In this document: positions 1 to 64,000 of the stretch, piece by piece
Layout: each line of letters starts with the position of its first letter
How positions within the stretch are numbered: position 1 is the first letter of the stretch
NCBI RefSeq assembly: GCF_000311785.1
Contig: NZ_HE978540.1
Coordinates: forward strand, 203,869 to 267,868
DNA from: Brevibacillus massiliensis
GTDB lineage: Bacteria; Bacillota; Bacilli; Brevibacillales; Brevibacillaceae
Direction of reading: 5' to 3'
DNA length: 64,000 nucleotides
Translations under genes and position numbers: made by a program
Notes under the pieces: model-generated
What the model saw: only the letters and a program-made list of their open reading frames with translations
Databases searched by the model: none
Told to the model about the DNA's origin: nothing

Positions 1-54
1 ATTGGACGTGCCGGTAATTTTTAAATCAGGCCGCTTTTGATTTTTCTCTTCCAT
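1..54 (-). CDS. Bactofilin family protein, N-terminal fragment (YhbF-like)
   Basis: Only the first 18 codons lie in the window. The gene starts at an ATG at 54 and runs off the left edge. The visible residues MEEKNQKRPDLKITGTSN resemble the start of the bactofilin just upstream on the same strand (KGRDLKIAGIAN), with the shared pattern DLKIxGxxN. A GGAGGAAACAGAC ribosome site precedes the start. Bactofilins are small beta-helical proteins that polymerise into membrane-associated filaments. In Bacillus the pair yhbE-yhbF lies downstream of yhbD, as here, so this is probably the second bactofilin of the operon. Family assignment rests on this short match and on gene order. Confidence 0.6.
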   Translation of the reverse strand, partial: MEEKNQKRPDLKITGTSN

Positions 55-83
55 GTCTGTTTCCTCCCATTGGTTTAGGTCCG

Positions 84-760
84 TCACATCTTTTCATTAG
101 ACGTTACTCTCGCTCCCTTATCCTGCTGAAATACTCCTTTGTATTCGACCCGTTCGATCTCACAGCCAGGGCCGATCGCAACATTGTTTCCTCTGACGAT
201 TCTCGCCTGGGTCGCCTCCAGATAGATCTCGTCGCCTTCGATAGTGTCCGCGGTAAGCTTGGGGGTAAAGGATACGAAGGGAAACGAAGGCATCGCCCAA
301 AACCGGTTTTTCCTTTTTTGACCCGGATCGCATCGCCGCCGATTTCCTTCGCCCGACAGCTGCCGTGCAGTTTGATCTGAATCGTACCCGCGTTCAGCAG
401 TCCGTTGATGGTAAAACCCCCGTCCATCACACACGTTTCCGCCTGACAGTTCTCCGCCACCGAGAGGTAGCCCTCCACGTCAAGCTCTTCTCCGCTGAAG
501 CCGCCGCCGATACTCGCGTGGCCCTGGATTGTCAGCTTATCGGCCGACATGCTGCCCGCGATGCTCACCATGCCTTCGATTCTGGCGTCTCCCACTTTTA
601 CGCTGCCTTTGATCGTGCACTTCCCGCTCGTTTTGAGATCGTTGCATTCCAGATCGCCGTGCACTTTTCCAATCCCTTCGATTTCCGCCTTGTCATAGGC
701 GCCGCCGGAAGCATTTGCGATTCCCGCTATCTTCAGATCGCGCCCCTTTTGCTGGACCAT
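84..760 (-). pseudogene. Bactofilin (YhbE-like), frameshifted near codon 150
   Basis: Polymer-forming bactofilin expected to give about 225 residues of beta-helical repeats. The frame starting at ATG 760 (GGAGGACTTACCTTT upstream, 20 bases after yhbD) reads good bactofilin sequence as far as the RVKKGK stretch near base 310. The matching C-terminus (FWAMPSFPFVSFTPK through RVTSNEKM, stop at 84) continues in another frame. The break falls at a run of six A on the coding strand (bases 314-319), followed by GG and five A. Adding one A, or slipping back one base on the AAA AAA lysine codons, restores one protein reading RVKKRKNRFWAMP. A sequencing error, a true mutation and programmed slippage are all possible. 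The unshifted frame runs on to 104 in arginine- and serine-rich sequence that looks like a shadow. Confidence 0.75.
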
Positions 761-780
761 AAAGGTAAGTCCTCCGTTCG

Positions 781-1404
781 TTACGATATTTTTATTTTTA
801 ACTCCTCGATGCTGCTTGCCAGATTGAGCCGGGTTACCACCTTTACCCCTGGCTCGAAGTAGATCTCAGCCGGGGTCGATAGCAAAAAGAACGTGGAAAC
901 CCCCATCTTGCGAATGAAGACCAGTTCACAGTTTTTGCCCTGAAACTTCGGGTAGTGGTCCTCCAAGACCCGCAGCAGCATTTTCCCTTCTTCCAGGCTG
1001 ATATCCCCTGTCTGGAGCAGCTGATCCAGGATGGATACGTAAAGAATTTTTTCAAAGGGAAACACCTTGGCATCGCCCGCCTGCTCTGTATACAAATCGA
1101 GCGACGTATTCGAAACAATGTTACGTTTGATCAATTCCTCCTTAAAGACGGCCGTTTCAGCCAGGTTGGGCGAAAACACATCAGCCAATTCATCCAGCGA
1201 CAGATCGTCTTTCATATTGATGATCTTATCGATTCTGGCGAGAATTTTCTCTTTGGGGAAAAACGTCTCCTGCCCGGTAAACGTAGACTTACGGATAAAC
1301 CAGTCCTCGGGAATCAGATTTTTCCGCTTCCATCTGTACAATTGGCCGTAGGAAATGCCTGTCAGTTCAAGCAGCTCCTTTTTCGAGATCAAATCCTGTT
1401 CCAT
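781..1404 (-). CDS. yhbD: YhbD-like DNA-binding protein (DUF4004)
   Basis: Protein of 207 residues. The N-terminus (about residues 6-35, SKKELLELTGISYGQLYRWK) is a MerR-like winged-helix DNA-binding segment. The rest resembles the YhbD/DUF4004 family. It heads an operon with two bactofilins (yhbD-yhbE-yhbF order as in Bacillus subtilis), so it probably regulates or works with bactofilin filaments. Start ATG 1404 is preceded by AAGGTGGTG at 8 bases. A promoter with a dyad symmetric element between its -35 and -10 lies directly upstream, which suggests autoregulation. Family membership is recognised from sequence pattern and context. The regulatory target is inference. Confidence 0.8.
   Translation of the reverse strand: MEQDLISKKELLELTGISYGQLYRWKRKNLIPEDWFIRKSTFTGQETFFPKEKILARIDKIINMKDDLSLDELADVFSPNLAETAVFKEELIKRNIVSNTSLDLYTEQAGDAKVFPFEKILYVSILDQLLQTGDISLEEGKMLLRVLEDHYPKFQGKNCELVFIRKMGVSTFFLLSTPAEIYFEPGVKVVTRLNLASSIEELKIKIS
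1114..1127. repeat. Internal copy of the yhbD operator half-site
   Basis: AACAATGTTACGTT occurs here inside yhbD (codons for KRNIVS) and again at 1440-1453 across the upstream operator, in the same orientation. A 14-base perfect repeat within 330 bases is unlikely by chance and may be an auxiliary binding site. Confidence 0.45.
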
Positions 1405-1429
1405 GTACTGAGCACCACCTTCGAAAACG

Positions 1430-1458
1430 AGTGTAACATAACAATGTTACGTTGTAAA
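1430..1458 (-). promoter_or_regulatory. yhbD promoter with dyad operator in the spacer
   Basis: Reading on the minus strand: -35 TTTACA (1458-1453), a 17-base spacer, and -10 TACACT (1435-1430). The inverted repeat GTAACAT-4-ATGTTAC (1433-1450) fills the spacer and touches the -10, an arrangement typical of a repressor or autoregulator site. The leader to the yhbD ATG would be about 20 bases. Confidence 0.65.
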
Positions 1459-1538
1459 GGAAAAACAATGCCCTATTCTCTGGTCTTGAAGTTGACTTCA
1501 ATGTCCCGCGTTGTGTTTATCTACTTTTTACCTAATTT

Positions 1539-1808
1539 TCACAGAAGACTCCCACCTCTAAGCAAGGCGCAGGTGGCGGGAGTCTTCAAATAGACTTTCC
1601 ATTTGCCAGACAATCCGCTTCCATCGGGCATATAAAACCTTCGTACAATTTCGTCACGAGGCCCAATAGATTTATAGCCGAAGTCAGTATCGCTATCAAC
1701 ATGAGTTGCCTTTAACTTGACGGTCATAGAACTGTGATTATTTTTTCCCCAAACATTGAATTCTTTACCGTTGTCCGGGGACGGTGTAAATTCTTTCGCA
1801 TAAGCCAA
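1539..1808 (-). pseudogene. Truncated secreted-protein gene of unknown function
   Basis: An open frame of about 89 codons whose first residues (KISLAYA then KEF) look like the end of a signal peptide. Upstream in the same frame there is no ATG and no hydrophobic core before a TGA, so the 5' end seems lost. The middle (KEFNVWGK, MTVKLKATHVDSDTDFGYK, YMPDGSG) reads like a small beta-rich extracellular domain that I do not recognise. The last 15 or so codons (after KVYLKTP) are translated from the IS200/IS605-like hairpin at 1544-1587, so the C-terminus looks chimeric. The best candidate start is a TTG at 1808 without a clear ribosome site. Probably a relic. Confidence 0.45.
1544..1587. repeat. 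IS200/IS605-like terminal hairpin (copy 1)
   Basis: An imperfect hairpin containing CCCACCTCTAAGCAA, a GC-rich tip, then AGGTGG and GGGAGTCTTC. It matches the repeat at 44537-44576 at 35 of 38 positions. An asymmetric tip of the CTAAGC(G/A)AAGCGAAGG kind is typical of IS200/IS605 or IS1341-type right ends. No transposase is nearby, so this is a scar or an orphan mobile repeat. Confidence 0.55.
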
Positions 1809-1887
1809 GCTGATTTTCCTGCATAATCCCGGATACCCCGCTGCACCTCACTGCAGTACGGGATCGATAGACAGCTTTGCGCTTGCA

Positions 1888-1984
1888 TCGGCGAAGCGAT
1901 GAAGCGCATCTGGCTCCTTCGCCGAAGATCTAAAGCCAGCCAAAAAGAGGCCAAATGCCCTTCCGAAGCGAAGCGCATATGGCC
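1888..1984. repeat. Two imperfect hairpins in decayed intergenic DNA
   Basis: Between the truncated gene and the next gene lie CTGGCT-18-AGCCAG (about 1910-1939) and AGGCCAAATGC paired with GCATATGGCCT (about 1947-1984, one mismatch). Both carry CTTCG/CGAAG-rich loops and share the word GAAGCGCAT with flanking sequence. They look like small palindromic repeats. I could not assign a family. Confidence 0.3.
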
Positions 1985-2053
1985 TTGTTTGCGATTGGAA
2001 GCATTCGGTACAATAAAATGGTATCGATCCGATTTTTCCCAACCCCGCCATGC

Positions 2054-2404
2054 TCAGGCGGTGGTTGCCGTTCCGTACTTTTCCTTGAAGGATGCCAGCG
2101 AAAAACCTTCAAACAGCGCGAGGAAACTCGCTTCGTCGTTGAAATACTGGCGGCTCGTTTTCACATCGGGATGTTTCTCCAAAAAAAGAGCCGCTGCCAT
2201 GTGGTTGACTGGCACGCCTTCTGCCTCCTGGTCGTAGATGCCCTTCTCGGCCAACACTTTTTCAAAGTATTTTGGATATGTGACAGTAAGCGTTTTCGTT
2301 TCTTTGCCTGCTACGTAGGTGGCGATGGAGCGAGTAAAGGTATCCGCCGGCGAACCGCCCTTGCCCGGCGGTATTTGTTCACCGGTTACTGACAGGATCT
2401 TCAT
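2054..2404 (-). CDS. Hypothetical protein, 116 residues
   Basis: Starts at ATG 2404 after GAGGGGGAAAAACG and ends at 2054. The composition is soluble and globular, without signal peptide or membrane segment. It reads MKILSVTGEQIP at the start and contains FTRSIATYVAGKETKTLTV and a charged middle (EKVLAEKGIYDQEAEG). I do not recognise the family. The good ribosome site and normal codon use suggest a real gene. It stands alone between relic DNA and the terminator of the enolase-type gene. A short CCGCC/GGCGG hairpin (2045-2061) overlaps its stop codon and could weakly terminate it. Confidence 0.6.
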   Translation of the reverse strand: MKILSVTGEQIPPGKGGSPADTFTRSIATYVAGKETKTLTVTYPKYFEKVLAEKGIYDQEAEGVPVNHMAAALFLEKHPDVKTSRQYFNDEASFLALFEGFSLASFKEKYGTATTA

Positions 2405-2469
2405 CGTTTTTCCCCCTCATTTCATTCTCTCTTCATTATAGGCCGCCTGGCGGTTTCTTACAAATCCAA

Positions 2470-2508
2470 GATGAAAGCCGCAGCTTCATCCCGCTGCGGC
2501 TTTTCATC
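2470..2508 (-). terminator. Terminator of the enolase-family gene
   Basis: ATGAAAGCCGCAG paired with CTGCGGCTTTTCAT around a 10-base loop, starting directly after the stop codon at 2509. Confidence 0.7.
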
Positions 2509-3620
2509 CTACATACTGATTTTCTCTGTCATCACGGCAAGTTCCCTGACGGCCGCATCGTCCACATCCAGCCCCAATCCCGGCTTCTCCCCCAGGTAGA
2601 GTCTGCTGCCCTGATAATTCATCCAAGCCACGTCCCGGGAGAACATCAGCGGACCAACCATTTCATTGGCGATGATGTTTCGCTTGGCACTGGCGAGATG
2701 GGCACCGGCGGCCGTGGCGACAGCTGATTCGACCATCGAACCGACCATGCACTCGATGCCCGCCATCTCCGCCTGGCTGACCAGCCTCAATGCCGGATAG
2801 AGGCCGCCGCACTTCATCAGCTTGATGTTCAGTTTATCGGCAGCCTGCTTGGCGATGACCTCGCGCAGCTCCCGGTCGCCATGTACGCCTTCATCCACCA
2901 TGACGGGAATGTGCGTCTGCCTGCGAATCTCCGCCAGGGCAGTGATGTCATCCGCGAGCACCGGCTGTTCGATCCAATCCATCATGCAGTCCTCTACCTG
3001 CTTGAGGACGAACATCGCGGAAGCCCTGTTCTTCCAGCCCTGATTGGCGTCCACTCGCAAGAGAATCTTGTTGCCGACTGCCTGTCTGACGCACGAATCC
3101 GCTCGATGTCAACGACAGGATCGGTCCCTACTTTCACCTTGATCGTCGTGTAGCCTGCCTGCACCGCATCGGCCGCTTCGCGGGCCATCACCTCCGGATC
3201 GAGGATGCTGATCACATACGGGACGGCAAGCGAGTCGTGGTACTTGCCGCCTAGCAAGTTATAAACAGGCTGGCCGCAGGCTTTTCCCATCAGATCGTAG
3301 CAGGCGATGTCGATCGCCGCTTTGGCTGCCGGGCAGCCGTAGACGGCCGCAGACATCTTCTCGTGAATCCGCTCGATCTGAAATGGGCTTTCCCCGATGA
3401 CGGCAGGAGCCAGTTTGTATTGCAACACCGCGAAGGTGCTCTCCCAGGTCTCCCCTGTCACATGCTCGTCCGGCGTCGCCTCGCCGTAACCGATCTGGCC
3501 GTCATCTGTCTCCACCTTGACCAGAATCGTCGGCATATCGCGATAGGCATGGTAGGATACGATAAACGGCCGGATCAGCGGCAGCCTGATGGCATAGATG
3601 CCGACGGATGCGATCTTCAC
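2509..3620 (-). pseudogene. Enolase-superfamily (MR/MLE, dipeptide epimerase-like) enzyme, frameshifted
   Basis: Two overlapping frames make one mandelate racemase/muconate lactonizing enzyme homologue of about 370 residues. The N-terminal capping domain and barrel start run as far as DIERIRA (residue 177). The rest resumes as VRQAVGNKIL in another frame. One G seems to be missing near 3090-3092 (GCG-TCA where GCG-GTC would keep frame). All catalytic elements are present: KVKVG (K161/K163), metal ligands D191 (VDANQ), E218 (IEQP) and D243 or E244 (VDEG), and K267 in NIKLMKCGG. The last motif fits dipeptide epimerases, but specificity is uncertain. GTG 3620 was chosen because GGGAGGGG precedes it. 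An ATG at 3647 overlaps the upstream stop and has no such site. It follows the YfcC carrier in a likely operon. Confidence 0.75.
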
Positions 3621-3639
3621 ACTTGCCCCTCCCTTTTCC

Positions 3640-5070
3640 TCAAGCATAACCGATCAGATGGGCAATCGTTACGAAAACAGCCCCCAGCACATACTGAATG
3701 ATGATCAAAGGAAGAATCCACTTGGCCCATTTGACCCAGGAGATTCCGGCCAAGGCCAAGCCGGCCATGAAGTATCCCGATGTTGGAGTGAAGATGTTGG
3801 ATATGCCGTCGCCAAGCTGGAACGCAAGAACGGCTGTCTGCCGGGTAACGCCGACAAGATCGCCCAGCGGAGCCATGATCGGCATCGTCAGCGCTGCCTG
3901 GCCGCTTCCAGATGGCACGATGTAGTTGATCAGACATTGCACGAGGTACATCCCGATAGCCGTCAAACTGCTCGGCAGGGTGCTTACGGCAGAGGCCAAA
4001 CCGTACAGAATCGTATCCATGATCTTGCCATCCTGCAAGACAACCAGTATTCCCCGGGCAACACCGACGACGAGCGCACCCATGACCAATGTGCGGCATC
4101 CCTCGATGAACGCTTCCGCAATGTCGTTGACTCTCATCCGCGAGACGAGCCCCATGAGTATGCCCATCAGCAGAAACAGGCCGGCGATCTGGGTCAAGCC
4201 CCATTCGAATTTGGAGACGCCGACAGCCAATGTGACAATGGTGGCCAGGAGGATCAACAAGACGACCTTCTGGCTGCCGGTCAAACGCGTGTCATGTCCG
4301 GCAGCTGCCGTCTCTTGTACCGCTGCCAGATCAGCCGAGTACATCGGGCTTTTCGTCGGATCCTTCTTCACTCTGTCAGCATGCCGCATCACGTACCAAA
4401 TGCTTACGGTGACAAAGACGACCCAGATGATCATACGGTAGCCGGCACCGGAAAACATTGGAAGTTGGGCAATCCCCTGGGCGACACCCACAGTGAATGG
4501 ATTCATAAAAGCTGAGGTGAACCCGGCCGTTGTACCGACCAACACAATCGCTGCTCCCGTCAGTGAATCGAAGCCCAGCTTCATAACCACCGGAACGAGA
4601 ATCGTAATGTACGGAATCGTCTCTTCCGCCAACCCGAGCATGGCTCCGCCAAGCGCGAAGAAGATCATCAGCACAGGAATGATCAGTTTTTCCCTGCCTG
4701 CCAGCTTCTGCGAGACGCTGCCCACCGCGCCTTCAATCACATTGGTCGCACGCAGGATGCCAAACGAACCGCCAACGAGAAAAATGTAAAAGATAATATC
4801 CGCCGCCTGCGTCATTCCCGTATAGATCGATTGGAAAATAGACATAAATCCGGCAGGCGATGAATCCGTCTGATGATAGCTGCCAGCCACGGCGATCATT
4901 CGACCGTTCGCGTCAGGCGCTCTGTCATACTCCCCGGCCGGAACCAGCCAGGTAGCGACAGCCGCAAGTACAATCACACAAAATAAAATAACAAACACGT
5001 GCGGAACCCTTGATTGCAGCTCCTGCGACAAGCGGTTTCCCGCAACGGACTCTGTGCCGCCTTTACTCAT
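3640..5070 (-). CDS. YfcC/DcuC-type anion permease
   Basis: Integral membrane carrier of 476 residues with about 12 hydrophobic segments. It has the family landmarks VTWLVPAGEY-like near residue 45, AEETIPYITILVPV near 170 and IPSGSGQAALTMPIM near 395. YfcC proteins belong to the C4-dicarboxylate/short-chain anion carrier group. Substrates are usually unproven and include dicarboxylates, peptides and amino acid derivatives. The stop lies about 20 bases before the GTG of the enolase-type gene, so the two probably form an operon in which imported material is epimerised or racemised. Start ATG 5070 follows GGAGGACAACAAC. Confidence 0.8.
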   Translation of the reverse strand: MSKGGTESVAGNRLSQELQSRVPHVFVILFCVIVLAAVATWLVPAGEYDRAPDANGRMIAVAGSYHQTDSSPAGFMSIFQSIYTGMTQAADIIFYIFLVGGSFGILRATNVIEGAVGSVSQKLAGREKLIIPVLMIFFALGGAMLGLAEETIPYITILVPVVMKLGFDSLTGAAIVLVGTTAGFTSAFMNPFTVGVAQGIAQLPMFSGAGYRMIIWVVFVTVSIWYVMRHADRVKKDPTKSPMYSADLAAVQETAAAGHDTRLTGSQKVVLLILLATIVTLAVGVSKFEWGLTQIAGLFLLMGILMGLVSRMRVNDIAEAFIEGCRTLVMGALVVGVARGILVVLQDGKIMDTILYGLASAVSTLPSSLTAIGMYLVQCLINYIVPSGSGQAALTMPIMAPLGDLVGVTRQTAVLAFQLGDGISNIFTPTSGYFMAGLALAGISWVKWAKWILPLIIIQYVLGAVFVTIAHLIGYA

Positions 5071-5217
5071 GTTGTTGTCCTCCTTACAAGCAGTTCACAA
5101 TAACTCTATTATCGCGGCAGTAATTTTAATTGATTTAAAATATACGAAGAATTTGTCGAATCGTCAATATTTCCCTTCTTTTTACTATTCATCCCATTTT
5201 TTTCGTCCTCATGCAAA

Positions 5218-5255
5218 CAGACCCCAAACAAGTTGATTACTCGTTTGGGGCTCTG
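5218..5255 (-). terminator. Terminator of the amidohydrolase gene
   Basis: CAGACCCCAAAC paired with GTTTGGGGCTCTG, 18 bases after the stop at 5274. Confidence 0.65.
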
Positions 5256-5273
5256 CCAGAAACGCGGCTCTAA

Positions 5274-6968
5274 TCATTTCTGATAGACCACATCTCCGCC
5301 GACTACGGTTGTCAGCACGGTAATATCTTTTAATTCCTCTTGGGGGCACGTCATCAGATCCCGGTCGATGACGATGAAGTCTGCCAGTTTTCCCGCCTCC
5401 AGCGACCCTTTGATGTTCTCTTCAAACGATCCTTCGGCCGCCCAGATGGTGAATGCTTTCAGCGCTTCCGTTCTGGTCATCTTCTCTTCGGGATACCAAC
5501 CCCCGGATGGATTTCCGTCGCGATCCATGCGGGTTACGGCCGCATATATGCCGTGGAAGGGATTTACCAGCTCTACCGGAGCATCCGATCCGCCGACGAT
5601 ATGCGTGCCGACATCGAGCGTCTTGCGCCAGGCGTAGGCGTATTTGATTCGCTCCGGCCCCACCCGATTCTCAGCCATATTTTTGTCGGAAGTGGCATGC
5701 GTTGGCTGCATGGAGGGAATGATGCCAAGGTCGGCGATACGCTGGATTTCGCTGGCGTTGGCCACTTGAAAATGTTCAATTCTCCAGCGGTGATCGGGGA
5801 GCGGATCCTCCTTCAGCACCTTTTCATACGTGTTGATCGCTTGCAGTATCGCCCCGTCGCCGATCGCATGGGTCGCCACCTGCCAACCGTGCTGGCGGGC
5901 TTCCTTGACCAGGCGGTATAATTCTTCATCTGTAAACCGATAGTTTCCTTTATGGCCCGGACGGTCGCTGTAGTCAGCCAAGAGGGCTGCGCTGCGGGAG
6001 CCGAGCGAGCCGTCGCCGACAAGTTTGACCGAACTGACGTTTAAGCGGTCTTGGAACAGGCCTCTCTCCGGCCCATGCTGATAGTAGTATTCGAGACTTT
6101 CGCCTGTTGAACCGCCCTCGCCATTGGCTACCATGACGTTCAGCCTGACTTTCAGCTCACCTTTCTCGTACAAGCTTTTCATATCGTTGATGTAATTCAG
6201 ATGCGTCCCGGCATCGGTCGCGCTCGTAATGCCGTTGGAGAACAGTTCCTGCTGTGCCTTTAGCAGCCCTTCTTGAATCCGCTCGGTGCTGTATTCGGGA
6301 ACTTTTGCCTGAACAGGCACACCAGCGGTATCAATCAGGACGCCAGTGGGCTCTCCCTTGCTGTCCCGGATGATCTCCCCTCCTTGGGGATCGGGCGTAT
6401 CTTTTGTAATGCCGCCGATCTCCAAAGCTTTGGAGTTGACCCAAATGGAATGCCCGTCTACCCTGTCCAGCAAAACCGGATTGTTCGGAGCGGCGGCATC
6501 AAGCTCCTGCTTGGACGGAAACATCTTGTCCGGCCACAGTTCATGGTTCCACCCATACCCCAAAATCCACTCGCCCGGCTGGCGGCGAGCCGCTTCTTCC
6601 TTCACCAGCTTCAGGATTTCCTCCTTCGGCTTGTTAAACCCGTTAATTTGAAGCAGATTGATTCCGATGGACGGGAAATGCAGGTGTCCGTCATTTAATC
6701 CCGGAATGACTGTTTTCCCCTGCAAATCGATAACCTTGGTGTTTGGTCCGATGTAATTCTTGGCGGTCCCTTGTTTTCCGACAAAGATGAGCTTCTGTCC
6801 TTTGATGGCCATTTCGCTGGCCTTTTCACTGCGGTTGTCCACCGTGTAGATGTTGCCGTTTACATAGACAGTGTCAGCAAATTCCTTGGAGTCAACAGCA
6901 AAACCGGAACCGGCAAAAACGCTGAAAAGGAGCATCACAGATAACACCATCGTCAGTATCTTTTTCAA
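5274..6968 (-). CDS. Secreted metal-dependent amidohydrolase (YtcJ-like)
   Basis: Amidohydrolase-3 family enzyme, 564 residues from the chosen TTG start at 6968. That start gives a clean signal peptide (MKKILTMVLSVMLLFSVFAGSGFA) and has AGGAGG 11 bases upstream. A longer in-frame reading to 7037 would bury the signal peptide. The metal-site motif HxH is in PGLNDGHLHF near residue 80. HAIGDGA near 370 and GGSDAPVE near 460 supply further barrel ligands. The family hydrolyses amide, imide or cyclic bonds and the substrate here is unknown. Export is unusual for the fold and suggests action on an extracellular compound. Monocistronic, with its own terminator. Confidence 0.8.
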   Translation of the reverse strand: MKKILTMVLSVMLLFSVFAGSGFAVDSKEFADTVYVNGNIYTVDNRSEKASEMAIKGQKLIFVGKQGTAKNYIGPNTKVIDLQGKTVIPGLNDGHLHFPSIGINLLQINGFNKPKEEILKLVKEEAARRQPGEWILGYGWNHELWPDKMFPSKQELDAAAPNNPVLLDRVDGHSIWVNSKALEIGGITKDTPDPQGGEIIRDSKGEPTGVLIDTAGVPVQAKVPEYSTERIQEGLLKAQQELFSNGITSATDAGTHLNYINDMKSLYEKGELKVRLNVMVANGEGGSTGESLEYYYQHGPERGLFQDRLNVSSVKLVGDGSLGSRSAALLADYSDRPGHKGNYRFTDEELYRLVKEARQHGWQVATHAIGDGAILQAINTYEKVLKEDPLPDHRWRIEHFQVANASEIQRIADLGIIPSMQPTHATSDKNMAENRVGPERIKYAYAWRKTLDVGTHIVGGSDAPVELVNPFHGIYAAVTRMDRDGNPSGGWYPEEKMTRTEALKAFTIWAAEGSFEENIKGSLEAGKLADFIVIDRDLMTCPQEELKDITVLTTVVGGDVVYQK

Positions 6969-7143
6969 TGCTTCGTTCGCCTCCTGCGAAAGAAATTGGC
7001 ACAGCTTGCTGTTTTGCCCATATGTATAATCCGGCACTGCAGCGAGACAGATGCCGGACCATGTTTATCATACGTGATGCAATTTGTTAATGTCAATACA
7101 ATATTCTGAAATTACTAAATATTCAACCCTATTGATTTTTCGC

Positions 7144-7863
7144 TTACGCGTTTGTATCAGTCATTGCCGGAATATCGATCTCTTTGACGCAGGAGACTTT
7201 CGACAGGCTGGCTATGCATTTGACCAACGAAACGATGTCCTGCACGGGTATCCGCGTGCCGCCGTAAGCGGAAACAGCTGTATCCGCCCCCGCTTCATAA
7301 GGGACTTCCGCCGCAAGTTCACCCGGATTGATGCAGGTGACGCCGATGCCGTACTTTCTCGCGTGTTCCCGCAAGGAATGGCTGATCCCGCGCAATCCGA
7401 ATTTGGACGCCACGAACGACACTTGGCTGTTGTTGGTATTTTCCAGGCCGGCGCTGGAGCCGATCAGGAAAATATTCGCCTTTTCCGACTTTTTCAGATG
7501 GGGCAGCAGCTGTTGGATGCACAGAATCGGCGAGGTTACATTGACATGGATGAGATTGGCGATCTCTTGCGGGTCGTCCTGCTCAAAGTCGTAGTCAGCC
7601 GAAAAGCCGCTGCTCTCCCAGATGCCGACGTTGTAGATGAGCACATCCAGTCTCTCCCCCTGCAGGGCAGCTGTGATCTGACCGCTTGCGGCATCATCGG
7701 ACAGATCGGCTTCAATCCAACATCTTTGGACCCCGTCTTCCCGCTCCAGGCTCCTGGGACGGCTCCTCGATACGATCCAGACCTTGTCGCCTGGTTCGGG
7801 CAGCCCTTTTGCAAAGGCGTCCCCTAATCCTTTGCTCGCCCCGAATACGATAAAGTGCTTCAT
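7144..7863 (-). CDS. Short-chain dehydrogenase-like protein lacking the catalytic Tyr
   Basis: Rossmann-fold SDR of 239 residues. Start ATG 7863 follows GGAGGGGATAAG. An upstream in-frame extension to 7914 lacks this support. The cofactor loop GASKGLG (residues 8-14) is intact, as are the NVG equivalent of NAG (78-80) and the Ser of IGSSAG (134-139). The active-site YxxxK reads FVASK, so the general acid Tyr is Phe150 (codon 7416-7414, TTC where TAC would be Tyr), while Lys154 stays. The enzyme may be inactive as a classical oxidoreductase, or act as a binding or regulatory SDR. No clear operon partner. Confidence 0.75.
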   Translation of the reverse strand: MKHFIVFGASKGLGDAFAKGLPEPGDKVWIVSRSRPRSLEREDGVQRCWIEADLSDDAASGQITAALQGERLDVLIYNVGIWESSGFSADYDFEQDDPQEIANLIHVNVTSPILCIQQLLPHLKKSEKANIFLIGSSAGLENTNNSQVSFVASKFGLRGISHSLREHARKYGIGVTCINPGELAAEVPYEAGADTAVSAYGGTRIPVQDIVSLVKCIASLSKVSCVKEIDIPAMTDTNA

Positions 7864-8427
7864 CTTATCCCCTCCACGCAGATTGGTCAAAGCCTTCCGA
7901 CTTACTAGCCTCATTATAATGCAAGTTTAACGAAGAGGGAAAATTTGGGTTGACATCTTATTCCAGTTCTCGGTAAAATGCAATTAACTAATATTTTCCA
8001 AATTCGCCGAGTCACCTAAAACGATTTGACACAGGATTGCTGCTATTCCGAAAATAGCGAGCAAATTCCCACAACTACCACTATTTTTTTCGCTTGCCGG
8101 TTGGTAGAGTAGGCGCTTACCGCATGAAAAGAACATAGGCGTCGTTCAGCTTTATCGAATCTTGCTAAAAGCATTTTGTCCAGCTGTGGAAAGCGGCAGC
8201 CTTTGCTCCGCTGCTGGTCGTGCTTCAACTTCCGAACGCGGGAAACCGTATGACTGGCAACTAGTGTGACAGAAGTGCTGGAAGAGAGTGGGAGTATATT
8301 CTGCATGAACCATAAAAATGGAGGAAAGGAGTGAGGTGGAACGTTTGCTGGATCGACGCTGCGACTTCACCGTTTTGTCTACTCAAGCAGCAGTAAGTGC
8401 GGATTTTTTAAGAAAGGGGATCATTTT
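7864..8427. other. Long intergenic region, no supported gene
   Basis: About 560 bases between the SDR and the AT-rich island. Short open frames on the minus strand (8043-8370) lack ribosome sites and family resemblance. The last 30 bases hold the AAAGGGGATCATTTT ribosome site of the next gene. Nothing else can be supported. Confidence 0.4.
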
Positions 8428-9321
8428 ATGAAAAGAAAGTTACGTGCATTTTTAGTTGTTGCCATGTCGGCTGCGTTATTTTTGAGTTCGTTTGAAGCAT
8501 CTGCTCGTGAGGACAATACGATTCCGCAATACATGTTGCCCGGCACAGTATTGATTTATGATGATAATCTTCAGATTGTCATAGAAAAAGGCGGGTATCC
8601 CAATTCCGATGTTAGACCGGCTTCCAGGAGTCTGGATGGACCGCATATTGCGAATGTTCCTGAAGATGCCACAGAAGAAGAAGCCAGGCAGATTGAGCTT
8701 GAGAATGAATTGGCAATAAAAGCGTTTCAAATGAGTTTGGCGGGCGATTATATTCAAGCGCCTCCACCTGAAATATATCCGGGAATGAAAGTAGTTTACG
8801 ACGAAGTTACGGGCGAATTAAACAACATTTATTATGTGGATGAAAACGATCCTTCTGGTTATTCCCTTCATAATGAGCCGGTTTCAGAGCTGAATCCTAA
8901 TGCCAATTCGGGACAAGCGGTTCCCAGTGCTGCTGGCAATGTTCAGTGGAAATGGGGGAAGAATGATCGAAACGTATTGACGTATCAGGCTGGTGACGAT
9001 AGTTTTTTAGGAACAGGCAGAGCGACTCATTTTACGGGTTCAATCGGCAATAGAGATAATAAGCTGAAAGACTATGATTGTGCTACTCATAAGGAGTATG
9101 ATTATTCTAAAAAGGGAGATAAGGATATTACAATAAGAAATTTAGATACAGATAAAGCCTTTACTTTTTATCAGGCATCTGTAGGGACTTTGCCTGATGC
9201 TATTATCGATATTTGGGGATTAAGCAATTTGCAAACGGTTGCGGGGAATACAAGAGATACTTCAGTGCCTAATGTAAGGTATTACCATAAGAGATTTTCG
9301 GATCAGAGCATACCTAGATAG
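8428..9321 (+). CDS. Secreted protein of unknown function (AT-rich island)
   Basis: Protein of 297 residues with a Sec signal peptide (MKRKLRAFLVVAMSAALF, cleavage near FEASA at residue 26). An acidic middle (NVPEDATEEEARQIELENE) and PPPEIYPGMKVVYD precede a polar C-terminal half with many Tyr, Asn and Asp. The only mature Cys is in YDCATHKEYDY. I do not recognise the family. It follows an AAAGGGG ribosome site. Base composition is visibly richer in A and T than the housekeeping genes around it. With the next gene it forms a plus-strand pair among minus-strand genes, consistent with acquired DNA. Confidence 0.65.
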   Translation: MKRKLRAFLVVAMSAALFLSSFEASAREDNTIPQYMLPGTVLIYDDNLQIVIEKGGYPNSDVRPASRSLDGPHIANVPEDATEEEARQIELENELAIKAFQMSLAGDYIQAPPPEIYPGMKVVYDEVTGELNNIYYVDENDPSGYSLHNEPVSELNPNANSGQAVPSAAGNVQWKWGKNDRNVLTYQAGDDSFLGTGRATHFTGSIGNRDNKLKDYDCATHKEYDYSKKGDKDITIRNLDTDKAFTFYQASVGTLPDAIIDIWGLSNLQTVAGNTRDTSVPNVRYYHKRFSDQSIPR

Positions 9322-9475
9322 CCTTTTATTAACCGCGAGTCGATATGCCAATTAATGTTTGTTAGGGTTTAATCCTTTTAATTGGTATACGCTGTTCTTT
9401 TAAAAGTTTTAGAAGTAATGGCGTATACCATTTCAACAGAGATATCATTCAAAATCTTTAGCTTAGGAGTATCAT

Positions 9476-10504
9476 TTGAATATGAAAAAGAAAATGATAA
9501 CGTTTGGCGGCATCATCGTTGTTGTTATCTTAGCTATCATTGCTATAAATCATCATACACTTGAGGTTAACACAAAAAGAGAATTAAAGGAATATTTACA
9601 TATAACGGCTACAGCTTATAATAATGGAAAAAATGATGATGACGGGGTTTCTTTAGTGTTGTACCTTTATTCGATTCAGGATCAAAAAATGTCGGAATTC
9701 TTGAAGATTCCTATAGATCCTGGATATCCGGTGGCTTTTGCAGATCTTCGGAACAATAAAGTGTATTTTAGTGATAGCGTTACAGGTGACGAGGTTGATA
9801 ATTTGTATGAATATAATCTAAAAACGAAAGAAAGAAAACAATTAACCTTTGGCAAGTTTCTTTTCAATGATTTGTTTATAGTAGATAACAAAATGATTAC
9901 AAACGTTGCACCGCAATACGTTACCGTTACCCAACCGGCAATTTTTGATCGGACGACGAGAGAATTTACTTATCTAAATCCAGACGACGATGACACCTGG
10001 TGTTTCTCATTGTCCTATAATTATACGACGAAGAAGTTATTGAGTCTTACTGCTTCCGATTCCGAAATGAGAACACGTAAAGTTACGGAAGTTACACATA
10101 TTAGACCAAAAACCCTGTATTTGATGGATTTGGATTTTGGACATTATCAGCCGATCTACCATACGGACCAATTTGAAATCAGACTGACCAGGCAGCTTGA
10201 TGCAAATAGAATCTTAATGACATACGATCCCTTTATGGGTTCGTCCAAACCCAGGACGTTAAAAATGTTGTATATCGACAGTCAAAAGGTCGAAGACTTT
10301 GATGTTCCGGGTATTAAGGAAGTGAAATCTTTTTACCCGAGGGATCATGCGGAAGGTTTATTTATTTTAGGAAGGGATGCCAATAACCAATATGGACTTT
10401 TTTATTATGATATGGTTACAAAGAATCTAAGCAATGTATTTGAAAATTACCCGCTTCCAAAGGATCATCGCAGTTTGGTCGATTTCGTTTACAGTATGGA
10501 TTGA
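9476..10504 (+). CDS. Membrane-anchored beta-propeller-like protein, unknown function
   Basis: Protein of 342 residues. A TTG start at 9476 sits 6 bases after AGGAG; an ATG two codons later is 12 bases away. One N-terminal membrane anchor (about residues 7-24, ITFGGIIVVVILAIIAI) precedes an external domain. Repeated blade-like stretches (NKVYFSDS, NLYEYNLKTKERKQLTFG, KTLYLMDLDFG, YGLFYYDMVTKNLSNVF) look like a TolB- or WD-type propeller. No family is certain. It is AT-rich like the preceding gene, with 150 bases between them and a strong terminator after it. The two may be an exported pair acquired together. Confidence 0.6.
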   Translation: MNMKKKMITFGGIIVVVILAIIAINHHTLEVNTKRELKEYLHITATAYNNGKNDDDGVSLVLYLYSIQDQKMSEFLKIPIDPGYPVAFADLRNNKVYFSDSVTGDEVDNLYEYNLKTKERKQLTFGKFLFNDLFIVDNKMITNVAPQYVTVTQPAIFDRTTREFTYLNPDDDDTWCFSLSYNYTTKKLLSLTASDSEMRTRKVTEVTHIRPKTLYLMDLDFGHYQPIYHTDQFEIRLTRQLDANRILMTYDPFMGSSKPRTLKMLYIDSQKVEDFDVPGIKEVKSFYPRDHAEGLFILGRDANNQYGLFYYDMVTKNLSNVFENYPLPKDHRSLVDFVYSMD

Positions 10505-10536
10505 ATCCCTGCCATGCGTCTGGCGGGGATTTTTTC
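10504..10536 (+). terminator. Rho-independent terminator after the AT-rich gene pair
   Basis: AATCCCTGCCA paired with TGGCGGGGATT, followed by a run of six T on the plus strand. Confidence 0.85.
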
Positions 10537-10540
10537 TGCG

Positions 10541-10584
10541 AAAGGAAAACAACCCAAGCCCGCATGAACATCGGACTCAGGTTG
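10541..10584 (-). terminator. Terminator of gatCAB
   Basis: Imperfect stem CAACCTGAGTCCG / CGGGCTTGGGTTG on the minus strand followed by TTTTCCTTT, 16 bases after the gatB stop. Confidence 0.65.
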
Positions 10585-10600
10585 CGTAAAATGACCGGGA

Positions 10601-12037
10601 TTACAACTGTTCAATCGCCTCTACAAGCAGCTTGTTGACCATCGGCGGGTTGGCCTTGCCCTTGGTCTGCTTCATGACTTGTCCGACCAGATAGCCGACC
10701 GCCTGCTTCTTCCCGGCCTTGTAGTCTGCGACGGATTGCGGGTTGGCGGCGATGACTTCATCGACGATGCGCTTCAGTTCGCCCTCGTCGCTGATCTGCA
10801 CCAATCCCTGCTCCTCGACGATCTTGGCCGGCTCTTTGCCGGTCTCGACCATCTCCTTGAAGACGACTTTGGCGATCTTGGTCGAGATCGTGCCCTTTTC
10901 GATCAGTTTGATCATCTCGCCCAGCCCCTGCGGCGTGATTTTCACATCCGCCAGCTCGAGGTTGTTGGCATTGAGATAGCCGAACAGATCGCCCATCAGC
11001 CAGTTGGCGACCGCTTTGGGATCTGCGCCTGTCTTGACCGCCTCGTCGAAGAAGTCGGCAGAGTCTTTGGAGATCGTGATGACCCCGGCGTCTTCCCGAG
11101 ACAGGCCGTATTCGTCGATATAGCGGGCCTGCCGCGCGTCGGGCAGCTCCGGGATCGACGCTTTGACCGCCTCGATCCACTCTTCGGAGATCTGCATCCG
11201 CACCAGGTCGGGATCGGGGAAGTAGCGGTAGTCGTGAGCTTCTTCCTTGGAGCGCATGACGACCGTCTTTTTGCCTGCCTCATCCCAGCGGCGGGTCTCC
11301 TGGGTCACTTTGCCGCCGGATTTGACCACTTCCCGCTGCCGCTCCACTTCGTACTCCAAGCCCAACTGCACGTTGCGGAAGGAGTTCATGTTCTTCAGCT
11401 CCGTCTTGGTGCCCAGCTCTTTTTGTCCGACCGGACGGATGGAGACATTGGCGTCGCAGCGAAGCGAACCCTGTTCCATTCTCACGTCCGAGACTTCCGT
11501 GTACTGCAGGATCGCCTTCAGCTTTTCCAGATACGCCTTGGCTTCTTCCGGCGAGCTGATATCCGGTTCCGAGACGATCTCTATCAGCGGAACGCCGACG
11601 CGGTTGTAGTCCACCAGCGTGCCGCCGCCGTACTCGGCATGGGTCAGCTTCCCGGCGTCTTCCTCCAGGTGCAGGCGGTTAATCCCGATCCGCTTCTTTT
11701 CGCCGTTCACTTCGATGTCGATCCAGCCGTTTTTGCCGATCGGCTGGTCGTACTGCGAGATTTGGTACGCCTTGGGCAAGTCAGGATAAAAGTAATTTTT
11801 TCGGTCAAATTTCGTTTCGCGGGAAATCTCGCAGTTGAGCGCGAGCGCCGCTTTCATCGCAAACTCGACCGCCTGCTTGTTCGTCACCGGCAGGACGCCC
11901 GGATGGCCCAGACAGATCGGGCAGGTATGCGTATTGGGCGGCGCACCAAACGTCGTCGGGCAGCCGCAAAAGATTTTACTATTCGTAGACAGTTCGGCGT
12001 GTACTTCCAGGCCGATTACCGTTTCAAATTGGCTCAT
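10601..12037 (-). CDS. gatB: Asp-tRNA(Asn)/Glu-tRNA(Gln) amidotransferase subunit B
   Basis: Subunit B of the GatCAB amidotransferase, which converts Glu-tRNA(Gln) and Asp-tRNA(Asn) to Gln- and Asn-tRNA. GatB phosphorylates the aminoacyl-tRNA and receives ammonia from GatA. Its 478 residues fit the family. The catalytic cradle opens with [13 protein letters not shown] and carries the zinc-site cysteines CGCP and CPICLGHPG (residues about 23-50). The tail holds the helical and YqeY-like tRNA-binding domains ending [16 protein letters not shown] 12037 overlaps the gatA stop by four bases (ATGA), implying coupled translation. Third gene of gatCAB. Confidence 0.97.
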
Positions 12038-13515
12038 CCTATTTCCCCCCTCACCAGTTCCGGCTTCTTGAGATGATGGGTGGTCGCCTGTTCGTAGGCG
12101 TGGGCCACGCGCAAGATGGTAGACTCGTCAAACGCCTTTCCGACGATCTGCATGCCGATCGGCAGGCCCTTGGACGAAAATCCGCAGGGAACGCTGATCG
12201 CCGGCAGCCCGGCCAGGTTGACCGGCACCGTACAGATGTCTTCCAGGTACATTTTTACCGGATCGTTGATGTGTTCGCCCAGTTTAAACGCAGTCGTCGG
12301 CGTCGTCGGGTGAAGAATCACGTCAAAATTGGCGAATACCTCAGTGAAGTCGCGGATGATCAGCGTCCGCACCTGCTGCGCCTTTTTGTAGTACGCATCG
12401 TAATAGCCGGAGGACAGCGCGTACGTCCCGAGCATAATCCGCCGCTTTACTTCCGGGCCAAAGCCCTGGCTGCGCGACTCCTTGTACATCTCGATCAGGT
12501 TGTCGGCATTGTCGGCCCGCACGCCGTACCGCACGCCGTCAAAGCGGGCCAGATTGGAAGAAGCCTCCGATGAGGACAGCAGGTAATAGGCCGGTACCGC
12601 GTACTCGGTATGCCGCATCGATACCTCGCTCCAGGTAGCCCCCATGCTCTCCAGTTGTTTTAAGGCGGCGAGGACGGCATCGCGGACTTCGCTGTCAATG
12701 CCATCGCCGATCAGTTCTTTCGGCACGCCGATGCGCAGTCCCTTGACGTCTCCGGTCAGAGCCGACAAAAAGTCCGGCACCTCCACCTTTGCGGACGTGG
12801 AGTCGTACTCGTCATAACCGGCAATCGCTTGCAGGACGTATGCGGCATCCTCCACATTCTTCGTGATCGGACCGATCTGGTCGAGCGACGAAGCGAACGC
12901 GACCAGACCAAACCGGGAGACCCGGCCGTACGTCGGCTTCAGTCCGACCACACCGCAGAAGGCGGCCGGCTGGCGAATCGAACCGCCCGTATCCGAACCC
13001 AGGGTGAAAAAGAACTCCCTGGCTGCCATCGCAGCCGCCGAGCCGCCGCTGGAACCGCCCGGCACGTACGCCGGGTTCCACGGGTTTTTCGTCTCGTAAA
13101 AACCGGAATTTTCTGTGGACCCCCCCATGGCAAACTCGTCCATGTTGCATTTGGCCACGATCACGGCATCAGCCGCTTTCAGCTTTTTGCTGGCGGTAGC
13201 GTCGTAGATCGGATCGTAATTGGAGAGAAACTTGCTGGCACAGGTCGTCCGCACTCCCTCTGTGACGATGTTGTCCTTCACTCCCGCCGGCAGGGCAAAT
13301 AACAGCCCCTGCTCGGACTCTCCCTTCGCCAGACGCTCGTCCAACGCTTTTGCCTGGCGGCGAGCCCCTTCCTCATCCACGGTCAACACAGCCTTGATCT
13401 CTTGGTCCACTTCCTTGATTCGCGTCAGGCTGGCCTCGACCAAATCGCTTGCGGACAGCTGCTTGCTGCGCAGTTCGCTATGTATTTCAGACAGTTTTTT
13501 ATCGAACAAAGACAC
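12034..13515 (-). CDS. gatA: Asp-tRNA(Asn)/Glu-tRNA(Gln) amidotransferase subunit A
   Basis: Amidase-signature subunit that releases ammonia from glutamine for GatB. Length 493 residues. The amidase signature [13 protein letters not shown] lies near residue 155, with the Ser-cisSer-Lys triad ([10 protein letters not shown] Lys near residue 79; [12 protein letters not shown] near 178). Start ATG 13515 follows GGAAGGAGGATACAACG. It lies 23 bases after gatC and overlaps gatB by four bases. Confidence 0.97.
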
Positions 13516-13538
13516 GTTGTATCCTCCTTCCGCTGCTC

Positions 13539-13829
13539 TTATTCAAATACCGCAGGCACTTTCAACTGCCCGTCTTCCTGATCGGGAGCATTGCGCAGCG
13601 CCACTTCCCGGGGAAGCGACGGCCGGTTGACGTCTTCGCGCATGACGTTTTTCACGTCTGTCGCATGGCTGGTCGGCTCCACATTGGACGTGTCGAGCTC
13701 ACTCAGCTTTGCGGCAAACTCCAGGATCGCATTCAGGTCTTTCGTATATCGGCCGATTTCCTCCTCAGGCAACTGCAACCGGGCCAAATCGGCTACGTGT
13801 TCTACCTCTTTTCGAGAGATTGCACTCAT
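13539..13829 (-). CDS. gatC: Asp-tRNA(Asn)/Glu-tRNA(Gln) amidotransferase subunit C
   Basis: Small subunit that wraps around and stabilises GatA-GatB. From ATG 13829 it has 96 residues, the usual size. It begins [18 protein letters not shown] and contains [21 protein letters not shown] and the conserved LREDV-like [34 protein letters not shown] fixes the start; an in-frame ATG at 13880 has no site. First gene of gatCAB. Confidence 0.95.
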
Positions 13830-13949
13830 CTGTTCCACCTCCGCAAACATCTGCAAACCGTGTTCAACCTGTTTTTCCACATAATATTGATGATACTGTA
13901 CGCGGCAGTGTTCGTCAATTTTGGCCTGGTCGGCCTTCTTTTCTTCTAC

Positions 13950-14369
13950 TTATACATCTATTGCATGCCAGCTGCCGTGGACAGGCCTCTGCTGCTTGCG
14001 ATACACGAGGACGAGCCGCCCTCCTTCATGCCGTACCGACGACGGCCGATCTCTTACATTTGCGGGCAGCAGCACGGTTTGCTCCAACTGCTGCGTTTTC
14101 CTTTTACTGTAAAACTCTCCGCCATCTCTGCGGACAGACTGTTCTTCGTGCAGCTCGCCCTTCAAATAAAAGCTTTGTCCGACAACACGTGCCTGCCATT
14201 TGAATTGATCGGGATGATGACCGGGAACCTTTGCGATGATTTGGACCGCATCGCCTTGATCCTTGACTCCAACCTGATGCCATTCGGCAAAAAGCGGCTG
14301 AAGATGCAAACTGTCATGCCAAAACAGGCGTTCAAACTCTCTGAACAGGTCGGGAAACAGCTCTTTCAC
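13950..14369 (-). CDS. Hsp20/alpha-crystallin-like protein
   Basis: Small heat-shock-type protein, 139 residues from GTG 14369, which has GGAGGTGG six bases upstream. An ATG at 14402 has no ribosome site. The C-terminal half has the alpha-crystallin pattern: GDAVQIIAKVPGHHPDQFKW, SFYLKGELHEEQ, TVLLPANVRDRPSSVRHEGGRLVLVY. The usual A-x-x-x-n-G-v-L near the end is degenerate (HEGGRLVLV), and no IxI tail motif is seen. It lies just upstream of gatC on the same strand, 120 bases away. Function is probably chaperone-like or spore-associated, not proven. Confidence 0.7.
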   Translation of the reverse strand: MKELFPDLFREFERLFWHDSLHLQPLFAEWHQVGVKDQGDAVQIIAKVPGHHPDQFKWQARVVGQSFYLKGELHEEQSVRRDGGEFYSKRKTQQLEQTVLLPANVRDRPSSVRHEGGRLVLVYRKQQRPVHGSWHAIDV

Positions 14370-14728
14370 CCATATCCACCTCCAAACATCCTGATACAGC
14401 ATACGTCGGAGCGGAATGAGGCGTGTGGGCTTTCGCCGTCTTTACCCGACAGATTCTGTTTTGAACACAAACAGGCCCTGCACCTTGATGGACACAGGGC
14501 TTGGCGGGGCAATCCGGTCAATTCACAGATTTTCGCAATCTCCAATCCTTTTGCCAGCATGTTTCAAGTTGAGAATGTTTATTGTGATCGTCTTCGCTAG
14601 AGTTCTGTGTACGTCATTCCGTCGACAAAACGCACAGATCGTATACAAAGTGGTCATAAGGGCATCCATTCAAGGATTAGAATGGTTCAGATGCCTGTAA
14701 AACAGCTTGTAATAAACCTATAAAGGCA
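14370..14728. other. Intergenic region with a short nuclease-like relic
   Basis: About 360 bases between hsp20 and the lyase gene. On the minus strand 14560-14500 reads MLAKGLEIAKICELTGLPRQ, which resembles the C-terminal end of Rpn/PD-(D/E)XK transposase-like nucleases (ML-x-x-G-x-x-I-x-x-I-x-x-x-TGL). Nothing upstream extends the match, so it is a fragment at most. The stretch also holds the hairpin at 14661-14695. Confidence 0.3.
14661..14695 (-). terminator. Possible terminator of the catabolic operon
   Basis: Bulged hairpin GGCATC-x5-CATTC / GAATG-GATGCC on the minus strand, 34 bases after the lyase stop. There is no strong U-run, so termination is uncertain. Confidence 0.4.
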
Positions 14729-15598
14729 TCATTCGTTGCGAAGCGCCCTCGCCTGTTCCAGCACCCTCTTCGCCCGCACCGCCACCGGGTAGTCGACCAG
14801 TTTGCCGTTCACCTGAATCGCCGCGCTGCCGGACGCGACGGCTTCGTCAAAAGCGGCGGCGATGGCCTGCGCCTCTGCGATTTCCTCTGCTGTCGGCGAA
14901 AATGCCTGATGAATGACCGGAAGCTGGTCAGGGTGGATCGCCAGCTTGCCCTGAAAGCCGAGCTGCCTTGCCAACAAGGCATCCCGCTTCAGACCTTCCC
15001 CGTCCTTCACCTGGACGAACACAGCGTCGATCGGCGGTTCGATCTCTGCCGCCCGGGAGATGACCACCAACTGCGAACGCGCATACAAGATCTCCTTGCC
15101 CTCCGTCGTCAACTGCGCGCCGATATCAAGGGTAAAATCGACCGAGCCAAACGCCAGCCGCTTCACCCTGCTGCTGGCAGTGGCGATCTCATAGGCGCGG
15201 TAGAGTCCGGCAGCCGACTCGATCAACGGGACGATTTCCGTTACCCCAGTCGGCAGGTTGTGCTGTGCTTCTACCAGAGCAAGCTGGCCGCAGGCAGCCA
15301 GTATCTGTTCCTTGCCCGCTGCTTTCGGGAGCACGATCCCGGCGGTTTCCGGACTGACGGCGCCGTTGATGTCTCCCGGGAAAAATGGCGTCGACGGGTC
15401 ATTGACGCGGACGTACTGCACGCGGCTTTTATTCTCCCGCAGAGCCTGCCGCACCAACTGCCTGGCCTGCTCCTTCTCTGCCAGCGGCACGGCGTCTTCC
15501 AGATCGTAGATCAATACGTCTGCCGCCAGTTCCCCCGCCTTGGCCAACCGGCGTGACTGGTTGCCGGGGATGAACATCCACGAACGAAACAACGTCAT
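14729..15598 (-). CDS. CitE/HpcH-HpaI-family CoA lyase (citramalyl- or malyl-CoA lyase-like)
   Basis: TIM-barrel lyase of 289 residues in the CitE/Mcl/CLYBL group, which splits citramalyl-CoA to acetyl-CoA and pyruvate or malyl-CoA to acetyl-CoA and glyoxylate. It opens RSWMFIPGNQSRRLAKA. The signature YDLEDAV (31-37), R64 in VRVND, K92 in VLPKA, the metal ligand E127 in PLIESAAGL and D154 in GSVDFTLDIG are all present. IHPDQ near 220 is the usual C-terminal element. It is the last gene of the catabolic block, 14 bases after the fumarase beta subunit. Free-standing and without citrate-lyase alpha or gamma genes nearby, it is more likely a CoA-ester lyase than citrate lyase. Which CoA ester it cleaves is inference. 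Confidence 0.85.
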   Translation of the reverse strand: MTLFRSWMFIPGNQSRRLAKAGELAADVLIYDLEDAVPLAEKEQARQLVRQALRENKSRVQYVRVNDPSTPFFPGDINGAVSPETAGIVLPKAAGKEQILAACGQLALVEAQHNLPTGVTEIVPLIESAAGLYRAYEIATASSRVKRLAFGSVDFTLDIGAQLTTEGKEILYARSQLVVISRAAEIEPPIDAVFVQVKDGEGLKRDALLARQLGFQGKLAIHPDQLPVIHQAFSPTAEEIAEAQAIAAAFDEAVASGSAAIQVNGKLVDYPVAVRAKRVLEQARALRNE

Positions 15599-15612
15599 GG
15601 TCTACAGCCTCC

Positions 15613-16167
15613 TCACTCCTGTTTGAACTGCTGTGCGCCCTGCTGGTACAGGTCCTGGCCGTACATGTCGTTGATCACCACCGCCGGGAAGTTCTCGATG
15701 ACCAACCGGCGGATCGCTTCCGGGCCGAGGTCCTCATACGCTACCATCTCCTGGGATTTGATCGCTTTCGCCAGCAGCGCCCCCGAGCCGCCGACCGCTG
15801 CGAAGTAGACCGCCTTGTGTTGGACGATCGCGTCTTTTACTTCCTGATTGCGGTAGCCCTTGCCGATCATCCCTTTCAAGCCAAGTTCCAGCAGCCGCGG
15901 GGCGTATTTGTCCATGCGTCCGCTCGTCGTCGGCCCTGCTGACCCGATCACCTGCCCCGGTTTCGCCGGTGTCGGGCCGACGTAGTAAATCACCTGGCCT
16001 TTGACATCGAACGGCAGCGTTTCCCCTCTGTTCAGCGCTTCGATCATCCGCTTGTGGGCGGCGTCCCGGGCCGTGTAGACGACGCCGCTGATCAACACCC
16101 GGTCACCCGCGCGCAGATTTGCTGCCTCCTCTTCGGTCAGCGGGGCGGATATGTGTTTGGCCTCCAT
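15613..16167 (-). CDS. Class I fumarase-type hydratase, beta subunit
   Basis: Beta (C-terminal) subunit of a two-chain iron-sulfur hydro-lyase of the fumarase/tartrate dehydratase/mesaconase type, 184 residues. Key motif GSAGPTTSGRMDKY near residue 95 and GKGYRNQEVKDAI near 120. ATG 16167 follows GGAGGAGAGGGACG. It pairs with the alpha subunit 14 bases upstream. Related two-subunit enzymes hydrate fumarate to malate, mesaconate to citramalate, or both. The lyase downstream fits a citramalate or malate product. Confidence 0.88.
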   Translation of the reverse strand: MEAKHISAPLTEEEAANLRAGDRVLISGVVYTARDAAHKRMIEALNRGETLPFDVKGQVIYYVGPTPAKPGQVIGSAGPTTSGRMDKYAPRLLELGLKGMIGKGYRNQEVKDAIVQHKAVYFAAVGGSGALLAKAIKSQEMVAYEDLGPEAIRRLVIENFPAVVINDMYGQDLYQQGAQQFKQE

Positions 16168-16181
16168 CGTCCCTCTCCTCC

Positions 16182-17024
16182 TCACAGTACGGCATGCTTG
16201 TGGCGGCTGGCGTGGCAGTTGATGTTGACCGCCACAGGCAGGGCAGCGATGTGGCACGGGTAGATCTCAATCTTCACGTCCAGCGCCGTCGTCCGGCCGC
16301 CCATTCCCTGAGGGCCGATGCCCAGTTTGTTGCATTCCTGCACCAGTTCTTCCTCCAGAGCGGCAAGCCCAGGACGCGGGCTGCGTTCGCCAATGGGGCG
16401 AAACAGCGACTTTTTCGCCAGGTAGGCCGCTTTTTCAAACGTGCCGCCGATGCCTACGCCGACGACCATCGGCGGACAGGCGTTGGGGCCGGCGTTCCGA
16501 ACCGTATCGAGGATAAACGCCTTGACCCCGTCCAGTCCGTCAGACGGCTTCAGCATTTTCAGCGCGCTCATGTTTTCGCTGCCGCCGCCCTTGGCCGAGA
16601 AGTGAATCGTCATTTGATCTCCGGCGACTAATTCCACGTGAATCACCGCCGGCGCGTTATCCCCTGTGTTGACGCGCTCCAGCGGATGGCCGACGATGGA
16701 ATTGCGCAGATACCCTTCGCCGTATCCCTTGCGCACCCCCTCGTTGATCGCGTCGTACAAGCTGCCGCCTACGATCCGGCAGTCCTGCCCCAATTCCACC
16801 AAAAAGACGGCAATGCCGGTATCCTGGCACATCGGCACCCGCTCGGCAGAAGCGATCCGGGCATTTTCGATCAATTGGGACAGCACGTCGCGCCCCGTTT
16901 CCGAGACCTCGGTTCGCAATGCCCGCCTGAAGGCCTGCACCACATCTTCGCCCAGGTCGTAGTTGGCCTCTTGGCATAGATCTGCCACCGCTTCCACAAT
17001 CTCGTCGTACTGAACTTCTCTCAT
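16182..17024 (-). CDS. Class I fumarase-type hydratase, alpha subunit
   Basis: Alpha subunit, 280 residues, binding the catalytic [4Fe-4S] cluster. Likely ligands are C66 (PMCQDTG), C183 ([11 protein letters not shown]) and C270 (NINCHASRH). [13 protein letters not shown] near residue 147 and [15 protein letters not shown] near 193 are family landmarks. ATG 17024 overlaps the sdhB stop by four bases, so translation is coupled. The usual Bacillus fumarase is the cluster-free class II type, so an oxygen-sensitive class I enzyme fused to an SDH operon suggests a dedicated catabolic role. Confidence 0.9.
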
Positions 17025-17764
17025 GAGCGAAACCACCTTTTCCAGACATGCCGGTTGGCATCCCGATTTAATTCGCCCAAGGCCTTCGTCAGCGGAATCT
17101 CCTTGGGACAGACCTGCACGCAGTTTTGCGAACTGCCGCAGCCCGCGATCCCGCCGTCGCCTGCAGCCACATCCAGCCTCTGCTGCCGCATCATCGCGCC
17201 GGTGGGATGGGCGTTGAAGTAGCGGATCTGCGCCATCGCCTGCGGCCCCAGGTAAGGTGAGCGGTCATTCACATTGGGGCATGCTTCCAGACAGCAGCCG
17301 CAGGTCATGCAGGTGGCATAGGCGTAAGACTCCTGCTGCTGCTCCTGCGATATCCGCGGTCCCGGTCCCAGCGCGTACGTGCCGTCGATCGCGATCCATC
17401 CCTTGATGCTTTGCAGCGCGTCAAACATCCGTTGGCGGTCGACTGCCAGATCCTTTTCGACGGGAAACGTGCCCATCGGCTCCAGGGTGATCGGCTGTTC
17501 CAGCTTGTCGACCAGCGCTGAGCACGCTTGCCTGACCCTGCCGTTGATCACCATGCTGCACGCCCCGCAGACCTCTTCGAGACAGTTGGACTCCCAGGCG
17601 ACAGACCGCACTTTTTGGCCCATTGCGTTGACCGGATTTTTTTGTATCTCCATCAGCGCCGAGATCACGTTCATATTGGGGCGGTAGGCAACGACAAACT
17701 CCTCCCAGTACGGCTCGCTCTCCGGGCTGTCCTGCCGCTTCACTTTCAGTTGCACCGACTTCAT
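17021..17764 (-). CDS. sdhB: Succinate dehydrogenase/fumarate reductase iron-sulfur subunit
   Basis: Electron-transfer subunit of 247 residues. The N-terminal [2Fe-2S] ligands are C61, C66, C69 and C81 (ESNCLEEVCGACS). The C-terminal domain has C152, C155, C158 and C162 (CMTCGCCLEACP) plus C209, C215 and C219 (CGSSQNCVQVCP) for the [4Fe-4S] and [3Fe-4S] clusters. It follows sdhA by 21 bases and overlaps the fumarase alpha gene. The order sdhC-sdhA-sdhB matches the Bacillus type. Operon neighbours suggest the complex may oxidise succinate or a related dicarboxylate such as methylsuccinate; the latter is speculative. Confidence 0.95.
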   Translation of the reverse strand: MKSVQLKVKRQDSPESEPYWEEFVVAYRPNMNVISALMEIQKNPVNAMGQKVRSVAWESNCLEEVCGACSMVINGRVRQACSALVDKLEQPITLEPMGTFPVEKDLAVDRQRMFDALQSIKGWIAIDGTYALGPGPRISQEQQQESYAYATCMTCGCCLEACPNVNDRSPYLGPQAMAQIRYFNAHPTGAMMRQQRLDVAAGDGGIAGCGSSQNCVQVCPKEIPLTKALGELNRDANRHVWKRWFRS

Positions 17765-17785
17765 CTTCCAACTCCTCCTCCCCGG

Positions 17786-19576
17786 TTATTGGCGGGCTGC
17801 CGCAGCGTTCCCGGCCGCCGCCGAACCCGCCGCCTCTTTGACGACGTCGTACCGGCGAGGACGCGGCTTGATATGGGAGAGGTCGACAGGCTCGTAGCGG
17901 AAAAGCGGCCCCTCCGGCGTGTAGATGGCAAGCGTTGTCTTCAGCCAGTTCTCGTCGTCGCGCTCCGGAAACTCCGGCTTGTAGTGGGCTCCCCTGCTTT
18001 CGTTGCGGTTCAGCGCCCCGAGTGTAATGACCCGGGCCAGCTCCAGCATGTTCCACAGCTGCCGGACGAATGTCACGGTCCGATTGCTGTAATGGGATGT
18101 GTCATCGAGGCCGATCCGCTGCCAGCGTTCCATCAGCTCCTGCAGCTTTTCGTCCGTCTTCTGCAGGCGGTCGTTGTACCGTACCACGGTTACGTTTTCT
18201 ACCATCCAATCGCTCATCTCCACGTGAAGCTGATACGGATTTTCGTATCCGTCCATGCGCGAGATGCGCTGCAGGTACTCCTCCTGCCGCTTTTGCTCGG
18301 CGGCCAGCAGGCTGGTGGGCAGGTCTTTGGCCGACTGCTTCAGGCCGGCCGCGTATTGGACAGCTTTTGGCCCCGCGACCATACCGCCGTAGATAGCGGA
18401 CACCAGCGAATTGGCGCCCAGCCGGTTAGCCCCGTGGTACTGGTACTCGCACTCGCCGCAGGCGAACAGGCCGGGGATGTTGGTCATCTGGTTGTAATCG
18501 ACCCACAGCCCGCCCATCGAATAGTGCATCGCGGGGAAGATTTTCATCGGCACCTTGCGCGGGTCGTCGCCGACGAACTTTTCGTAGATGCTGAGAATTC
18601 CGCCCAGCTTCTGTTCGAGCTGTGTCTTCGGGAGGTGGGACAGGTCGAGATACACCATGTTTTCCCCGTTCAGCCCCAGCTTGAGATCGACGCAGACGTG
18701 GAAGATCTCCCGCGTGGCGATGTCGCGCGGCACCAGATTGCCGTAGGCCGGGTACTTTTCCTCCAGAAAATACCACGGCTTCCCGTCCTTGTAGACCCAG
18801 ATTCGCCCTCCCTCGCCGCGTGCCGACTCGGACATCAGCCTGAGTTTGTCGTCGCCGGGAATGGCCGTCGGGTGAATCTGGATGAATTCCCCGTTGGCGT
18901 AGAGCACGCCCTGCTGATAGGCGATGCTGTGGGCGCTGCCCGTATTGATCAGCGAGTTGGTGCTCTTGCGGTAGATCATTCCGATGCCCCCGGTCGCCAA
19001 GATGACGGCATCGGCGGGAAACGCGCGAATTTCCATCGACTTCAAATCCTGGGCGACGATCCCTCGGCACACTCCCTCGTCGTCCTTGATCAGGGACAGC
19101 ATCTCCCAGTATTCGAACTTCTCCACCCGTCCTTCCGATTCGTACCGGCGCACCTGCTCATCCAGGGCGTAGAGGATCTGCTGTCCGGTCGTCGCCCCGG
19201 CAAACGCGGTACGGGAGTACTTGGCTCCGCCGAGACGGCGAAAGTCGATCAGTCCTTCCGGCGTCCGGTTGAACGGCACGCCCATGCGGTCCAGCAGGTA
19301 TATGATCTCCGGAGCCGCCTCGCACATCGCTTTGACAGGCGGCTGGTTGGCCAGGAAGTCTCCGCCGAAGATCGTATCGTCGAAGTGTTCCCAGGTGGAA
19401 TCGCCTTCTCCCTTGGTATTGACCGCTCCGTTGATCCCTCCCTGGGCACAGACGGAGTGCGAGCGGCGAACCGGCACGACGGAGAACAGCTTGACCGTGC
19501 CGCCCGCCTCGGCGATTTTGATCACGCTCATCAGCCCGGCCAGTCCGCCGCCGACGACGATGATGTTTTCATTCAT
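17786..19576 (-). CDS. sdhA: Succinate dehydrogenase/fumarate reductase flavoprotein subunit
   Basis: Flavoprotein of 596 residues. FAD-binding VVGGGLAGL (7-15). H40 in RRSHSVCAQGGI is the expected covalent FAD attachment site. Substrate-site HPTAIPG (H235) and R253 in MSESARGEGG are present, as is HYSMGGLWVD-like capping sequence. Length and motifs fit the Bacillus SdhA group. RBS GAGGGGGATCTGAA precedes ATG 19576. Embedded between sdhC and sdhB in the catabolic block. Confidence 0.95.
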   Translation of the reverse strand: MNENIIVVGGGLAGLMSVIKIAEAGGTVKLFSVVPVRRSHSVCAQGGINGAVNTKGEGDSTWEHFDDTIFGGDFLANQPPVKAMCEAAPEIIYLLDRMGVPFNRTPEGLIDFRRLGGAKYSRTAFAGATTGQQILYALDEQVRRYESEGRVEKFEYWEMLSLIKDDEGVCRGIVAQDLKSMEIRAFPADAVILATGGIGMIYRKSTNSLINTGSAHSIAYQQGVLYANGEFIQIHPTAIPGDDKLRLMSESARGEGGRIWVYKDGKPWYFLEEKYPAYGNLVPRDIATREIFHVCVDLKLGLNGENMVYLDLSHLPKTQLEQKLGGILSIYEKFVGDDPRKVPMKIFPAMHYSMGGLWVDYNQMTNIPGLFACGECEYQYHGANRLGANSLVSAIYGGMVAGPKAVQYAAGLKQSAKDLPTSLLAAEQKRQEEYLQRISRMDGYENPYQLHVEMSDWMVENVTVVRYNDRLQKTDEKLQELMERWQRIGLDDTSHYSNRTVTFVRQLWNMLELARVITLGALNRNESRGAHYKPEFPERDDENWLKTTLAIYTPEGPLFRYEPVDLSHIKPRPRRYDVVKEAAGSAAAGNAAAARQ

Positions 19577-19589
19577 TTCAGATCCCCCT

Positions 19590-20207
19590 CTACCAAAATG
19601 AAATCAGCGTGCCCAGACCGACTCCCGCCAGCACGAGGAACAGCGCGGCGCGTACGGCGGAAGAGATCCGCTGCATACGCGGTCCGGTGGTGATCCCCCA
19701 GGTAATCAGACCCGTCCACAACCCATTGGAAAAGTGGAAGGTCGTAGAGATCACGCCCAGCACGTAAAAGCCGAAGACCACCGGCTGCTGCAGATGAGCC
19801 TGCACCGCCTCGTAATTGACCGGCGTTCCCAGAAACAAGCTGGACAGGCGGAAGGCCCAGAGGTGGTACAGGACAAATACCAGCGTGACCAGCCCGCTCA
19901 CCCGCTGCGCGTAAAACAGCCAGTTTTGCCGATAGGAGTAGCGGTACGGGTTGTTCTTCGCCATCGTTCCGATGTAAATCCCGTAGCCGGCGTGGTACAA
20001 CAGCGGCAGGGCAATCAACAGGATCTCGATCACCGGCAAAAAGGGAATGCCCAAGAGCGCCTCCACCTGCCGGTCGTACGCCTCTTTTCCCAACATGGCG
20101 ACGGCATTGGAGTACAGGTGCTCCAGCAAAAACAGGCCAAGCGGCACCAGGCCGGCCAGGGAATGGAGCCTCCCCAGCAAAAATCGTCGGCTGGACAATT
20201 CGCTCAC
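19590..20207 (-). CDS. sdhC: Succinate dehydrogenase cytochrome b558 subunit
   Basis: Membrane anchor of 205 residues with five hydrophobic segments. It holds the haem-ligand histidines expected of the Bacillus b558 family (RLHSLAGLVP, FLLEHLYSN, YHAGYGIYIG, VLYHLWAFRL, TFHFSNGLWTG). It passes electrons from SdhB to menaquinone. The GTG start at 20207 overlaps the MmgE/PrpD stop (GTGA), so the two are translationally coupled. Confidence 0.92.
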   Translation of the reverse strand: MSELSSRRFLLGRLHSLAGLVPLGLFLLEHLYSNAVAMLGKEAYDRQVEALLGIPFLPVIEILLIALPLLYHAGYGIYIGTMAKNNPYRYSYRQNWLFYAQRVSGLVTLVFVLYHLWAFRLSSLFLGTPVNYEAVQAHLQQPVVFGFYVLGVISTTFHFSNGLWTGLITWGITTGPRMQRISSAVRAALFLVLAGVGLGTLISFW

Positions 20208-21556
20208 GACACCCGACTCCCTTCATTCCAGAACTGGGTCAAGTCAGATACTTCCTCCAGCCCCAGGACAAGGTCGACGTAACGCTGCCTCGCTTCCTTT
20301 GGCAGATGGGCAGACAGGAGGTGAAACTTTTCCGTCAACTCGGCTGCTGTCACGGCGTTTTCGGGATCGCCCTTCGGGTAGTCGGCGACAAGCTGCAGCG
20401 TCTCGCCCTGCACCGTCTCCACTTCCATCGAGGAGCCCCAGCGGTCGGGATACGCCGCGTCGACAGCGGGATCGAGCGCAAGCTCCACCCGCTCCATCAG
20501 CGAGCGAACGGCCGGATCGTGCAGCATCTCCTCGGAAAAGTCGGCCAATCCGGCCCTGCCTTTGACCAGGGCGAGCGCGACGCAGAACTGCAGGCTGAAC
20601 TTCGCCGCATAGACCGTCTGCGGGTCGGGATTGTCGGTGATCGCCAGGACGGATTGGTAGCCCCCGACACGTATCCGCCGCACCTCCTGCGGCCCAATTC
20701 CGCGCTCGCGGCGCAGCTTCAGGGCGAGGTCGACCGCCGGATGGGTGTGGCGGCACGAAGCGTGAATTTTAAAAGAATTTTCCGTAATTTTAAAAGAACT
20801 GCCAAGCCCGTCAACGATCCGCGTCTCGTCGCAGGACTCCGTCATCGCCCGGAAAAAGCCCCGCTCCCCTTCGAGGATCCTGGACGGTCCGGTAAAACCC
20901 TTCTTCGCCAAGAGGGCGGCCAAGAGTCCGTTCATCGCCGCCTTGCCGGTGTGCAGCTGCTTGGACATCGCGCCGTCGACGATGAACTCCCACAAGCCTG
21001 CCGCCTGTGTACCCGCGTTGCCAAGGGCGTGGACGATTTGCTGTTCATCCAGCTCCAGCAGCTTGGCTGCAGCCGCGGCCGCGCCAAACGTACCGCAGGT
21101 GGCGGTGTTGTGCCAGTAGCGGTAATGGGACGGGCTGACCGCTTCGCCGATGCGAAAACAGACATCGTAGCCGATCGCAACCGCGGTGATCAGGTCTTTT
21201 CCGCTTTTCCGCTTCCATTCGGCAACAGCCAGCGCCGCCGGAATGACCACGGTAGCAGCGTGGATGATTGACGCTTTGTGGATGTCGTCCAGCTCTACGA
21301 CGTGGGAGGCCGCTCCATTGACGAGGGCGGCGTGCGTGACCGAGGAGACGCCGCCGGTGACCAGTGTCGCCTGGCTGCTGCCGCCCAGTTCTTTTGCCAG
21401 CTCATCGATCATCCGCACCGGCAGTGCGGCCGTGCCGGCCAGCGCTGAACCGAGCCAATCCAGAATACACAGCTTGGTGAACGCCGCCACTTCGTCCGGA
21501 AGGTCCGCGTAGCGGGTCCTGACGATAAAATCAGCCAATTGTCTGCTGTGGGACAT
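20204..21556 (-). CDS. MmgE/PrpD family protein
   Basis: Protein of 450 residues in the MmgE/PrpD family (2-methylcitrate dehydratase, cis-aconitate decarboxylase and relatives). Landmarks are FTKLCILDWLGSALAG near 30, the active-site segment LVNGAASHVVELDD near 82, and the conserved FKIHASCRHTHPAVD near 275. ATG 21556 follows GGAGGCGAAGTAAC and lies directly after sucD. An upstream ATG at 21586 lies inside sucD. An MmgE/PrpD gene also accompanies the itaconate genes of Pseudomonas aeruginosa (recalled, PA0878-PA0886 region), which supports a C5-dicarboxylate role. Reaction not known here. Confidence 0.88.
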   Translation of the reverse strand: MSHSRQLADFIVRTRYADLPDEVAAFTKLCILDWLGSALAGTAALPVRMIDELAKELGGSSQATLVTGGVSSVTHAALVNGAASHVVELDDIHKASIIHAATVVIPAALAVAEWKRKSGKDLITAVAIGYDVCFRIGEAVSPSHYRYWHNTATCGTFGAAAAAAKLLELDEQQIVHALGNAGTQAAGLWEFIVDGAMSKQLHTGKAAMNGLLAALLAKKGFTGPSRILEGERGFFRAMTESCDETRIVDGLGSSFKITENSFKIHASCRHTHPAVDLALKLRRERGIGPQEVRRIRVGGYQSVLAITDNPDPQTVYAAKFSLQFCVALALVKGRAGLADFSEEMLHDPAVRSLMERVELALDPAVDAAYPDRWGSSMEVETVQGETLQLVADYPKGDPENAVTAAELTEKFHLLSAHLPKEARQRYVDLVLGLEEVSDLTQFWNEGSRVS

Positions 21557-21557
21557 G

Positions 21558-22469
21558 TTACTTCGCCTCCTTTGCGGCGAGCACATGCTGCAGCACTTCT
21601 ATCAGCTCATCGTAGCGGTCGACCACATGGGCGCCCGCTTCGCGCAGCCTGGCCGCTTTGCCCGAGGGCCGCCCGACCGAGCCTGAGATGAGCGCTCCGG
21701 CGTGGCCGAAGATGGTTCCCTCCGGCATCTGCTCCGTAAACCGCCCGGCGATGTACGAGATCAGCGGCTTGGTGAAACCGCCGTTTTTGACAAAGTCGGC
21801 TGCCTGCTCCTCGAACATCGTACCCGGCTCGGAAAAAGTGACGACCGCATGCGTATCGGGATCGAGTTCAAACAATTCCAGCAAATCGCGAATCGTCGTG
21901 CCGATCAAGGCGTCGCCGCCAATCCCTACGCTGGTGCTGACGCCAAATCCGGCCCGTTTGACCATCCACGATGTCTCCGCGGTCATCCCTCCGCTGCGGG
22001 AGATGACGCCGACATGTCCCGGGACAAAACAGCGCTCCGGATTGTCGCCGCCGATCGAGCCCAACTTCACCCGGTCGTTCGGGTTGATTAACCCTACCGT
22101 ATTGGGACCGATGATTCGAACGTCGTGCAGCTTGGCCAGGTGCAGCATCTTGACCGTATCAAGCTGGGGGATGTTTTCCGTCGTCACCACGATCACCTTG
22201 ATGCCGTTGTCGATCGCTTCCCGCACGGCATCCAGCGCAAAGGCCGGCGGAACGACGATCAGACTGGTGTTGACCTGATGTGCTTCCACAGCTTCCCGCA
22301 CGGTGTTGTAGACGGGTACGCCATGCACGTCCTGCCCTTTTTTTCCGGGTGTCACCCCTGCCAATACCTTGGTGCCGTACTGAAGCGTATGCTGCGTCAC
22401 CATCGACGCTTCCCTTCCCGTTATCCCCTGGATGACGATGCGGGAGTCCTGCCCAATCAAGATAGCCAT
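21558..22469 (-). CDS. Succinyl-CoA ligase alpha-like subunit (dicarboxylate-CoA ligase)
   Basis: ADP-forming acyl-CoA ligase alpha subunit, 303 residues. CoA-binding Rossmann start IVIQGITGREASMV (11-24), GVTPGKKGQ (38-46) and the phosphohistidine H256 in FGHAGALISG are intact. Related enzymes ligate succinate, malate or, in animals, itaconate to CoA. It pairs with the divergent beta subunit 25 bases upstream. Because the beta subunit departs from normal SucC in the region that meets this chain, a housekeeping succinate role is doubtful. I leave the symbol empty for that reason. Confidence 0.85.
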   Translation of the reverse strand: MAILIGQDSRIVIQGITGREASMVTQHTLQYGTKVLAGVTPGKKGQDVHGVPVYNTVREAVEAHQVNTSLIVVPPAFALDAVREAIDNGIKVIVVTTENIPQLDTVKMLHLAKLHDVRIIGPNTVGLINPNDRVKLGSIGGDNPERCFVPGHVGVISRSGGMTAETSWMVKRAGFGVSTSVGIGGDALIGTTIRDLLELFELDPDTHAVVTFSEPGTMFEEQAADFVKNGGFTKPLISYIAGRFTEQMPEGTIFGHAGALISGSVGRPSGKAARLREAGAHVVDRYDELIEVLQHVLAAKEAK

Positions 22470-22494
22470 GCTTTTTCCTCCTCTCTTGTCTCCG

Positions 22495-23712
22495 TCAGTA
22501 CAAATCCGGATAAGCGGAGCGCATCCGCTGAAGCATCGTTGCCGCCGCCTCGCAGATCGTCACGTCCTCTCCGTAGTACTCCACGCCCGCTTCTGTGAAG
22601 ATCTGTTTGCCCAATGTGTCATTGACTCCCGCCTCGCGGACGACCACCGGAAAAGTCTTGGGATCGACGCCCATCTCGGCGAGCGCCCGGACGATCCCCT
22701 TGGCCATCACATCGATCTGCGTGTTGTTGGTGATGTTGTGGGCGACAAACAGCCCTTTGACCCCGGGCTTGGAGAGAATTCCTCTGGTCAAGCCGTACAC
22801 TTTTTCCTCGGATGGATTGCCGCCCGTTTCCGTGTAGTTGGCCGGACGTCCGCCCAGATCGACCAGCGCGTCAAAGCTGAGCAGGCTGCCCCCGCCGCCG
22901 CCGCACATAAAGCCGATCTCTCCGCCGTCCATCTCTGTGTAGCGGGCAGTTCCGCGGTAGTCGGCGTCGTTGACGGCGATTATCTGCCGCTCCAGCTCCG
23001 TCAGCGGACGCCACGCCCGCTCGCTGCCTACCTCCACCTTCCCTTCCAGCTCCTTCTGGCGGAACATCGCCGAGTCGTCGACCGCCATCACCGTGGCCGC
23101 CGCCATCAGCTCTCCCGCTTTGGTGATGACCAGCGGATTGACTTCCAGCAGGTAGCAGTCGTAGCGCAAAAACGCTTCGTACAGCTTGCCTGTGACCTCG
23201 CCCGCCCGCAGCAGCAGCCTGTCATCCAGGCCGAGACGGCTCCAGATTTCTTTCGTTTTGTATCCGGCCAATCCGTACAGCGGGTCGACGTGCTCGATGA
23301 CCACCTTGTCCGGGTGCTCTGCGGCAAGCGTTTCGATCTCCACACCGCCCTCGGTTGAAGCGATGATGACGGGCATTTGCCTGTTTTTGTCGATCGTGAT
23401 GGAAATGTACAGTTCCTTGGCAATCTCCAATTTTTCTTCGACCAGGATCTGCTCGACAGGAAAGTGGCTGACCGTCATATTGAGCAGTATTTGCGCCTGC
23501 TCCCTGGCTTCCTCAGCCGTGTCGGCAAATTTGACCGCCCCCGCCTTGCCCCTTTTTCCGACCGGTACCAGCGCCTTCAGCACAACCGGTTTGCCAAGCT
23601 GTTCACAGAGCTTGGCTGCCTGCTCAGACGTCCCGGCCACCCCGTTTTTCGGCACGGGCACGCCCGCCTGCCCGATCAACTGCTTGCTGTGATGCTCCAA
23701 AATTTTTCCCAC
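22495..23712 (-). CDS. Divergent succinyl-CoA ligase beta-like subunit (ATP-grasp)
   Basis: ATP-grasp subunit, 405 residues from GTG 23712, which has GGAGGGG at 5 bases. A longer in-frame reading to 23793 would translate the operator and is rejected. The N-terminal ATP-grasp domain includes KPVVLKALVPVGKRGKAG and LEVNPLVI near residue 195. The C-terminal domain has FMCGGGGGSLLSFDALVDLGG where ordinary SucC reads GLVNGAGLAMATMD, and ETGGNPSEEKVYG where it reads DVGGGA. This departure suggests a different carboxylate (malate, citramalate, itaconate). First gene of the long operon driven from the promoter at 23749-23777. Confidence 0.82.
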   Translation of the reverse strand: MGKILEHHSKQLIGQAGVPVPKNGVAGTSEQAAKLCEQLGKPVVLKALVPVGKRGKAGAVKFADTAEEAREQAQILLNMTVSHFPVEQILVEEKLEIAKELYISITIDKNRQMPVIIASTEGGVEIETLAAEHPDKVVIEHVDPLYGLAGYKTKEIWSRLGLDDRLLLRAGEVTGKLYEAFLRYDCYLLEVNPLVITKAGELMAAATVMAVDDSAMFRQKELEGKVEVGSERAWRPLTELERQIIAVNDADYRGTARYTEMDGGEIGFMCGGGGGSLLSFDALVDLGGRPANYTETGGNPSEEKVYGLTRGILSKPGVKGLFVAHNITNNTQIDVMAKGIVRALAEMGVDPKTFPVVVREAGVNDTLGKQIFTEAGVEYYGEDVTICEAAATMLQRMRSAYPDLY

Positions 23713-23748
23713 TTGGGCCCCTCCTCTTCTCTCTGTCGATACGGATAC

Positions 23749-23777
23749 AGGATATTGGATCCAATTATGTGCAGCAA
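23749..23777 (-). promoter_or_regulatory. Promoter and GntR-type operator A (ligase-sdh-fumarase-lyase operon)
   Basis: Minus-strand -35 TTGCTG (23777-23772), 17-base spacer, -10 TATCCT (23754-23749). The perfect palindrome ATTGGATCCAAT (23754-23765) sits in the spacer and touches the -10. The wider box GGATATTGGATCCAAT recurs at two other promoters of the block. It would be occluded by a dimeric repressor. Leader to GTG 23712 is about 30 bases. Confidence 0.72.
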
Positions 23778-23789
23778 AGGACTGATTAC

Positions 23790-24482
23790 TCAATCCCTAC
23801 GCTTTTTTTCACTGCTTAATTCCTGATGAATCAAATGTTCTTTAAACGCCTCACCTGTTCGCATGATGTGTTTGCGGATGACCTCAGACAGACGCCCCGC
23901 GTCACCTGCTTCGATCAACTGGAGCATTTCCCTGTGTTCGTTCAAGGAGCGCTCCATCTGACCGGGCAGCATGCCGGGCGTATGCGGCGGAAAGCCGTGC
24001 CACAGCATCTCCAAAATCATATTTGCCCGCCGCCAGTGACAGCCTTTTCGCAGCAGGCGGTGAAACTCCGCATTTTTGGCGATGAACTGCTCCGCGTTCC
24101 CATTCCCTGCGGCCGTTTCCATCTCTTTGTTCAACTGATGCAGCATTTGCTTGTCTTCGCTGCTCAGATTAGCCAGAAAACGCTCGGCTACGGCTGCTTC
24201 CAGGACAGATCGCAAATAGTAAATCTCTTCAATGTCGTCGGCGGTTACCTGCGTCACAATCGCCCCTTTATGCGGTTCCAGCGTGACCAGACCTTCTTTT
24301 TCCAACTGGCGCAGCGCCTCCCGAATCGGCATTCGACTGACACCCATGGCCTCTGCCAGCTCTTCCTGAACGAGCCGTTCTCCCGGCTGAAACTCCCGCT
24401 GCAAGATCGCCTCCCGCAGACGGGACACTACGCGCTCAAGCAGGGTGGAACGGTCATCTAATCGCAAGCGGCTTCGATTCAT
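23790..24482 (-). CDS. GntR/FadR-family (FCD) transcriptional regulator
   Basis: Regulator of 230 residues. The N-terminal winged helix covers about residues 10-75 (LREAILQREFQPGERLVQEELAEAMGVS... and IREALRQLEKEGLV). The C-terminal all-helical FCD domain has metal/ligand positions in the pattern E(F)HRLL, ...HREML and ...RKHI (about residues 125-215). FCD members commonly sense organic acids and repress their catabolic genes. It sits between the TRAP genes and the CoA-ligase operon, and three matching dyads lie at the promoters of this block. ATG 24482 is preceded by AGGAGATG at 8 bases. Confidence 0.9.
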   Translation of the reverse strand: MNRSRLRLDDRSTLLERVVSRLREAILQREFQPGERLVQEELAEAMGVSRMPIREALRQLEKEGLVTLEPHKGAIVTQVTADDIEEIYYLRSVLEAAVAERFLANLSSEDKQMLHQLNKEMETAAGNGNAEQFIAKNAEFHRLLRKGCHWRRANMILEMLWHGFPPHTPGMLPGQMERSLNEHREMLQLIEAGDAGRLSEVIRKHIMRTGEAFKEHLIHQELSSEKKRRD

Positions 24483-24576
24483 GGGTGCATCATCTCCTGA
24501 ACATCGGGTTCTCAACTTCTTGTGGTTTCATCTCCCACCATTGTTGCAGAATCGGCTGCCGCAAGTCAATTGCCAC

Positions 24577-25851
24577 TTACCTTGACATTTGCACCGGCAG
24601 CCAGAGCGACAATTCCGGCCAGACGACGATGATCACCAGCACGACGATCATCAGGCCGATAAACGGCATGACGCCCTTGACCACCTCTTCCAGCTTTGCC
24701 CGCGAGATGCCGCTGACCACAAACAGGTTCAATCCGACAGGCGGCGTAATCATCCCCAATTCCATGTTTACCGTCATGATGATCGCAAAGTGGATGACGT
24801 CAATGCCCAGCAGTTTCAGGATCGGCAGGAAGATCGGCAGGGTGATCAGGATAATCGACGTGGGCTCCAGGAACATGCCCATGATGAAGAACAGGATGTT
24901 GGACGCGATCAAAAACGTCCATTTATTTATATCGCCTTCCATAATCCAACTGGCGATATTCTGCGGCACCTGTTGATTTGTCAGATACAGACCGAACACG
25001 GTAGCGCCGGCGATGATAAAGAAGATCATCGAACTGGTGTTGACCGTCTCCCGCAAAATGGTACGGGTGTCCTTCCACGTAATCTGGCGGTAGACGAACA
25101 CGGCGACCAACAGCGAGTAGACACAAGCTACGACAGAGGCCTCCGTCGGCGTCACCACCCCGAGGTAGATCGAGCCCAGGATCAAAAACGGCAGGAAGGC
25201 GGCCGGCAGCGCCTTTACACTAAGCTTGATCCGCTCGTTCCAGTCTGTCTTGGGCAGACGTCCGAAATTTTTCACTTTGGCATAGATGATCGCGACGACG
25301 ACCAGTACAGCGGTCAAGAACAGCCCGGGTAAAAAGCCCGCCATAAACAGTTTGCCGATCGACTCCTCCGCGACTGTTCCGTACACGATGAGCGGGATCG
25401 ACGGCGGGATGAGAATCCCCAGCGTACCGGAGGCGGCCACCAGCCCCATCGCGTAGCGCTTGCTGTACCCGGCCTCCACCATTCCCGGGATCATGATCGC
25501 CCCTACAGCCGCAGCGGTAGCCGGACTTGATCCGGAGATCGCCGCAAACACCGCACAGGCGAGAATCGTGACCACTGACAATCCGCCGGCATAATGGCCC
25601 ACCCAGGCCCGCAGCGCTTCGATCAGCGCCTTGGAGATTCCGCCGCGGGCCATCAATACGCCGGCGAGGATAAATCCGGGAATCGCCATCAGCGTGGCGA
25701 CGTTCAGGGAGGAGAAGATTTTTTGCGGCAGTACATCCAGGTTGAACCCGCTGTCAAGGAGCGCCAGCGAAGCCGATACCACCAGCGAGATGGCCACGGG
25801 AACGCGAAGCAGGAGCAGCACGAAGAAGACGAGAAAGACTATCCATTCCAC
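24577..25851 (-). CDS. dctM: TRAP transporter large membrane subunit DctM
   Basis: Twelve-segment ion-coupled translocation subunit, 424 residues. Landmarks are IPGFILAGVLMARGGIS near 58, SGSSPATAAAVGAIMIPGM near 106, LGILIPPSIPLIVYG near 140 and ITPPVGLNLFVVSGI near 370. It overlaps dctQ by 13 bases. With DctP and DctQ it imports carboxylates, using an ion gradient rather than ATP. The gene set around it points to a C4 or C5 dicarboxylate. Confidence 0.95.
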   Translation of the reverse strand: MEWIVFLVFFVLLLLRVPVAISLVVSASLALLDSGFNLDVLPQKIFSSLNVATLMAIPGFILAGVLMARGGISKALIEALRAWVGHYAGGLSVVTILACAVFAAISGSSPATAAAVGAIMIPGMVEAGYSKRYAMGLVAASGTLGILIPPSIPLIVYGTVAEESIGKLFMAGFLPGLFLTAVLVVVAIIYAKVKNFGRLPKTDWNERIKLSVKALPAAFLPFLILGSIYLGVVTPTEASVVACVYSLLVAVFVYRQITWKDTRTILRETVNTSSMIFFIIAGATVFGLYLTNQQVPQNIASWIMEGDINKWTFLIASNILFFIMGMFLEPTSIILITLPIFLPILKLLGIDVIHFAIIMTVNMELGMITPPVGLNLFVVSGISRAKLEEVVKGVMPFIGLMIVVLVIIVVWPELSLWLPVQMSR

Positions 25852-26330
25852 TCGGCCTTCACCTCTTTTTTCAAACTGGACAGCAGGTTGTCAATGAAGC
25901 GGAATCCCAACATCAGTCCGCTGAGCGGGATGACGAGATAGACGATCCAGAGGTAGATCCCCACATCCGTCGACTTTTGCTGTGTCACCCAGTAAAGCGA
26001 CAGCAGCTTGCCGCCGAAAAAGATAAAGAAAATACAGAACAAGACGCCCAGTGCGTTGGAAAACACGTTAAACACCTTTTGGAAAAAGGGGGGAACACGG
26101 TCGAACAAGATGTCTACCTGAATGTGATGCCCTTCCCGCAGCGCTACCCCAAGGCCTGTCAGCGTTCCCCAAACGATGCAGTAGGTAGAGATCTCATCCA
26201 CCCATGCTTTCGGGTTGTTGAATACGTAGCGGCAGACCACTCCGTAAAAGATCAGGAACACGCCGACAGCGATTAGCGTCCCAGCGAAGTAATCCTCAAA
26301 TGCGGCATATCTTTCCCGCCATTTTTCCAT
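25839..26330 (-). CDS. dctQ: TRAP transporter small membrane subunit DctQ
   Basis: Four-segment small subunit of 163 residues, with LIAVGVFLIFYGVVCRYVFNNPKAWVDEIS and the family phrase WGTLTGLGVALREGHHIQVDIL near residues 55-75. It joins DctM in the membrane complex; the two genes overlap by 13 bases. A 9-bp hairpin separates it from dctP. Confidence 0.93.
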   Translation of the reverse strand: MEKWRERYAAFEDYFAGTLIAVGVFLIFYGVVCRYVFNNPKAWVDEISTYCIVWGTLTGLGVALREGHHIQVDILFDRVPPFFQKVFNVFSNALGVLFCIFFIFFGGKLLSLYWVTQQKSTDVGIYLWIVYLVIPLSGLMLGFRFIDNLLSSLKKEVKAEWNG

Positions 26331-26362
26331 CGATCCACTCTCCTTGTTTAGATGATTGCAGG

Positions 26363-26392
26363 AGAGGCACCATCCCCAAGGAAGGTGCCTCT
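26363..26392 (-). promoter_or_regulatory. Intercistronic hairpin between dctP and dctQ
   Basis: Perfect 9-bp stem AGAGGCACC / GGTGCCTCT with a 12-base loop and no U-run. In TRAP operons the binding protein is needed in excess, and such a hairpin could stabilise the dctP message or attenuate readthrough. Confidence 0.55.
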
Positions 26393-26420
26393 AACGTTCC
26401 AGCGGAGCAGTCGTCGTCCT

Positions 26421-27452
26421 TTACAGTTGTCTGGCGCCGTCAATGATCTCCTTGCCGACCGATTCAGCAAAATCGCTGTATACCGCTTCCATCACGTTGA
26501 CGAATTTTTCCCGGTCCGCGTCGCTAAGATCGATGATCTTCATCTTTCCGGAGCCCCTCAGCTTGTCTTCTGAATCCTTGTCCAATTGAACCGCCAATTC
26601 GCGTTCGTATTTGGTCGCTTCCGCCATCGACTCGTCGAACGCCTTGCGGATATCCTCAGGAAGCTCGCTGTACCACTTTTTGTTGGTCAAGACGATGTAG
26701 TCGATCCGGCCGTGGTTGGAGACAAGCAGGTTCTTCTGCACTTCCTCGTACTTTTGCGTATCGATGTTGTTCCAGGTATTCTCCTGTCCGTCGACCGTCC
26801 CTTGCTGCAGGGCGGTGTAGGTTTCCCCGAACGGTATGGTGGCAGCTCCCGCTCCCAGCGCCTTAAACTGGGCCTCCAGCACCTTGCCGGCCTGTGTCCG
26901 GAACTTTTGCCCCTTGAATTCGTCCGGGCTTCCGATCGGCTTGCTCGAGGTAAATACCTTAAAGCCGTTTTCCCACATGGCGAGACCTTGCAGGTTTTTG
27001 TCCTCGAGGGAACTCATCAGCTTTTTGCCAAGTTCGCCATCCCAGAATTTGATGACGGAATCGTGATTTTTAAACAGGAACGGCATGTCGACGATCTGAA
27101 AAGCCGGATTAAACCCGACCAGCTTTGTCGCAGAAGGCGCGATGACTTGGACGTTGCCCGCCTGCAGCGCTTCCAGCTCGTCCTTGTCGCCGTACAGCTG
27201 CGAAGACGGATACACCTCTACCTTCACCTTGCCGCCCGTCTTTTCCGCCATCAGCTCGGCAAATTTATCCGCTGCCTTGCCTTTGGGGCTGTCTGCCGTA
27301 GTCACGTGAGAAAACTTGATCGTCAGCGGGTTCTCTTTCGTATACGCCGAGGCGTCCTGGGTTTTGGCACCGCCACCGCCGCCGCATCCCGCTGCCGCAA
27401 GCAGCAGGGCTGACAGTCCTCCCGCCATCAACATTTTCCAACCTTTTTTCAT
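26421..27452 (-). CDS. dctP: TRAP transporter solute-binding lipoprotein DctP
   Basis: Extracytoplasmic binding protein, 343 residues. ATG 27452 follows GGGGGGCTTTTC. Lipoprotein signal MKKGWKMLMAGGLSALL with lipobox AAAGC, then a glycine linker. The DctP core has IKFSHVTTADSPKGKAADKFAE, and the signature Arg region GQKFRTQAGKVLEAQFKALGA contains the Arg that binds substrate carboxylate in this family. GTVDGQENTWNNI is also typical. First TRAP gene, 112 bases after maoC. Confidence 0.95.
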   Translation of the reverse strand: MKKGWKMLMAGGLSALLLAAAGCGGGGGAKTQDASAYTKENPLTIKFSHVTTADSPKGKAADKFAELMAEKTGGKVKVEVYPSSQLYGDKDELEALQAGNVQVIAPSATKLVGFNPAFQIVDMPFLFKNHDSVIKFWDGELGKKLMSSLEDKNLQGLAMWENGFKVFTSSKPIGSPDEFKGQKFRTQAGKVLEAQFKALGAGAATIPFGETYTALQQGTVDGQENTWNNIDTQKYEEVQKNLLVSNHGRIDYIVLTNKKWYSELPEDIRKAFDESMAEATKYERELAVQLDKDSEDKLRGSGKMKIIDLSDADREKFVNVMEAVYSDFAESVGKEIIDGARQL

Positions 27453-27564
27453 GAAAAGCCCCCCTTGTCCGCAATAAAATTCTTGCGTGATGAGATAACG
27501 ACTTTGCAAATGAATCCGAATCTTCAGTTAATCACAGCAGCACTCCCCCTTTCAGCTCATACGC

Positions 27565-28080
27565 TTACTGCTCCCCAAGCAGCTGCCGGACGCGGCTGGA
27601 AAGCGGCTCCGGACCATGCCCCCGCTTGTACACCATGAAAGTACGGTGAAACTCGATCACCACTTTGTTGTCCTGGTTGTACCCGACTGTCTTTACCCGG
27701 ACGATTCCGACGTGGGGACGTGACTTGGATTCCCGCTTCTCCAGTATTTCGCTGTACGAGTAAATCGTATCTCCTTCGAACACCGGGTTGGGCAGCCTGA
27801 CTTCATCCCAGCCGAGATTGGCCATCACGTTTTGCGAGACGTCAGCGACCGATTGGCCTGTCACCAGCGCCAGCGTAAATGTGGAGTCCACCAGCGGGCG
27901 CCCGAAGTCCGTCTTGGCAGCGTACTGGGCGTCAAAGTGTATCGGATTGGTGTTTTGCGTAAGCAGGGTGAACCAGATGTTGTCAGTCTGTGTCACGGTC
28001 CTGCCGAGCGGATGGGGATAAATGTCACCCACTTCAAAATCCTCGTAAAAACGACCTGTCCATCCTTCCTTGATCCCCAT
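27565..28080 (-). CDS. MaoC-like hydratase (itaconyl-/mesaconyl-CoA hydratase-like)
   Basis: Hot-dog-fold enoyl-CoA hydratase, 171 residues from ATG 28080 (AAAGGAGGAGAC upstream). The hydratase motif GDxNPxH appears as QNTNPIH (42-48): Asn45 and His48 are kept but the catalytic Asp is Asn43. The stretch IHFDAQYAAKTDFGRPLVDSTFTLAL resembles hydratases that act on branched C5-CoA esters. In itaconate degradation such an enzyme turns itaconyl-CoA into citramalyl-CoA, the substrate of the CitE-like lyase encoded at the far end of this block. First gene after operator B. Specificity is inferred from context. Confidence 0.85.
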   Translation of the reverse strand: MGIKEGWTGRFYEDFEVGDIYPHPLGRTVTQTDNIWFTLLTQNTNPIHFDAQYAAKTDFGRPLVDSTFTLALVTGQSVADVSQNVMANLGWDEVRLPNPVFEGDTIYSYSEILEKRESKSRPHVGIVRVKTVGYNQDNKVVIEFHRTFMVYKRGHGPEPLSSRVRQLLGEQ

Positions 28081-28120
28081 GTCTCCTCCTTTTTCGACTC
28101 GACTTGCCAAAGTGCGAGAA

Positions 28121-28149
28121 TGGATATTGGATCCATTTTTGAATTATCA
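28121..28149 (-). promoter_or_regulatory. GntR-type operator B with weak promoter (maoC-dctPQM-gntR)
   Basis: The box GGATATTGGATCCATT (28122-28137) matches the boxes at 23751 and 29713. On the minus strand -10 TATCCA (28126-28121) lies 17 bases from a poor -35 TGATAA (28149-28144). The dyad ATTGGATCCATT has one mismatch. It lies 41 bases upstream of the maoC ATG. Confidence 0.65.
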
Positions 28150-28208
28150 TATTATTCCTTACAGTCACTTGTCAATTATTTTTTAAGCGCTTTCATTCAC
28201 GAAAAAGC

Positions 28209-29681
28209 TTACAAGTAACCCAACCAAGACCACCAGGTTACAGCCATCAAATACGTGACAGCGGTCGTTGCCAGCGTCAGCCAAAAGCCCGGTTTAAAGT
28301 AGTCCTGCTGCGTCACCCAGCCGGTGCCGTGCACCATGACACCCGGAATCGTCTCCACCACCAGAATAAACCCGAACAGACAGGTTAATCCGGCCACAAA
28401 GGAAAGCAGGAGCGCCGGAGCGTTCGGCGAGTGGGCGGAGAGCGCCACGACGACCGGAACAGTGGCGATTACAGCCGTTGACACGTTGGACGTCACTTTG
28501 TGGATCAACTGGGTGAGAACCGCTACGGTCAAGACCGCCAGGGCAGGATTGGAAAAGAGGTATAATGTCAGATCGTTTTCCATCCACCTGGAAAGATAGT
28601 CGGTCACCCCTGTCTCGTACAGCGCCCGTCCCAATGACAAGGTGACGCCGAGCATGATCAGAGGCGCAAATTTAACGTCGAGGATCTTGTCCCAGTCTGC
28701 GATCTTGATCCCCGGCCAGGCCATCAGTACGGCACCGATCAGCGCGGGAATCACCGGCGGCCATCCGTGGATTCCTTCGAGTGCCCACATGATGCAGACG
28801 GCAACCAGAATGGCAAGCAGCCGCTTCTCCTCCCGGGTAATGGGCCCAAGCTCGCCGATCATCGCCTTCATTTTGACTTTCAATCCGCCGGGAATTTCGT
28901 CCTTTACGGGAAAACAGCGGTGCAGCACCCACCAGGAGACGGGAATCAGGATCAGCCACATCGGAAAGGCAAGGATCAGCCAATCTACGTACGTCACGTG
29001 CTGGTGCAGGTATGTGTTGATCAAGTCAACCGTGATAACGTTGCCAATCGCCGCCGGCAATATGGCAACACCGCTTATGCCGCAGCTCACAACCACGCCC
29101 ATCATCAGTTTTTTGCCCATCACATCGCCTGATTTGATCCCCAGGATGGAGGCGATGGAAAAGACGATCGGCAGAAGCATGGCGGTCCTGACGGCAGCCG
29201 CCGGGATGAAGAAGGCCATGACCTGCGGAATCAGGATAATGCCGGCCAGCACGCCTCCCTTTTTATCCCCCAGCCAATAGAGCAGTTGATACGCCAACCG
29301 CTTGCCGAGCGATGTCTGCTCTACAGCGCTGGCGATCATCATGCCTGCCACGATCAGAAAAATGGCCGGCGAAGCAAAACCGGACAGGATCAGATCGGTT
29401 GAAACGGCTCCCGATATCGGGAGCAAAAACAAAACCAGCACGGCGGTCATGGAGAAAGGAATCGGCTCCAGCACCCAAAGTACGATGACGGCCAGCGTGA
29501 TCGCCAAAGTCACTCTCGGCGCATACTCCATGTAATCCTGCAGGCCAAAATAGATCAGAACAAAGGCAAGTGCTGACAGTGCAAACCAGAGCGGTTTTTT
29601 AAGCGTAAGCCACAGCCCTTTGTGATGCGGCTTCGGCGAGACGCCCTCCCTCTCGGTCTGCGGATTGCTAAGCGTCGACAT
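28209..29681 (-). CDS. DASS/SLC13-family anion symporter
   Basis: Integral membrane carrier, 490 residues from ATG 29681 (GGGGGAACGTCT upstream). A longer reading to 29741 would translate operator C. About 12 segments; landmarks are LWVLEPIPFSMTAVLVLFLLP near 90, FASPAIFLIVAGMMIASAVE near 125 and the second SNT-type motif TSNVSTAVIATVPVV near 395. Family members carry dicarboxylates, citrate or sulfate with sodium. It lies upstream of maoC with the same operator box. The block thus has two unrelated uptake systems, perhaps high affinity (TRAP) and high capacity (DASS). Confidence 0.88.
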   Translation of the reverse strand: MSTLSNPQTEREGVSPKPHHKGLWLTLKKPLWFALSALAFVLIYFGLQDYMEYAPRVTLAITLAVIVLWVLEPIPFSMTAVLVLFLLPISGAVSTDLILSGFASPAIFLIVAGMMIASAVEQTSLGKRLAYQLLYWLGDKKGGVLAGIILIPQVMAFFIPAAAVRTAMLLPIVFSIASILGIKSGDVMGKKLMMGVVVSCGISGVAILPAAIGNVITVDLINTYLHQHVTYVDWLILAFPMWLILIPVSWWVLHRCFPVKDEIPGGLKVKMKAMIGELGPITREEKRLLAILVAVCIMWALEGIHGWPPVIPALIGAVLMAWPGIKIADWDKILDVKFAPLIMLGVTLSLGRALYETGVTDYLSRWMENDLTLYLFSNPALAVLTVAVLTQLIHKVTSNVSTAVIATVPVVVALSAHSPNAPALLLSFVAGLTCLFGFILVVETIPGVMVHGTGWVTQQDYFKPGFWLTLATTAVTYLMAVTWWSWLGYL

Positions 29682-29711
29682 AGACGTTCCCCCAATATCT
29701 GTTCTATTTTT

Positions 29712-29740
29712 AGGATATTGTATCCAATTGTATTTGTCCA
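29712..29740 (-). promoter_or_regulatory. Promoter and GntR-type operator C (DASS transporter)
   Basis: Minus-strand -35 TGGACA (29740-29735), 17-base spacer, -10 TATCCT (29717-29712). The dyad ATTGTATCCAAT (29717-29728) lies in the spacer, and the extended box GGATATTGTATCCAAT matches A and B. The leader to ATG 29681 is about 25 bases. Confidence 0.72.
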
Positions 29741-29760
29741 TCTATTTCGACTATTTTACC

Positions 29761-29791
29761 AAAAAAAGGCCGGCGCCGGTCGCATGCCGGC
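29761..29791 (-). terminator. Terminator of psd
   Basis: On the minus strand GCCGGC-11-GCCGGC followed by seven T. It sits between the psd stop at 29870 and operator C, insulating the catabolic block. Confidence 0.75.
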
Positions 29792-29869
29792 AGCACAAAT
29801 CGCATCGATATCCCGGTAGATCGTTCTACGCTCCAACTTCATCACAATCACCCAATCGTCGTTTCACAA

Positions 29870-30718
29870 TTACAAACCGGCCCGTTTCGTCGCCAATCGC
29901 TGCCCCATGAACAGCGAGCGACCTTCTTTGATCCCCTCTGTCCACTCGATCCGCCCCGGCTCGAACAGCAGAATCACCGTCGAACCGAATTCAAACCACC
30001 CCAGCTCCCGGCCTTTCTCGTACTGGGGCTTGCCGGCGATGGCATCGCTGATCTGCCGCCCGTTGCGGACATTTGTCGTCGCTGTTCCATAGGCTACCTT
30101 GACGCTCCCGACAAACAGCGCCCCTACTTTGACCAAGGCAACATGCCCAAACTGCTGGGAATCGATGTAGGTGATCAAGCGTTCATTGCGGGCAAACAGT
30201 TTTTCAACGTGTTCCACACCAAGCTGATTGACAGGGTAGAGCCGTCCCGGGAGGTATGTGTAACGCTCCAGCCTGCCGTCTACCGGCATATGAATGCGGT
30301 GATAGTCGCGCGGACTGAGATAAATGGTGATAAACTGGCCGCCGCAAAAACGGGCTGCCATCTCGTTGTCATCGCCCAGAAGCTCCGCGACGCTGTATAC
30401 TTTCCCCTTCGCCTGGAATAGCGTTCCCTGCGCAATTTTGCCCATCTGGGAAACGGTGCCGTCGACGGGACTTACGACCACGTCTGCGCCCTGTGCGATC
30501 GGGCGGGCTTCCGGCTTCAACCGGCGGGTAAAGAAGTCTTTTAAAGAGCGGTACTCCTTCAGCGGCTTCTCCACTGCCGAAAGGTCAATCCGATAGTGTT
30601 TGACGTATCTGTGAATAGCCAGCCGGCTTAGGCGGGAAGCGGTAATCTTTCCCATCGTCCGCGACATTGTATTTTGCGGCAGGCGATGGATCAAACCGCG
30701 AATGAACCGTTTATTCAT
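29870..30718 (-). CDS. psd: Phosphatidylserine decarboxylase
   Basis: Makes phosphatidylethanolamine from phosphatidylserine at the membrane. Length 282 residues. The proenzyme cleaves itself at the GS pair of FGST (244-247), so Ser246 becomes the pyruvoyl group. The helper residues D86 (SPVDG) and H140/H143 (YHRIH) are present. Start ATG 30718 follows GAGGGGAACTT. It stands alone between terminators. Confidence 0.95.
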   Translation of the reverse strand: MNKRFIRGLIHRLPQNTMSRTMGKITASRLSRLAIHRYVKHYRIDLSAVEKPLKEYRSLKDFFTRRLKPEARPIAQGADVVVSPVDGTVSQMGKIAQGTLFQAKGKVYSVAELLGDDNEMAARFCGGQFITIYLSPRDYHRIHMPVDGRLERYTYLPGRLYPVNQLGVEHVEKLFARNERLITYIDSQQFGHVALVKVGALFVGSVKVAYGTATTNVRNGRQISDAIAGKPQYEKGRELGWFEFGSTVILLFEPGRIEWTEGIKEGRSLFMGQRLATKRAGL

Positions 30719-30795
30719 AAGTTCCCCTCATTACTTCCGACAAAGTTTCCGTTCAAACTGACGCTGATTGCTTTAGATTATCACAAGTGCACGTC

Positions 30796-30840
30796 AAAAA
30801 GCAAAAGCTGCCCGCTCATGAGAGAAGGCAGCTTTTGCTC
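30796..30840 (-). terminator. Terminator of pruA
   Basis: GAGCAAAAGCTGCC paired with GGCAGCTTTTGC around a 14-base loop, followed by TTTTTG on the minus strand. Confidence 0.85.
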
Positions 30841-30864
30841 ATTTTTTTAGCTTCGCCAAGCCGT

Positions 30865-32412
30865 TTACAATACCTCGGAAACCAGTTTTGCCTGCGTAAA
30901 CAACAACAGATAGTCAGGACCGCCTGCTTTGGAATCCGTTCCCGACATGTTGAATCCGCCAAACGGATGCACTCCCACCAAAGCCCCGGTGCACTTGCGG
31001 TTGAAGTAGAGATTGCCGACGTGGAATTCGGTCCGGGCTTTTTCCAAATGCGCCCGATTGCGGCTGATCACAGAGCCTGTCAGGCCGTATTCCGTGTTAT
31101 TGGCAATTTCCAGCGCATGGTCAAAGTCCTTCGCCTCGCAGAAGGCAACGACCGGACCAAAGATCTCTTCCTGCATGATCCGGGCATCAGGAGCGACGTC
31201 TGCAAACACGGTCGGCATGATGTAATAGCCGTTGTCCGGACCCTTTTCGCCGCCCGCCATCAGCTTGCCCTCTGTCTTCCCGATCTCGATGTACTCGAGA
31301 ATCTTGTTGTAGGCTTTCTCGTCGATGACCGGGCCCGTGTAAAAATCGTTGCGGACGACATCGCCTACAGTTAAGGCTTTGGTCAGTTCTACGACGCGGG
31401 ACAGCACTTGATCGTACACATCTTGATGGACGATAGCCCGCGAGCAAGCCGAACACTTCTGTCCGGAGAAGCCAAACGCCGAAGTGACGATCGTCTGCGC
31501 TGCCAATTCCAGGTCTGCGTCGCTGTCTACGATGATCGAGTCCTTGCCGCCCATCTCTGCGATCAACCGCTTCATCCACTTCTGGCCCGGACGGTGTTTT
31601 GCCGCCAGCTCGTTAATGCGCAGCCCGACATCGCGGGAGCCCGTAAAGCTGATAAACCGGGTTAGCGGGTGCTCGACGAGAAAATCTCCCACTTCGCCGC
31701 CGCTGCCCGGCAGGAAGTTGACTACGCCCTTCGGTACGCCGGCGTCTTCCAGGATTTCCATGAACTTGGCCGCGATGACCGGAGTGGTGGAAGCCGGCTT
31801 CAAGACCACTGTATTGCCGGATACAAGCGCGGCTGTCGTCATGCCGACCATGATCGCCAGCGGGAAGTTCCAGGGCGGGATCACGACTCCGACGCCCAGC
31901 GGAATGTAGTACAGCTCATTGTCCTCGCCCGGAATCCGGGGAAGCGGCTGACGCTGGGACAGCTTATCCATTTGCCGGCCGTAGTACTCCATAAAATCGA
32001 TTGCCTCGGCAGTATCGGCGTCTGCTTCCGCCCAGCTCTTGCCGGCTTCTTTCACCAGCCAGGCCGAGAACTCATGTTTTCTCCGGCGAAGGATCGCAGC
32101 CGCTTTGTACAGATAGCGGGCACGGGCATCTCCCGGTACAGCTTTCCAGGATTCAAATGTTTGAGCCGCAGTCTGAATCGCCCTCTCTGCCAGCGCCTGG
32201 TCAGCCTGCGACACGATACCGACGACCTGCTGTTTGTTGGAAGGGTTGATCGAGCGAATCTTCTTCTCGGTTTTGATGCGTTCTCCGCCGATGATCAGAT
32301 CGTACTCGCGACCCAGTTCACTCTCTACTTTTGCCAACGCTTCTTCAAACGCTTGTTTGTTCTCGGGCAGACGGAAATTGGTAAACGGTTCATTTTTAAA
32401 TTCGATTAGCAT
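30865..32412 (-). CDS. pruA: 1-pyrroline-5-carboxylate dehydrogenase (RocA/PruA)
   Basis: NAD-dependent aldehyde dehydrogenase that oxidises glutamate semialdehyde to glutamate in proline and arginine breakdown. 515 residues from ATG 32412 (GGAGGGTGAGCTGC upstream); an extension to 32475 lacks a site. Catalytic E286 ([12 protein letters not shown]) and C320 (GQKCSACSR), cofactor motif [11 protein letters not shown] near 177 and [11 protein letters not shown] near 256 are all standard for the P5CDH branch. Own terminator. Upstream lies a 14-base dyad (32537-32550) that might be an operator. Confidence 0.93.
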
Positions 32413-32784
32413 GCAGCTCACCCTCCTGCTTGATATTTCAAAAAAATAAATAATGCAAGTAGCATACCAACTCACCTAAAGCTTATTCCAGCAGTAGTGT
32501 TTGCATTCCAGCGTCAATCAAACCGTTTTGTAATATGAACATATTTGTTCGGTTTGTGTTTAATTGAACACAAGTGTCAAAGACACCAAGCGAATCTATA
32601 TGGGTTACCTGCGTTCGATTCAGCGGATCATCGTTAGGCCAATGGGTAGACCATGACGCCGGCTTTTGGACCAAGTATCCACATCGCGGCAAACTACCGT
32701 TCAAGTCGGGGATGCGGTCCAGGCCGGCGATAATTTTGTGATATAATGGATATTTAGCTAGAGATGGAGGGTGAATCACAGATC
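32413..32784. other. Divergent intergenic region with a GAAC-6-GTTC dyad
   Basis: About 370 bases between pruA and the next plus-strand gene. GAAC ATATTT GTTC (32537-32550) is an inverted repeat and TTGAACAC follows at about 32564. It resembles a LexA box but the spacer is six bases, not four. A TATAAT-like sequence at 32741-32746 (gatataatgg) lies about 20 bases before the downstream gene and may be its -10. No gene is supported here. Confidence 0.4.
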
Positions 32785-33213
32785 ATGAAAAACCCTTGGA
32801 AAATTGCTTTTTTTAGCTTATCCGGCGTTTTTGTTCTCAGTGTAGCAGCAGTCGTGCTCTTTGTGAATCATGTCGGATTTGATCATCTAAAGCTGTTGCT
32901 CACATTGAATCAAACAGATAGTGACTACCTCATGCCGATGTACATACTGAAAAAAACAGATCAAAAAATCGTTCCGTTGGAAGTCACCCCGGAAGGTCAC
33001 GGCATATACCTGACCGATGTACGACGCAGTTCTGATGTTCAAGAACTTCTGGAGGAGCGAATGAAAAAGGAAGGCTGGACCTATGACATACAAATCGGCA
33101 GCGGTTATATATTCAAAAAGGATAATGAAGAAGCAGTAGTGGAGACAAGAATATGGAACAGCAATTACGTAAGAATAACCGTTCCTAACAATGTCGTAAA
33201 CATTGCGGGTTAA
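32785..33213 (+). CDS. Hypothetical membrane-anchored protein
   Basis: Protein of 142 residues with one N-terminal membrane segment (about 5-28, WKIAFFSLSGVFVLSVAAVVLF) and an outside domain rich in charged residues (ILKKTDQKIVPLEVTPEGHGIYLTDV; LEERMKKEGWTYDIQIGSGYIF). An ATG seven codons earlier (32764) is possible, since GGAGGGTGA lies between the two and is a long 14 bases from 32785. I do not recognise the family. Confidence 0.6.
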   Translation: MKNPWKIAFFSLSGVFVLSVAAVVLFVNHVGFDHLKLLLTLNQTDSDYLMPMYILKKTDQKIVPLEVTPEGHGIYLTDVRRSSDVQELLEERMKKEGWTYDIQIGSGYIFKKDNEEAVVETRIWNSNYVRITVPNNVVNIAG

Positions 33214-33291
33214 TGAAAAAAGAATCCAAATTGGTGGACAATGACCCTGACAGGCACCTATTTGTAATTCTTTGGAGGGCGGACAGGAGAA

Positions 33292-33366
33292 GTGCGTACA
33301 CAGATCCAGCAGCTGCAAGCCCAAGTAAAGCGTCTGGAAGAGGAACGAAAAAACAAAAGCGGATAA
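33292..33366 (+). CDS. Possible 24-residue coiled-coil peptide or relic
   Basis: GTG 33292 close behind TTTGGAGGGCGGACAGGAG encodes MRTQIQQLQAQVKRLEEERK and four more residues, a heptad-like coil. The frame is open back to 33268 (FFGGRTGE) after a TAA. It could be a microprotein or the tail of a lost gene. Ribosome-site spacing to the GTG is short for the nearer AGGAG. Confidence 0.25.
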   Translation: MRTQIQQLQAQVKRLEEERKNKSG

Positions 33367-33373
33367 CCGATGC

Positions 33374-33409
33374 AAAAAACCAGGCACAGCGCTTTTACAG
33401 CGCCGTGCC
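33374..33409 (-). terminator. Terminator of camS
   Basis: GGCACGGCGC / GCGCTGTGCC on the minus strand with one mismatch, then TGG and six T; it begins 18 bases after the camS stop. Confidence 0.75.
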
Positions 33410-33426
33410 CGTCTCTGTTCCAACTG

Positions 33427-34497
33427 TTATCTTCTGTAGATGTGCATGAACGGTTCGCCATCTGCAGGGCGTACGTATACCGCCAGCGGCTGGTTGGTCG
33501 TTCGCACGTAGAGGTTGACGTGGACATTCTTGTCGAAGAGCTGATCGATCAGCGCCGCAGCGTACTGCGTAAACTGCAGCACCTCCGTACGGGAATCGTA
33601 TTCGGCTGTCGCCGTAATCGTCAATTCGATCAATTGACCGCTCATGAACCGCCCCAAGCCGGTAACCCCGATGTACTCGCCAAAGAAGGATTGGAGCTGC
33701 TTCATCAGCTTGTCGTACTGCAGGGATATCTGCGAATAGTCGTTTTCAAGCTGTGCGCTGGGGAAAAGGTAGTACGCCTCATCAATCGGCTGCCACTTGG
33801 AGACGGAGCTCTCTTCGGCGTTTACCGTTCCCGAGAGGATAAATCGGCCCGGCACGAGGGTCGAATTGCGGTCAGCCACTTGATACAAGACAATGACCAT
33901 CGGGATTTGCGGGTTATCCGCTCTCACCTTTTGAACAATGCGGCTGGCCATTTGCTCTCCTTTGGCCCGAAGCTGATCTATTGTATACTGCTGCTCCTTG
34001 TCCGACGCATCCTTGTACACGGGCGAGAGGGCTAGTCCCAGGACAATCCCGGCCAACTGCTTCTGCTGCATGTCCAGGTAATCGTGTTCCAGGACGTGAA
34101 CAAGCAGATTCGGCCCTTTGTCGGGATTGAGCCCCTCCGGATTCTCACTGGTGGAAGAAAGCCATTTTTTCACCTGATCCCGCGAGATTCTTTGGCCTTC
34201 CTGGAAGAAGTACTGACTTGGCGAAAATGTTTGTTGGGCAATTTCCATCAAGCCCATTTCCTGATGGCCAAAGTCTGCTCTGCTGCTGGACAGGCGGGAA
34301 AACATTCCGCGGGTTTGATTTTGTTGGTATGGGACGATACCTGTGTAGTAGTTTTCGCTTACCTTGACATCTGCCGAGACAGAAGGAGTCGCCGGCGCCT
34401 CTTCCTTTTGCCCCGGAAGCAGCGAGCAAGCCGACGCGGTTAGTGCCAAAGAAATCGCCGCACCAATCAAGAAAATTTTACTCCCTAATCGTTTCAT
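33427..34497 (-). CDS. camS: CamS family sex-pheromone lipoprotein
   Basis: Lipoprotein of 356 residues; signal MKRLGSKIFLIGAAISLALT with lipobox SAC at residue 24. The CamS domain (about 50-350) includes YYTGIVPYQQNQTRGMF, PNLLVHVLEHDYLDM and SKWQPIDEAYYLFPS. In enterococci and staphylococci the signal peptide of this family is processed into pheromone-like peptides. Its general role elsewhere is unclear. The gene position after pcrA-ligA is conserved in Bacillales. ATG 34497 follows AGGAGTATTTGAG. Confidence 0.9.
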   Translation of the reverse strand: MKRLGSKIFLIGAAISLALTASACSLLPGQKEEAPATPSVSADVKVSENYYTGIVPYQQNQTRGMFSRLSSSRADFGHQEMGLMEIAQQTFSPSQYFFQEGQRISRDQVKKWLSSTSENPEGLNPDKGPNLLVHVLEHDYLDMQQKQLAGIVLGLALSPVYKDASDKEQQYTIDQLRAKGEQMASRIVQKVRADNPQIPMVIVLYQVADRNSTLVPGRFILSGTVNAEESSVSKWQPIDEAYYLFPSAQLENDYSQISLQYDKLMKQLQSFFGEYIGVTGLGRFMSGQLIELTITATAEYDSRTEVLQFTQYAAALIDQLFDKNVHVNLYVRTTNQPLAVYVRPADGEPFMHIYRR

Positions 34498-34533
34498 CTC
34501 AAATACTCCTTTATACTTCGAAAAAAACAGGGC

Positions 34534-35427
34534 CTAATCCCACTTTCTCCATTTTCCTTTCGTGAGGGTATAGAGGGCAGCCGATTCGCCTACAGCGACA
34601 ATTTTATCCGATCCGAAGCCGGGCCCGAGCAAGACAAACGGCTCGGGTGCCTTCGCTGTAAGAGGTGTCCAATCGCGGCCACTTTGGACGAGTACCCCTT
34701 TGTCAGTAGACAAGTAAAGGGTGTCATCCTGGCTGTCGATCGCAAGCGAGTAGACTTGATTCACATCCGGGACCGGTTCGCTCTGCAAAGGCTCTTCCCC
34801 CACCGACAACAAGCCTGACTGCGTCACCAGATACAAGCGCTGCTGGGCGGGGTGAAAAGCCATAGCGTAGACTTCCTGATCAATCGAAAGCCACTTTTCC
34901 CACTTTTGCCCGCCATCTGCAGACTGATAGATTCCATCTTCGGCTACGTACGCGTACAACTCCACCTTCTCCTTCTGGCGGATTCCGGTAAAGCTGCGGA
35001 TGTTTACCCCTTTGGGCAAGCCTTGATCGATTGTTTTCCACGTCTGTCCGCCGTCTGAAGAGAATTTGCAAATTCCCTGTCCGCCGATGAATACCCGGCG
35101 GGGATCGGCAGGGTCAATGAACAGGCCCGCCACGTCATCCTTCCCTACGTCAGGCGAACTCAAAACCCACAACTTGTCGTTCGCAGACGCGTAAAGCCCG
35201 GAATGCGTGCCCAACCAGATGCGGGAGGCGTCCGGTGACTTGGCAGCGAACTGCAGAAAACCGCCCTTTTCCAGCACGTCCTGATACGTCAGGTCGCCCT
35301 GTACCGAAGCGGCCTGCACCGGCGGCAGTTCCTGCACCGTACCGCTCGTCTGCATGCCGCAGCCGGCAACCGCAAGCCCAATGCAAATCCCTGCCAGTAT
35401 ACCCGGCAAGACAGTTCTCCTCTTCAT
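34534..35427 (-). CDS. Lipoprotein with YCF48/BNR-like beta-propeller repeats
   Basis: Lipoprotein of 297 residues; signal MKRRTVLPGILAGICIGLAV with lipobox AGC. Propeller blades carry sialidase Asp-box motifs: FSSDGGQTWKTID near 125 and QSADGGQKWEKWL near 168, the pattern S-x-D-x-G-x-x-W. A GTG at 35436 is an alternative start; neither has an ideally spaced site. It lies between ligA and camS with 30-40 base gaps, so it is part of that operon. Function unknown; such propellers often act as assembly factors or binding scaffolds. Confidence 0.7.
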   Translation of the reverse strand: MKRRTVLPGILAGICIGLAVAGCGMQTSGTVQELPPVQAASVQGDLTYQDVLEKGGFLQFAAKSPDASRIWLGTHSGLYASANDKLWVLSSPDVGKDDVAGLFIDPADPRRVFIGGQGICKFSSDGGQTWKTIDQGLPKGVNIRSFTGIRQKEKVELYAYVAEDGIYQSADGGQKWEKWLSIDQEVYAMAFHPAQQRLYLVTQSGLLSVGEEPLQSEPVPDVNQVYSLAIDSQDDTLYLSTDKGVLVQSGRDWTPLTAKAPEPFVLLGPGFGSDKIVAVGESAALYTLTKGKWRKWD

Positions 35428-35465
35428 ACCCCTCACATCCCTTTGACAAATGCTCTCTTTCTCAT

Positions 35466-39796
<4,331 letters not shown>

Positions 39797-39884
39797 CGGT
39801 AAAGCCACCTTTCCCACGTGCATATGTTCCTATTGTGTCACAGAATAGCTTCTCGTGCCAGTTTTAAGTTTGGGCCGCCAGACG

Positions 39885-39920
39885 AAAAAACGTAGCGCAA
39901 GAAATTCCTCCTGCACTACG
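39885..39920 (-). terminator. Terminator of yerC-pcrB
   Basis: CGTAGTGCA / TGCGCTACG on the minus strand (one G-U pair) with a 12-base loop, followed by six T; 38 bases after the pcrB stop. Confidence 0.75.
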
Positions 39921-39958
39921 CCTGTTCGTGTCTGCATCATGCTCCCGATAGCGGCGGA

Positions 39959-40648
39959 TCACTGCTGTTTGACAGCGGAAACGGTCGCCAGCGCCGCCTT
40001 CAGGTCCTCGTATATAATGTTGCCGACCACCACTGTATCGGCGATCTGTGCCATTTCGCGGGCTTGTTCGGGGGTGCGAATCCCCCCGCCGTAAAACACG
40101 TGTGCCCCCTCTGCCCCCGCCCGGCAGGCGCGAACCACTTCAGGGTCTCCGTACGCTCCGCTGTACTCCACGTAAAAAACCGGGAGGCGGAGCAGCTTTA
40201 CGGCAGCCTGGGCGTAGGCCGCCGCTTCCGCCGGACCCGTGACCGTCCGGGCCTTGGTCAGGCGGGCGGCCGAGGCTGCCGGATTGAGGATGAGATACCC
40301 TTCCGCAACAATCTCCTCCCAGTGGATGTACGCTCCATACTCCGTCAAACCGGCCACATGGGGCGCCAGGAACCAATCGGGGTCACCGGCGTTGAGCACA
40401 AGCGGAATGAAGTATCCGTCAAATCCGGGAACAACCGCCGACAGGTTGGACACCTCCAGTACAGCGGGTACGGAAAAGCGGCGAACCCGGGCCATCAGGT
40501 CGAGCGTATTGTCGTAAGTCACACCCAGCGTGCCGCCGACGATGACCGCATCGGTGCCTGATTCGCAAATCGCTTCCAAATCGCCGTCGCCCAGCGGCTT
40601 ATCCGGATCGAGCTTAAATACATGACGCCAAGTGCTGTAATCAATCAC
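39959..40648 (-). CDS. pcrB: Heptaprenylglyceryl phosphate synthase PcrB
   Basis: TIM-barrel prenyltransferase that joins heptaprenyl diphosphate to sn-glycerol-1-phosphate, an archaeal-type lipid step found in Bacillales. 229 residues from GTG 40648, with GGAGG nine bases upstream. It starts IDYSTWRHVFKLDPDKPL as the family does. Phosphate- and substrate-binding YVEYSGAYGDP near 155 and FYGGGIRTPEQA near 185 are kept. An ATG at 40669 overlaps the yerC stop region and is rejected. Confidence 0.95.
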   Translation of the reverse strand: MIDYSTWRHVFKLDPDKPLGDGDLEAICESGTDAVIVGGTLGVTYDNTLDLMARVRRFSVPAVLEVSNLSAVVPGFDGYFIPLVLNAGDPDWFLAPHVAGLTEYGAYIHWEEIVAEGYLILNPAASAARLTKARTVTGPAEAAAYAQAAVKLLRLPVFYVEYSGAYGDPEVVRACRAGAEGAHVFYGGGIRTPEQAREMAQIADTVVVGNIIYEDLKAALATVSAVKQQ

Positions 40649-40671
40649 AATCTGCTGCCTCCATACCAAAA

Positions 40672-40962
40672 TTATCTGCCGATTCGCTCCAAGGCAAGCT
40701 CATACCCGTTATTGCCGTAATTGAGGCAGCGTTTGACCCGCGAGATGGTCGCCGTGCTCGCGCCTGTTTCCGCTTCGATCTGGTTGTAGGTAAAGCCTTT
40801 GCGGAGCATCCGGGCAACCTCCAGCCGCTGGGCCAGCGATTGCATCTCGTTAATCGTACACAGATCGTCAAAAAACTTGTAGCATTCTTCTATGGTTTCC
40901 AGTGCCAAAACCGCTTCAAACAGTTGGTCAATCCCTTTTCCTTTTAACTTTTCCAATTGCAT
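40672..40962 (-). CDS. yerC: TrpR-like regulator YerC/YecD
   Basis: Small all-helical DNA-binding protein of 96 residues in the YerC/YecD group of TrpR-like proteins. The helix-turn-helix is about 55-80 (TYNQIEAETGASTATISRVKRCL). LEVARMLRKG and QSLAQRLEVA are family landmarks. The order yerB-yerC-pcrB-pcrA-ligA is conserved in Bacillales. ATG 40962 follows TGAGGTGATCTC. Target genes unknown. Confidence 0.92.
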   Translation of the reverse strand: MQLEKLKGKGIDQLFEAVLALETIEECYKFFDDLCTINEMQSLAQRLEVARMLRKGFTYNQIEAETGASTATISRVKRCLNYGNNGYELALERIGR

Positions 40963-41071
40963 GAGATCACCTCATTCATGAACCCGTTCAATTTTCCACT
41001 GTGAAATTTTTACGCGTTAAAGCCCAGCTTACCTCTTTATCTTAGGGGAAAAGGGTTCGCTTTACAAGCGC

Positions 41072-42112
41072 TTATTGGAATTGAACTGCGGTCTTAAGGC
41101 CGGGCGAATCGGGCACGAAGTTGATCCATGTGTTTCCGGGCAAGAGCGGCACTTCTTCGCTGTACGTCGCATCCGTATACGCCCGGATCACGCCGCCGCT
41201 TCGCTTCCACTTCACGCTGCGGGCCTTCCCCTGCTGGAATAAATACCCGTCCCCCGGACCGGTCACATCCACGGTGCGCCGCCCCTCACTGTCAATTACC
41301 CGGTGTTTTGACGCGACAACCAGCAAATTTGTCACAGCAAGCTGTTCATTCGTCGTCAGGTCCATGTGCGGCTTGCCGTCGGAAAAGCGGAGATAACGCC
41401 CTTTTTCCTCATCGTATTTGTAGCTGGCCGAATACAGCGAATGAAACTTCACCGATATGTCCGTCGCGGGGCTTCCTTCGGTAATTTTGGCGTCTGCGGG
41501 AAGGAATGGAAAGCGAGGCAGCTCAGAGGTCGTCCGAAACCCTTTGGCTTCCATCGCCTGGTTGATTTTATCCAGATCCGTGTAGACGTTGTGAGGCGGT
41601 TTGCGAAAACTCTCCCGCCAAAAATACTTGGAGTTGGCGATTTCATCGAGATCCGCGTAATTGGGCCCGGCCAGCGTCGCAAGCGCCTCCTCGCTTCCTC
41701 CTACGTGAACCATGACAGCGTCGAACCCTTCTGCAATCTTTATGTAATACGGACGGATACTCCGTACCGGGCCGATTACCTGCGGTTTTTGGCTCTGGTA
41801 GATCGCCTCAAACCGGGTAATTTCCCCTTCCGCCAGGATTTCATAGACGATATCGGCCTTGTCCAGTCCCGATTGCGGCCTGGCTTGGGTCTGGTTATTG
41901 ATCATGACCATAATCGGCCGGCGTCCGTCCAGTTTCTCCTTCGATCCCAGTCCGGTAAACGGCGCCGTATACGGATACACGGTCACACGGTCAACCGGTT
42001 CTTCCGCGGGCGGGTCAGGCTCCGGTTTGGGCTCTACGGCAGTCTTCTGGCCGCACCCCGCTATCAACACGCCGAGAACCAACATCGTCGCCAAAGATGT
42101 AAGAAGTCTCAC
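41072..42112 (-). CDS. yerB: DUF3048 lipoprotein YerB
   Basis: Lipoprotein of 346 residues. GTG 42112 (GGGAGAG nine bases before) gives signal MRLLTSLATMLVLGV with lipobox IAGC. Starts at 42145 would add a charged leader before the signal. The DUF3048 N-terminal domain spans RRPIMVMINNQTQARPQSGLDKADIVYE to PVRSIRPYYI, and the C-terminal domain holds FLFQQGKARSVKWKRSG-like sequence near 310. Cell-surface role unknown. Divergent from the two-component operon. Confidence 0.88.
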   Translation of the reverse strand: MRLLTSLATMLVLGVLIAGCGQKTAVEPKPEPDPPAEEPVDRVTVYPYTAPFTGLGSKEKLDGRRPIMVMINNQTQARPQSGLDKADIVYEILAEGEITRFEAIYQSQKPQVIGPVRSIRPYYIKIAEGFDAVMVHVGGSEEALATLAGPNYADLDEIANSKYFWRESFRKPPHNVYTDLDKINQAMEAKGFRTTSELPRFPFLPADAKITEGSPATDISVKFHSLYSASYKYDEEKGRYLRFSDGKPHMDLTTNEQLAVTNLLVVASKHRVIDSEGRRTVDVTGPGDGYLFQQGKARSVKWKRSGGVIRAYTDATYSEEVPLLPGNTWINFVPDSPGLKTAVQFQ

Positions 42113-42322
42113 AAATGTATTCTCTCCCTTCGCAAAGTTGTCCAAAAAGCACGTCGACTGGTCTTGTTTGTTTTCTGCATCGTTACATAAATTCCTTCCT
42201 TACACAGGTTTCCCACATTTATGTTATGAGCTTGCCATACTGCTTTGCTAATCTAAAAAGAAAATCCTAAAATAAAGAGAGAACCGTTCCAATACGGATC
42301 GCATACAAGGGAGGAATCGGCG

Positions 42323-43033
42323 ATGAGCGCCCCTAAACCCTATCTCGTCTACCTCGTAGACGATGAAGAAAATTTACTGGAGTTGCTTAAATCCTACTTG
42401 CAAAATGCCGGCTACCAGGTGAAGACCTTTCAAACGGGCGAAGAAGTCCTGCAGGTCCTTGACATAGATACCCCGCACCTGTGGATTCTTGATATTATGC
42501 TGCCGGATATCGACGGTTATGAGTTGCTTCGCCAAATCCGCAGCAAGTCAGACGTGCCCATCATCTTTATTTCGGCGCGCGATCAAGACATGGACAAAAT
42601 CATCGGCCTGGAGCTCGGCAGCGATGACTACCTGGCAAAGCCCTTTCTGCCGCGCGAACTCGTCATCCGCGTCCAGAAGCTCCTGCAGCGATCCTATGAA
42701 AAGGGAGTATCTCCGATAGCTGGGCTTGCCGTGCCCCAGTATCAGGACTGGATTCAGATCGGCCCTTATCTGATCTCGGAAAAAGGGCGGATGGTCAAGG
42801 AGGGAGAGCAGCCGATCGAGCTGACCACCAAGGAGTTTGACATGATCGCCTATTTTCTCCACAACCAGGGGCAGGCTTTGCACCGGGAGCAGATCCTGGC
42901 AGCGGTCTGGGGAGATGACTACGTCGGGTCGGATCGGGCCGTCGACGATCTCGTCAAGCGCATACGCAAAAAGTTGCCCGGTTTCCCGCTGGAAACCGTA
43001 TACGGCTTTGGTTACCGGATGACAGTGAAATGA
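42323..43033 (+). CDS. OmpR/PhoB-family response regulator
   Basis: Two-component regulator, 236 residues. Receiver domain 7-120 with acidic pocket DDE (13-15), phospho-acceptor D57 (WILDIMLPD), Ser in place of the usual Thr in IFISARDQD, and K in LAKPFLPREL. The C-terminal winged helix spans about 140-235 (ELTTKEFDMIAYFLHNQGQALHREQILAAVWG). It overlaps the kinase gene by four bases (ATGA). GGGAGGAATCGGCG precedes ATG 42323. The LivK-like gene downstream on the same strand is a candidate target. Confidence 0.93.
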   Translation: MSAPKPYLVYLVDDEENLLELLKSYLQNAGYQVKTFQTGEEVLQVLDIDTPHLWILDIMLPDIDGYELLRQIRSKSDVPIIFISARDQDMDKIIGLELGSDDYLAKPFLPRELVIRVQKLLQRSYEKGVSPIAGLAVPQYQDWIQIGPYLISEKGRMVKEGEQPIELTTKEFDMIAYFLHNQGQALHREQILAAVWGDDYVGSDRAVDDLVKRIRKKLPGFPLETVYGFGYRMTVK

Positions 43034-44442
43034 AACTGACCAAGCGCTTGAAAGATTGGCCGCTCTCCCGGCAAATCCTGATCTTGTTTATGCTGCTGAC
43101 CACTGTCCTGGGAGCCGGTGTCGGGATTCTCTATCCGTTTGCCGTCAAGCACTACCTGGTCGACAATACCTTCTCGCTTCTGGAGGAGGAGTTTGACAAT
43201 CTGTCCGGCCACATCACCTTTACGGAAAATCACGAACTTCTCCCGGTCCCGGCCAGCGCACCGCTGTTTTTGCAGCTGCTTCTCTCCAATTACGACTACT
43301 CGTTCGACATGATCGTCTTCGCCGTGAACGGCAAACCGCTGGGGGCCCGCACGACCGAGCAGCTCCCCGTCGACGACGCACAGGAGCTGTACCGCTTGGC
43401 AGCCCATTATCCGAAGAACAAAGTACAGCACGGCACGCTGCAAAGAGGCCAGGAAACGTATCTGTTCGTCAGCAAATTGATGGATTACCACGGGTTCCCC
43501 TACTACCTGGTGCTCTACTCCAAAGAGCGGGAACTGAATCAGATCAATGCGATTCTGACTCGCCAGTTCTTGCTGATTTTCGCTGTTTTGCTGCTGGTTA
43601 GCTGGCTCCTGGCAATCTGGTTCAGCCGCTACCTGACCAGTCCGATTCAGCGGCTGCAGGAGTGGTGCCATAAAATTGCCAACCGCCAGTTCGACACTCC
43701 GCTGAAAATGGATCGGGGAGACGAGATCGGCCAGCTCGCCCGATCGTTTGAAACGATGCAAGACCGCCTGAAGGAGTACGACGAGTCGCAGCGCCATTTC
43801 GTGCAAAATATCTCACATGAATTAAAGACGCCGATCATGGCGATCCAAGGGTACGCCCAGGGGTTGATCGAAGGCGTATTTCAGGGCCCGCAGGCGGAAA
43901 AAGGTCTGCAGGTGATCATGGACGAAAGCCGCAGGTTGGAGAACGTCGTCGGGCAGCTGCTCTATTTGACGAAGATCGAATCAGTGGCCCAGATGCTGCA
44001 GGCGACACCGCTCAATCTGAGTGAACTGTTTCCGCTCCTCGAGCAGCGCCTGGGCGTCTTGCAGCCGCAAATCAAATGGCGGATCGAGCTGCCCGCACTG
44101 CTGCCGACGGAAGGGGATGGCGAGCAGCTTAGCACCGCGTTTCAAAATATTATCGAAAACCAGCTTCGCTACGCCAAGCGCGAATTAATCATCCGGGGCA
44201 GACAGAGGGGCAATGATATCGAGTTGATGCTGGGAAATGACGGACCGCCGATTGAAGAAACGCTGCTGCCGCACTTGTTCCAGCGCTTTCGCAAGGGAAA
44301 GGGCGGCAAACACGGACTTGGGCTGGCGATCGCCAGGGCCGTGATCGAAGCCCACGGCGGCACCATTGAAGCCCGCAACATGGACCCGGGCGTCTGGTTT
44401 GTCGTGCATCTGCCCGTCACGACCGAACACAAATCGGATTAG
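43030..44442 (+). CDS. Sensor histidine kinase
   Basis: Membrane kinase of 470 residues. Membrane segment 1 about 15-37, an external sensor of about 140 residues, segment 2 about 178-198, HAMP 200-250. The dimerisation box has phospho-acceptor H263 (FVQNISHELKTPIMAIQGY). ATPase boxes follow: N-box IIENQLRYAKRE near 377, G1 NDGPPIE and G2 GKGGKHGLGLAI near 425. Classical EnvZ/PhoR architecture, cotranscribed with the regulator. Ligand unknown. Confidence 0.93.
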   Translation: MKLTKRLKDWPLSRQILILFMLLTTVLGAGVGILYPFAVKHYLVDNTFSLLEEEFDNLSGHITFTENHELLPVPASAPLFLQLLLSNYDYSFDMIVFAVNGKPLGARTTEQLPVDDAQELYRLAAHYPKNKVQHGTLQRGQETYLFVSKLMDYHGFPYYLVLYSKERELNQINAILTRQFLLIFAVLLLVSWLLAIWFSRYLTSPIQRLQEWCHKIANRQFDTPLKMDRGDEIGQLARSFETMQDRLKEYDESQRHFVQNISHELKTPIMAIQGYAQGLIEGVFQGPQAEKGLQVIMDESRRLENVVGQLLYLTKIESVAQMLQATPLNLSELFPLLEQRLGVLQPQIKWRIELPALLPTEGDGEQLSTAFQNIIENQLRYAKRELIIRGRQRGNDIELMLGNDGPPIEETLLPHLFQRFRKGKGGKHGLGLAIARAVIEAHGGTIEARNMDPGVWFVVHLPVTTEHKSD

Positions 44443-44454
44443 CGACTGATACGA

Positions 44455-44480
44455 CCCGCCTCACGCTTGAAAGAGGCGGG
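44455..44480 (+). terminator. Hairpin after the two-component operon
   Basis: CCCGCCTC paired with GAGGCGGG around a 10-base loop, 13 bases after the kinase stop; no U-run, so weak as a terminator. Confidence 0.5.
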
Positions 44481-44536
44481 CTCGGCATCAATAATCTGGC
44501 CGCCGTCACATTTCTAGAAGATAATGACAGCTGGAA

Positions 44537-44576
44537 TCCCCCACCTCTAAGCAAAGCGAAGGTGGGGGGAGTCTTC
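44537..44576. repeat. IS200/IS605-like terminal hairpin (copy 2)
   Basis: TCCCCCACCT / AGGTGGGGGGA stem with the asymmetric tip CTAAGCAAAGCGA, followed by GTCTTCATTGACGA. It matches 1551-1588 at 35 of 38 positions. It lies about 80 bases before the TTG of the binding-protein gene and may affect its leader. No transposase nearby. Confidence 0.6.
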
Positions 44577-44657
44577 ATTGACGAATGCAGACCGAATTGC
44601 TATGTTTAATGAATAGTGGGATTATTCTATCAAATCAAAGGGGGTATTTCTATCGAA

Positions 44658-45878
44658 TTGAAAAAAGGTGTTGCCTTGCTGTTGTCCACACTTCTTCTCG
44701 CCGGTTCGCTGCTCGCCGGCTGCAGCGGGGGTACCAGCAGCCCGCCGCCGGCAAGCGAAACGAAAGAAACGCCTGCCGCGCCCGCTTCATCCGGCGGCTC
44801 GAACGTGATCAAGATCGCGACCCAAAGCCCGCTTTCCGGGCCTCAATCACTTGAAGGGGAAGCGATCAAACTGGGAGCCGAGCTGGCTGTCAAAGAGAAC
44901 GCCGAAGCGTTTAAAAACATGGGCTTCGAGCTCCAGCTCTACCCCCAGGACGACCAGGCAGACCCCAAGCAGGGCGTGGTAAATGCGGAGCTGTTGATCG
45001 CCGATCGCGATGTCTTCGCCGTCGTGGGCCACTACAATACCGGCGTGGCGATTCCTTCCTCCGCAAAGTATGAAGCGGGACACGTCACGATGGTCTCCCC
45101 TGCGAACACCGGGGTTGAACTGACAGAGAGCAACAGAAAAAGCGTAAACCGTCTGGTCGCCCGCAATGACCAGATCGCACCTGCCGCCGCCAAATACGCA
45201 AAAGACCAGTTGGGAACGAAAAATGTCTTCCTCGTCCACGACAAAACCGCCTACGGACAGGGGCTTGTCGACGAAGTTCGCAAGGCGTTTCGCGACCTTG
45301 GCGTGGAAGAACTGGGCTATGAAGGCATAACGGCCGGGGAAAAAGATTACAGCGCGATCGTCAACCAGATCGTCGCCAAAAAGCCCGACCTCGTCTTCTA
45401 CGGCGGCATGTACAACGAAGCGGGGTTGATCGCCCGCTCGGCAAAAGAAAGAGGTTTCACCGGCAAGATCATGGGGGGCGAAGGACTGGAGTCCAACGAC
45501 ATGTACAAAATCGCCGGAGATGCAGCGGAGGGGATCATCTACGCTACCGTTGTCGGGGACGTCCGCGCCACCGATGAGGGCAGGCAGTGGGTAGAGAAAT
45601 ACAAGTCGACGTTCGGCAAAGAACCGGGCGCTTTTTCTGCCTTTGCCTACGACGCCACCTTGGTCATTCTGAACGGGCTGGAAGCCGCGATCAAGGAAAA
45701 TGCCGGCAAAAAACCGACCAAAGAACAGGTGCAGGAAAAGGTGCGGGCCACCAAAGACTTTAAAGGCTTCTTTACGCAGGTCTCGTTCGACGAAAAAGGC
45801 GACAATACATTCTCCAAGGTGTACATCTACAAGTTCGGCAAGGAAAAAGCCGAATTTATCGGGGAAGCCGCAAACTGA
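44658..45878 (+). CDS. LivK-type ABC transporter substrate-binding lipoprotein
   Basis: Binding protein of 406 residues. The TTG at 44658 gives signal MKKGVALLLSTLLLAGSL with lipobox LAGC. AAGGGGG lies upstream but 13 bases away. A longer start at 44616 is possible. The periplasmic-binding fold runs from IKIATQSPLSGPQS to the C-terminus, with YPQDDQADPKQGV, VGHYNTGVAIPSS and HDKTAYGQGL shared with three tandem paralogues at 56391-60237. No permease lies beside it, so it may feed the LivHMGF system 10 kb away. Confidence 0.85.
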   Translation: MKKGVALLLSTLLLAGSLLAGCSGGTSSPPPASETKETPAAPASSGGSNVIKIATQSPLSGPQSLEGEAIKLGAELAVKENAEAFKNMGFELQLYPQDDQADPKQGVVNAELLIADRDVFAVVGHYNTGVAIPSSAKYEAGHVTMVSPANTGVELTESNRKSVNRLVARNDQIAPAAAKYAKDQLGTKNVFLVHDKTAYGQGLVDEVRKAFRDLGVEELGYEGITAGEKDYSAIVNQIVAKKPDLVFYGGMYNEAGLIARSAKERGFTGKIMGGEGLESNDMYKIAGDAAEGIIYATVVGDVRATDEGRQWVEKYKSTFGKEPGAFSAFAYDATLVILNGLEAAIKENAGKKPTKEQVQEKVRATKDFKGFFTQVSFDEKGDNTFSKVYIYKFGKEKAEFIGEAAN

Positions 45879-45887
45879 AGGGTAAGG

Positions 45888-45927
45888 AAAAAAGCTGTTG
45901 AGACGATTTGGCCTCAACAGCTTTTTT
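45888..45927. terminator. Bidirectional terminator
   Basis: AAAAAAGCTGTTGAG paired with CTCAACAGCTTTTTT around a 10-base loop between two convergent genes. Confidence 0.9.
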
Positions 45928-45930
45928 CGC

Positions 45931-47646
45931 TTATACGAGCATGCCGCCCTGCTTCGAGTATTTGATGACGCCCTCAGCCGCCCGATACGCCAGCGCCCCT
46001 ACCGTGCCGGTGGGGTTGTACCCGCTGTTGTGCGGGAAGGCGGAAGCGCCTACCACAAAGACGTTTTCTGCATCCCACATTTGCAGGTAATGGTTTACGG
46101 CAGAGGTGGCTGGGTCAGCCCCCATGATGACGCCGCCCGTGTTGTGCGTCGATTGATACGGGACGATATCGTACGGGCCCAATTCCTTATTCGCCACGAC
46201 AGTATCGGCGCCCATCTCCTTCATGATCTCTTCGCATCTGCTTACCTGGAAACGAGCCAGCTCGCGGTCTTGATCTTCAAAATCGAAGGTAAGCCGAATC
46301 AGCGGGTCGCCGAAGCTGTCTTTATAGGTAGGGTCAAGGTCGAGGTAGTGATGCCGAAACGGCATGCACGCCCCCTGCGCCCCGACTGACAAGGTGCGAT
46401 TGTAGTACTTTAGCGAAGCGGCTTTGAAGTCTTTCCCCCATCCCGGCTTCCCCTTGGGCACGGGGTTGTTCTGAATCGGCCTTAAACCGAAATTGGATAT
46501 GCTAATGTTGGCGCCATGGATAAATTTCAGGTCGGTGTGATCGAAGTTGTCGCCATTGTAGTCATCCAAACACATGGCAAGCGCCCCGGCACCGGCAAAT
46601 ATGTTGAATTCCTTGTTTTCGAAAAAGCCTGTGGCATTCCCTTTCAGCACCTGATACGCGTAGTTTTTGCCGATCACCCCGGTACCGCTGGCGGCATCGT
46701 ACGGTTTGCCCAGCTTGGACATCAGCAACAGCCGCACGTTGTTGAACACGTAGCTGGTCAGCATGACAATATCCGCAGGTTGTTCGATCTCTTCGCCGGT
46801 AGTGGTATCGATGTACAAAACGCCTGTCGCCTTGCTGCCGGAGTGCAGTATCCTCCTCACATTGGAGTGGGTCCGCAGTTCAAACTTTCCGGTTTTCAGC
46901 GCGACCGGAATGACCGTGACGACGGGATCCGCCTTCGCCCCGTATTCGCAGCCAAACCGCTCGCAGAACCCGCAGTACTGGCAGGCCGCACGCGAGATCC
47001 CGTCTGGATTGGTATACGGCTCCGAAAGATTGGCGGAAGGCAGGGCGTACGGATGAAGGTTCATCTTTTTCGTTACATCCCGAAACATGACGAGCTGCGG
47101 CGACATTTTCATCGGCGGGGTAGGGTACTTGTCGGAGCGCTTGCCTCCGAGGGGGTTTTCTTCGCCGGAGATGCCGCAGGTTTTCTCAAATTTATCGTAG
47201 TAAGGCTCCAGCTCGTCATAGGTGATGCCCCAGTCTTGAATCGTCATATCCGCAGGAATTTTGTTCTTCCCGTACCGTTCCAGCGTTTTGGTCCTGATCT
47301 GAAAGTCGTAGGGCAAAAAGCGGAACGTATGGCCGTTCCAATGTACGCCCGCCCCTCCCAAATTGTCACCGAGCAAAAAAGAGCCATACTGCCGCATCGG
47401 CAGGGCCCGGATTTTCTCATTGCTGCGGAACGTAATGGTTTCCTTCGACAGATCCTGCATCAGCTCGTAACGCAAAGCGTAGCGAAGTTCATCGTGCACC
47501 ATGTAGTAGTCTTCCGTTTTCCGTTCCTTTCCCCGCTCCAGGCCAACCACATGCAGCCCTTGCTTCGTCAGTTCGGATGCGATGATTCCCCCGCCCCAAC
47601 CGACCCCGATAACTACGACGTCTACCTTCGGCAATTTCTTTGCCAT
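45931..47646 (-). CDS. GMC oxidoreductase, gluconate 2-dehydrogenase large-subunit type
   Basis: FAD-dependent oxidoreductase of 571 residues. FAD motif VVVIGVGWGGGIIASELTK (10-28). The cysteine set CQYCGFCERFGC near 222 is typical of the subfamily and may hold an iron-sulfur centre. The C-terminal GMC active site has STHNTGG and FPHNSGYNPTGTVG with His and Asn. It lacks its own signal peptide, so export probably depends on the Tat signal of the partner subunit encoded 18 bases upstream. Sugar acids, sugars or polyols are likely substrates. No cytochrome c subunit is encoded nearby. Confidence 0.88.
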   Translation of the reverse strand: MAKKLPKVDVVVIGVGWGGGIIASELTKQGLHVVGLERGKERKTEDYYMVHDELRYALRYELMQDLSKETITFRSNEKIRALPMRQYGSFLLGDNLGGAGVHWNGHTFRFLPYDFQIRTKTLERYGKNKIPADMTIQDWGITYDELEPYYDKFEKTCGISGEENPLGGKRSDKYPTPPMKMSPQLVMFRDVTKKMNLHPYALPSANLSEPYTNPDGISRAACQYCGFCERFGCEYGAKADPVVTVIPVALKTGKFELRTHSNVRRILHSGSKATGVLYIDTTTGEEIEQPADIVMLTSYVFNNVRLLLMSKLGKPYDAASGTGVIGKNYAYQVLKGNATGFFENKEFNIFAGAGALAMCLDDYNGDNFDHTDLKFIHGANISISNFGLRPIQNNPVPKGKPGWGKDFKAASLKYYNRTLSVGAQGACMPFRHHYLDLDPTYKDSFGDPLIRLTFDFEDQDRELARFQVSRCEEIMKEMGADTVVANKELGPYDIVPYQSTHNTGGVIMGADPATSAVNHYLQMWDAENVFVVGASAFPHNSGYNPTGTVGALAYRAAEGVIKYSKQGGMLV

Positions 47647-47664
47647 GTTCTCACCCCATCGACT

Positions 47665-48420
47665 CTAGTGTGTAAGATGTTCTCGCAAGCTCACGGGAGG
47701 TATTTTCTGGAACTCCTTGTCAATGATATTGGCATAAGACATTTGATTTCCCGGAAAGTTTTTCATTTTCCAGCCAGCCATGTTTTTGTTGCCGCCATAC
47801 AGCGGATCCGCGTACACACCCTCAAGCGTACTGCTGCGAAGCAAATTGAAAAAACCGCTCGGAGAAATGGTCGTCAAGTTGACCTCATCCTTTTCAAAGG
47901 CTGTCAGCACAGCGTCCTGTTCCTCCGGAGCCAGCTCTTCAAATTTTTTCTGATACTTGCTCATACTGTAGTTCTGTATTTCGCGCAGCCCGATATCGAA
48001 AATTTCCCTCCGTCTCAGGCGCCCCTGGTATCCTTGTACCTTTTCTCCCTTATAAAAAGGCGGCTGCATGTACTCCCGGGCGTTGAATCCCCATTCCCCG
48101 GCCAGCTGGTGATCTATAAAGAAAGCGGCTCCCAACTCACTGGCACCAGGACCGTTCTCATCTTTGGGGAAAATCCGCTCGGTCGCCGCATCGACGATCT
48201 TAAATTGCTCCTGGGTAAAGTACATCAAGGCCTGATTGTAGTCCTGTGCGGCAGGCGCTGCCCCAGGCGCGGGCACCGGAGCTGGCGCCTGCGGGTTCGT
48301 ACGGACAAGACTCCCAACCACGCCGCCAACTATCAATCCTCCGAGGGCATATCCCGTATTCTTTAAGAAATTTCTCCTTGAAACTGGTTGTTGATCGTTT
48401 TGTTCTGCTTGATCCGGCAT
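47665..48420 (-). CDS. Gluconate 2-dehydrogenase subunit 3 family protein
   Basis: Small subunit of 251 residues. The N-terminus VSRRNFLKNTGYALGGLIVGG is a twin-arginine signal. A Pro/Ala linker is followed by the family domain with FKIVDAATERIFPKDENGPGASELGAAFFIDHQLAGEWG. It should carry the folded large subunit through Tat and hold it at the outer membrane face. ATG 48420 follows AGGAGGTGGGCGAAT. Confidence 0.88.
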   Translation of the reverse strand: MPDQAEQNDQQPVSRRNFLKNTGYALGGLIVGGVVGSLVRTNPQAPAPVPAPGAAPAAQDYNQALMYFTQEQFKIVDAATERIFPKDENGPGASELGAAFFIDHQLAGEWGFNAREYMQPPFYKGEKVQGYQGRLRRREIFDIGLREIQNYSMSKYQKKFEELAPEEQDAVLTAFEKDEVNLTTISPSGFFNLLRSSTLEGVYADPLYGGNKNMAGWKMKNFPGNQMSYANIIDKEFQKIPPVSLREHLTH

Positions 48421-48584
48421 ATTCGCCCACCTCCTGATTTAGCTGGAAAAAAGGAATTCAGTGGCAACATCGCTTTTATCTTGTCCAAAAGCGAAAAAGT
48501 TACTCCAAAAAAAACCATCGATACAAGTAAAAAGGAAGGGAACGATAATAGCGAGATGCTAACCTAAAAGTTGGAGGTAATGCA

Positions 48585-49346
48585 ATGAAAGCGAAATGGG
48601 TACGCCTCGCGATTCCTTCACTCTGTTCCATTATGTTGATCTCCGGCTGCTATACTCATAACGCCGCACAGCCCCCGGCAGGAACGAAGTCGATCACAGG
48701 TGCTCCACGCGTCCGGACAGCACCGGCCGCACCGGGAGCTCCAAGAGGACCGGCCCTTCCCGGGAACCACTACGGCAAACCAGTAAACAGGCAGGATGCT
48801 GGCGTTATTCCCAGTGAATTCGGTATAAAGACAGAAACGACAAACCGGCATGGCCACAACTTCAGCGGAATGGGTACAGGCGTCTACAGCAGAATCGGCA
48901 GTTCCGGCCTGCACGAAGGCGGAGTCTCTTCCCATATCCAATCGAGACTGCATTCTGAAGGCATTGACGGGATAAAAGTGCTTGTCCTCGATGACACGGT
49001 GATCCTGGGCCAAGACAAAAAGCACATCTCCGCCCATCGCTATGACCCGATGCAGCATAAACTGTTGAACCCTACGGCGGGGGAATCGGGAAAAGGGGCT
49101 AGAACCAGCAGCGATCCGGGAATGGGCACAAAAGGGACGTCCAAAGCAGTCGATCACGACAACCTGGCAGCGGCCCGCGAGCACATTCATTCCCTCTTCG
49201 GCTCAGATGTTCGCGTCATGACGGTAACAGGTCGCCCCGCCATCCAAGCGATTGACCGAATCAAAGCAAAGCTGAAATCCGGCTCCGCCTCCCACGCTGA
49301 GCTGTCCCGCGATCTTTCCACCATCATGCGATCGGCGAAGAAGTAG
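48585..49346 (+). CDS. YhcN/YlaJ family sporulation lipoprotein
   Basis: Lipoprotein of 253 residues; signal MKAKWVRLAIPSLCSIMLI with lipobox SGC. A Pro/Ala/Gly-rich linker (30-70) leads to the YhcN/YlaJ domain: IKVLVLDDTVILGQD near 130 and AAAREHIHSLFGSDVRVMTVTG near 205. The family is expressed in the forespore and sits in inner spore membranes; some affect germination. The start ATG 48585 follows GGAGGTAATGCA. Confidence 0.82.
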   Translation: MKAKWVRLAIPSLCSIMLISGCYTHNAAQPPAGTKSITGAPRVRTAPAAPGAPRGPALPGNHYGKPVNRQDAGVIPSEFGIKTETTNRHGHNFSGMGTGVYSRIGSSGLHEGGVSSHIQSRLHSEGIDGIKVLVLDDTVILGQDKKHISAHRYDPMQHKLLNPTAGESGKGARTSSDPGMGTKGTSKAVDHDNLAAAREHIHSLFGSDVRVMTVTGRPAIQAIDRIKAKLKSGSASHAELSRDLSTIMRSAKK

Positions 49347-49354
49347 TAAAAAGC

Positions 49355-49387
49355 AAAGGAACTGCCCGGCGTTGGGTAGTTCCTTTT
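49355..49387. terminator. Bidirectional terminator
   Basis: AAGGAACTGCCC paired with GGGTAGTTCCTT between convergent genes; T-rich on both sides. Confidence 0.8.
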
Positions 49388-50837
49388 ATCTTGCTCGTTG
49401 ACGTTTGATCAGCGGGCGCCAAACTTTTTCCAGCAACTGTATTCCCGCGGCAATCTCTTCGCTCTTCATCCCGCCAAATCCCAGCAGTATTTGCGGGGGA
49501 AGGGTTTCGTATCTGCGGCTGAGCCAGCTTTTCTTGGTCGACTCGACGTGGATGCCGTGCTGCCTGGCGAGTTGTACCAATTCATCAACCGGGGTTTGCG
49601 AGGCGATCTCCAGCATGATGTGCAGTCCGGCGTCAATCCCCAAAATGCGTACGCCGTCTCCAAAGCGGCGCTTCACCTCTTGCAGCAGGATATCGTGTTT
49701 GCGCTGGTACAGCTTGCGCATCCTGCGCAGGTGCCGTTCCCATTCTCCGGTCTCCATGAACAGCTGCAGTGTCCTCTGATGAATTTTGGAAACTGTCTGT
49801 TCGCAGTACATCAAGTGGTTCCGGAATTCTTCCAGTAAATGGGCGGGAACCACCATGTAGCTGACCCGCAGCGAAGGCAGCAGGGACTTGGAAAAAGTGC
49901 CGACGTACACGACATTTCCGTCGCTTCCGGCCAATCCCTGCAGCGAAGGGATCGGCCTGCCATGATAGCGAAATTCCCCGTCGTAGTCATCCTCGACGAT
50001 CAAGCCTCCGCTTTCACAAGCCCACTGCAGCAGCTTTACCCTTTTGGCGATCGGCATGACCATGCCGTACGGATACTGGTGGGACGGCGTCACATAAACC
50101 ATCCCGGCGCCGCTTTGCTGCAGTTCATCAATGTTTAATCCGTCAGCTTCCAACGAGATCGGACAGACAGAAAATCCGTGCCGTTCGAATACAAAGCGCG
50201 CCCCTACATATCCGGGATCTTCCATCGCTACGGTCGGGCCGCTTTTTTTCAACACCTGGCAGAGGATGCCGAGAACGGTCTGCGTTCCTGCGCCGATGAT
50301 AATTTGTTCCGCAACGCAGGATACCCCGCGGGAATGGTGCAGGTAGTCGGCTATGGCTTTGCGCAGCCCCCACTCCCCCTGGCGAGACCCGTAGGAGAAT
50401 TCCTCCAGCAGCTCCGCGGCTAAAGCCTGATTGCCCAGCTTCCGCCAAACGTGGACGGGAAAGCTCCTCATGTCGATATTGGATGTGTGAAAATGAAAAC
50501 GAATCTCTCCAGGCCCCGCTGGCGGATGCCGGTGCTTGTCTGCTTGGGTCTCGACAGGTACTTCTGGTTTTTTTGCTGTCAAAACCCCCTCCAAGGGCAC
50601 AGCGAAAAACCCGCTTCTCTCCCGACTTTCTATATACCCTTCGGCAACCAGCTGATGATAGGCCAATTCGATTGTCGTCTTGCTCACATGCAGGGACCTG
50701 GTCAACTGCCGGACGGACGGCAGCCGGGTGTGGGCAGGTATCTTGCCTGCAACGATCTCCTTTTTTATGTGTTCGTACAGCTGCAGGTACATCGGTTGGC
50801 TGCCGGTCTCTTCGATTCTCGGGATCATTTCCAGCAT
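49386..50837 (-). CDS. MocR/PdxR-type GntR regulator with aminotransferase domain
   Basis: Regulator of 483 residues. Winged helix about 12-75 (MYLQLYEHIKKEIVAGKIP...LPSVRQLTRSLHVSKTTIELAYHQL). A class I aminotransferase-like domain follows, with GYVGARFVFERHG, the pyridine-ring Asp in EDDYDGEFRYHG and the Schiff-base Lys in GTFSKSLLPSLR. It probably senses PLP. ATG 50837 follows GGAGCG at 8 bases. It is divergent from a PNPOx-like gene, the usual MocR/PdxR target arrangement. Confidence 0.9.
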   Translation of the reverse strand: MLEMIPRIEETGSQPMYLQLYEHIKKEIVAGKIPAHTRLPSVRQLTRSLHVSKTTIELAYHQLVAEGYIESRERSGFFAVPLEGVLTAKKPEVPVETQADKHRHPPAGPGEIRFHFHTSNIDMRSFPVHVWRKLGNQALAAELLEEFSYGSRQGEWGLRKAIADYLHHSRGVSCVAEQIIIGAGTQTVLGILCQVLKKSGPTVAMEDPGYVGARFVFERHGFSVCPISLEADGLNIDELQQSGAGMVYVTPSHQYPYGMVMPIAKRVKLLQWACESGGLIVEDDYDGEFRYHGRPIPSLQGLAGSDGNVVYVGTFSKSLLPSLRVSYMVVPAHLLEEFRNHLMYCEQTVSKIHQRTLQLFMETGEWERHLRRMRKLYQRKHDILLQEVKRRFGDGVRILGIDAGLHIMLEIASQTPVDELVQLARQHGIHVESTKKSWLSRRYETLPPQILLGFGGMKSEEIAAGIQLLEKVWRPLIKRQRAR

Positions 50838-50852
50838 GGTTTTCACGCTCCA

Positions 50853-50900
50853 TCTGACCTGATTGTAGCGATTAAATCTGACCCTTTTCCCCATGTCAGA
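50853..50900. promoter_or_regulatory. Candidate MocR operator repeats
   Basis: TCTGACC occurs at 50853 and 50877 (direct repeat, 24 bases apart, about two helical turns) and GTCAGA at 50895-50900 is inverted to the second copy. It lies between the divergent MocR and PNPOx-like genes. Direct repeats of this kind are typical MocR sites. Confidence 0.5.
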
Positions 50901-50946
50901 CTTCTTTTATGATAGGGAACAAACAAGCACAAGGAGAAGGATACTT

Positions 50947-51489
50947 ATGAGTTTTAAGCGCCAAACGCTTGAGCAAGAAAAGATTCAACAGTTTCTCCAT
51001 AACGCCCGGATCGGTCACCTTGGATTATACGACGGCGAGTACCCCTACGTCATCCCGCTTAATTTTGTCTGGTGGAGGGACTCCATCTACTTCCACGGTG
51101 CCGACAGCGGAAAAAAGAGTGAATGCATGCAGCGGCATCCCCAGGTCAGTTTCACTGTCAGCGAAGAATACGGTACGTTGGCCGACCCGGTTCCCGGCGA
51201 TACGGACACGGCCTTTATGAGCGTCATCGTGACAGGCAGAGTGGAGCGCCTGACCGATCTGGATGAAGCGACTGAAGTTCTGCAGCAATTGCTGAACAAA
51301 TACGTCCCAGGCTACTTTGAATCTCCTTTGGCCAAGCATCACGTGAAAACCTATCGGTCATCGCGGGATTTGGGAGTCACCGTGTTCCGGATCCAAACGG
51401 ATACGCTTACCGCAAAAGAAAATCCGTTGAAAGAGGGCAAGCTGTTTTATCCGGGACGCACCCAAAAGCAAGACTTGCGCCAGTCCTGA
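50947..51489 (+). CDS. Pyridoxamine 5'-phosphate oxidase-like flavin-binding protein
   Basis: Split-barrel FMN-binding protein, 180 residues from ATG 50947 (AAGGAGAAGGATACTT). Landmarks are IQQFLHNARIGHLGLYDGEYPYVIPLNFVW, IYFHGADSGKK and CMQRHPQVSFTV. This is the NimA/5-nitroimidazole-resistance-like branch rather than true PdxH, so the reaction is uncertain. Probably controlled by the divergent MocR. Confidence 0.82.
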   Translation: MSFKRQTLEQEKIQQFLHNARIGHLGLYDGEYPYVIPLNFVWWRDSIYFHGADSGKKSECMQRHPQVSFTVSEEYGTLADPVPGDTDTAFMSVIVTGRVERLTDLDEATEVLQQLLNKYVPGYFESPLAKHHVKTYRSSRDLGVTVFRIQTDTLTAKENPLKEGKLFYPGRTQKQDLRQS

Positions 51490-51503
51490 CGAATGAAATT
51501 CGA

Positions 51504-51534
51504 CTCCTTCCCAATACTAAGCGAAACGAAAGGA
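51504..51534. repeat. Degenerate IS605-like hairpin tip
   Basis: TCCTTCCCAATACTAAGCGAAACGAAAGGA resembles the CTAAGC(G/A)AAGCGAAGG tips of the repeats at 1544 and 44537, but the stem is weak. Possible third scar. Confidence 0.25.
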
Positions 51535-51567
51535 CGATGATTTCCCTCTTTCGTGAAGGAGGCAGGC

Positions 51568-52317
51568 ATGAAATTATTCATTCGCAAGGCAATACTATCC
51601 ACTGCTGTTCTGGCCATCCTCTTCTCCCTTGGTACAGAGACCGCCTATACGCGGGAAAAAAATCGCAAGTACTTCGAAGAGCGCGGAGAAGCCGTCTGGG
51701 AGGTGCCGACAAACCAAAAGGTGATCGCCCTGACTTTCGATGACGGGCCCAGTCCCGAATATACGCCGCGAATGTTGGATCTGCTGAAGAAGTACGATGC
51801 GAAAGCGACATTTTTTGTCGTCGGCTCGCGTGTAAACAAGTACCCGGAGCTGGTACGGCGGGAAATAACAGAAGGGCATGAAGTCGCCAACCACACATAC
51901 AACCATAAATACTTCACTCGGATGACGCCGGACTCCATCAAAAAAGAGATAAAACTGGCCGAAGACGCCATCGTCAAAGCGACCAATCTGCGCCCGCGTC
52001 TCTTCCGTCCCCCCGGCGGCATCTACAACGAAACCATCATCAACAGCGCCAAAGAGCTGGATTACCTGGTTGTGATGTGGTCATGGCATCAGGATACGCG
52101 CGACTGGAGAAATCCGGGGGTCAAACGAATCGTGGGCAAAGTGCTGAACAACGCCCGAAAAGGAGATATCGTCCTGTTTCACGATCACGGCGGCAAACGG
52201 GAACAGACGATCAAGGCACTGGAACAGATCCTGCCTGAGCTGACGCGGAGGGGCTACAGCTTTGTCACTGTATCCGATTTGCTGCAGCTGCGCAGCAATC
52301 TGAAAGTGGACAATTGA
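51568..52317 (+). CDS. Polysaccharide deacetylase (NodB-like), secreted or membrane-anchored
   Basis: Carbohydrate esterase 4 enzyme of 249 residues. N-terminal hydrophobic segment 2-22. Motif 1 TFDDGPSP near 61, zinc histidines in HEVANHTYNH near 110, motif 3 RPPGGIYNE near 152, W motif VMWSWHQDTRDW near 173 and H motif IVLFHDHGG near 205 are all present. It removes N-acetyl groups from peptidoglycan or a similar glycan. ATG 51568 follows GGAGGCAGGC. Confidence 0.92.
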   Translation: MKLFIRKAILSTAVLAILFSLGTETAYTREKNRKYFEERGEAVWEVPTNQKVIALTFDDGPSPEYTPRMLDLLKKYDAKATFFVVGSRVNKYPELVRREITEGHEVANHTYNHKYFTRMTPDSIKKEIKLAEDAIVKATNLRPRLFRPPGGIYNETIINSAKELDYLVVMWSWHQDTRDWRNPGVKRIVGKVLNNARKGDIVLFHDHGGKREQTIKALEQILPELTRRGYSFVTVSDLLQLRSNLKVDN

Positions 52318-52340
52318 GCAGAAACCCTTTTGTCGCCCAA

Positions 52341-52376
52341 AAAAACCGATGAATCTCGGCGGATTCATCGGTTTTT
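52341..52376. terminator. Bidirectional terminator
   Basis: AAAAACCGATGAATC paired with GATTCATCGGTTTTT, between the deacetylase and livF. Confidence 0.9.
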
Positions 52377-52384
52377 CCTGTCGA

Positions 52385-53092
52385 TTATGCCAGATAAGCT
52401 TCGCGCACCTGCGGATTGGAGAGCAACGCCTTCGCTTCTTCCTGCAGGATGATTTCTCCCGTCTGAATGACATAGCCCCGATTCGCCACCGAAAGCGCCT
52501 GGTTGGCGTTTTGTTCGACCAGCAGGATCGTCATGCCTTCCTGGTTCATCTCGGTGATGATGTGGAAAATTTGTTCGACCAAAATGGGCGCCAAACCCAT
52601 CGAAGGCTCGTCCAGCATCAAAATTTTCGGCCGCATCATCAACCCGCGGGCGATCGCCAGCATCTGCTGTTCGCCTCCGGACATCGTTCCGCCCTTCTGA
52701 TTGATCCTCTCTTTCAGCCGGGGAAAGTAGTGAAAAGCAAGTTCAAAGCCTTCGTCGATGACTTTTTTATCCTTTACCCCGAAAGCGCCCATCTCCAGGT
52801 TTTCCTTTACGGTAAGCTTCGGAAAAATGCGGCGCCCTTCCGGAACATGTGCGATCCCCGAGGCGGCAATTTCGTGGGTTTTTAATTGGGTGATTTCCTT
52901 GCCGTTAAACAGCACCTTTCCTTCGCGGGCACGCGCTTGGCCGCATATCGTTTTGAGGGTGGTTGACTTGCCGGCTCCGTTCGAACCGATCAAGGTAACG
53001 ATCTCCCCCGGCTCTACTTTTATGCTCAGCCCCTTTAGAGCGTGGATCCCGCCGTAATAGGTGTGTACATTTTGCAATTCTAACAGTGCCAT
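52385..53092 (-). CDS. livF: Branched-chain amino-acid type ABC transporter ATPase LivF
   Basis: ATPase of 235 residues. Walker A GSNGAGKSTTLKT near 37, signature MSGGEQQMLAIARGL near 137, Walker B ILMLDEPSMGL near 159 and H-loop ILLVEQNANQAL. The short LivF-type ends with LLSNPQVREAYLA. It pairs with LivG, 13 bases upstream, as the nucleotide-binding dimer. Confidence 0.95.
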   Translation of the reverse strand: MALLELQNVHTYYGGIHALKGLSIKVEPGEIVTLIGSNGAGKSTTLKTICGQARAREGKVLFNGKEITQLKTHEIAASGIAHVPEGRRIFPKLTVKENLEMGAFGVKDKKVIDEGFELAFHYFPRLKERINQKGGTMSGGEQQMLAIARGLMMRPKILMLDEPSMGLAPILVEQIFHIITEMNQEGMTILLVEQNANQALSVANRGYVIQTGEIILQEEAKALLSNPQVREAYLA

Positions 53093-53105
53093 CGCTTTTC
53101 CCCCC

Positions 53106-53882
53106 TTACGACGCTTCCGAAGTGCTCTTGCCGAGGTATGCTTCGATCACTCGTTGATTATTGCGGATTTCGTCAGGTGTGCCTTCCGCAATTTTACGGC
53201 CGTAATCCAGAACGTGGATGTACTCGCTCAGTCCCATGACCAGCTTCATGTCGTGCTCGATCAGGATGATCGTCAGGCCAAGTTCGTTGCGGAGCTTGCG
53301 GATAAAGTCTGTCATCTCAACCGTTTCCCTCGGGTTCATGCCGGCTGCCGGTTCGTCGAGCAGAATGATTTTGGGATTGGTGGCGAGTGCCCGGGCGATC
53401 TCCAGGCGGCGCTGAATCCCGTAGGGAAGGCTTCCTGCCGCTTCGTTCGCCACATCGGCAATGCCTACGTACTCTAGCAGTTGATAGGCTTCCACCCGGG
53501 AGCGCTCTTCCTCCTGCCGCACCCGTTTTAGATTGAACAAAATACCCAGTATCCCGGCCGACAAACGGCTGTGAACGCCCACCATGACATTCTCCAGAGC
53601 CGTCATCTGTTTAAACAGGCGAATATTTTGAAACGTGCGGGTAATCCCGCGCCCGGCGATTTTGTCAGGCCTAAGCCCTTTGATGCTCTTCCCGTCAAAC
53701 AGGATATCTCCCTCATCCGGCTCATAAAAGCCCGTGATCATATTGAAAAACGTCGTCTTCCCCGCACCGTTGGGGCCGATGACAGCGGTAATCGAACCGT
53801 CTTCGATCTTTACCGTCACATCTTCATTTGCGACCAGACCGCCAAACCGTTTGGTCAAGCCGTTCGCTTCCAGTATCGCCAT
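53106..53882 (-). CDS. livG: Branched-chain amino-acid type ABC transporter ATPase LivG
   Basis: ATPase of 258 residues. Walker A GPNGAGKTTFFNMITG near 36, the LivG-specific GRGITRTFQNIRLF, signature SLPYGIQRRLEIARAL near 148 and Walker B IILLDEPAAGMNP. It ends with the extended helix ...IRNNQRVIEAYLGKS. ATG 53882 follows GGGGAGGAATCGAA. Confidence 0.95.
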   Translation of the reverse strand: MAILEANGLTKRFGGLVANEDVTVKIEDGSITAVIGPNGAGKTTFFNMITGFYEPDEGDILFDGKSIKGLRPDKIAGRGITRTFQNIRLFKQMTALENVMVGVHSRLSAGILGILFNLKRVRQEEERSRVEAYQLLEYVGIADVANEAAGSLPYGIQRRLEIARALATNPKIILLDEPAAGMNPRETVEMTDFIRKLRNELGLTIILIEHDMKLVMGLSEYIHVLDYGRKIAEGTPDEIRNNQRVIEAYLGKSTSEAS

Positions 53883-53900
53883 TTCGATTCCTCCCCTGAC

Positions 53901-55178
53901 TTATTTCTCGCTTGCGCTTCTGGACAAGATCCCAAGCTTTTCCCTGGCGTACGGGCTGTTCTTAATGGCGTCGATGTCGTTTTTATTCCGCTTCGCCGGG
54001 ATGAGCCCATTGGGACGGAACAAGGCGACAAGTACCAGCAAGAGGCCAAAGATAAGCCGTTGGAACTTTGACGGATCCAACTGGCTTGGCAGGTTGATGA
54101 CGCCCGCTGCTTGCAGTGAATGCAGGAAATTGGAGAACTCCTTTAACAATTGGACTTGGAGGACGGTGACGAACGCAGCCCCGAGCACGACGCCGGGAAT
54201 ACTGCCCATTCCGCCGAGGATGACCATGACAAGGATCGAAAACGATTCCATCAGCGTAAACGAGGTAGGGTCGATAAATGTCTGCTTGGCGGCGAATATG
54301 ACTCCGACAACCCCGGCAAAAGAAGCGCCGGTGGCAAAGGCGGCCAGCTTCGTGTGCAACAGGGAAATCCCCATCGACTGGGCGGCCAGTTCATCCTCCC
54401 TGATCGCGATCCAAGCCCGGCCCAACCGGGAGTGCTCAAAGCGGACGTTTGCCAGCACGATCAAGGCAATACAAAACAAGACGATAAAGTAGAAGTAAAA
54501 CGGCTTGTTCAACGCGAAGCCGAACAGCTCCGGCGAGGCGATCGGGGTAAGTCCCTGCGGACCGTTTGTAATGTTGACGGGCTTGTCGAGGTTGTTGAAC
54601 ACGATTCGAATAATCTCTCCAAAGCCCAGCGTTACGATCGCCAGGTAGTCCCCTTTGACCCGCAGCACAGGCAAGCCCAGCAGGATTCCAAACAAGGCGG
54701 CGACGAGCAGACCGACGAGCAAAAACGGCCAAAACCATTCTCCGCTGAGCGGAAACAGGTTTCCCTCGATGAAGTTATTCGCCTGTGACGTTGCAAAAAT
54801 CCCGTAAGCGTAAGCCCCGGCTGCAAAGAAAGCGACATAGCCGAGGTCGAGCAGGCCGGCAAACCCGACGACGATGTTGAGGCCGAGCGCCATCGCCACG
54901 TATATCCCTACCTGCGAAGCAACCTCCATGTAGTAGCGGTTCTCACCGGCTACCAGCGGGATGATCAGCAGCAGGATAGCCCCGCCGAGCACTAATCTCA
55001 TCCATTTGGGCGAATCGGTATAGTAGACGAAGATGATCGAAAACAGCACACCCATAAAAGCGATAACCGACTGATCCAGTACTTTTAGGGCGATCGAAAA
55101 AGCGATGACCCAAACGATCGTAAACCACAGCGGAATTTTCCGATCCTTAAAAAATCCTTTTACTGGTATTTTAGCCAT
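53901..55178 (-). CDS. livM: Branched-chain amino-acid type ABC permease LivM
   Basis: Permease of 425 residues with about ten membrane segments. LNIVVGFAGLLDLGYVAFFAAGAYAYG near 130 and AAFATGASFAGVVGVIFAA near 300 are family signatures, followed by LIVMVILGGMGSIPGVVLGA. The N-terminal extension is common in this branch. It is 10 bases after livH. Confidence 0.95.
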   Translation of the reverse strand: MAKIPVKGFFKDRKIPLWFTIVWVIAFSIALKVLDQSVIAFMGVLFSIIFVYYTDSPKWMRLVLGGAILLLIIPLVAGENRYYMEVASQVGIYVAMALGLNIVVGFAGLLDLGYVAFFAAGAYAYGIFATSQANNFIEGNLFPLSGEWFWPFLLVGLLVAALFGILLGLPVLRVKGDYLAIVTLGFGEIIRIVFNNLDKPVNITNGPQGLTPIASPELFGFALNKPFYFYFIVLFCIALIVLANVRFEHSRLGRAWIAIREDELAAQSMGISLLHTKLAAFATGASFAGVVGVIFAAKQTFIDPTSFTLMESFSILVMVILGGMGSIPGVVLGAAFVTVLQVQLLKEFSNFLHSLQAAGVINLPSQLDPSKFQRLIFGLLLVLVALFRPNGLIPAKRNKNDIDAIKNSPYAREKLGILSRSASEK

Positions 55179-55188
55179 TTTGTCTCAC

Positions 55189-56136
55189 CTACACTTTCTC
55201 TTTTACCGCTTCGCCAAACAGGCCTTCCGGTTTGAACAGAAGCACGAGAATCAAAATCGAAAACGCGATGACGTCCTTGTATTCCGCACCGAAAGCGCCA
55301 TTTGTCAGCTGTCCCATATAGGCGCCGGCAAGCGACTCGACCAGCCCGATGACAACCCCGCCAAACATCGCCCCCTTGATGTTTCCGATACCGCCCAGAA
55401 CAGCAGCCGTAAAAGCTTTCATCCCGAGAATAAAGCCGATGAACGGGTCAATCGAACCGTAGTTTTGCGCGAACAGAACACCAGTGGCGCCACCGAGGCT
55501 GGAGCCGATCAGAAAGGTAAGCATAATTACTTTGTCTACGTTTATAGTCATCAGCGAAGCCGTCGATTGGTCCTGCGAAACGGCCCGCATGGCGATTCCC
55601 CACTTCGACTTGCTAATAAATAAACTTAAACCAACCATCATTGCGATCGCGATGACGATGATCACAATCGACTTTGAAGGGATTTGTGCAAACCCCAAGT
55701 CAAATTTCCCGGTAAATAATTGCGGACCGTTCAGGATAAATGCGTTGCGTGCGATTGCTTCCGTAAACCGGACAAGGTCCTGCAGCAAAAATGAAACACC
55801 AATTGCGGAAATGAGTGGAACGAGCCTGGGAGCGTTACGAAGCGGCCGATAGGCTACACGTTCGATCGTAATACCCAAGAGGCCGGTAATCGCCATCGAT
55901 ATGATCAGCGTGATGAGGAAAGCGACAAATGGATTCATTCCCTCCAATGCTCCGAGTGAATCCGTGATCAGCAGAACTTCCGTCCCGACAAACGCACCCA
56001 CCATGAAAATTTCCCCGTGGGCAAAGTTGATAAATTCCAGAATCCCGTAAACCATCGTATAACCCAATGCTACAACGGCATACATAAAACCAAGTGTTAG
56101 ACCGTCAATCAATACTTGTGGCAGCATGCTAAGCAT
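55189..56136 (-). CDS. livH: Branched-chain amino-acid type ABC permease LivH
   Basis: Permease of 315 residues. It opens LPQVLIDGLTLGFMYAVVALGYTMVYGILEFINFAHGEIFMVGAF, the LivH signature. Later come ITIERVAYRPLRNAPRLVPLISAIG, AVSQDQSTASLMTINVDKVI and FTAAVLGGIGNIKGAMFGG. ATG 56136 follows GAGGGGGAACAAACA. An upstream hairpin separates it from the binding-protein genes. Confidence 0.95.
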   Translation of the reverse strand: MLSMLPQVLIDGLTLGFMYAVVALGYTMVYGILEFINFAHGEIFMVGAFVGTEVLLITDSLGALEGMNPFVAFLITLIISMAITGLLGITIERVAYRPLRNAPRLVPLISAIGVSFLLQDLVRFTEAIARNAFILNGPQLFTGKFDLGFAQIPSKSIVIIVIAIAMMVGLSLFISKSKWGIAMRAVSQDQSTASLMTINVDKVIMLTFLIGSSLGGATGVLFAQNYGSIDPFIGFILGMKAFTAAVLGGIGNIKGAMFGGVVIGLVESLAGAYMGQLTNGAFGAEYKDVIAFSILILVLLFKPEGLFGEAVKEKV

Positions 56137-56191
56137 TGTTTGTTCCCCCTCGCTCCTTTGTTAACTTGTATGGCAAGTCCATCCTATCTCC

Positions 56192-56226
56192 AAAAAGAAG
56201 GGGCGAACACCCGACGTGTCGCCCCC
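56192..56226 (-). terminator. Attenuator-like hairpin between binding protein and livH
   Basis: On the minus strand GGGGCGACAC / GTGTTCGCCCC (one bulge) followed by TTCTTTTT. It could partly stop transcription after the binding-protein genes so that permease genes are made in smaller amount. Confidence 0.6.
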
Positions 56227-56390
56227 AAATGGATGAGGCTAAGCAAAAGCTTTCATTGAAGTAACACTCGATGTTCACGTAATCTGCTAGATAGCTTTTT
56301 GGCTGACAAAAGCAGCGAAGTACTTCTGCCAGTTAGGATCAACCTCTTGAGACCGATCTCTTGATCTCTATTGAGAGGGGTTCAAACAGC

Positions 56391-57647
56391 TTACTCAACT
56401 CTTTCAACGTACTCCGCTTTTCCGTTGTTTACCTTCCAGATGAATACGTCGGCATATTCGTTGTCGCCTTTTTCATCAAACGTCACTTTGATGAATTTTC
56501 CCTGGAAATCCTTCGTGCTGTGGACGGCCTCCAACACTTGTTCGCGCGTTGGCTTCTTGCCTCCGTTGGCTTCAATCGCCCTCTTCAGCCCGTCCAGCAT
56601 GACGTTCATCGCATCAAATCCGTAGACGGAGTAGTTTTCTGCGTTCTTGCCCATTGCTGCCTTGTAGTCCTCCTGCCACTTTTTCCCGTCATCCGTACCG
56701 GAAATGTCGCCGGTGATCGAGGTGTACAGGATTCCTTCCGCAGCCGCTCCGGCAATCTTGATCAATTCAGGCGAATCAAGTCCGTCTCCACCCATGAAGT
56801 ACCCCTCAAAGCCCTTGTCGCGAGCTTGTTTCGCGAGGATTCCGCCTTCCGGATAGATCCCTCCGAAGTAAATCATATCCGGCTTTTTGGAAACCGCTTG
56901 GTTGAGAACCGCGCTGTAGTCCTTTTCTCCCTGGGTAATGCCGTCGTACCCAAGCACTTGAACGCCGCCCTTTTCAAAGGTGGCCTTCGCTTGATCGGCC
57001 AGCCCCTGTCCGTATGCGGTCTTGTCGTGAATGAAGAAGACTGACTTGACCCCAAGCTTTTCCATCGCGTACTTCGCGCCTTTCGGACCCTGCTGGTCGT
57101 CACGGGCACAGATGCGGTGAACCGCCTTTCTTCCTTCCTCCGTCAGTTGAACCCCGGTACTGCCCGGCGAGATCATCGCCAAGCTGGCCGAGTCGTACTT
57201 CGCGGAAGCGGGAATGGACACGCCCGTGTTGTAATGCCCCACTACCCCTAACACGTCTGGGTTGGAGACGAGCATTTCCGCGTTTGTCACCCCTTGTTTC
57301 GGATCGGCTTGGTCGTCCTGAGGGAACAACTGCAGGTCAAAGCCCATTTTTTTAAATTCATCCTGCTGCAGTTTTAAAGCGTATTCGGCACCTGTCTTCA
57401 AAGAATCGCCGACGTTTGACTGCTGTCCCGACAGCGGAGTCTGGGTTGCAATCAGGATTTTCTCCAGCGTGCCGCCCGAAGCCGCCTGGCCGCTTCCCCC
57501 TGATGAAGCGGAAGACTCCCCTCCACTAGAAGAAGCAGGTTCGCTTCCGCCTCCACCGCTGCTGCTACCACCTCCTCCGCAACCGGCTAAGGCCATTCCG
57601 ACAGCTAGAACTGCACTGAGAATTCCTAGATGAGTCCGCTTTTTCAT
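56391..57647 (-). CDS. LivK-type substrate-binding lipoprotein (third in tandem)
   Basis: Binding protein of 418 residues. Signal MKKRTHLGILSAVLAVGM with lipobox LAGC, then a long Gly/Ser linker (25-60). The core includes ILIATQTPLSGQQSNVG, FPQDDQADPKQGVTNAEML, VVGHYNTGVSIPASAKYDSA and HDKTAYGQGLADQAK. It is closest to the permease genes. Specificity cannot be read from the sequence. Confidence 0.9.
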   Translation of the reverse strand: MKKRTHLGILSAVLAVGMALAGCGGGGSSSGGGGSEPASSSGGESSASSGGSGQAASGGTLEKILIATQTPLSGQQSNVGDSLKTGAEYALKLQQDEFKKMGFDLQLFPQDDQADPKQGVTNAEMLVSNPDVLGVVGHYNTGVSIPASAKYDSASLAMISPGSTGVQLTEEGRKAVHRICARDDQQGPKGAKYAMEKLGVKSVFFIHDKTAYGQGLADQAKATFEKGGVQVLGYDGITQGEKDYSAVLNQAVSKKPDMIYFGGIYPEGGILAKQARDKGFEGYFMGGDGLDSPELIKIAGAAAEGILYTSITGDISGTDDGKKWQEDYKAAMGKNAENYSVYGFDAMNVMLDGLKRAIEANGGKKPTREQVLEAVHSTKDFQGKFIKVTFDEKGDNEYADVFIWKVNNGKAEYVERVE

Positions 57648-57709
57648 TTGTAAATCCCCCTATTTCTATATGAAATTAGTAAATCAGCAAATCAGGAAAA
57701 TCAGTCAGC

Positions 57710-58951
57710 CTAGTCTATGATGCCTACATATGCGGTTCTCTCTTTCCCGTATTTGTAAACAAAAATATCGGCAAACGTGTTATCCCCTTTTTCATCGAAG
57801 CTGACCTTGGAGAATTCACCTTGAAAATCTTTTGTCTTATGCACGGACGCTAGAACCTGCTCACGGCTCGGCTTCTTCCCGCCGTTTGCTTTCATGGCCT
57901 CCAATATGCCGTTCAACAGAACATTCGTCGAGTCAAAAGCGTATACGGCATACGTTTCCGGCTTCTTGCCCATTGTTTTTTCGTAGTCCGCAACCCACTG
58001 TTTTCCCTGCTCGGTCTGTGTTACGTCTCCTGCGGCAGTAGTAAATATGACTCCTTCAATGGCTGGGCCTGCTATGCGATACGTCTCCGAAGAGTCGATC
58101 GCATCGCCTCCCATGAAAATTCCGGCAAAGCCCTTGTCTCGCCCCTGTTTGACCAATATGCCCGCTTCGGCATAGGTTGTCCCCATGTACACCATGTCAG
58201 GCTTTTTGGCAGTGACCTGATTCAGCATGGCGCTGTAGTCTTTTTCTCCCGGGGTTACCCCCTCATAGCCCAGCACCTTCACGCCATCCTGCTCAAACTG
58301 CGCCTTCACCTGGCCGGACAAGCCTTGGCCGTAGGCTGTTTTGTCATGGATGATAAAAACACTCTTTACCCCGAGCTGTTTTTGGGCGTATTTGGCTGCT
58401 TTCGGTCCTTGCTGATCGTCCCGGGCGCAAATCCGGTGAACGACCTTTCGCCCTTCCTCTGTCAACTGAACACCTGTATTGGTCGGGGAAATCATCACCA
58501 GATGCGCAGATTCGTACTTGACCGAAGCCGGTATCGACACCCCTGTATTCAGGTGGCCGATTACGCCCAGCACGGCGGGATTGGCGATCAACAGTTCGGC
58601 ATTGGCTACGCCCTGCTTCGGATCGGCCTGGTCGTCCTGGGGGAAAAGCTGCAGGTCAAAGCCCAGTTGTTTGAACTCCTCCTGCTTTAGCTTGATTGCA
58701 TACTCAGCCCCGCTCTTGATCGTATCGCCAAGATTGGACAGCGGCCCGGACAGCGGGCTCTGGGTCGCGACCAGGATCTTGTTGTTGCCCGCTGCCGTAT
58801 TTTCCGCCTGTGCCGTCGCCTCCGGCCCTGCCCCTGCCGTCGCGGTGCCGCTTTCGGTTACGCCGCCGACGGTGCCGCATCCGGCAAGGGTCAAACCCAT
58901 GATGGCTGCCGCCGCCAGCAGGCTGATTCGGCTCTGCTTCGCTCTGCTCAT
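57710..58951 (-). CDS. LivK-type substrate-binding lipoprotein (second in tandem)
   Basis: Binding protein of 413 residues. Signal with MGLTLAGC lipobox near residue 25; a Thr/Gly/Ala linker. The core has ILVATQSPLSGPLSNLG, FPQDDQADPKQGVANAELL, VIGHLNTGVSIPASVKYESA and HDKTAYGQGLSGQVK, closely matching the third copy. The start lies in a purine-rich GAGCAGAG repeat with a weak ribosome site, so it may be less translated. Confidence 0.88.
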   Translation of the reverse strand: MSRAKQSRISLLAAAAIMGLTLAGCGTVGGVTESGTATAGAGPEATAQAENTAAGNNKILVATQSPLSGPLSNLGDTIKSGAEYAIKLKQEEFKQLGFDLQLFPQDDQADPKQGVANAELLIANPAVLGVIGHLNTGVSIPASVKYESAHLVMISPTNTGVQLTEEGRKVVHRICARDDQQGPKAAKYAQKQLGVKSVFIIHDKTAYGQGLSGQVKAQFEQDGVKVLGYEGVTPGEKDYSAMLNQVTAKKPDMVYMGTTYAEAGILVKQGRDKGFAGIFMGGDAIDSSETYRIAGPAIEGVIFTTAAGDVTQTEQGKQWVADYEKTMGKKPETYAVYAFDSTNVLLNGILEAMKANGGKKPSREQVLASVHKTKDFQGEFSKVSFDEKGDNTFADIFVYKYGKERTAYVGIID

Positions 58952-58980
58952 CTCTGCTCAGCTCCGCTTTCTTTTGTTTT

Positions 58981-60237
58981 TTATTGCTGTACTTGGCCTA
59001 CGTAAACCTTTTGACCGTTTTCAAACTTGTAGACGAATACTTGCGCAAATGAGTTGTCACCTTTTTCATCAAATCCGACTTTCATAAACTTGCCTTGGAA
59101 GTCGTTTACTTTCTTCAGCGCCTCAACGACCTGCTCGCGCGTTGGCTTATTGCCGTTGTTGGCTTTGATCGCTTCTTCAACCCCATGCAGCACGGTATTC
59201 ATCGCGTCATAGCCCAAAGAGGTGAAAATACCAACCTTTTTACCGGTATTTTTTTCAAATTCTTCTACCCACTTCTTGCCTTCTTCAGTCGCACTTACAT
59301 CTCCGACTGTCGAGGTATAGATAACCCCGTCAGCCGCTTTTCCGGCTATTTTCACCATTTCGTCGGAGTCGAGTCCGTCAGCACCCATGAACCCGCCCTC
59401 GTAGCCTTTCTCGCGAAGCTGCTTGATCAGGATCCCGCCTTCGGCGTAGTAGCCGCCGAAGTAGACCAAATCCGGCTTTTTGGCGACAATCTGGTTGACG
59501 ATGGCGCTGTAGTCTTTTTCGCCGGCAGTGATGCCTTCGTAACCTACGAGCTCAACGCCGCCGTCCTTTTCGACCTGCGCTTTTACCTGTTCAGCCAAGC
59601 CCTGGCCGTACGCTTGTTTGTCATGCAGGACAAACAGCTTCTTCACATTTAATTGGTTTTTGGCGTAGACAGCCGCTTGCGAGCCCTGGGCGTCGTCACG
59701 GGCACAGACGCGGAAGACCACCTTTTTGCCCTCTTCCGTAAGCTGGATACCGGTTGCCGAAGGAGCGACCATCGCCAACCCTTCCTGATCGTATTTTACG
59801 GAAGCTGAAATAGCGGCACCTGTCGTAACGTGGCCGACGACTGCCAGGACGTCTTTATTTGTAATGGCCGCTTCCGCCGCAGCAACTGCCTGCTTGGGAT
59901 CTGCCTGATCGTCCTGCGGGAGCAGTTCAAGGTCAAATCCGAGCTTTTTAAAATCTTCCTTCCTGTTGCTTAGGGCGTATTCGGCACCCTCCTTTGCCGT
60001 TTCACCGTAAGCCGAGTTCGGTCCGGACAGCGGTCCGATCGAAGCGATCACGATTTTGCCTCCGGCCTTTTCCCCCGCTGACGCTTCACTGCCTGATCCG
60101 CTTCCGCTGTTTGCCGGCGGCGCTGCCTCGCCACTGTTGTTGCTGGCAGTGTTGCTCGCACTGTTGCCGCATCCGGCCAGCGCAGTTCCCAGCGCCAGCA
60201 ATCCGGCCAAAAATGCAAATTTCATCCGTTTTTTCAT
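58981..60237 (-). CDS. LivK-type substrate-binding lipoprotein (first in tandem)
   Basis: Binding protein of 418 residues. Signal MKKRMKFAFLAGLLALGT with lipobox LAGC, then an Asn/Ser/Gly linker. The core has IVIASIGPLSGPNSAYGETAK, LPQDDQADPKQAVAAAEAA, VVGHVTTGAAISASVKYDQ and HDKQAYGQGLAEQVK. It differs more from the other two, notably VTTGAA for xNTGVS at the ligand loop, so the bound compound may differ. First gene of the operon. ATG 60237 follows GGGGGGAATCTACGGGC. Confidence 0.9.
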   Translation of the reverse strand: MKKRMKFAFLAGLLALGTALAGCGNSASNTASNNSGEAAPPANSGSGSGSEASAGEKAGGKIVIASIGPLSGPNSAYGETAKEGAEYALSNRKEDFKKLGFDLELLPQDDQADPKQAVAAAEAAITNKDVLAVVGHVTTGAAISASVKYDQEGLAMVAPSATGIQLTEEGKKVVFRVCARDDAQGSQAAVYAKNQLNVKKLFVLHDKQAYGQGLAEQVKAQVEKDGGVELVGYEGITAGEKDYSAIVNQIVAKKPDLVYFGGYYAEGGILIKQLREKGYEGGFMGADGLDSDEMVKIAGKAADGVIYTSTVGDVSATEEGKKWVEEFEKNTGKKVGIFTSLGYDAMNTVLHGVEEAIKANNGNKPTREQVVEALKKVNDFQGKFMKVGFDEKGDNSFAQVFVYKFENGQKVYVGQVQQ

Positions 60238-60293
60238 GCCCGTAGATTCCCCCCTGTTTTTTTACAATTGCTTATTTTCGCCCTTCTGCCCTT

Positions 60294-60311
60294 ATGCGAC
60301 CAGAGTCGCAT
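60294..60311. promoter_or_regulatory. Inverted repeat upstream of the liv operon
   Basis: ATGCGAC-4-GTCGCAT, a perfect 7-bp dyad, 57 bases before the first binding-protein gene. The remaining AT-rich 60312-60690 shows no supported gene. The dyad is placed like an operator or leader hairpin; the protein that would bind it is unknown. Confidence 0.45.
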
Positions 60312-60720
60312 TATGGCGAAACGCAGCTAGGCTCTGTACTTATTTTAGAATAAATAAGAAAATTTACAAGAGAAAAATTATTTTTGTAATAACATTAATT
60401 TCCAGTTAAAATGGAAATATCGCGGACAAACCATATCTTTTACACTTTTACGTATGAAAAAAATAGTTTATCCATCAGCTATTTTGAACATTTCAACCCT
60501 GAATGAAGAACCGGAACGAATTACCCGGAAATCGGTAATATCGTAAAATGACTTTGCCATTGCTGCTTCAAACTCGTACGACAAGAGGCAATAGTTTTTC
60601 AATTCCGCCTTTTTCACTTCCATCATAACGACTTTCTCGCATTTTGAACAGACAAAAATTCCCTTGGCTGTTTTTTATTTTAGGGTGCAAACTACTAACT
60701 GAAAAAGGGAGGGAAAGTTT

Positions 60721-61137
60721 ATGCAAAAAAACGTCGGTACCCTTGACGCGTATCTGCGCATTATGTTTGGAATTTTGGGCCTTGCTTACGGGGTGGGCAG
60801 AATGGCCCGTCGGCCTCACCGCACTCCATGGATCCTCATGATGCTTTCCGCGATGAAGGTGGCTGAAGGAGTCACCCGGTACTGTCCGATGCTGAAGGCC
60901 ATGGGCATCAATACGCGCCAGCCGCGGCAAATGCAGCTCGGCAGCATCCTGAGCCGCATTACCCCGGGCAAAGGCGAAGAAAAAACCGATTCATCCGGCT
61001 CTCACAAAGCGGAAAGACAATACGAAAGAACGGAATCCCGTCACCGCGAGTCTGACCATCAGGAGCATGCCCCGTCGGCAAGACGCTCTTCAGAGGATTA
61101 CCGGCAGAGCGAACACCTGCATCCCATGTACCCATAG
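60721..61137 (+). CDS. DUF2892 (YgaP-like) membrane protein with charged tail
   Basis: Protein of 138 residues. The N-terminal DUF2892 domain (1-75) has two membrane segments around YLRIMFGILGLAYGVG and PWILMMLSAMKVAEGVTRYCPM. The C-terminal tail (80-138) is hydrophilic, rich in Glu, Arg, His and Ser, and probably disordered. ATG 60721 follows AAAAAGGGAGGGAAAGTTT. Function unknown; it is followed by another small membrane-protein gene. Confidence 0.78.
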   Translation: MQKNVGTLDAYLRIMFGILGLAYGVGRMARRPHRTPWILMMLSAMKVAEGVTRYCPMLKAMGINTRQPRQMQLGSILSRITPGKGEEKTDSSGSHKAERQYERTESRHRESDHQEHAPSARRSSEDYRQSEHLHPMYP

Positions 61138-61147
61138 GAGGTGTTGA

Positions 61148-61282
61148 ATGATGGGCATGGTAGGGCCGCCGATTTACGAATGGATCACGCACAACTTGTT
61201 TGTGATTGTCCTGATCGTTGCTGTGGTTGCCGTACTGATCTACGGCTTTGCCGTTGGACGAAAAAAGGGGTGGTACCGCTAA
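61148..61282 (+). CDS. 44-residue single-span membrane protein
   Basis: Starts ATG 61148 (ATAGGAGGTGTTGA upstream) with a second ATG directly after it. MMGMVGPPIYEWITHN precedes one hydrophobic span (about 17-36, LFVIVLIVAVVAVLIYGFAV) and the basic end GRKKGWYR. It lies 10 bases after the DUF2892 gene, so the two are likely co-expressed. The last eight codons and the stop lie inside the duplicated terminator repeat 61251-61324, so the C-terminus was shaped by that repeat. Confidence 0.7.
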   Translation: MMGMVGPPIYEWITHNLFVIVLIVAVVAVLIYGFAVGRKKGWYR

Positions 61283-61324
61283 TGCAGCGATCCACCCCTT
61301 TTTTACCGTCATTGCACAGCCCCG
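61251..61324. terminator. Duplicated terminator repeat, copy 1
   Basis: AAAAAAGGGGTGG / CCACCCCTTTTTT hairpin acting for the small gene and, in reverse, for thiC. About 70 bases match the repeat at 63407-63482, including sequence outside the stem (CCGT, and GCCCCG at the other end). Confidence 0.8.
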
Positions 61325-61378
61325 GGACAGGCTGCTGATCATCGGTCCCTGCTCCGCTCGGGCGCTCTCTTCCGGTTT

Positions 61379-63202
<1,824 letters not shown>

Positions 63203-63215
63203 TCATGTGTTCGTG

Positions 63216-63306
63216 TACGTTCCTCCGCTGGCATTATCCAGTTCAGGTTTGACGGTCGACGGCAGCATAGCCATCCTCTCAGCCTGGTTCCCCAAGCTCC
63301 CGTGTC
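63216..63306 (-). ncRNA. TPP riboswitch (THI element)
   Basis: On the minus strand the conserved pieces come in order: CGGGAGCTTGGGGAACC, GGCTGAGAGGAT, then ACCTGAACTGGATAATGCCA and GCGGAGGAA. CTGAGA and CTGGATAATGCCAGCG are the thiamine pyrophosphate pocket signatures. It lies 134 bases before thiC. With TPP bound, the downstream terminator should form. Confidence 0.93.
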
Positions 63307-63406
63307 GATTGCGTGTGAAGTTGTATACCTTTACGCTATCACACCATGTAAAATGATGCAACGTTCAATTTTGCGCAGTGGCCGCGGTTCTTATCTGCAG
63401 TTTTTT

Positions 63407-63482
63407 CCGTCGGCCGAAAAAAGGGGTGGTACCGCTGCTCATGCAGCGATCCACCCTTTTTACCGTTGCTTGCGCAGCCCCG
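63407..63482. terminator. Duplicated terminator repeat, copy 2 (purD)
   Basis: AAAAAAGGGGTGG-TAC-CGCTGC-TCAT-GCAGCG-AT-CCACCC hairpin directly after the purD stop (63460-63462) and overlapping its last codons. It matches copy 1 at 61251 with three extra loop bases. Confidence 0.8.
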
Positions 63483-64000
63483 AAGCTGCGATATCCGTGC
63501 GAAAATGCTTTCCTTCAAATGAAATGCGGTCGACTGCCGCATAGGCGGCATCCCGCGCTTCGGCGAGCGACCCTGCGATCCCCGTCACTCCCAAAACGCG
63601 TCCGCCGTCTGTCACCATGCCTTTTTCCGTCTGTTTCGTTCCGGCGTGAAAGACCACCTGCCCGTCGGTCTCGGCCCCGATCCCCTCGATCACGGCTCCC
63701 TTTGGGTATTTTCCCGGATAGCCCGGTGCTGCCATCACCACGCATACGGCGCTCTCCTGCTTCCAGGCGATCTCGATGGAAGACAGCTCTCCATTTATGA
63801 CGGCGATCAAAATATCTACGAGATCCGTTTCGAGCAGGGGGAGAACGGCCTGGGTCTCCGGGTCTCCAAAACGGGCGTTGAACTCCACCACCTTGGGCCC
63901 TTCTGCTGTAATCATCAGGCCGGTATAGAGCACGCCGCGGAACGGAATCCCTTCCTTGACCATGCCGGCAGCAATCGGTTTGACGATCGTCTCGACAATC
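63460..64000 (-). CDS. purD: Phosphoribosylamine-glycine ligase PurD, C-terminal part
   Basis: ATP-grasp enzyme of purine synthesis (GAR synthetase), cut by the right edge of the window; about 179 C-terminal residues are visible. IVETIVKPIAAGM precedes FRGVLYTGLMITAEGPKVVEFNARFGDPETQ, whose Glu and Asn are the metal ligands of the ATP site. The C-terminal domain runs ESAVCVVMAAPGYPGKYPKG to GLRKQR. The start lies outside the window. Confidence 0.95.
   Translation of the reverse strand, partial: IVETIVKPIAAGMVKEGIPFRGVLYTGLMITAEGPKVVEFNARFGDPETQAVLPLLETDLVDILIAVINGELSSIEIAWKQESAVCVVMAAPGYPGKYPKGAVIEGIGAETDGQVVFHAGTKQTEKGMVTDGGRVLGVTGIAGSLAEARDAAYAAVDRISFEGKHFRTDIAASGLRKQR

Follow-up and report, generated by a model that had tools for sequence, protein, structure and literature searches.

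Gene content of the locus

The window analyzed here, a stretch of 64,000 nt from Brevibacillus massiliensis (GCF_000311785.1, contig NZ_HE978540.1, forward-strand positions 203,869-267,868), contains a block of 15 genes at 14729-29740, all on the minus strand and with frames that lack internal stops on ORF inspection. The order is DASS carrier, MaoC hydratase, dctPQM, FCD-GntR regulator, SucC-like and SucD-like ligase subunits, MmgE/PrpD, sdhCAB, fumarase alpha and beta, and CitE-like lyase, as given in a preliminary description of this DNA. That gene list is borne out, with all genes present, frames intact, and the family of each (15/15) backed by a Pfam match above the gathering score; NCBIfam models were run on 10 of the genes. 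Packing is tight, with overlaps or near-contacts between mechanically called ORFs (GntR/SucC, -4; MmgE/SdhC, -4; SdhB/FumA, -16). Some mechanical ORFs start too early; alignments and ribosome sites point to other likely starts (DASS 29681, MaoC 28080, DctP 27452, GntR 24482, SucC 23712, fumarase beta 16170).

28209..29681 (mechanical ORF to 29741), minus: DASS-type carboxylate carrier; Pfam Na_sulph_symp, 200 bits
27565..28080, minus: MaoC-type hydratase, likely itaconyl-/mesaconyl-CoA hydratase; Pfam MC_hydratase; RipB_Ich, 216 bits (cut-off 340)
26421..27452, minus: DctP, TRAP solute-binding protein; Pfam DctP, 339 bits; PDB relatives
25839..26330, minus: DctQ, TRAP small permease; Pfam DctQ, 118.5 bits
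24577..25851, minus: DctM, TRAP large permease; Pfam DctM, 410.5 bits
23790..24482, minus: FCD-type GntR regulator, presumed repressor; Pfam FCD 73.7 and GntR 71.6 bits, both above cut-off
22495..23712, minus: ATP-grasp ligase beta (SucC-like), proposed citramalate-CoA ligase; citryl-CoA-synthetase-like acid-site motif
21558..22469, minus: ligase alpha (SucD-like); Pfam family match
20204..21586, minus: MmgE/PrpD, proposed (S)-(R)-methylsuccinate isomerase; 47.8% identity to PA0881, 7/7 named residues
19590..20207, minus: SdhC, cytochrome b558 anchor; TIGR02046, 134.7 bits (cut-off 96)
17786..19576, minus: SdhA paralogue with Leu115, proposed methylsuccinate dehydrogenase; NF006392, 1076 bits (cut-off 855)
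17021..17764, minus: SdhB iron-sulphur subunit; NF006391, 402.5 bits (cut-off 244)
16182..17036, minus: class I fumarase alpha, proposed mesaconase; NF004885, 426 bits (cut-off 276)
15613..16170, minus: class I fumarase beta; NF005310, 287 bits (cut-off 238)
14729..15598, minus: CitE-like C-C lyase, proposed (S)-citramalyl-CoA lyase; TIGR01588 230 and RipC_Ccl 180 bits, neither reaching its cut-off
29717..29728, no strand: operator-like palindrome upstream of DASS; 1 mismatch to ATTGGATCCAAT
28126..28137, no strand: operator-like palindrome upstream of MaoC; 1 mismatch to ATTGGATCCAAT
23754..23765, no strand: operator-like palindrome between GntR and ligase; exact ATTGGATCCAAT

Elsewhere in the same genome, we find another SDH flavoprotein (74% identical to the cluster copy), another SucC (38%), and a homologue of class II fumarase scoring below its family cut-off; the SDH, SucC, and fumarase of the cluster therefore look like extra copies.

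Conservation and a candidate shared operator

The greater part of the gene set is found again in 15 other Bacilli loci, and 12 loci elsewhere in the phylum have part of it, a conservation that rules out a chance gene neighborhood. The Bacilli loci all have the fumarase, an FCD-GntR homologue, and a DASS homologue near the ligase (15/15 each), and 13 have SdhA: two are without an intact copy, and one has SdhA without SdhB/C. MaoC occurs in just 2 of these 15 loci.

Three upstream regions in the block bear the palindrome ATTGGATCCAAT with at most one mismatch. At this stringency, 44 sites occur in a 374-kb set, compared with an average of 2.4 over 10 simulation runs, and the 41 that fall outside the window are all located at the starts of genes. 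The palindrome is found at gene starts in each of the 15 related Bacilli loci; at the gene starts of the other 12 loci of the phylum, none was seen. When two mismatches are allowed in the window alone, the 5 sites found against 3.4 expected are not above chance (reached in 23 of 100 shuffles), and the case for an operator thus rests on position and conservation. The exact copy overlaps the -10 element of a promoter-like site (23793-23764), and the copy upstream of MaoC follows the -10 of the best-scoring promoter-like site (28175-28146, 11 of 12) at a distance of 8 bases. The 15-gene block looks like one regulon, in which the FCD-GntR protein would presumably bind ATTGGATCCAAT close to the -10 and so repress the units. 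This shared operator was missing from the preliminary description.

One further locus, L177, places relatives of the window's genes beside homologues of proven pathway enzymes. Within one stretch, it encodes MaoC (80% identical to that of the window), CitE (50%), SdhA (82%, with Leu at the site discussed below), and FumAB (69 and 68%), together with an Mcd homologue 68% identical to PA0879, a proven methylsuccinyl-CoA dehydrogenase, and an Ict homologue 58% identical to PA0882, a proven itaconate CoA-transferase. The stretch bears an operator-like site; it has no ligase, and no MmgE gene was found in the part seen. Other loci carry additional genes. L016 encodes a VOC protein with 59% identity to PA0880. 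L027 includes a tartrate/D-malate-type dehydrogenase (above the PRK08194 cut-off) together with a protein resembling tartronate-semialdehyde reductase; genes similar to these two were seen by eye in other loci. A second flavoprotein and a HIBADH-like protein are further extras outside the window.

Putative isomerase and SDH paralogue

The MmgE/PrpD protein is 47.8% identical to PA0881, the proven methylsuccinate isomerase of Pseudomonas aeruginosa (read from record L068), a match that ranks first by bit score in the 40 rows listed out of 713 plasmid records, and it keeps all seven residues named for PA0881 (H88, E91, H102, Y148, H152, K202, K266). In the portion of PMC12290011 available to us, methylsuccinate isomerases are described as always adjoining an acyl-CoA dehydrogenase gene and as belonging to Pseudomonadota in 96% of cases. 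The window cluster contains no such gene (Mcd), and L177, which has Mcd and Ict homologues, shows no MmgE gene in the stretch seen; both points count against the proposed pathway for C5 acids.

All three SDH subunits score above the cut-offs of Bacillus-type models and catalytic residues are kept, with positions H232, T244 (Ser), E245, R287, H355, and R390 the same as in housekeeping SDH in 15 aligned cluster copies. One difference is Leu115 of the window SdhA, which by alignment replaces the dicarboxylate-site Phe (the column of Wolinella succinogenes Phe141 and E. coli FrdA Phe116). This Phe is one of four dicarboxylate-site residues in the section of PMC10739449 consulted, and our view of the FrdA site draws also on part of PMC5773532. 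The column holds Leu, Val, or Ala in 21/21 cluster SdhA copies examined and Phe in 42/43 other complex-II flavoproteins, both being raw counts in which the Bacilli cluster copies form one clade. The exception is the non-cluster SdhA of L129, which also has Leu. A rough test on an earlier count gives p = 1.7e-9 raw and 1.2e-5 after thinning, and four cluster copies examined later all have Leu (4/4). Of 20 group-discriminating SdhA columns, 4 fall in one 7-residue stretch around the lost Phe, a stretch chosen post hoc. In G554 and G487, where the ligase has no adjoining SDH, the SDH elsewhere in the genome has Phe.

The 21 cluster copies are those of the window, the 13/13 intact SdhA among L016-L030, L176, L177, L113, L114, L116, L118, and L121. 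L113 nearly duplicates L114, and close kinship also joins L016, L017, L019-L022, L024, and L025; L176 is a 4.9 kb contig with SdhB, a second flavoprotein, and fumarase, in which the SdhA frame is broken and a ligase was not seen. The other 43 comprise 12 second copies from the same genomes, 22 single copies of other genomes, and 9 further sequences, the 22 being the best-scoring single copies among the best 30 loci listed of 267 genomes, irrespective of gene context. E. coli and W. succinogenes FrdA, both with Phe, stand outside the 43, as do L139-L150 and the own-genome L005, flavoproteins whose Arg-x-Phe-Gly-Gly motif fails to align (L143 and L145 read Phe). AlphaFold gave the SdhA paralogue a low-confidence model (pLDDT 54), which was set aside. 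Methylsuccinate dehydrogenation has precedent, since a 1983 title in the reference list of PMC8146994 describes its conversion to mesaconate in rat.

Fumarase, ligase, hydratase, and lyase

Both subunits of the heterodimeric class I fumarase exceed their model cut-offs. Mesaconate is hydrated by class I fumarases and not by FumC according to the text seen of PMC4682846, which also cites mesaconate use by a class I fumarase in Burkholderia xenovorans and a soil Bacillus with mesaconate hydratase (Suzuki 1976, 1977), an activity to which that text assigns no genes. We propose the same conversion, mesaconate to (S)-citramalate, for the window enzyme, which differs from these cases, as far as that text describes them, in sharing one operon with SDH, isomerase, and ligase.

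The ligase falls below the NCBIfam cut-offs for SucC (beta, 278 of 375.55 bits), SucD (alpha, 297 of 353.2), and malate-CoA ligase (beta on NF010647, 219 of 604). Its overall fold and phmmer scores place it nearer SucC (220 bits) than citryl-CoA synthetase (191 bits), and the acid-site motif alone is citryl-like. In an AlphaFold model of the beta subunit (pLDDT 88.4), the nearest folds are SucC beta (Z 38.8) and, lower, citryl-CoA synthetase (Z 31.1), so that fold does not decide between the two. The citryl-CoA synthetase acid-site motifs GGGG[G/A]S and NN[T/S] are found in 24/24 members of the ligase clade and 0/12 SucC sequences, with deviations from GGGGS/NNT limited to A for G once and S for T once. 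The motif is absent from the one malate-CoA ligase aligned, that of Aminobacter (L069); as in the window, this two-subunit enzyme (Mtk) adjoins a CitE-fold lyase, malyl-CoA lyase, but its beta subunit has a SucC-type site and is 33% identical to ours. The window ligase belongs to a clade of its own. The proposed window system and the Hydrogenobacter citryl-CoA synthetase and citryl-CoA lyase have in common a SucCD-type ligase for a tertiary hydroxy acid, a separate lyase, and the acid-site motif; the ligase clade and the expected substrate differ. Citrate cleavage by a citryl-CoA system was considered and rejected, as SDH, fumarase, and isomerase would be idle. ATP-dependent activation of a C5 acid has precedent in the side activity of succinyl-CoA synthetase on itaconate (excerpts of PMC12290011 and PMC9875883); there, a housekeeping enzyme acts on itaconate and succinate analogues, whereas the window has an extra, diverged copy inside a cluster.

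By sequence, the window MaoC is a one-domain relative of RipB/mesaconyl-CoA hydratase: RipB_Ich is its best-scoring model, and it has no BLAST match to the PA0878 protein of P. aeruginosa. None of the models matched by the lyase reaches its cut-off (RipC_Ccl, 180 of 375 bits); the protein is only 35-39% identical to Ccl references (35% to PA0883) and keeps family motifs common to Ccl, RipC, and Mcl references. In the CitE tree, window-type lyases lie outside both Ccl and Mcl references, and phylogeny therefore does not settle the lyase substrate. Among the transport proteins, DctM is 45% identical to that of the P. aeruginosa cluster. IctP Val234 admits the methylene of itaconate in the part of PMC12599236 seen; this position is Val in all 10 loci of one compared set, Ile in the window DctP and in one DctP of unstated ligand, and Leu, Phe, and Ser in L116, L121, and L124, respectively. 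This residue matches a C5 substrate less strictly.

A proposed pathway for C5 branched dicarboxylates

We consider it probable that the block is an inducible regulon for C5 branched dicarboxylates, acting through methylsuccinate, mesaconate, and citramalate with an itaconate branch by way of MaoC. Gene content, site conservation, the isomerase and SDH residues, and the linkage to Ict and Mcd homologues in L177 are read directly from the DNA, and from these we infer every substrate and reaction. The DASS and TRAP carriers would import methylsuccinate, mesaconate, citramalate, and itaconate. MmgE/PrpD would interconvert (S)- and (R)-methylsuccinate, and the SDH paralogue, with its pocket lacking Phe, would oxidize free methylsuccinate to mesaconate, presumably passing electrons to quinone. 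The fumarase would then form (S)-citramalate, the ligase would convert it with ATP to (S)-citramalyl-CoA, and the lyase would yield acetyl-CoA and pyruvate. In the itaconate branch of this genome, the ligase may form itaconyl-CoA, which MaoC would convert to citramalyl-CoA. The preliminary description had likewise read the block as a C5 route to acetyl-CoA and pyruvate, with a ligase in place of a CoA-transferase and an SDH-fumarase insertion. Comparison supports this reading, through the isomerase identity and residues, the SDH site, the ligase motif, and the SDH-fumarase pair next to Ict and Mcd homologues in L177. Methylsuccinate, which had appeared there merely among growth tests, now looks central.

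When compared to the P. aeruginosa PA0878-PA0886 and Cupriavidus necator clusters (Ich, Mcd, Msi, Ict, Ccl, IctPQM), the block shares the isomerase (48%), a CitE-type lyase, MaoC, TRAP, and the expected end products. The resemblance to PA0878-PA0886 noted previously holds in these respects, with no BLAST match between the window MaoC and PA0878. The block has a ligase instead of the family III CoA-transferase (Ict), SDH and class I fumarase that would act before CoA activation instead of an acyl-CoA dehydrogenase, and an FCD-GntR regulator rather than LysR. Neither Ict nor Mcd is among its 15 genes, and homologues of both occur in L177; some bacteria have a cluster that lacks Ict, as stated in the consulted part of PMC12290011.

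The enzyme order also fits a C4 route in which SDH and fumarase, acting on their usual substrates, convert succinate via fumarate to malate, and a malate-CoA ligase and malyl-CoA lyase give acetyl-CoA and glyoxylate. Formation of malyl-CoA in vitro by succinate-CoA ligases has been reported (Nolte 2014, by its title in the reference list of PMC12290011), and the two extra enzymes of L027, with similar genes in other loci, also speak for this route. This route, the main alternative in the preliminary description, now appears very unlikely: the genome already has another SDH as well as a homologue of class II fumarase, the acid site of the ligase is not of the SucC type found in the aligned malate-CoA ligase, its score on that model is only 219 of 604 bits, L177 ties SDH to Ict and Mcd homologues, and neither the methylsuccinate isomerase nor the loss of the SDH Phe would have an evident role. 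If the ligase, MaoC, and lyase instead served itaconate use or detoxification, with SDH and fumarase merely supporting general metabolism, one could account for the RipB/Ich score of MaoC, the kinship of TRAP and VOC proteins with those of the itaconate cluster in P. aeruginosa, and the known activation of itaconate by succinyl-CoA synthetase (as excerpted from PMC12290011 and PMC9875883). We regard this as unlikely, as MaoC is far rarer in the Bacilli loci (2/15) than fumarase (15/15) or SdhA (13/15), and the SDH site change and isomerase would be left unexplained.

A closer variant is that like chemistry acts on a succinate bearing some other 2-substituent (ethyl, hydroxymethyl, or longer) and yields a 2-oxo acid other than pyruvate. 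The SDH pocket residue does vary by locus among Leu, Val, and Ala, the isomerase pocket could accept larger substrates (PMC12290011, in the part seen), and the second flavoprotein, HIBADH-like, and tartrate dehydrogenase genes suggest further acids. The high identity to a methylsuccinate-specific isomerase and the Ict/Mcd linkage in L177 make this variant quite improbable. With the C5 pathway preferred, we lean slightly toward a broader proposal: that the complex II paralogue is a dedicated quinone-linked dehydrogenase of free methylsuccinate, that the new ligase clade comprises dedicated ATP-dependent citramalate-CoA ligases, and that a CoA-late pathway in Bacillota replaces the CoA-early acyl-CoA route of Pseudomonadota, rebuilt from interchangeable modules across lineages.

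The block would represent a known pathway in altered form, for which the newly proposed elements are two dedicated enzymes, a complex-II methylsuccinate dehydrogenase and a citramalate-CoA ligase. Unlike Bacillus-type SDH (b558, complex II), whose model cut-offs and catalytic residues it otherwise matches, the paralogue has its dicarboxylate-site Phe replaced; if the proposal is correct, it would be a complex II specialized for a branched substrate, with Phe to Leu/Val/Ala as a one-residue marker for sorting genomes, and dedicated ATP-dependent citramalate activation would be added. The cluster would also provide candidate genes for mesaconate use in a soil Bacillus, as described biochemically in the 1970s, and methylsuccinate turnover, whose isomerases are 96% from Pseudomonadota in the available text of PMC12290011, would extend to Bacilli and other Bacillota.

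Gene content of the block

The preliminary description of the block is borne out: all fifteen genes lie on the minus strand, each family assignment is supported by Pfam, and many neighbours overlap or almost touch.

14729-29741, minus strand, 15-gene block running from DASS (29741) to CitE (14729)

The genome that carries the window is 5.06 Mb in size and presumably belongs to the class Bacilli. Genes resembling gatCAB (named by eye, without a family search) lie on one flank of the block, while on the other are genes that by eye resemble those for phosphatidylserine decarboxylase and aldehyde dehydrogenase. The cluster enzymes look like extra copies, since the genome encodes elsewhere a second SDH flavoprotein (74% identical to the cluster copy), a second SucC (38% identical to the cluster ligase), a class II fumarase homologue (533 bits, under the family cut-off of 665), and a further class I fumarase-like protein (36% identical). 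Outside the block, G+C falls to 40% at 8001-10000, compared to 49-62% in the remaining 2-kb steps, and this stretch overlaps an ORF at 9476-10504.

A shared operator-like element

The peptide NWIQYP, found at the over-long N-termini of both DASS and SucC, is a translated DNA element. Three copies of the underlying palindrome lie 42-52 bases 5' of likely start codons in the window:

23754-23765, operator-like palindrome ATTGGATCCAAT, exact, upstream of the ligase
28126-28137, operator-like palindrome, one mismatch, upstream of MaoC
29717-29728, operator-like palindrome, one mismatch, upstream of DASS

The copy upstream of the ligase overlaps the -10 element of a promoter-like site, and that upstream of MaoC lies 8 bases past such an element. 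Across the window and 15 related Bacilli loci (374 kb), we find 44 sites with at most one mismatch, compared to a mean of 2.4 in 10 simulations, although the sites are not independent because the loci are related. Of these sites, 41 are outside the window; every one is no more than 90 bases from a BLAST-defined start of SucC, CitE, DctQ, MaoC, DASS or GntR, and none falls within a matched gene. When whole genomes were scanned with a 16-base form at up to two mismatches, the cluster accounted for all three sites in each of two genomes (G042 and G267) and for two of three in another (G020). A fourth genome (G013) has six sites, of which one lies inside the cluster stretch and another just beyond it on the same contig, while the window's genome has seven, with the cluster holding three of the four that have at most one mismatch. 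The reversed pattern, used as a control, gave zero or one site per genome. A fourth operator-like site, elsewhere in the window's genome (G000 C10 73749-73764, in L125; one mismatch in 16), has genes nearby that by eye resemble 5-oxoprolinase/hydantoinase subunits. In 12 loci from other parts of the phylum, gene starts showed no operator-like site.

An FCD-GntR homologue is present in all 15 Bacilli loci. Judged from these sites, the block would form one regulon under the shared element, with the FCD-GntR protein as the putative repressor acting on the predicted operator ATTGGATCCAATATCC.

Distribution and composition of related loci

Of 397 other genomes of the class, 5 have a relative of the ligase beta subunit at E ≤ 1e-80; at E ≤ 1e-90, 11 of 397 other members of the phylum have one. 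Ten named loci, mostly from Cytobacillus, also carry such a relative. The 15 Bacilli loci were all picked by their ligase. Every one of them encodes SucD, MmgE, CitE and both fumarase subunits, 13 encode SdhA and 2 encode MaoC. The 12 loci from other parts of the phylum belong to 11 genomes; two of these loci are on short contigs, and L113 and L114 are near-duplicates. CitE adjoins the ligase in 10 of the 12, MmgE is found in 5 and fumarase in 2, and an SDH is present as a close relative in 4 and as a distant one in 1. The ligase-lyase pair is the core of these loci, with isomerase, SDH and fumarase as frequent partners and MaoC as an optional one, and this composition suggests that hydration takes place mainly on the free acid.

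Several loci carry additional genes. A second flavoprotein gene accompanies the operon in 12 of the 15 Bacilli loci (e.g., L027:2933-4525 and L029:6862-8418), being absent from L023, L026 and L028 as well as from the window, and is the sole flavoprotein left in the L018 operon; the two that were scanned gave their best matches, under the cut-offs, to TfrA fumarate reductase and L-aspartate oxidase. Beside the L027 cluster lie genes for a tartrate dehydrogenase (12986-14044, over the cut-off) and a protein resembling 3-hydroxyisobutyrate/tartronate-semialdehyde reductase (15632-16570); by eye, similar pairs occur in L016, L018 and L023, and the dehydrogenase in L030. These enzymes perhaps act on hydroxylated C5 acids, for example itatartarate, or on beta-methylmalate. 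In L116, a gene resembling adenylosuccinate/argininosuccinate lyase by eye (14578-15960) sits between the TRAP and SDH genes, and its product could act on an amino-linked precursor to free fumarate or mesaconate. Regulator-like proteins near the ligase in L113, L114, L117, L118, L120 and L121, all loci outside the Bacilli set, have an N-terminus that we take, by eye, to be PrpR-sensor-like. L023, with SDH remnants (13588-14288) and a DASS gene split in two frames (7923-9214), is either a decaying copy or a poor assembly. Cytobacillus-like clusters appear under the names Chryseobacterium sp. ISL-80 (L018) and Pseudomonas sp. ISL-84 (L025), which are probably wrong.

Evidence for the substrate

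In the reading we favour, methylsuccinate would be oxidized to mesaconate by the SDH paralogue and hydrated to (S)-citramalate by the fumarase, then activated by the ligase and cleaved by the lyase to acetyl-CoA and pyruvate. When cluster SdhA is aligned with housekeeping SdhA, 20 columns discriminate the two groups, and four of these fall in the seven-residue stretch 115-121. Position 115 aligns with Phe116 of E. coli FrdA and Phe141 of W. succinogenes FrdA, the latter being, with Arg301, His369 and Arg404, one of four dicarboxylate-site residues listed as crucial (PMC10739449, in the part available). This position is Leu in 16 cluster copies, presumed to be from Bacilli, and Leu, Leu, Val, Ala and Leu in five cluster copies from elsewhere in the phylum; the last, in L118, belongs to a distant, fumarate-reductase-like protein (36% identical), and its residue change is therefore probably independent. 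Non-cluster complex II flavoproteins have Phe in 42/43 cases (12/12 second copies, 22/22 best-scoring single copies among the matches listed, and 8/9 others). The sole exception, L129, is from a genome whose ligase cluster is without SDH, and the gene beside it resembles by eye that next to SDH in L113, L114 and L118, so this SDH may serve the same pathway; counting against this, two genomes with a ligase but no adjoining SDH (G554 and G487) carry Phe in an SDH located elsewhere. The remaining catalytic positions match housekeeping SDH in 15 aligned cluster copies, and the smaller side chain at position 115 would fit a methyl-substituted succinate.

The window's MmgE/PrpD protein shares 47.8% identity with the protein at the PA0881 position in a P. 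aeruginosa plasmid record with the PA0878-PA0886 gene order. PA0881 itself has been proven to act as an (S)-(R)-methylsuccinate isomerase, and enzymes of its type are reported, in the part of PMC12290011 available, as inactive on itaconate, citraconate, mesaconate, citramalate, the aconitates and (R)-malate. All seven residues named for PA0881 are kept in the window protein, and in the plasmid-record protein their numbering agrees with the published one. VOC protein genes occur in L016 (19834-20214), L018 (16757-17173) and L023 (16293-16673); the L016 product is 59% identical to PA0880, a 2-hydroxyparaconate lactonase (PMC9875883, in part). In the TRAP binding protein IctP, Val234 replaces the Leu of DctP and gives space for the itaconate methylene (PMC12599236, in part); this column is Val in 10/10 named loci and L113, Ile in the window, L026, L028, L029 and L117, Leu in L116, Phe in L121, and Ser in L124.

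The ligase itself scores under the cut-offs of both succinate-CoA and malate-CoA ligase models. The acid-binding pattern GGGG[G/A]S ... GGNP ... NN[T/S], as in citryl-CoA synthetase, is present in 24/24 clade members and 0/12 housekeeping SucC, and the single aligned malate-CoA ligase resembles SucC in this region. The NNT stretch presumably corresponds to the citrate-contacting Asn346-Thr348 of human ATP-citrate lyase. Neither overall similarity nor fold favours citryl-CoA synthetase over SucC. Our best guess for its substrate is citramalate or another tertiary 2-hydroxy acid; SucCD-type enzymes are already known to activate itaconate (PMC12290011 and PMC9875883, each in part).

Relation to known pathways

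Mesaconate is hydrated by class I fumarases and not by class II FumC, and work of 1976-77 described mesaconate hydratase in a soil Bacillus (for both, PMC4682846, in part). The term methylsuccinate dehydrogenase has been applied to the enzyme that neighbours the isomerase (PMC12290011, in part). The available parts of PMC8146994, PMC2991311 and PMC9768450 contain no description of the present arrangement. Nor did we find it described in the rest of the literature searched, which covered citramalate-, mesaconate- and itaconate-CoA ligases, methylsuccinate dehydrogenase, SDH in relation to methylsuccinate and mesaconate, and clusters of Bacillus or Bacillota; subscription literature lay mostly outside that search.

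A locus of about 11 kb, L177, found with SDH instead of the ligase as query, encodes GntR, MaoC, acyl-CoA dehydrogenase, CoA-transferase, CitE, a major-facilitator carrier, SdhCAB and FumAB, and has an operator-like site. Its SdhA (82% identical to the window's) has Leu at the marker position, and FumAB (69 and 68%), MaoC (80%) and CitE (50%) likewise match the window. The acyl-CoA dehydrogenase is 68% identical to PA0879 (Mcd) and the CoA-transferase 58% to PA0882 (Ict); these assignments rest on BLAST identities because none of the five L177 proteins scanned exceeded an NCBIfam cut-off, with no Ict- or Mcd-named model among the matches. The ligase search of class genomes found no ligase in L177, and the stretch examined has no MmgE gene. 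The SDH-fumarase pair thus travels with relatives of proven itaconate/methylsuccinate enzymes. As had been proposed, a ligase replaces the CoA-transferase in the window: Ict is absent from the block, and the ligase occupies its place relative to L177. Because both Ict and Mcd, which were looked for, are absent from the block, the window cluster is not a member of the Pseudomonas cluster type, although by analogy it would function like the Pseudomonas pathway.
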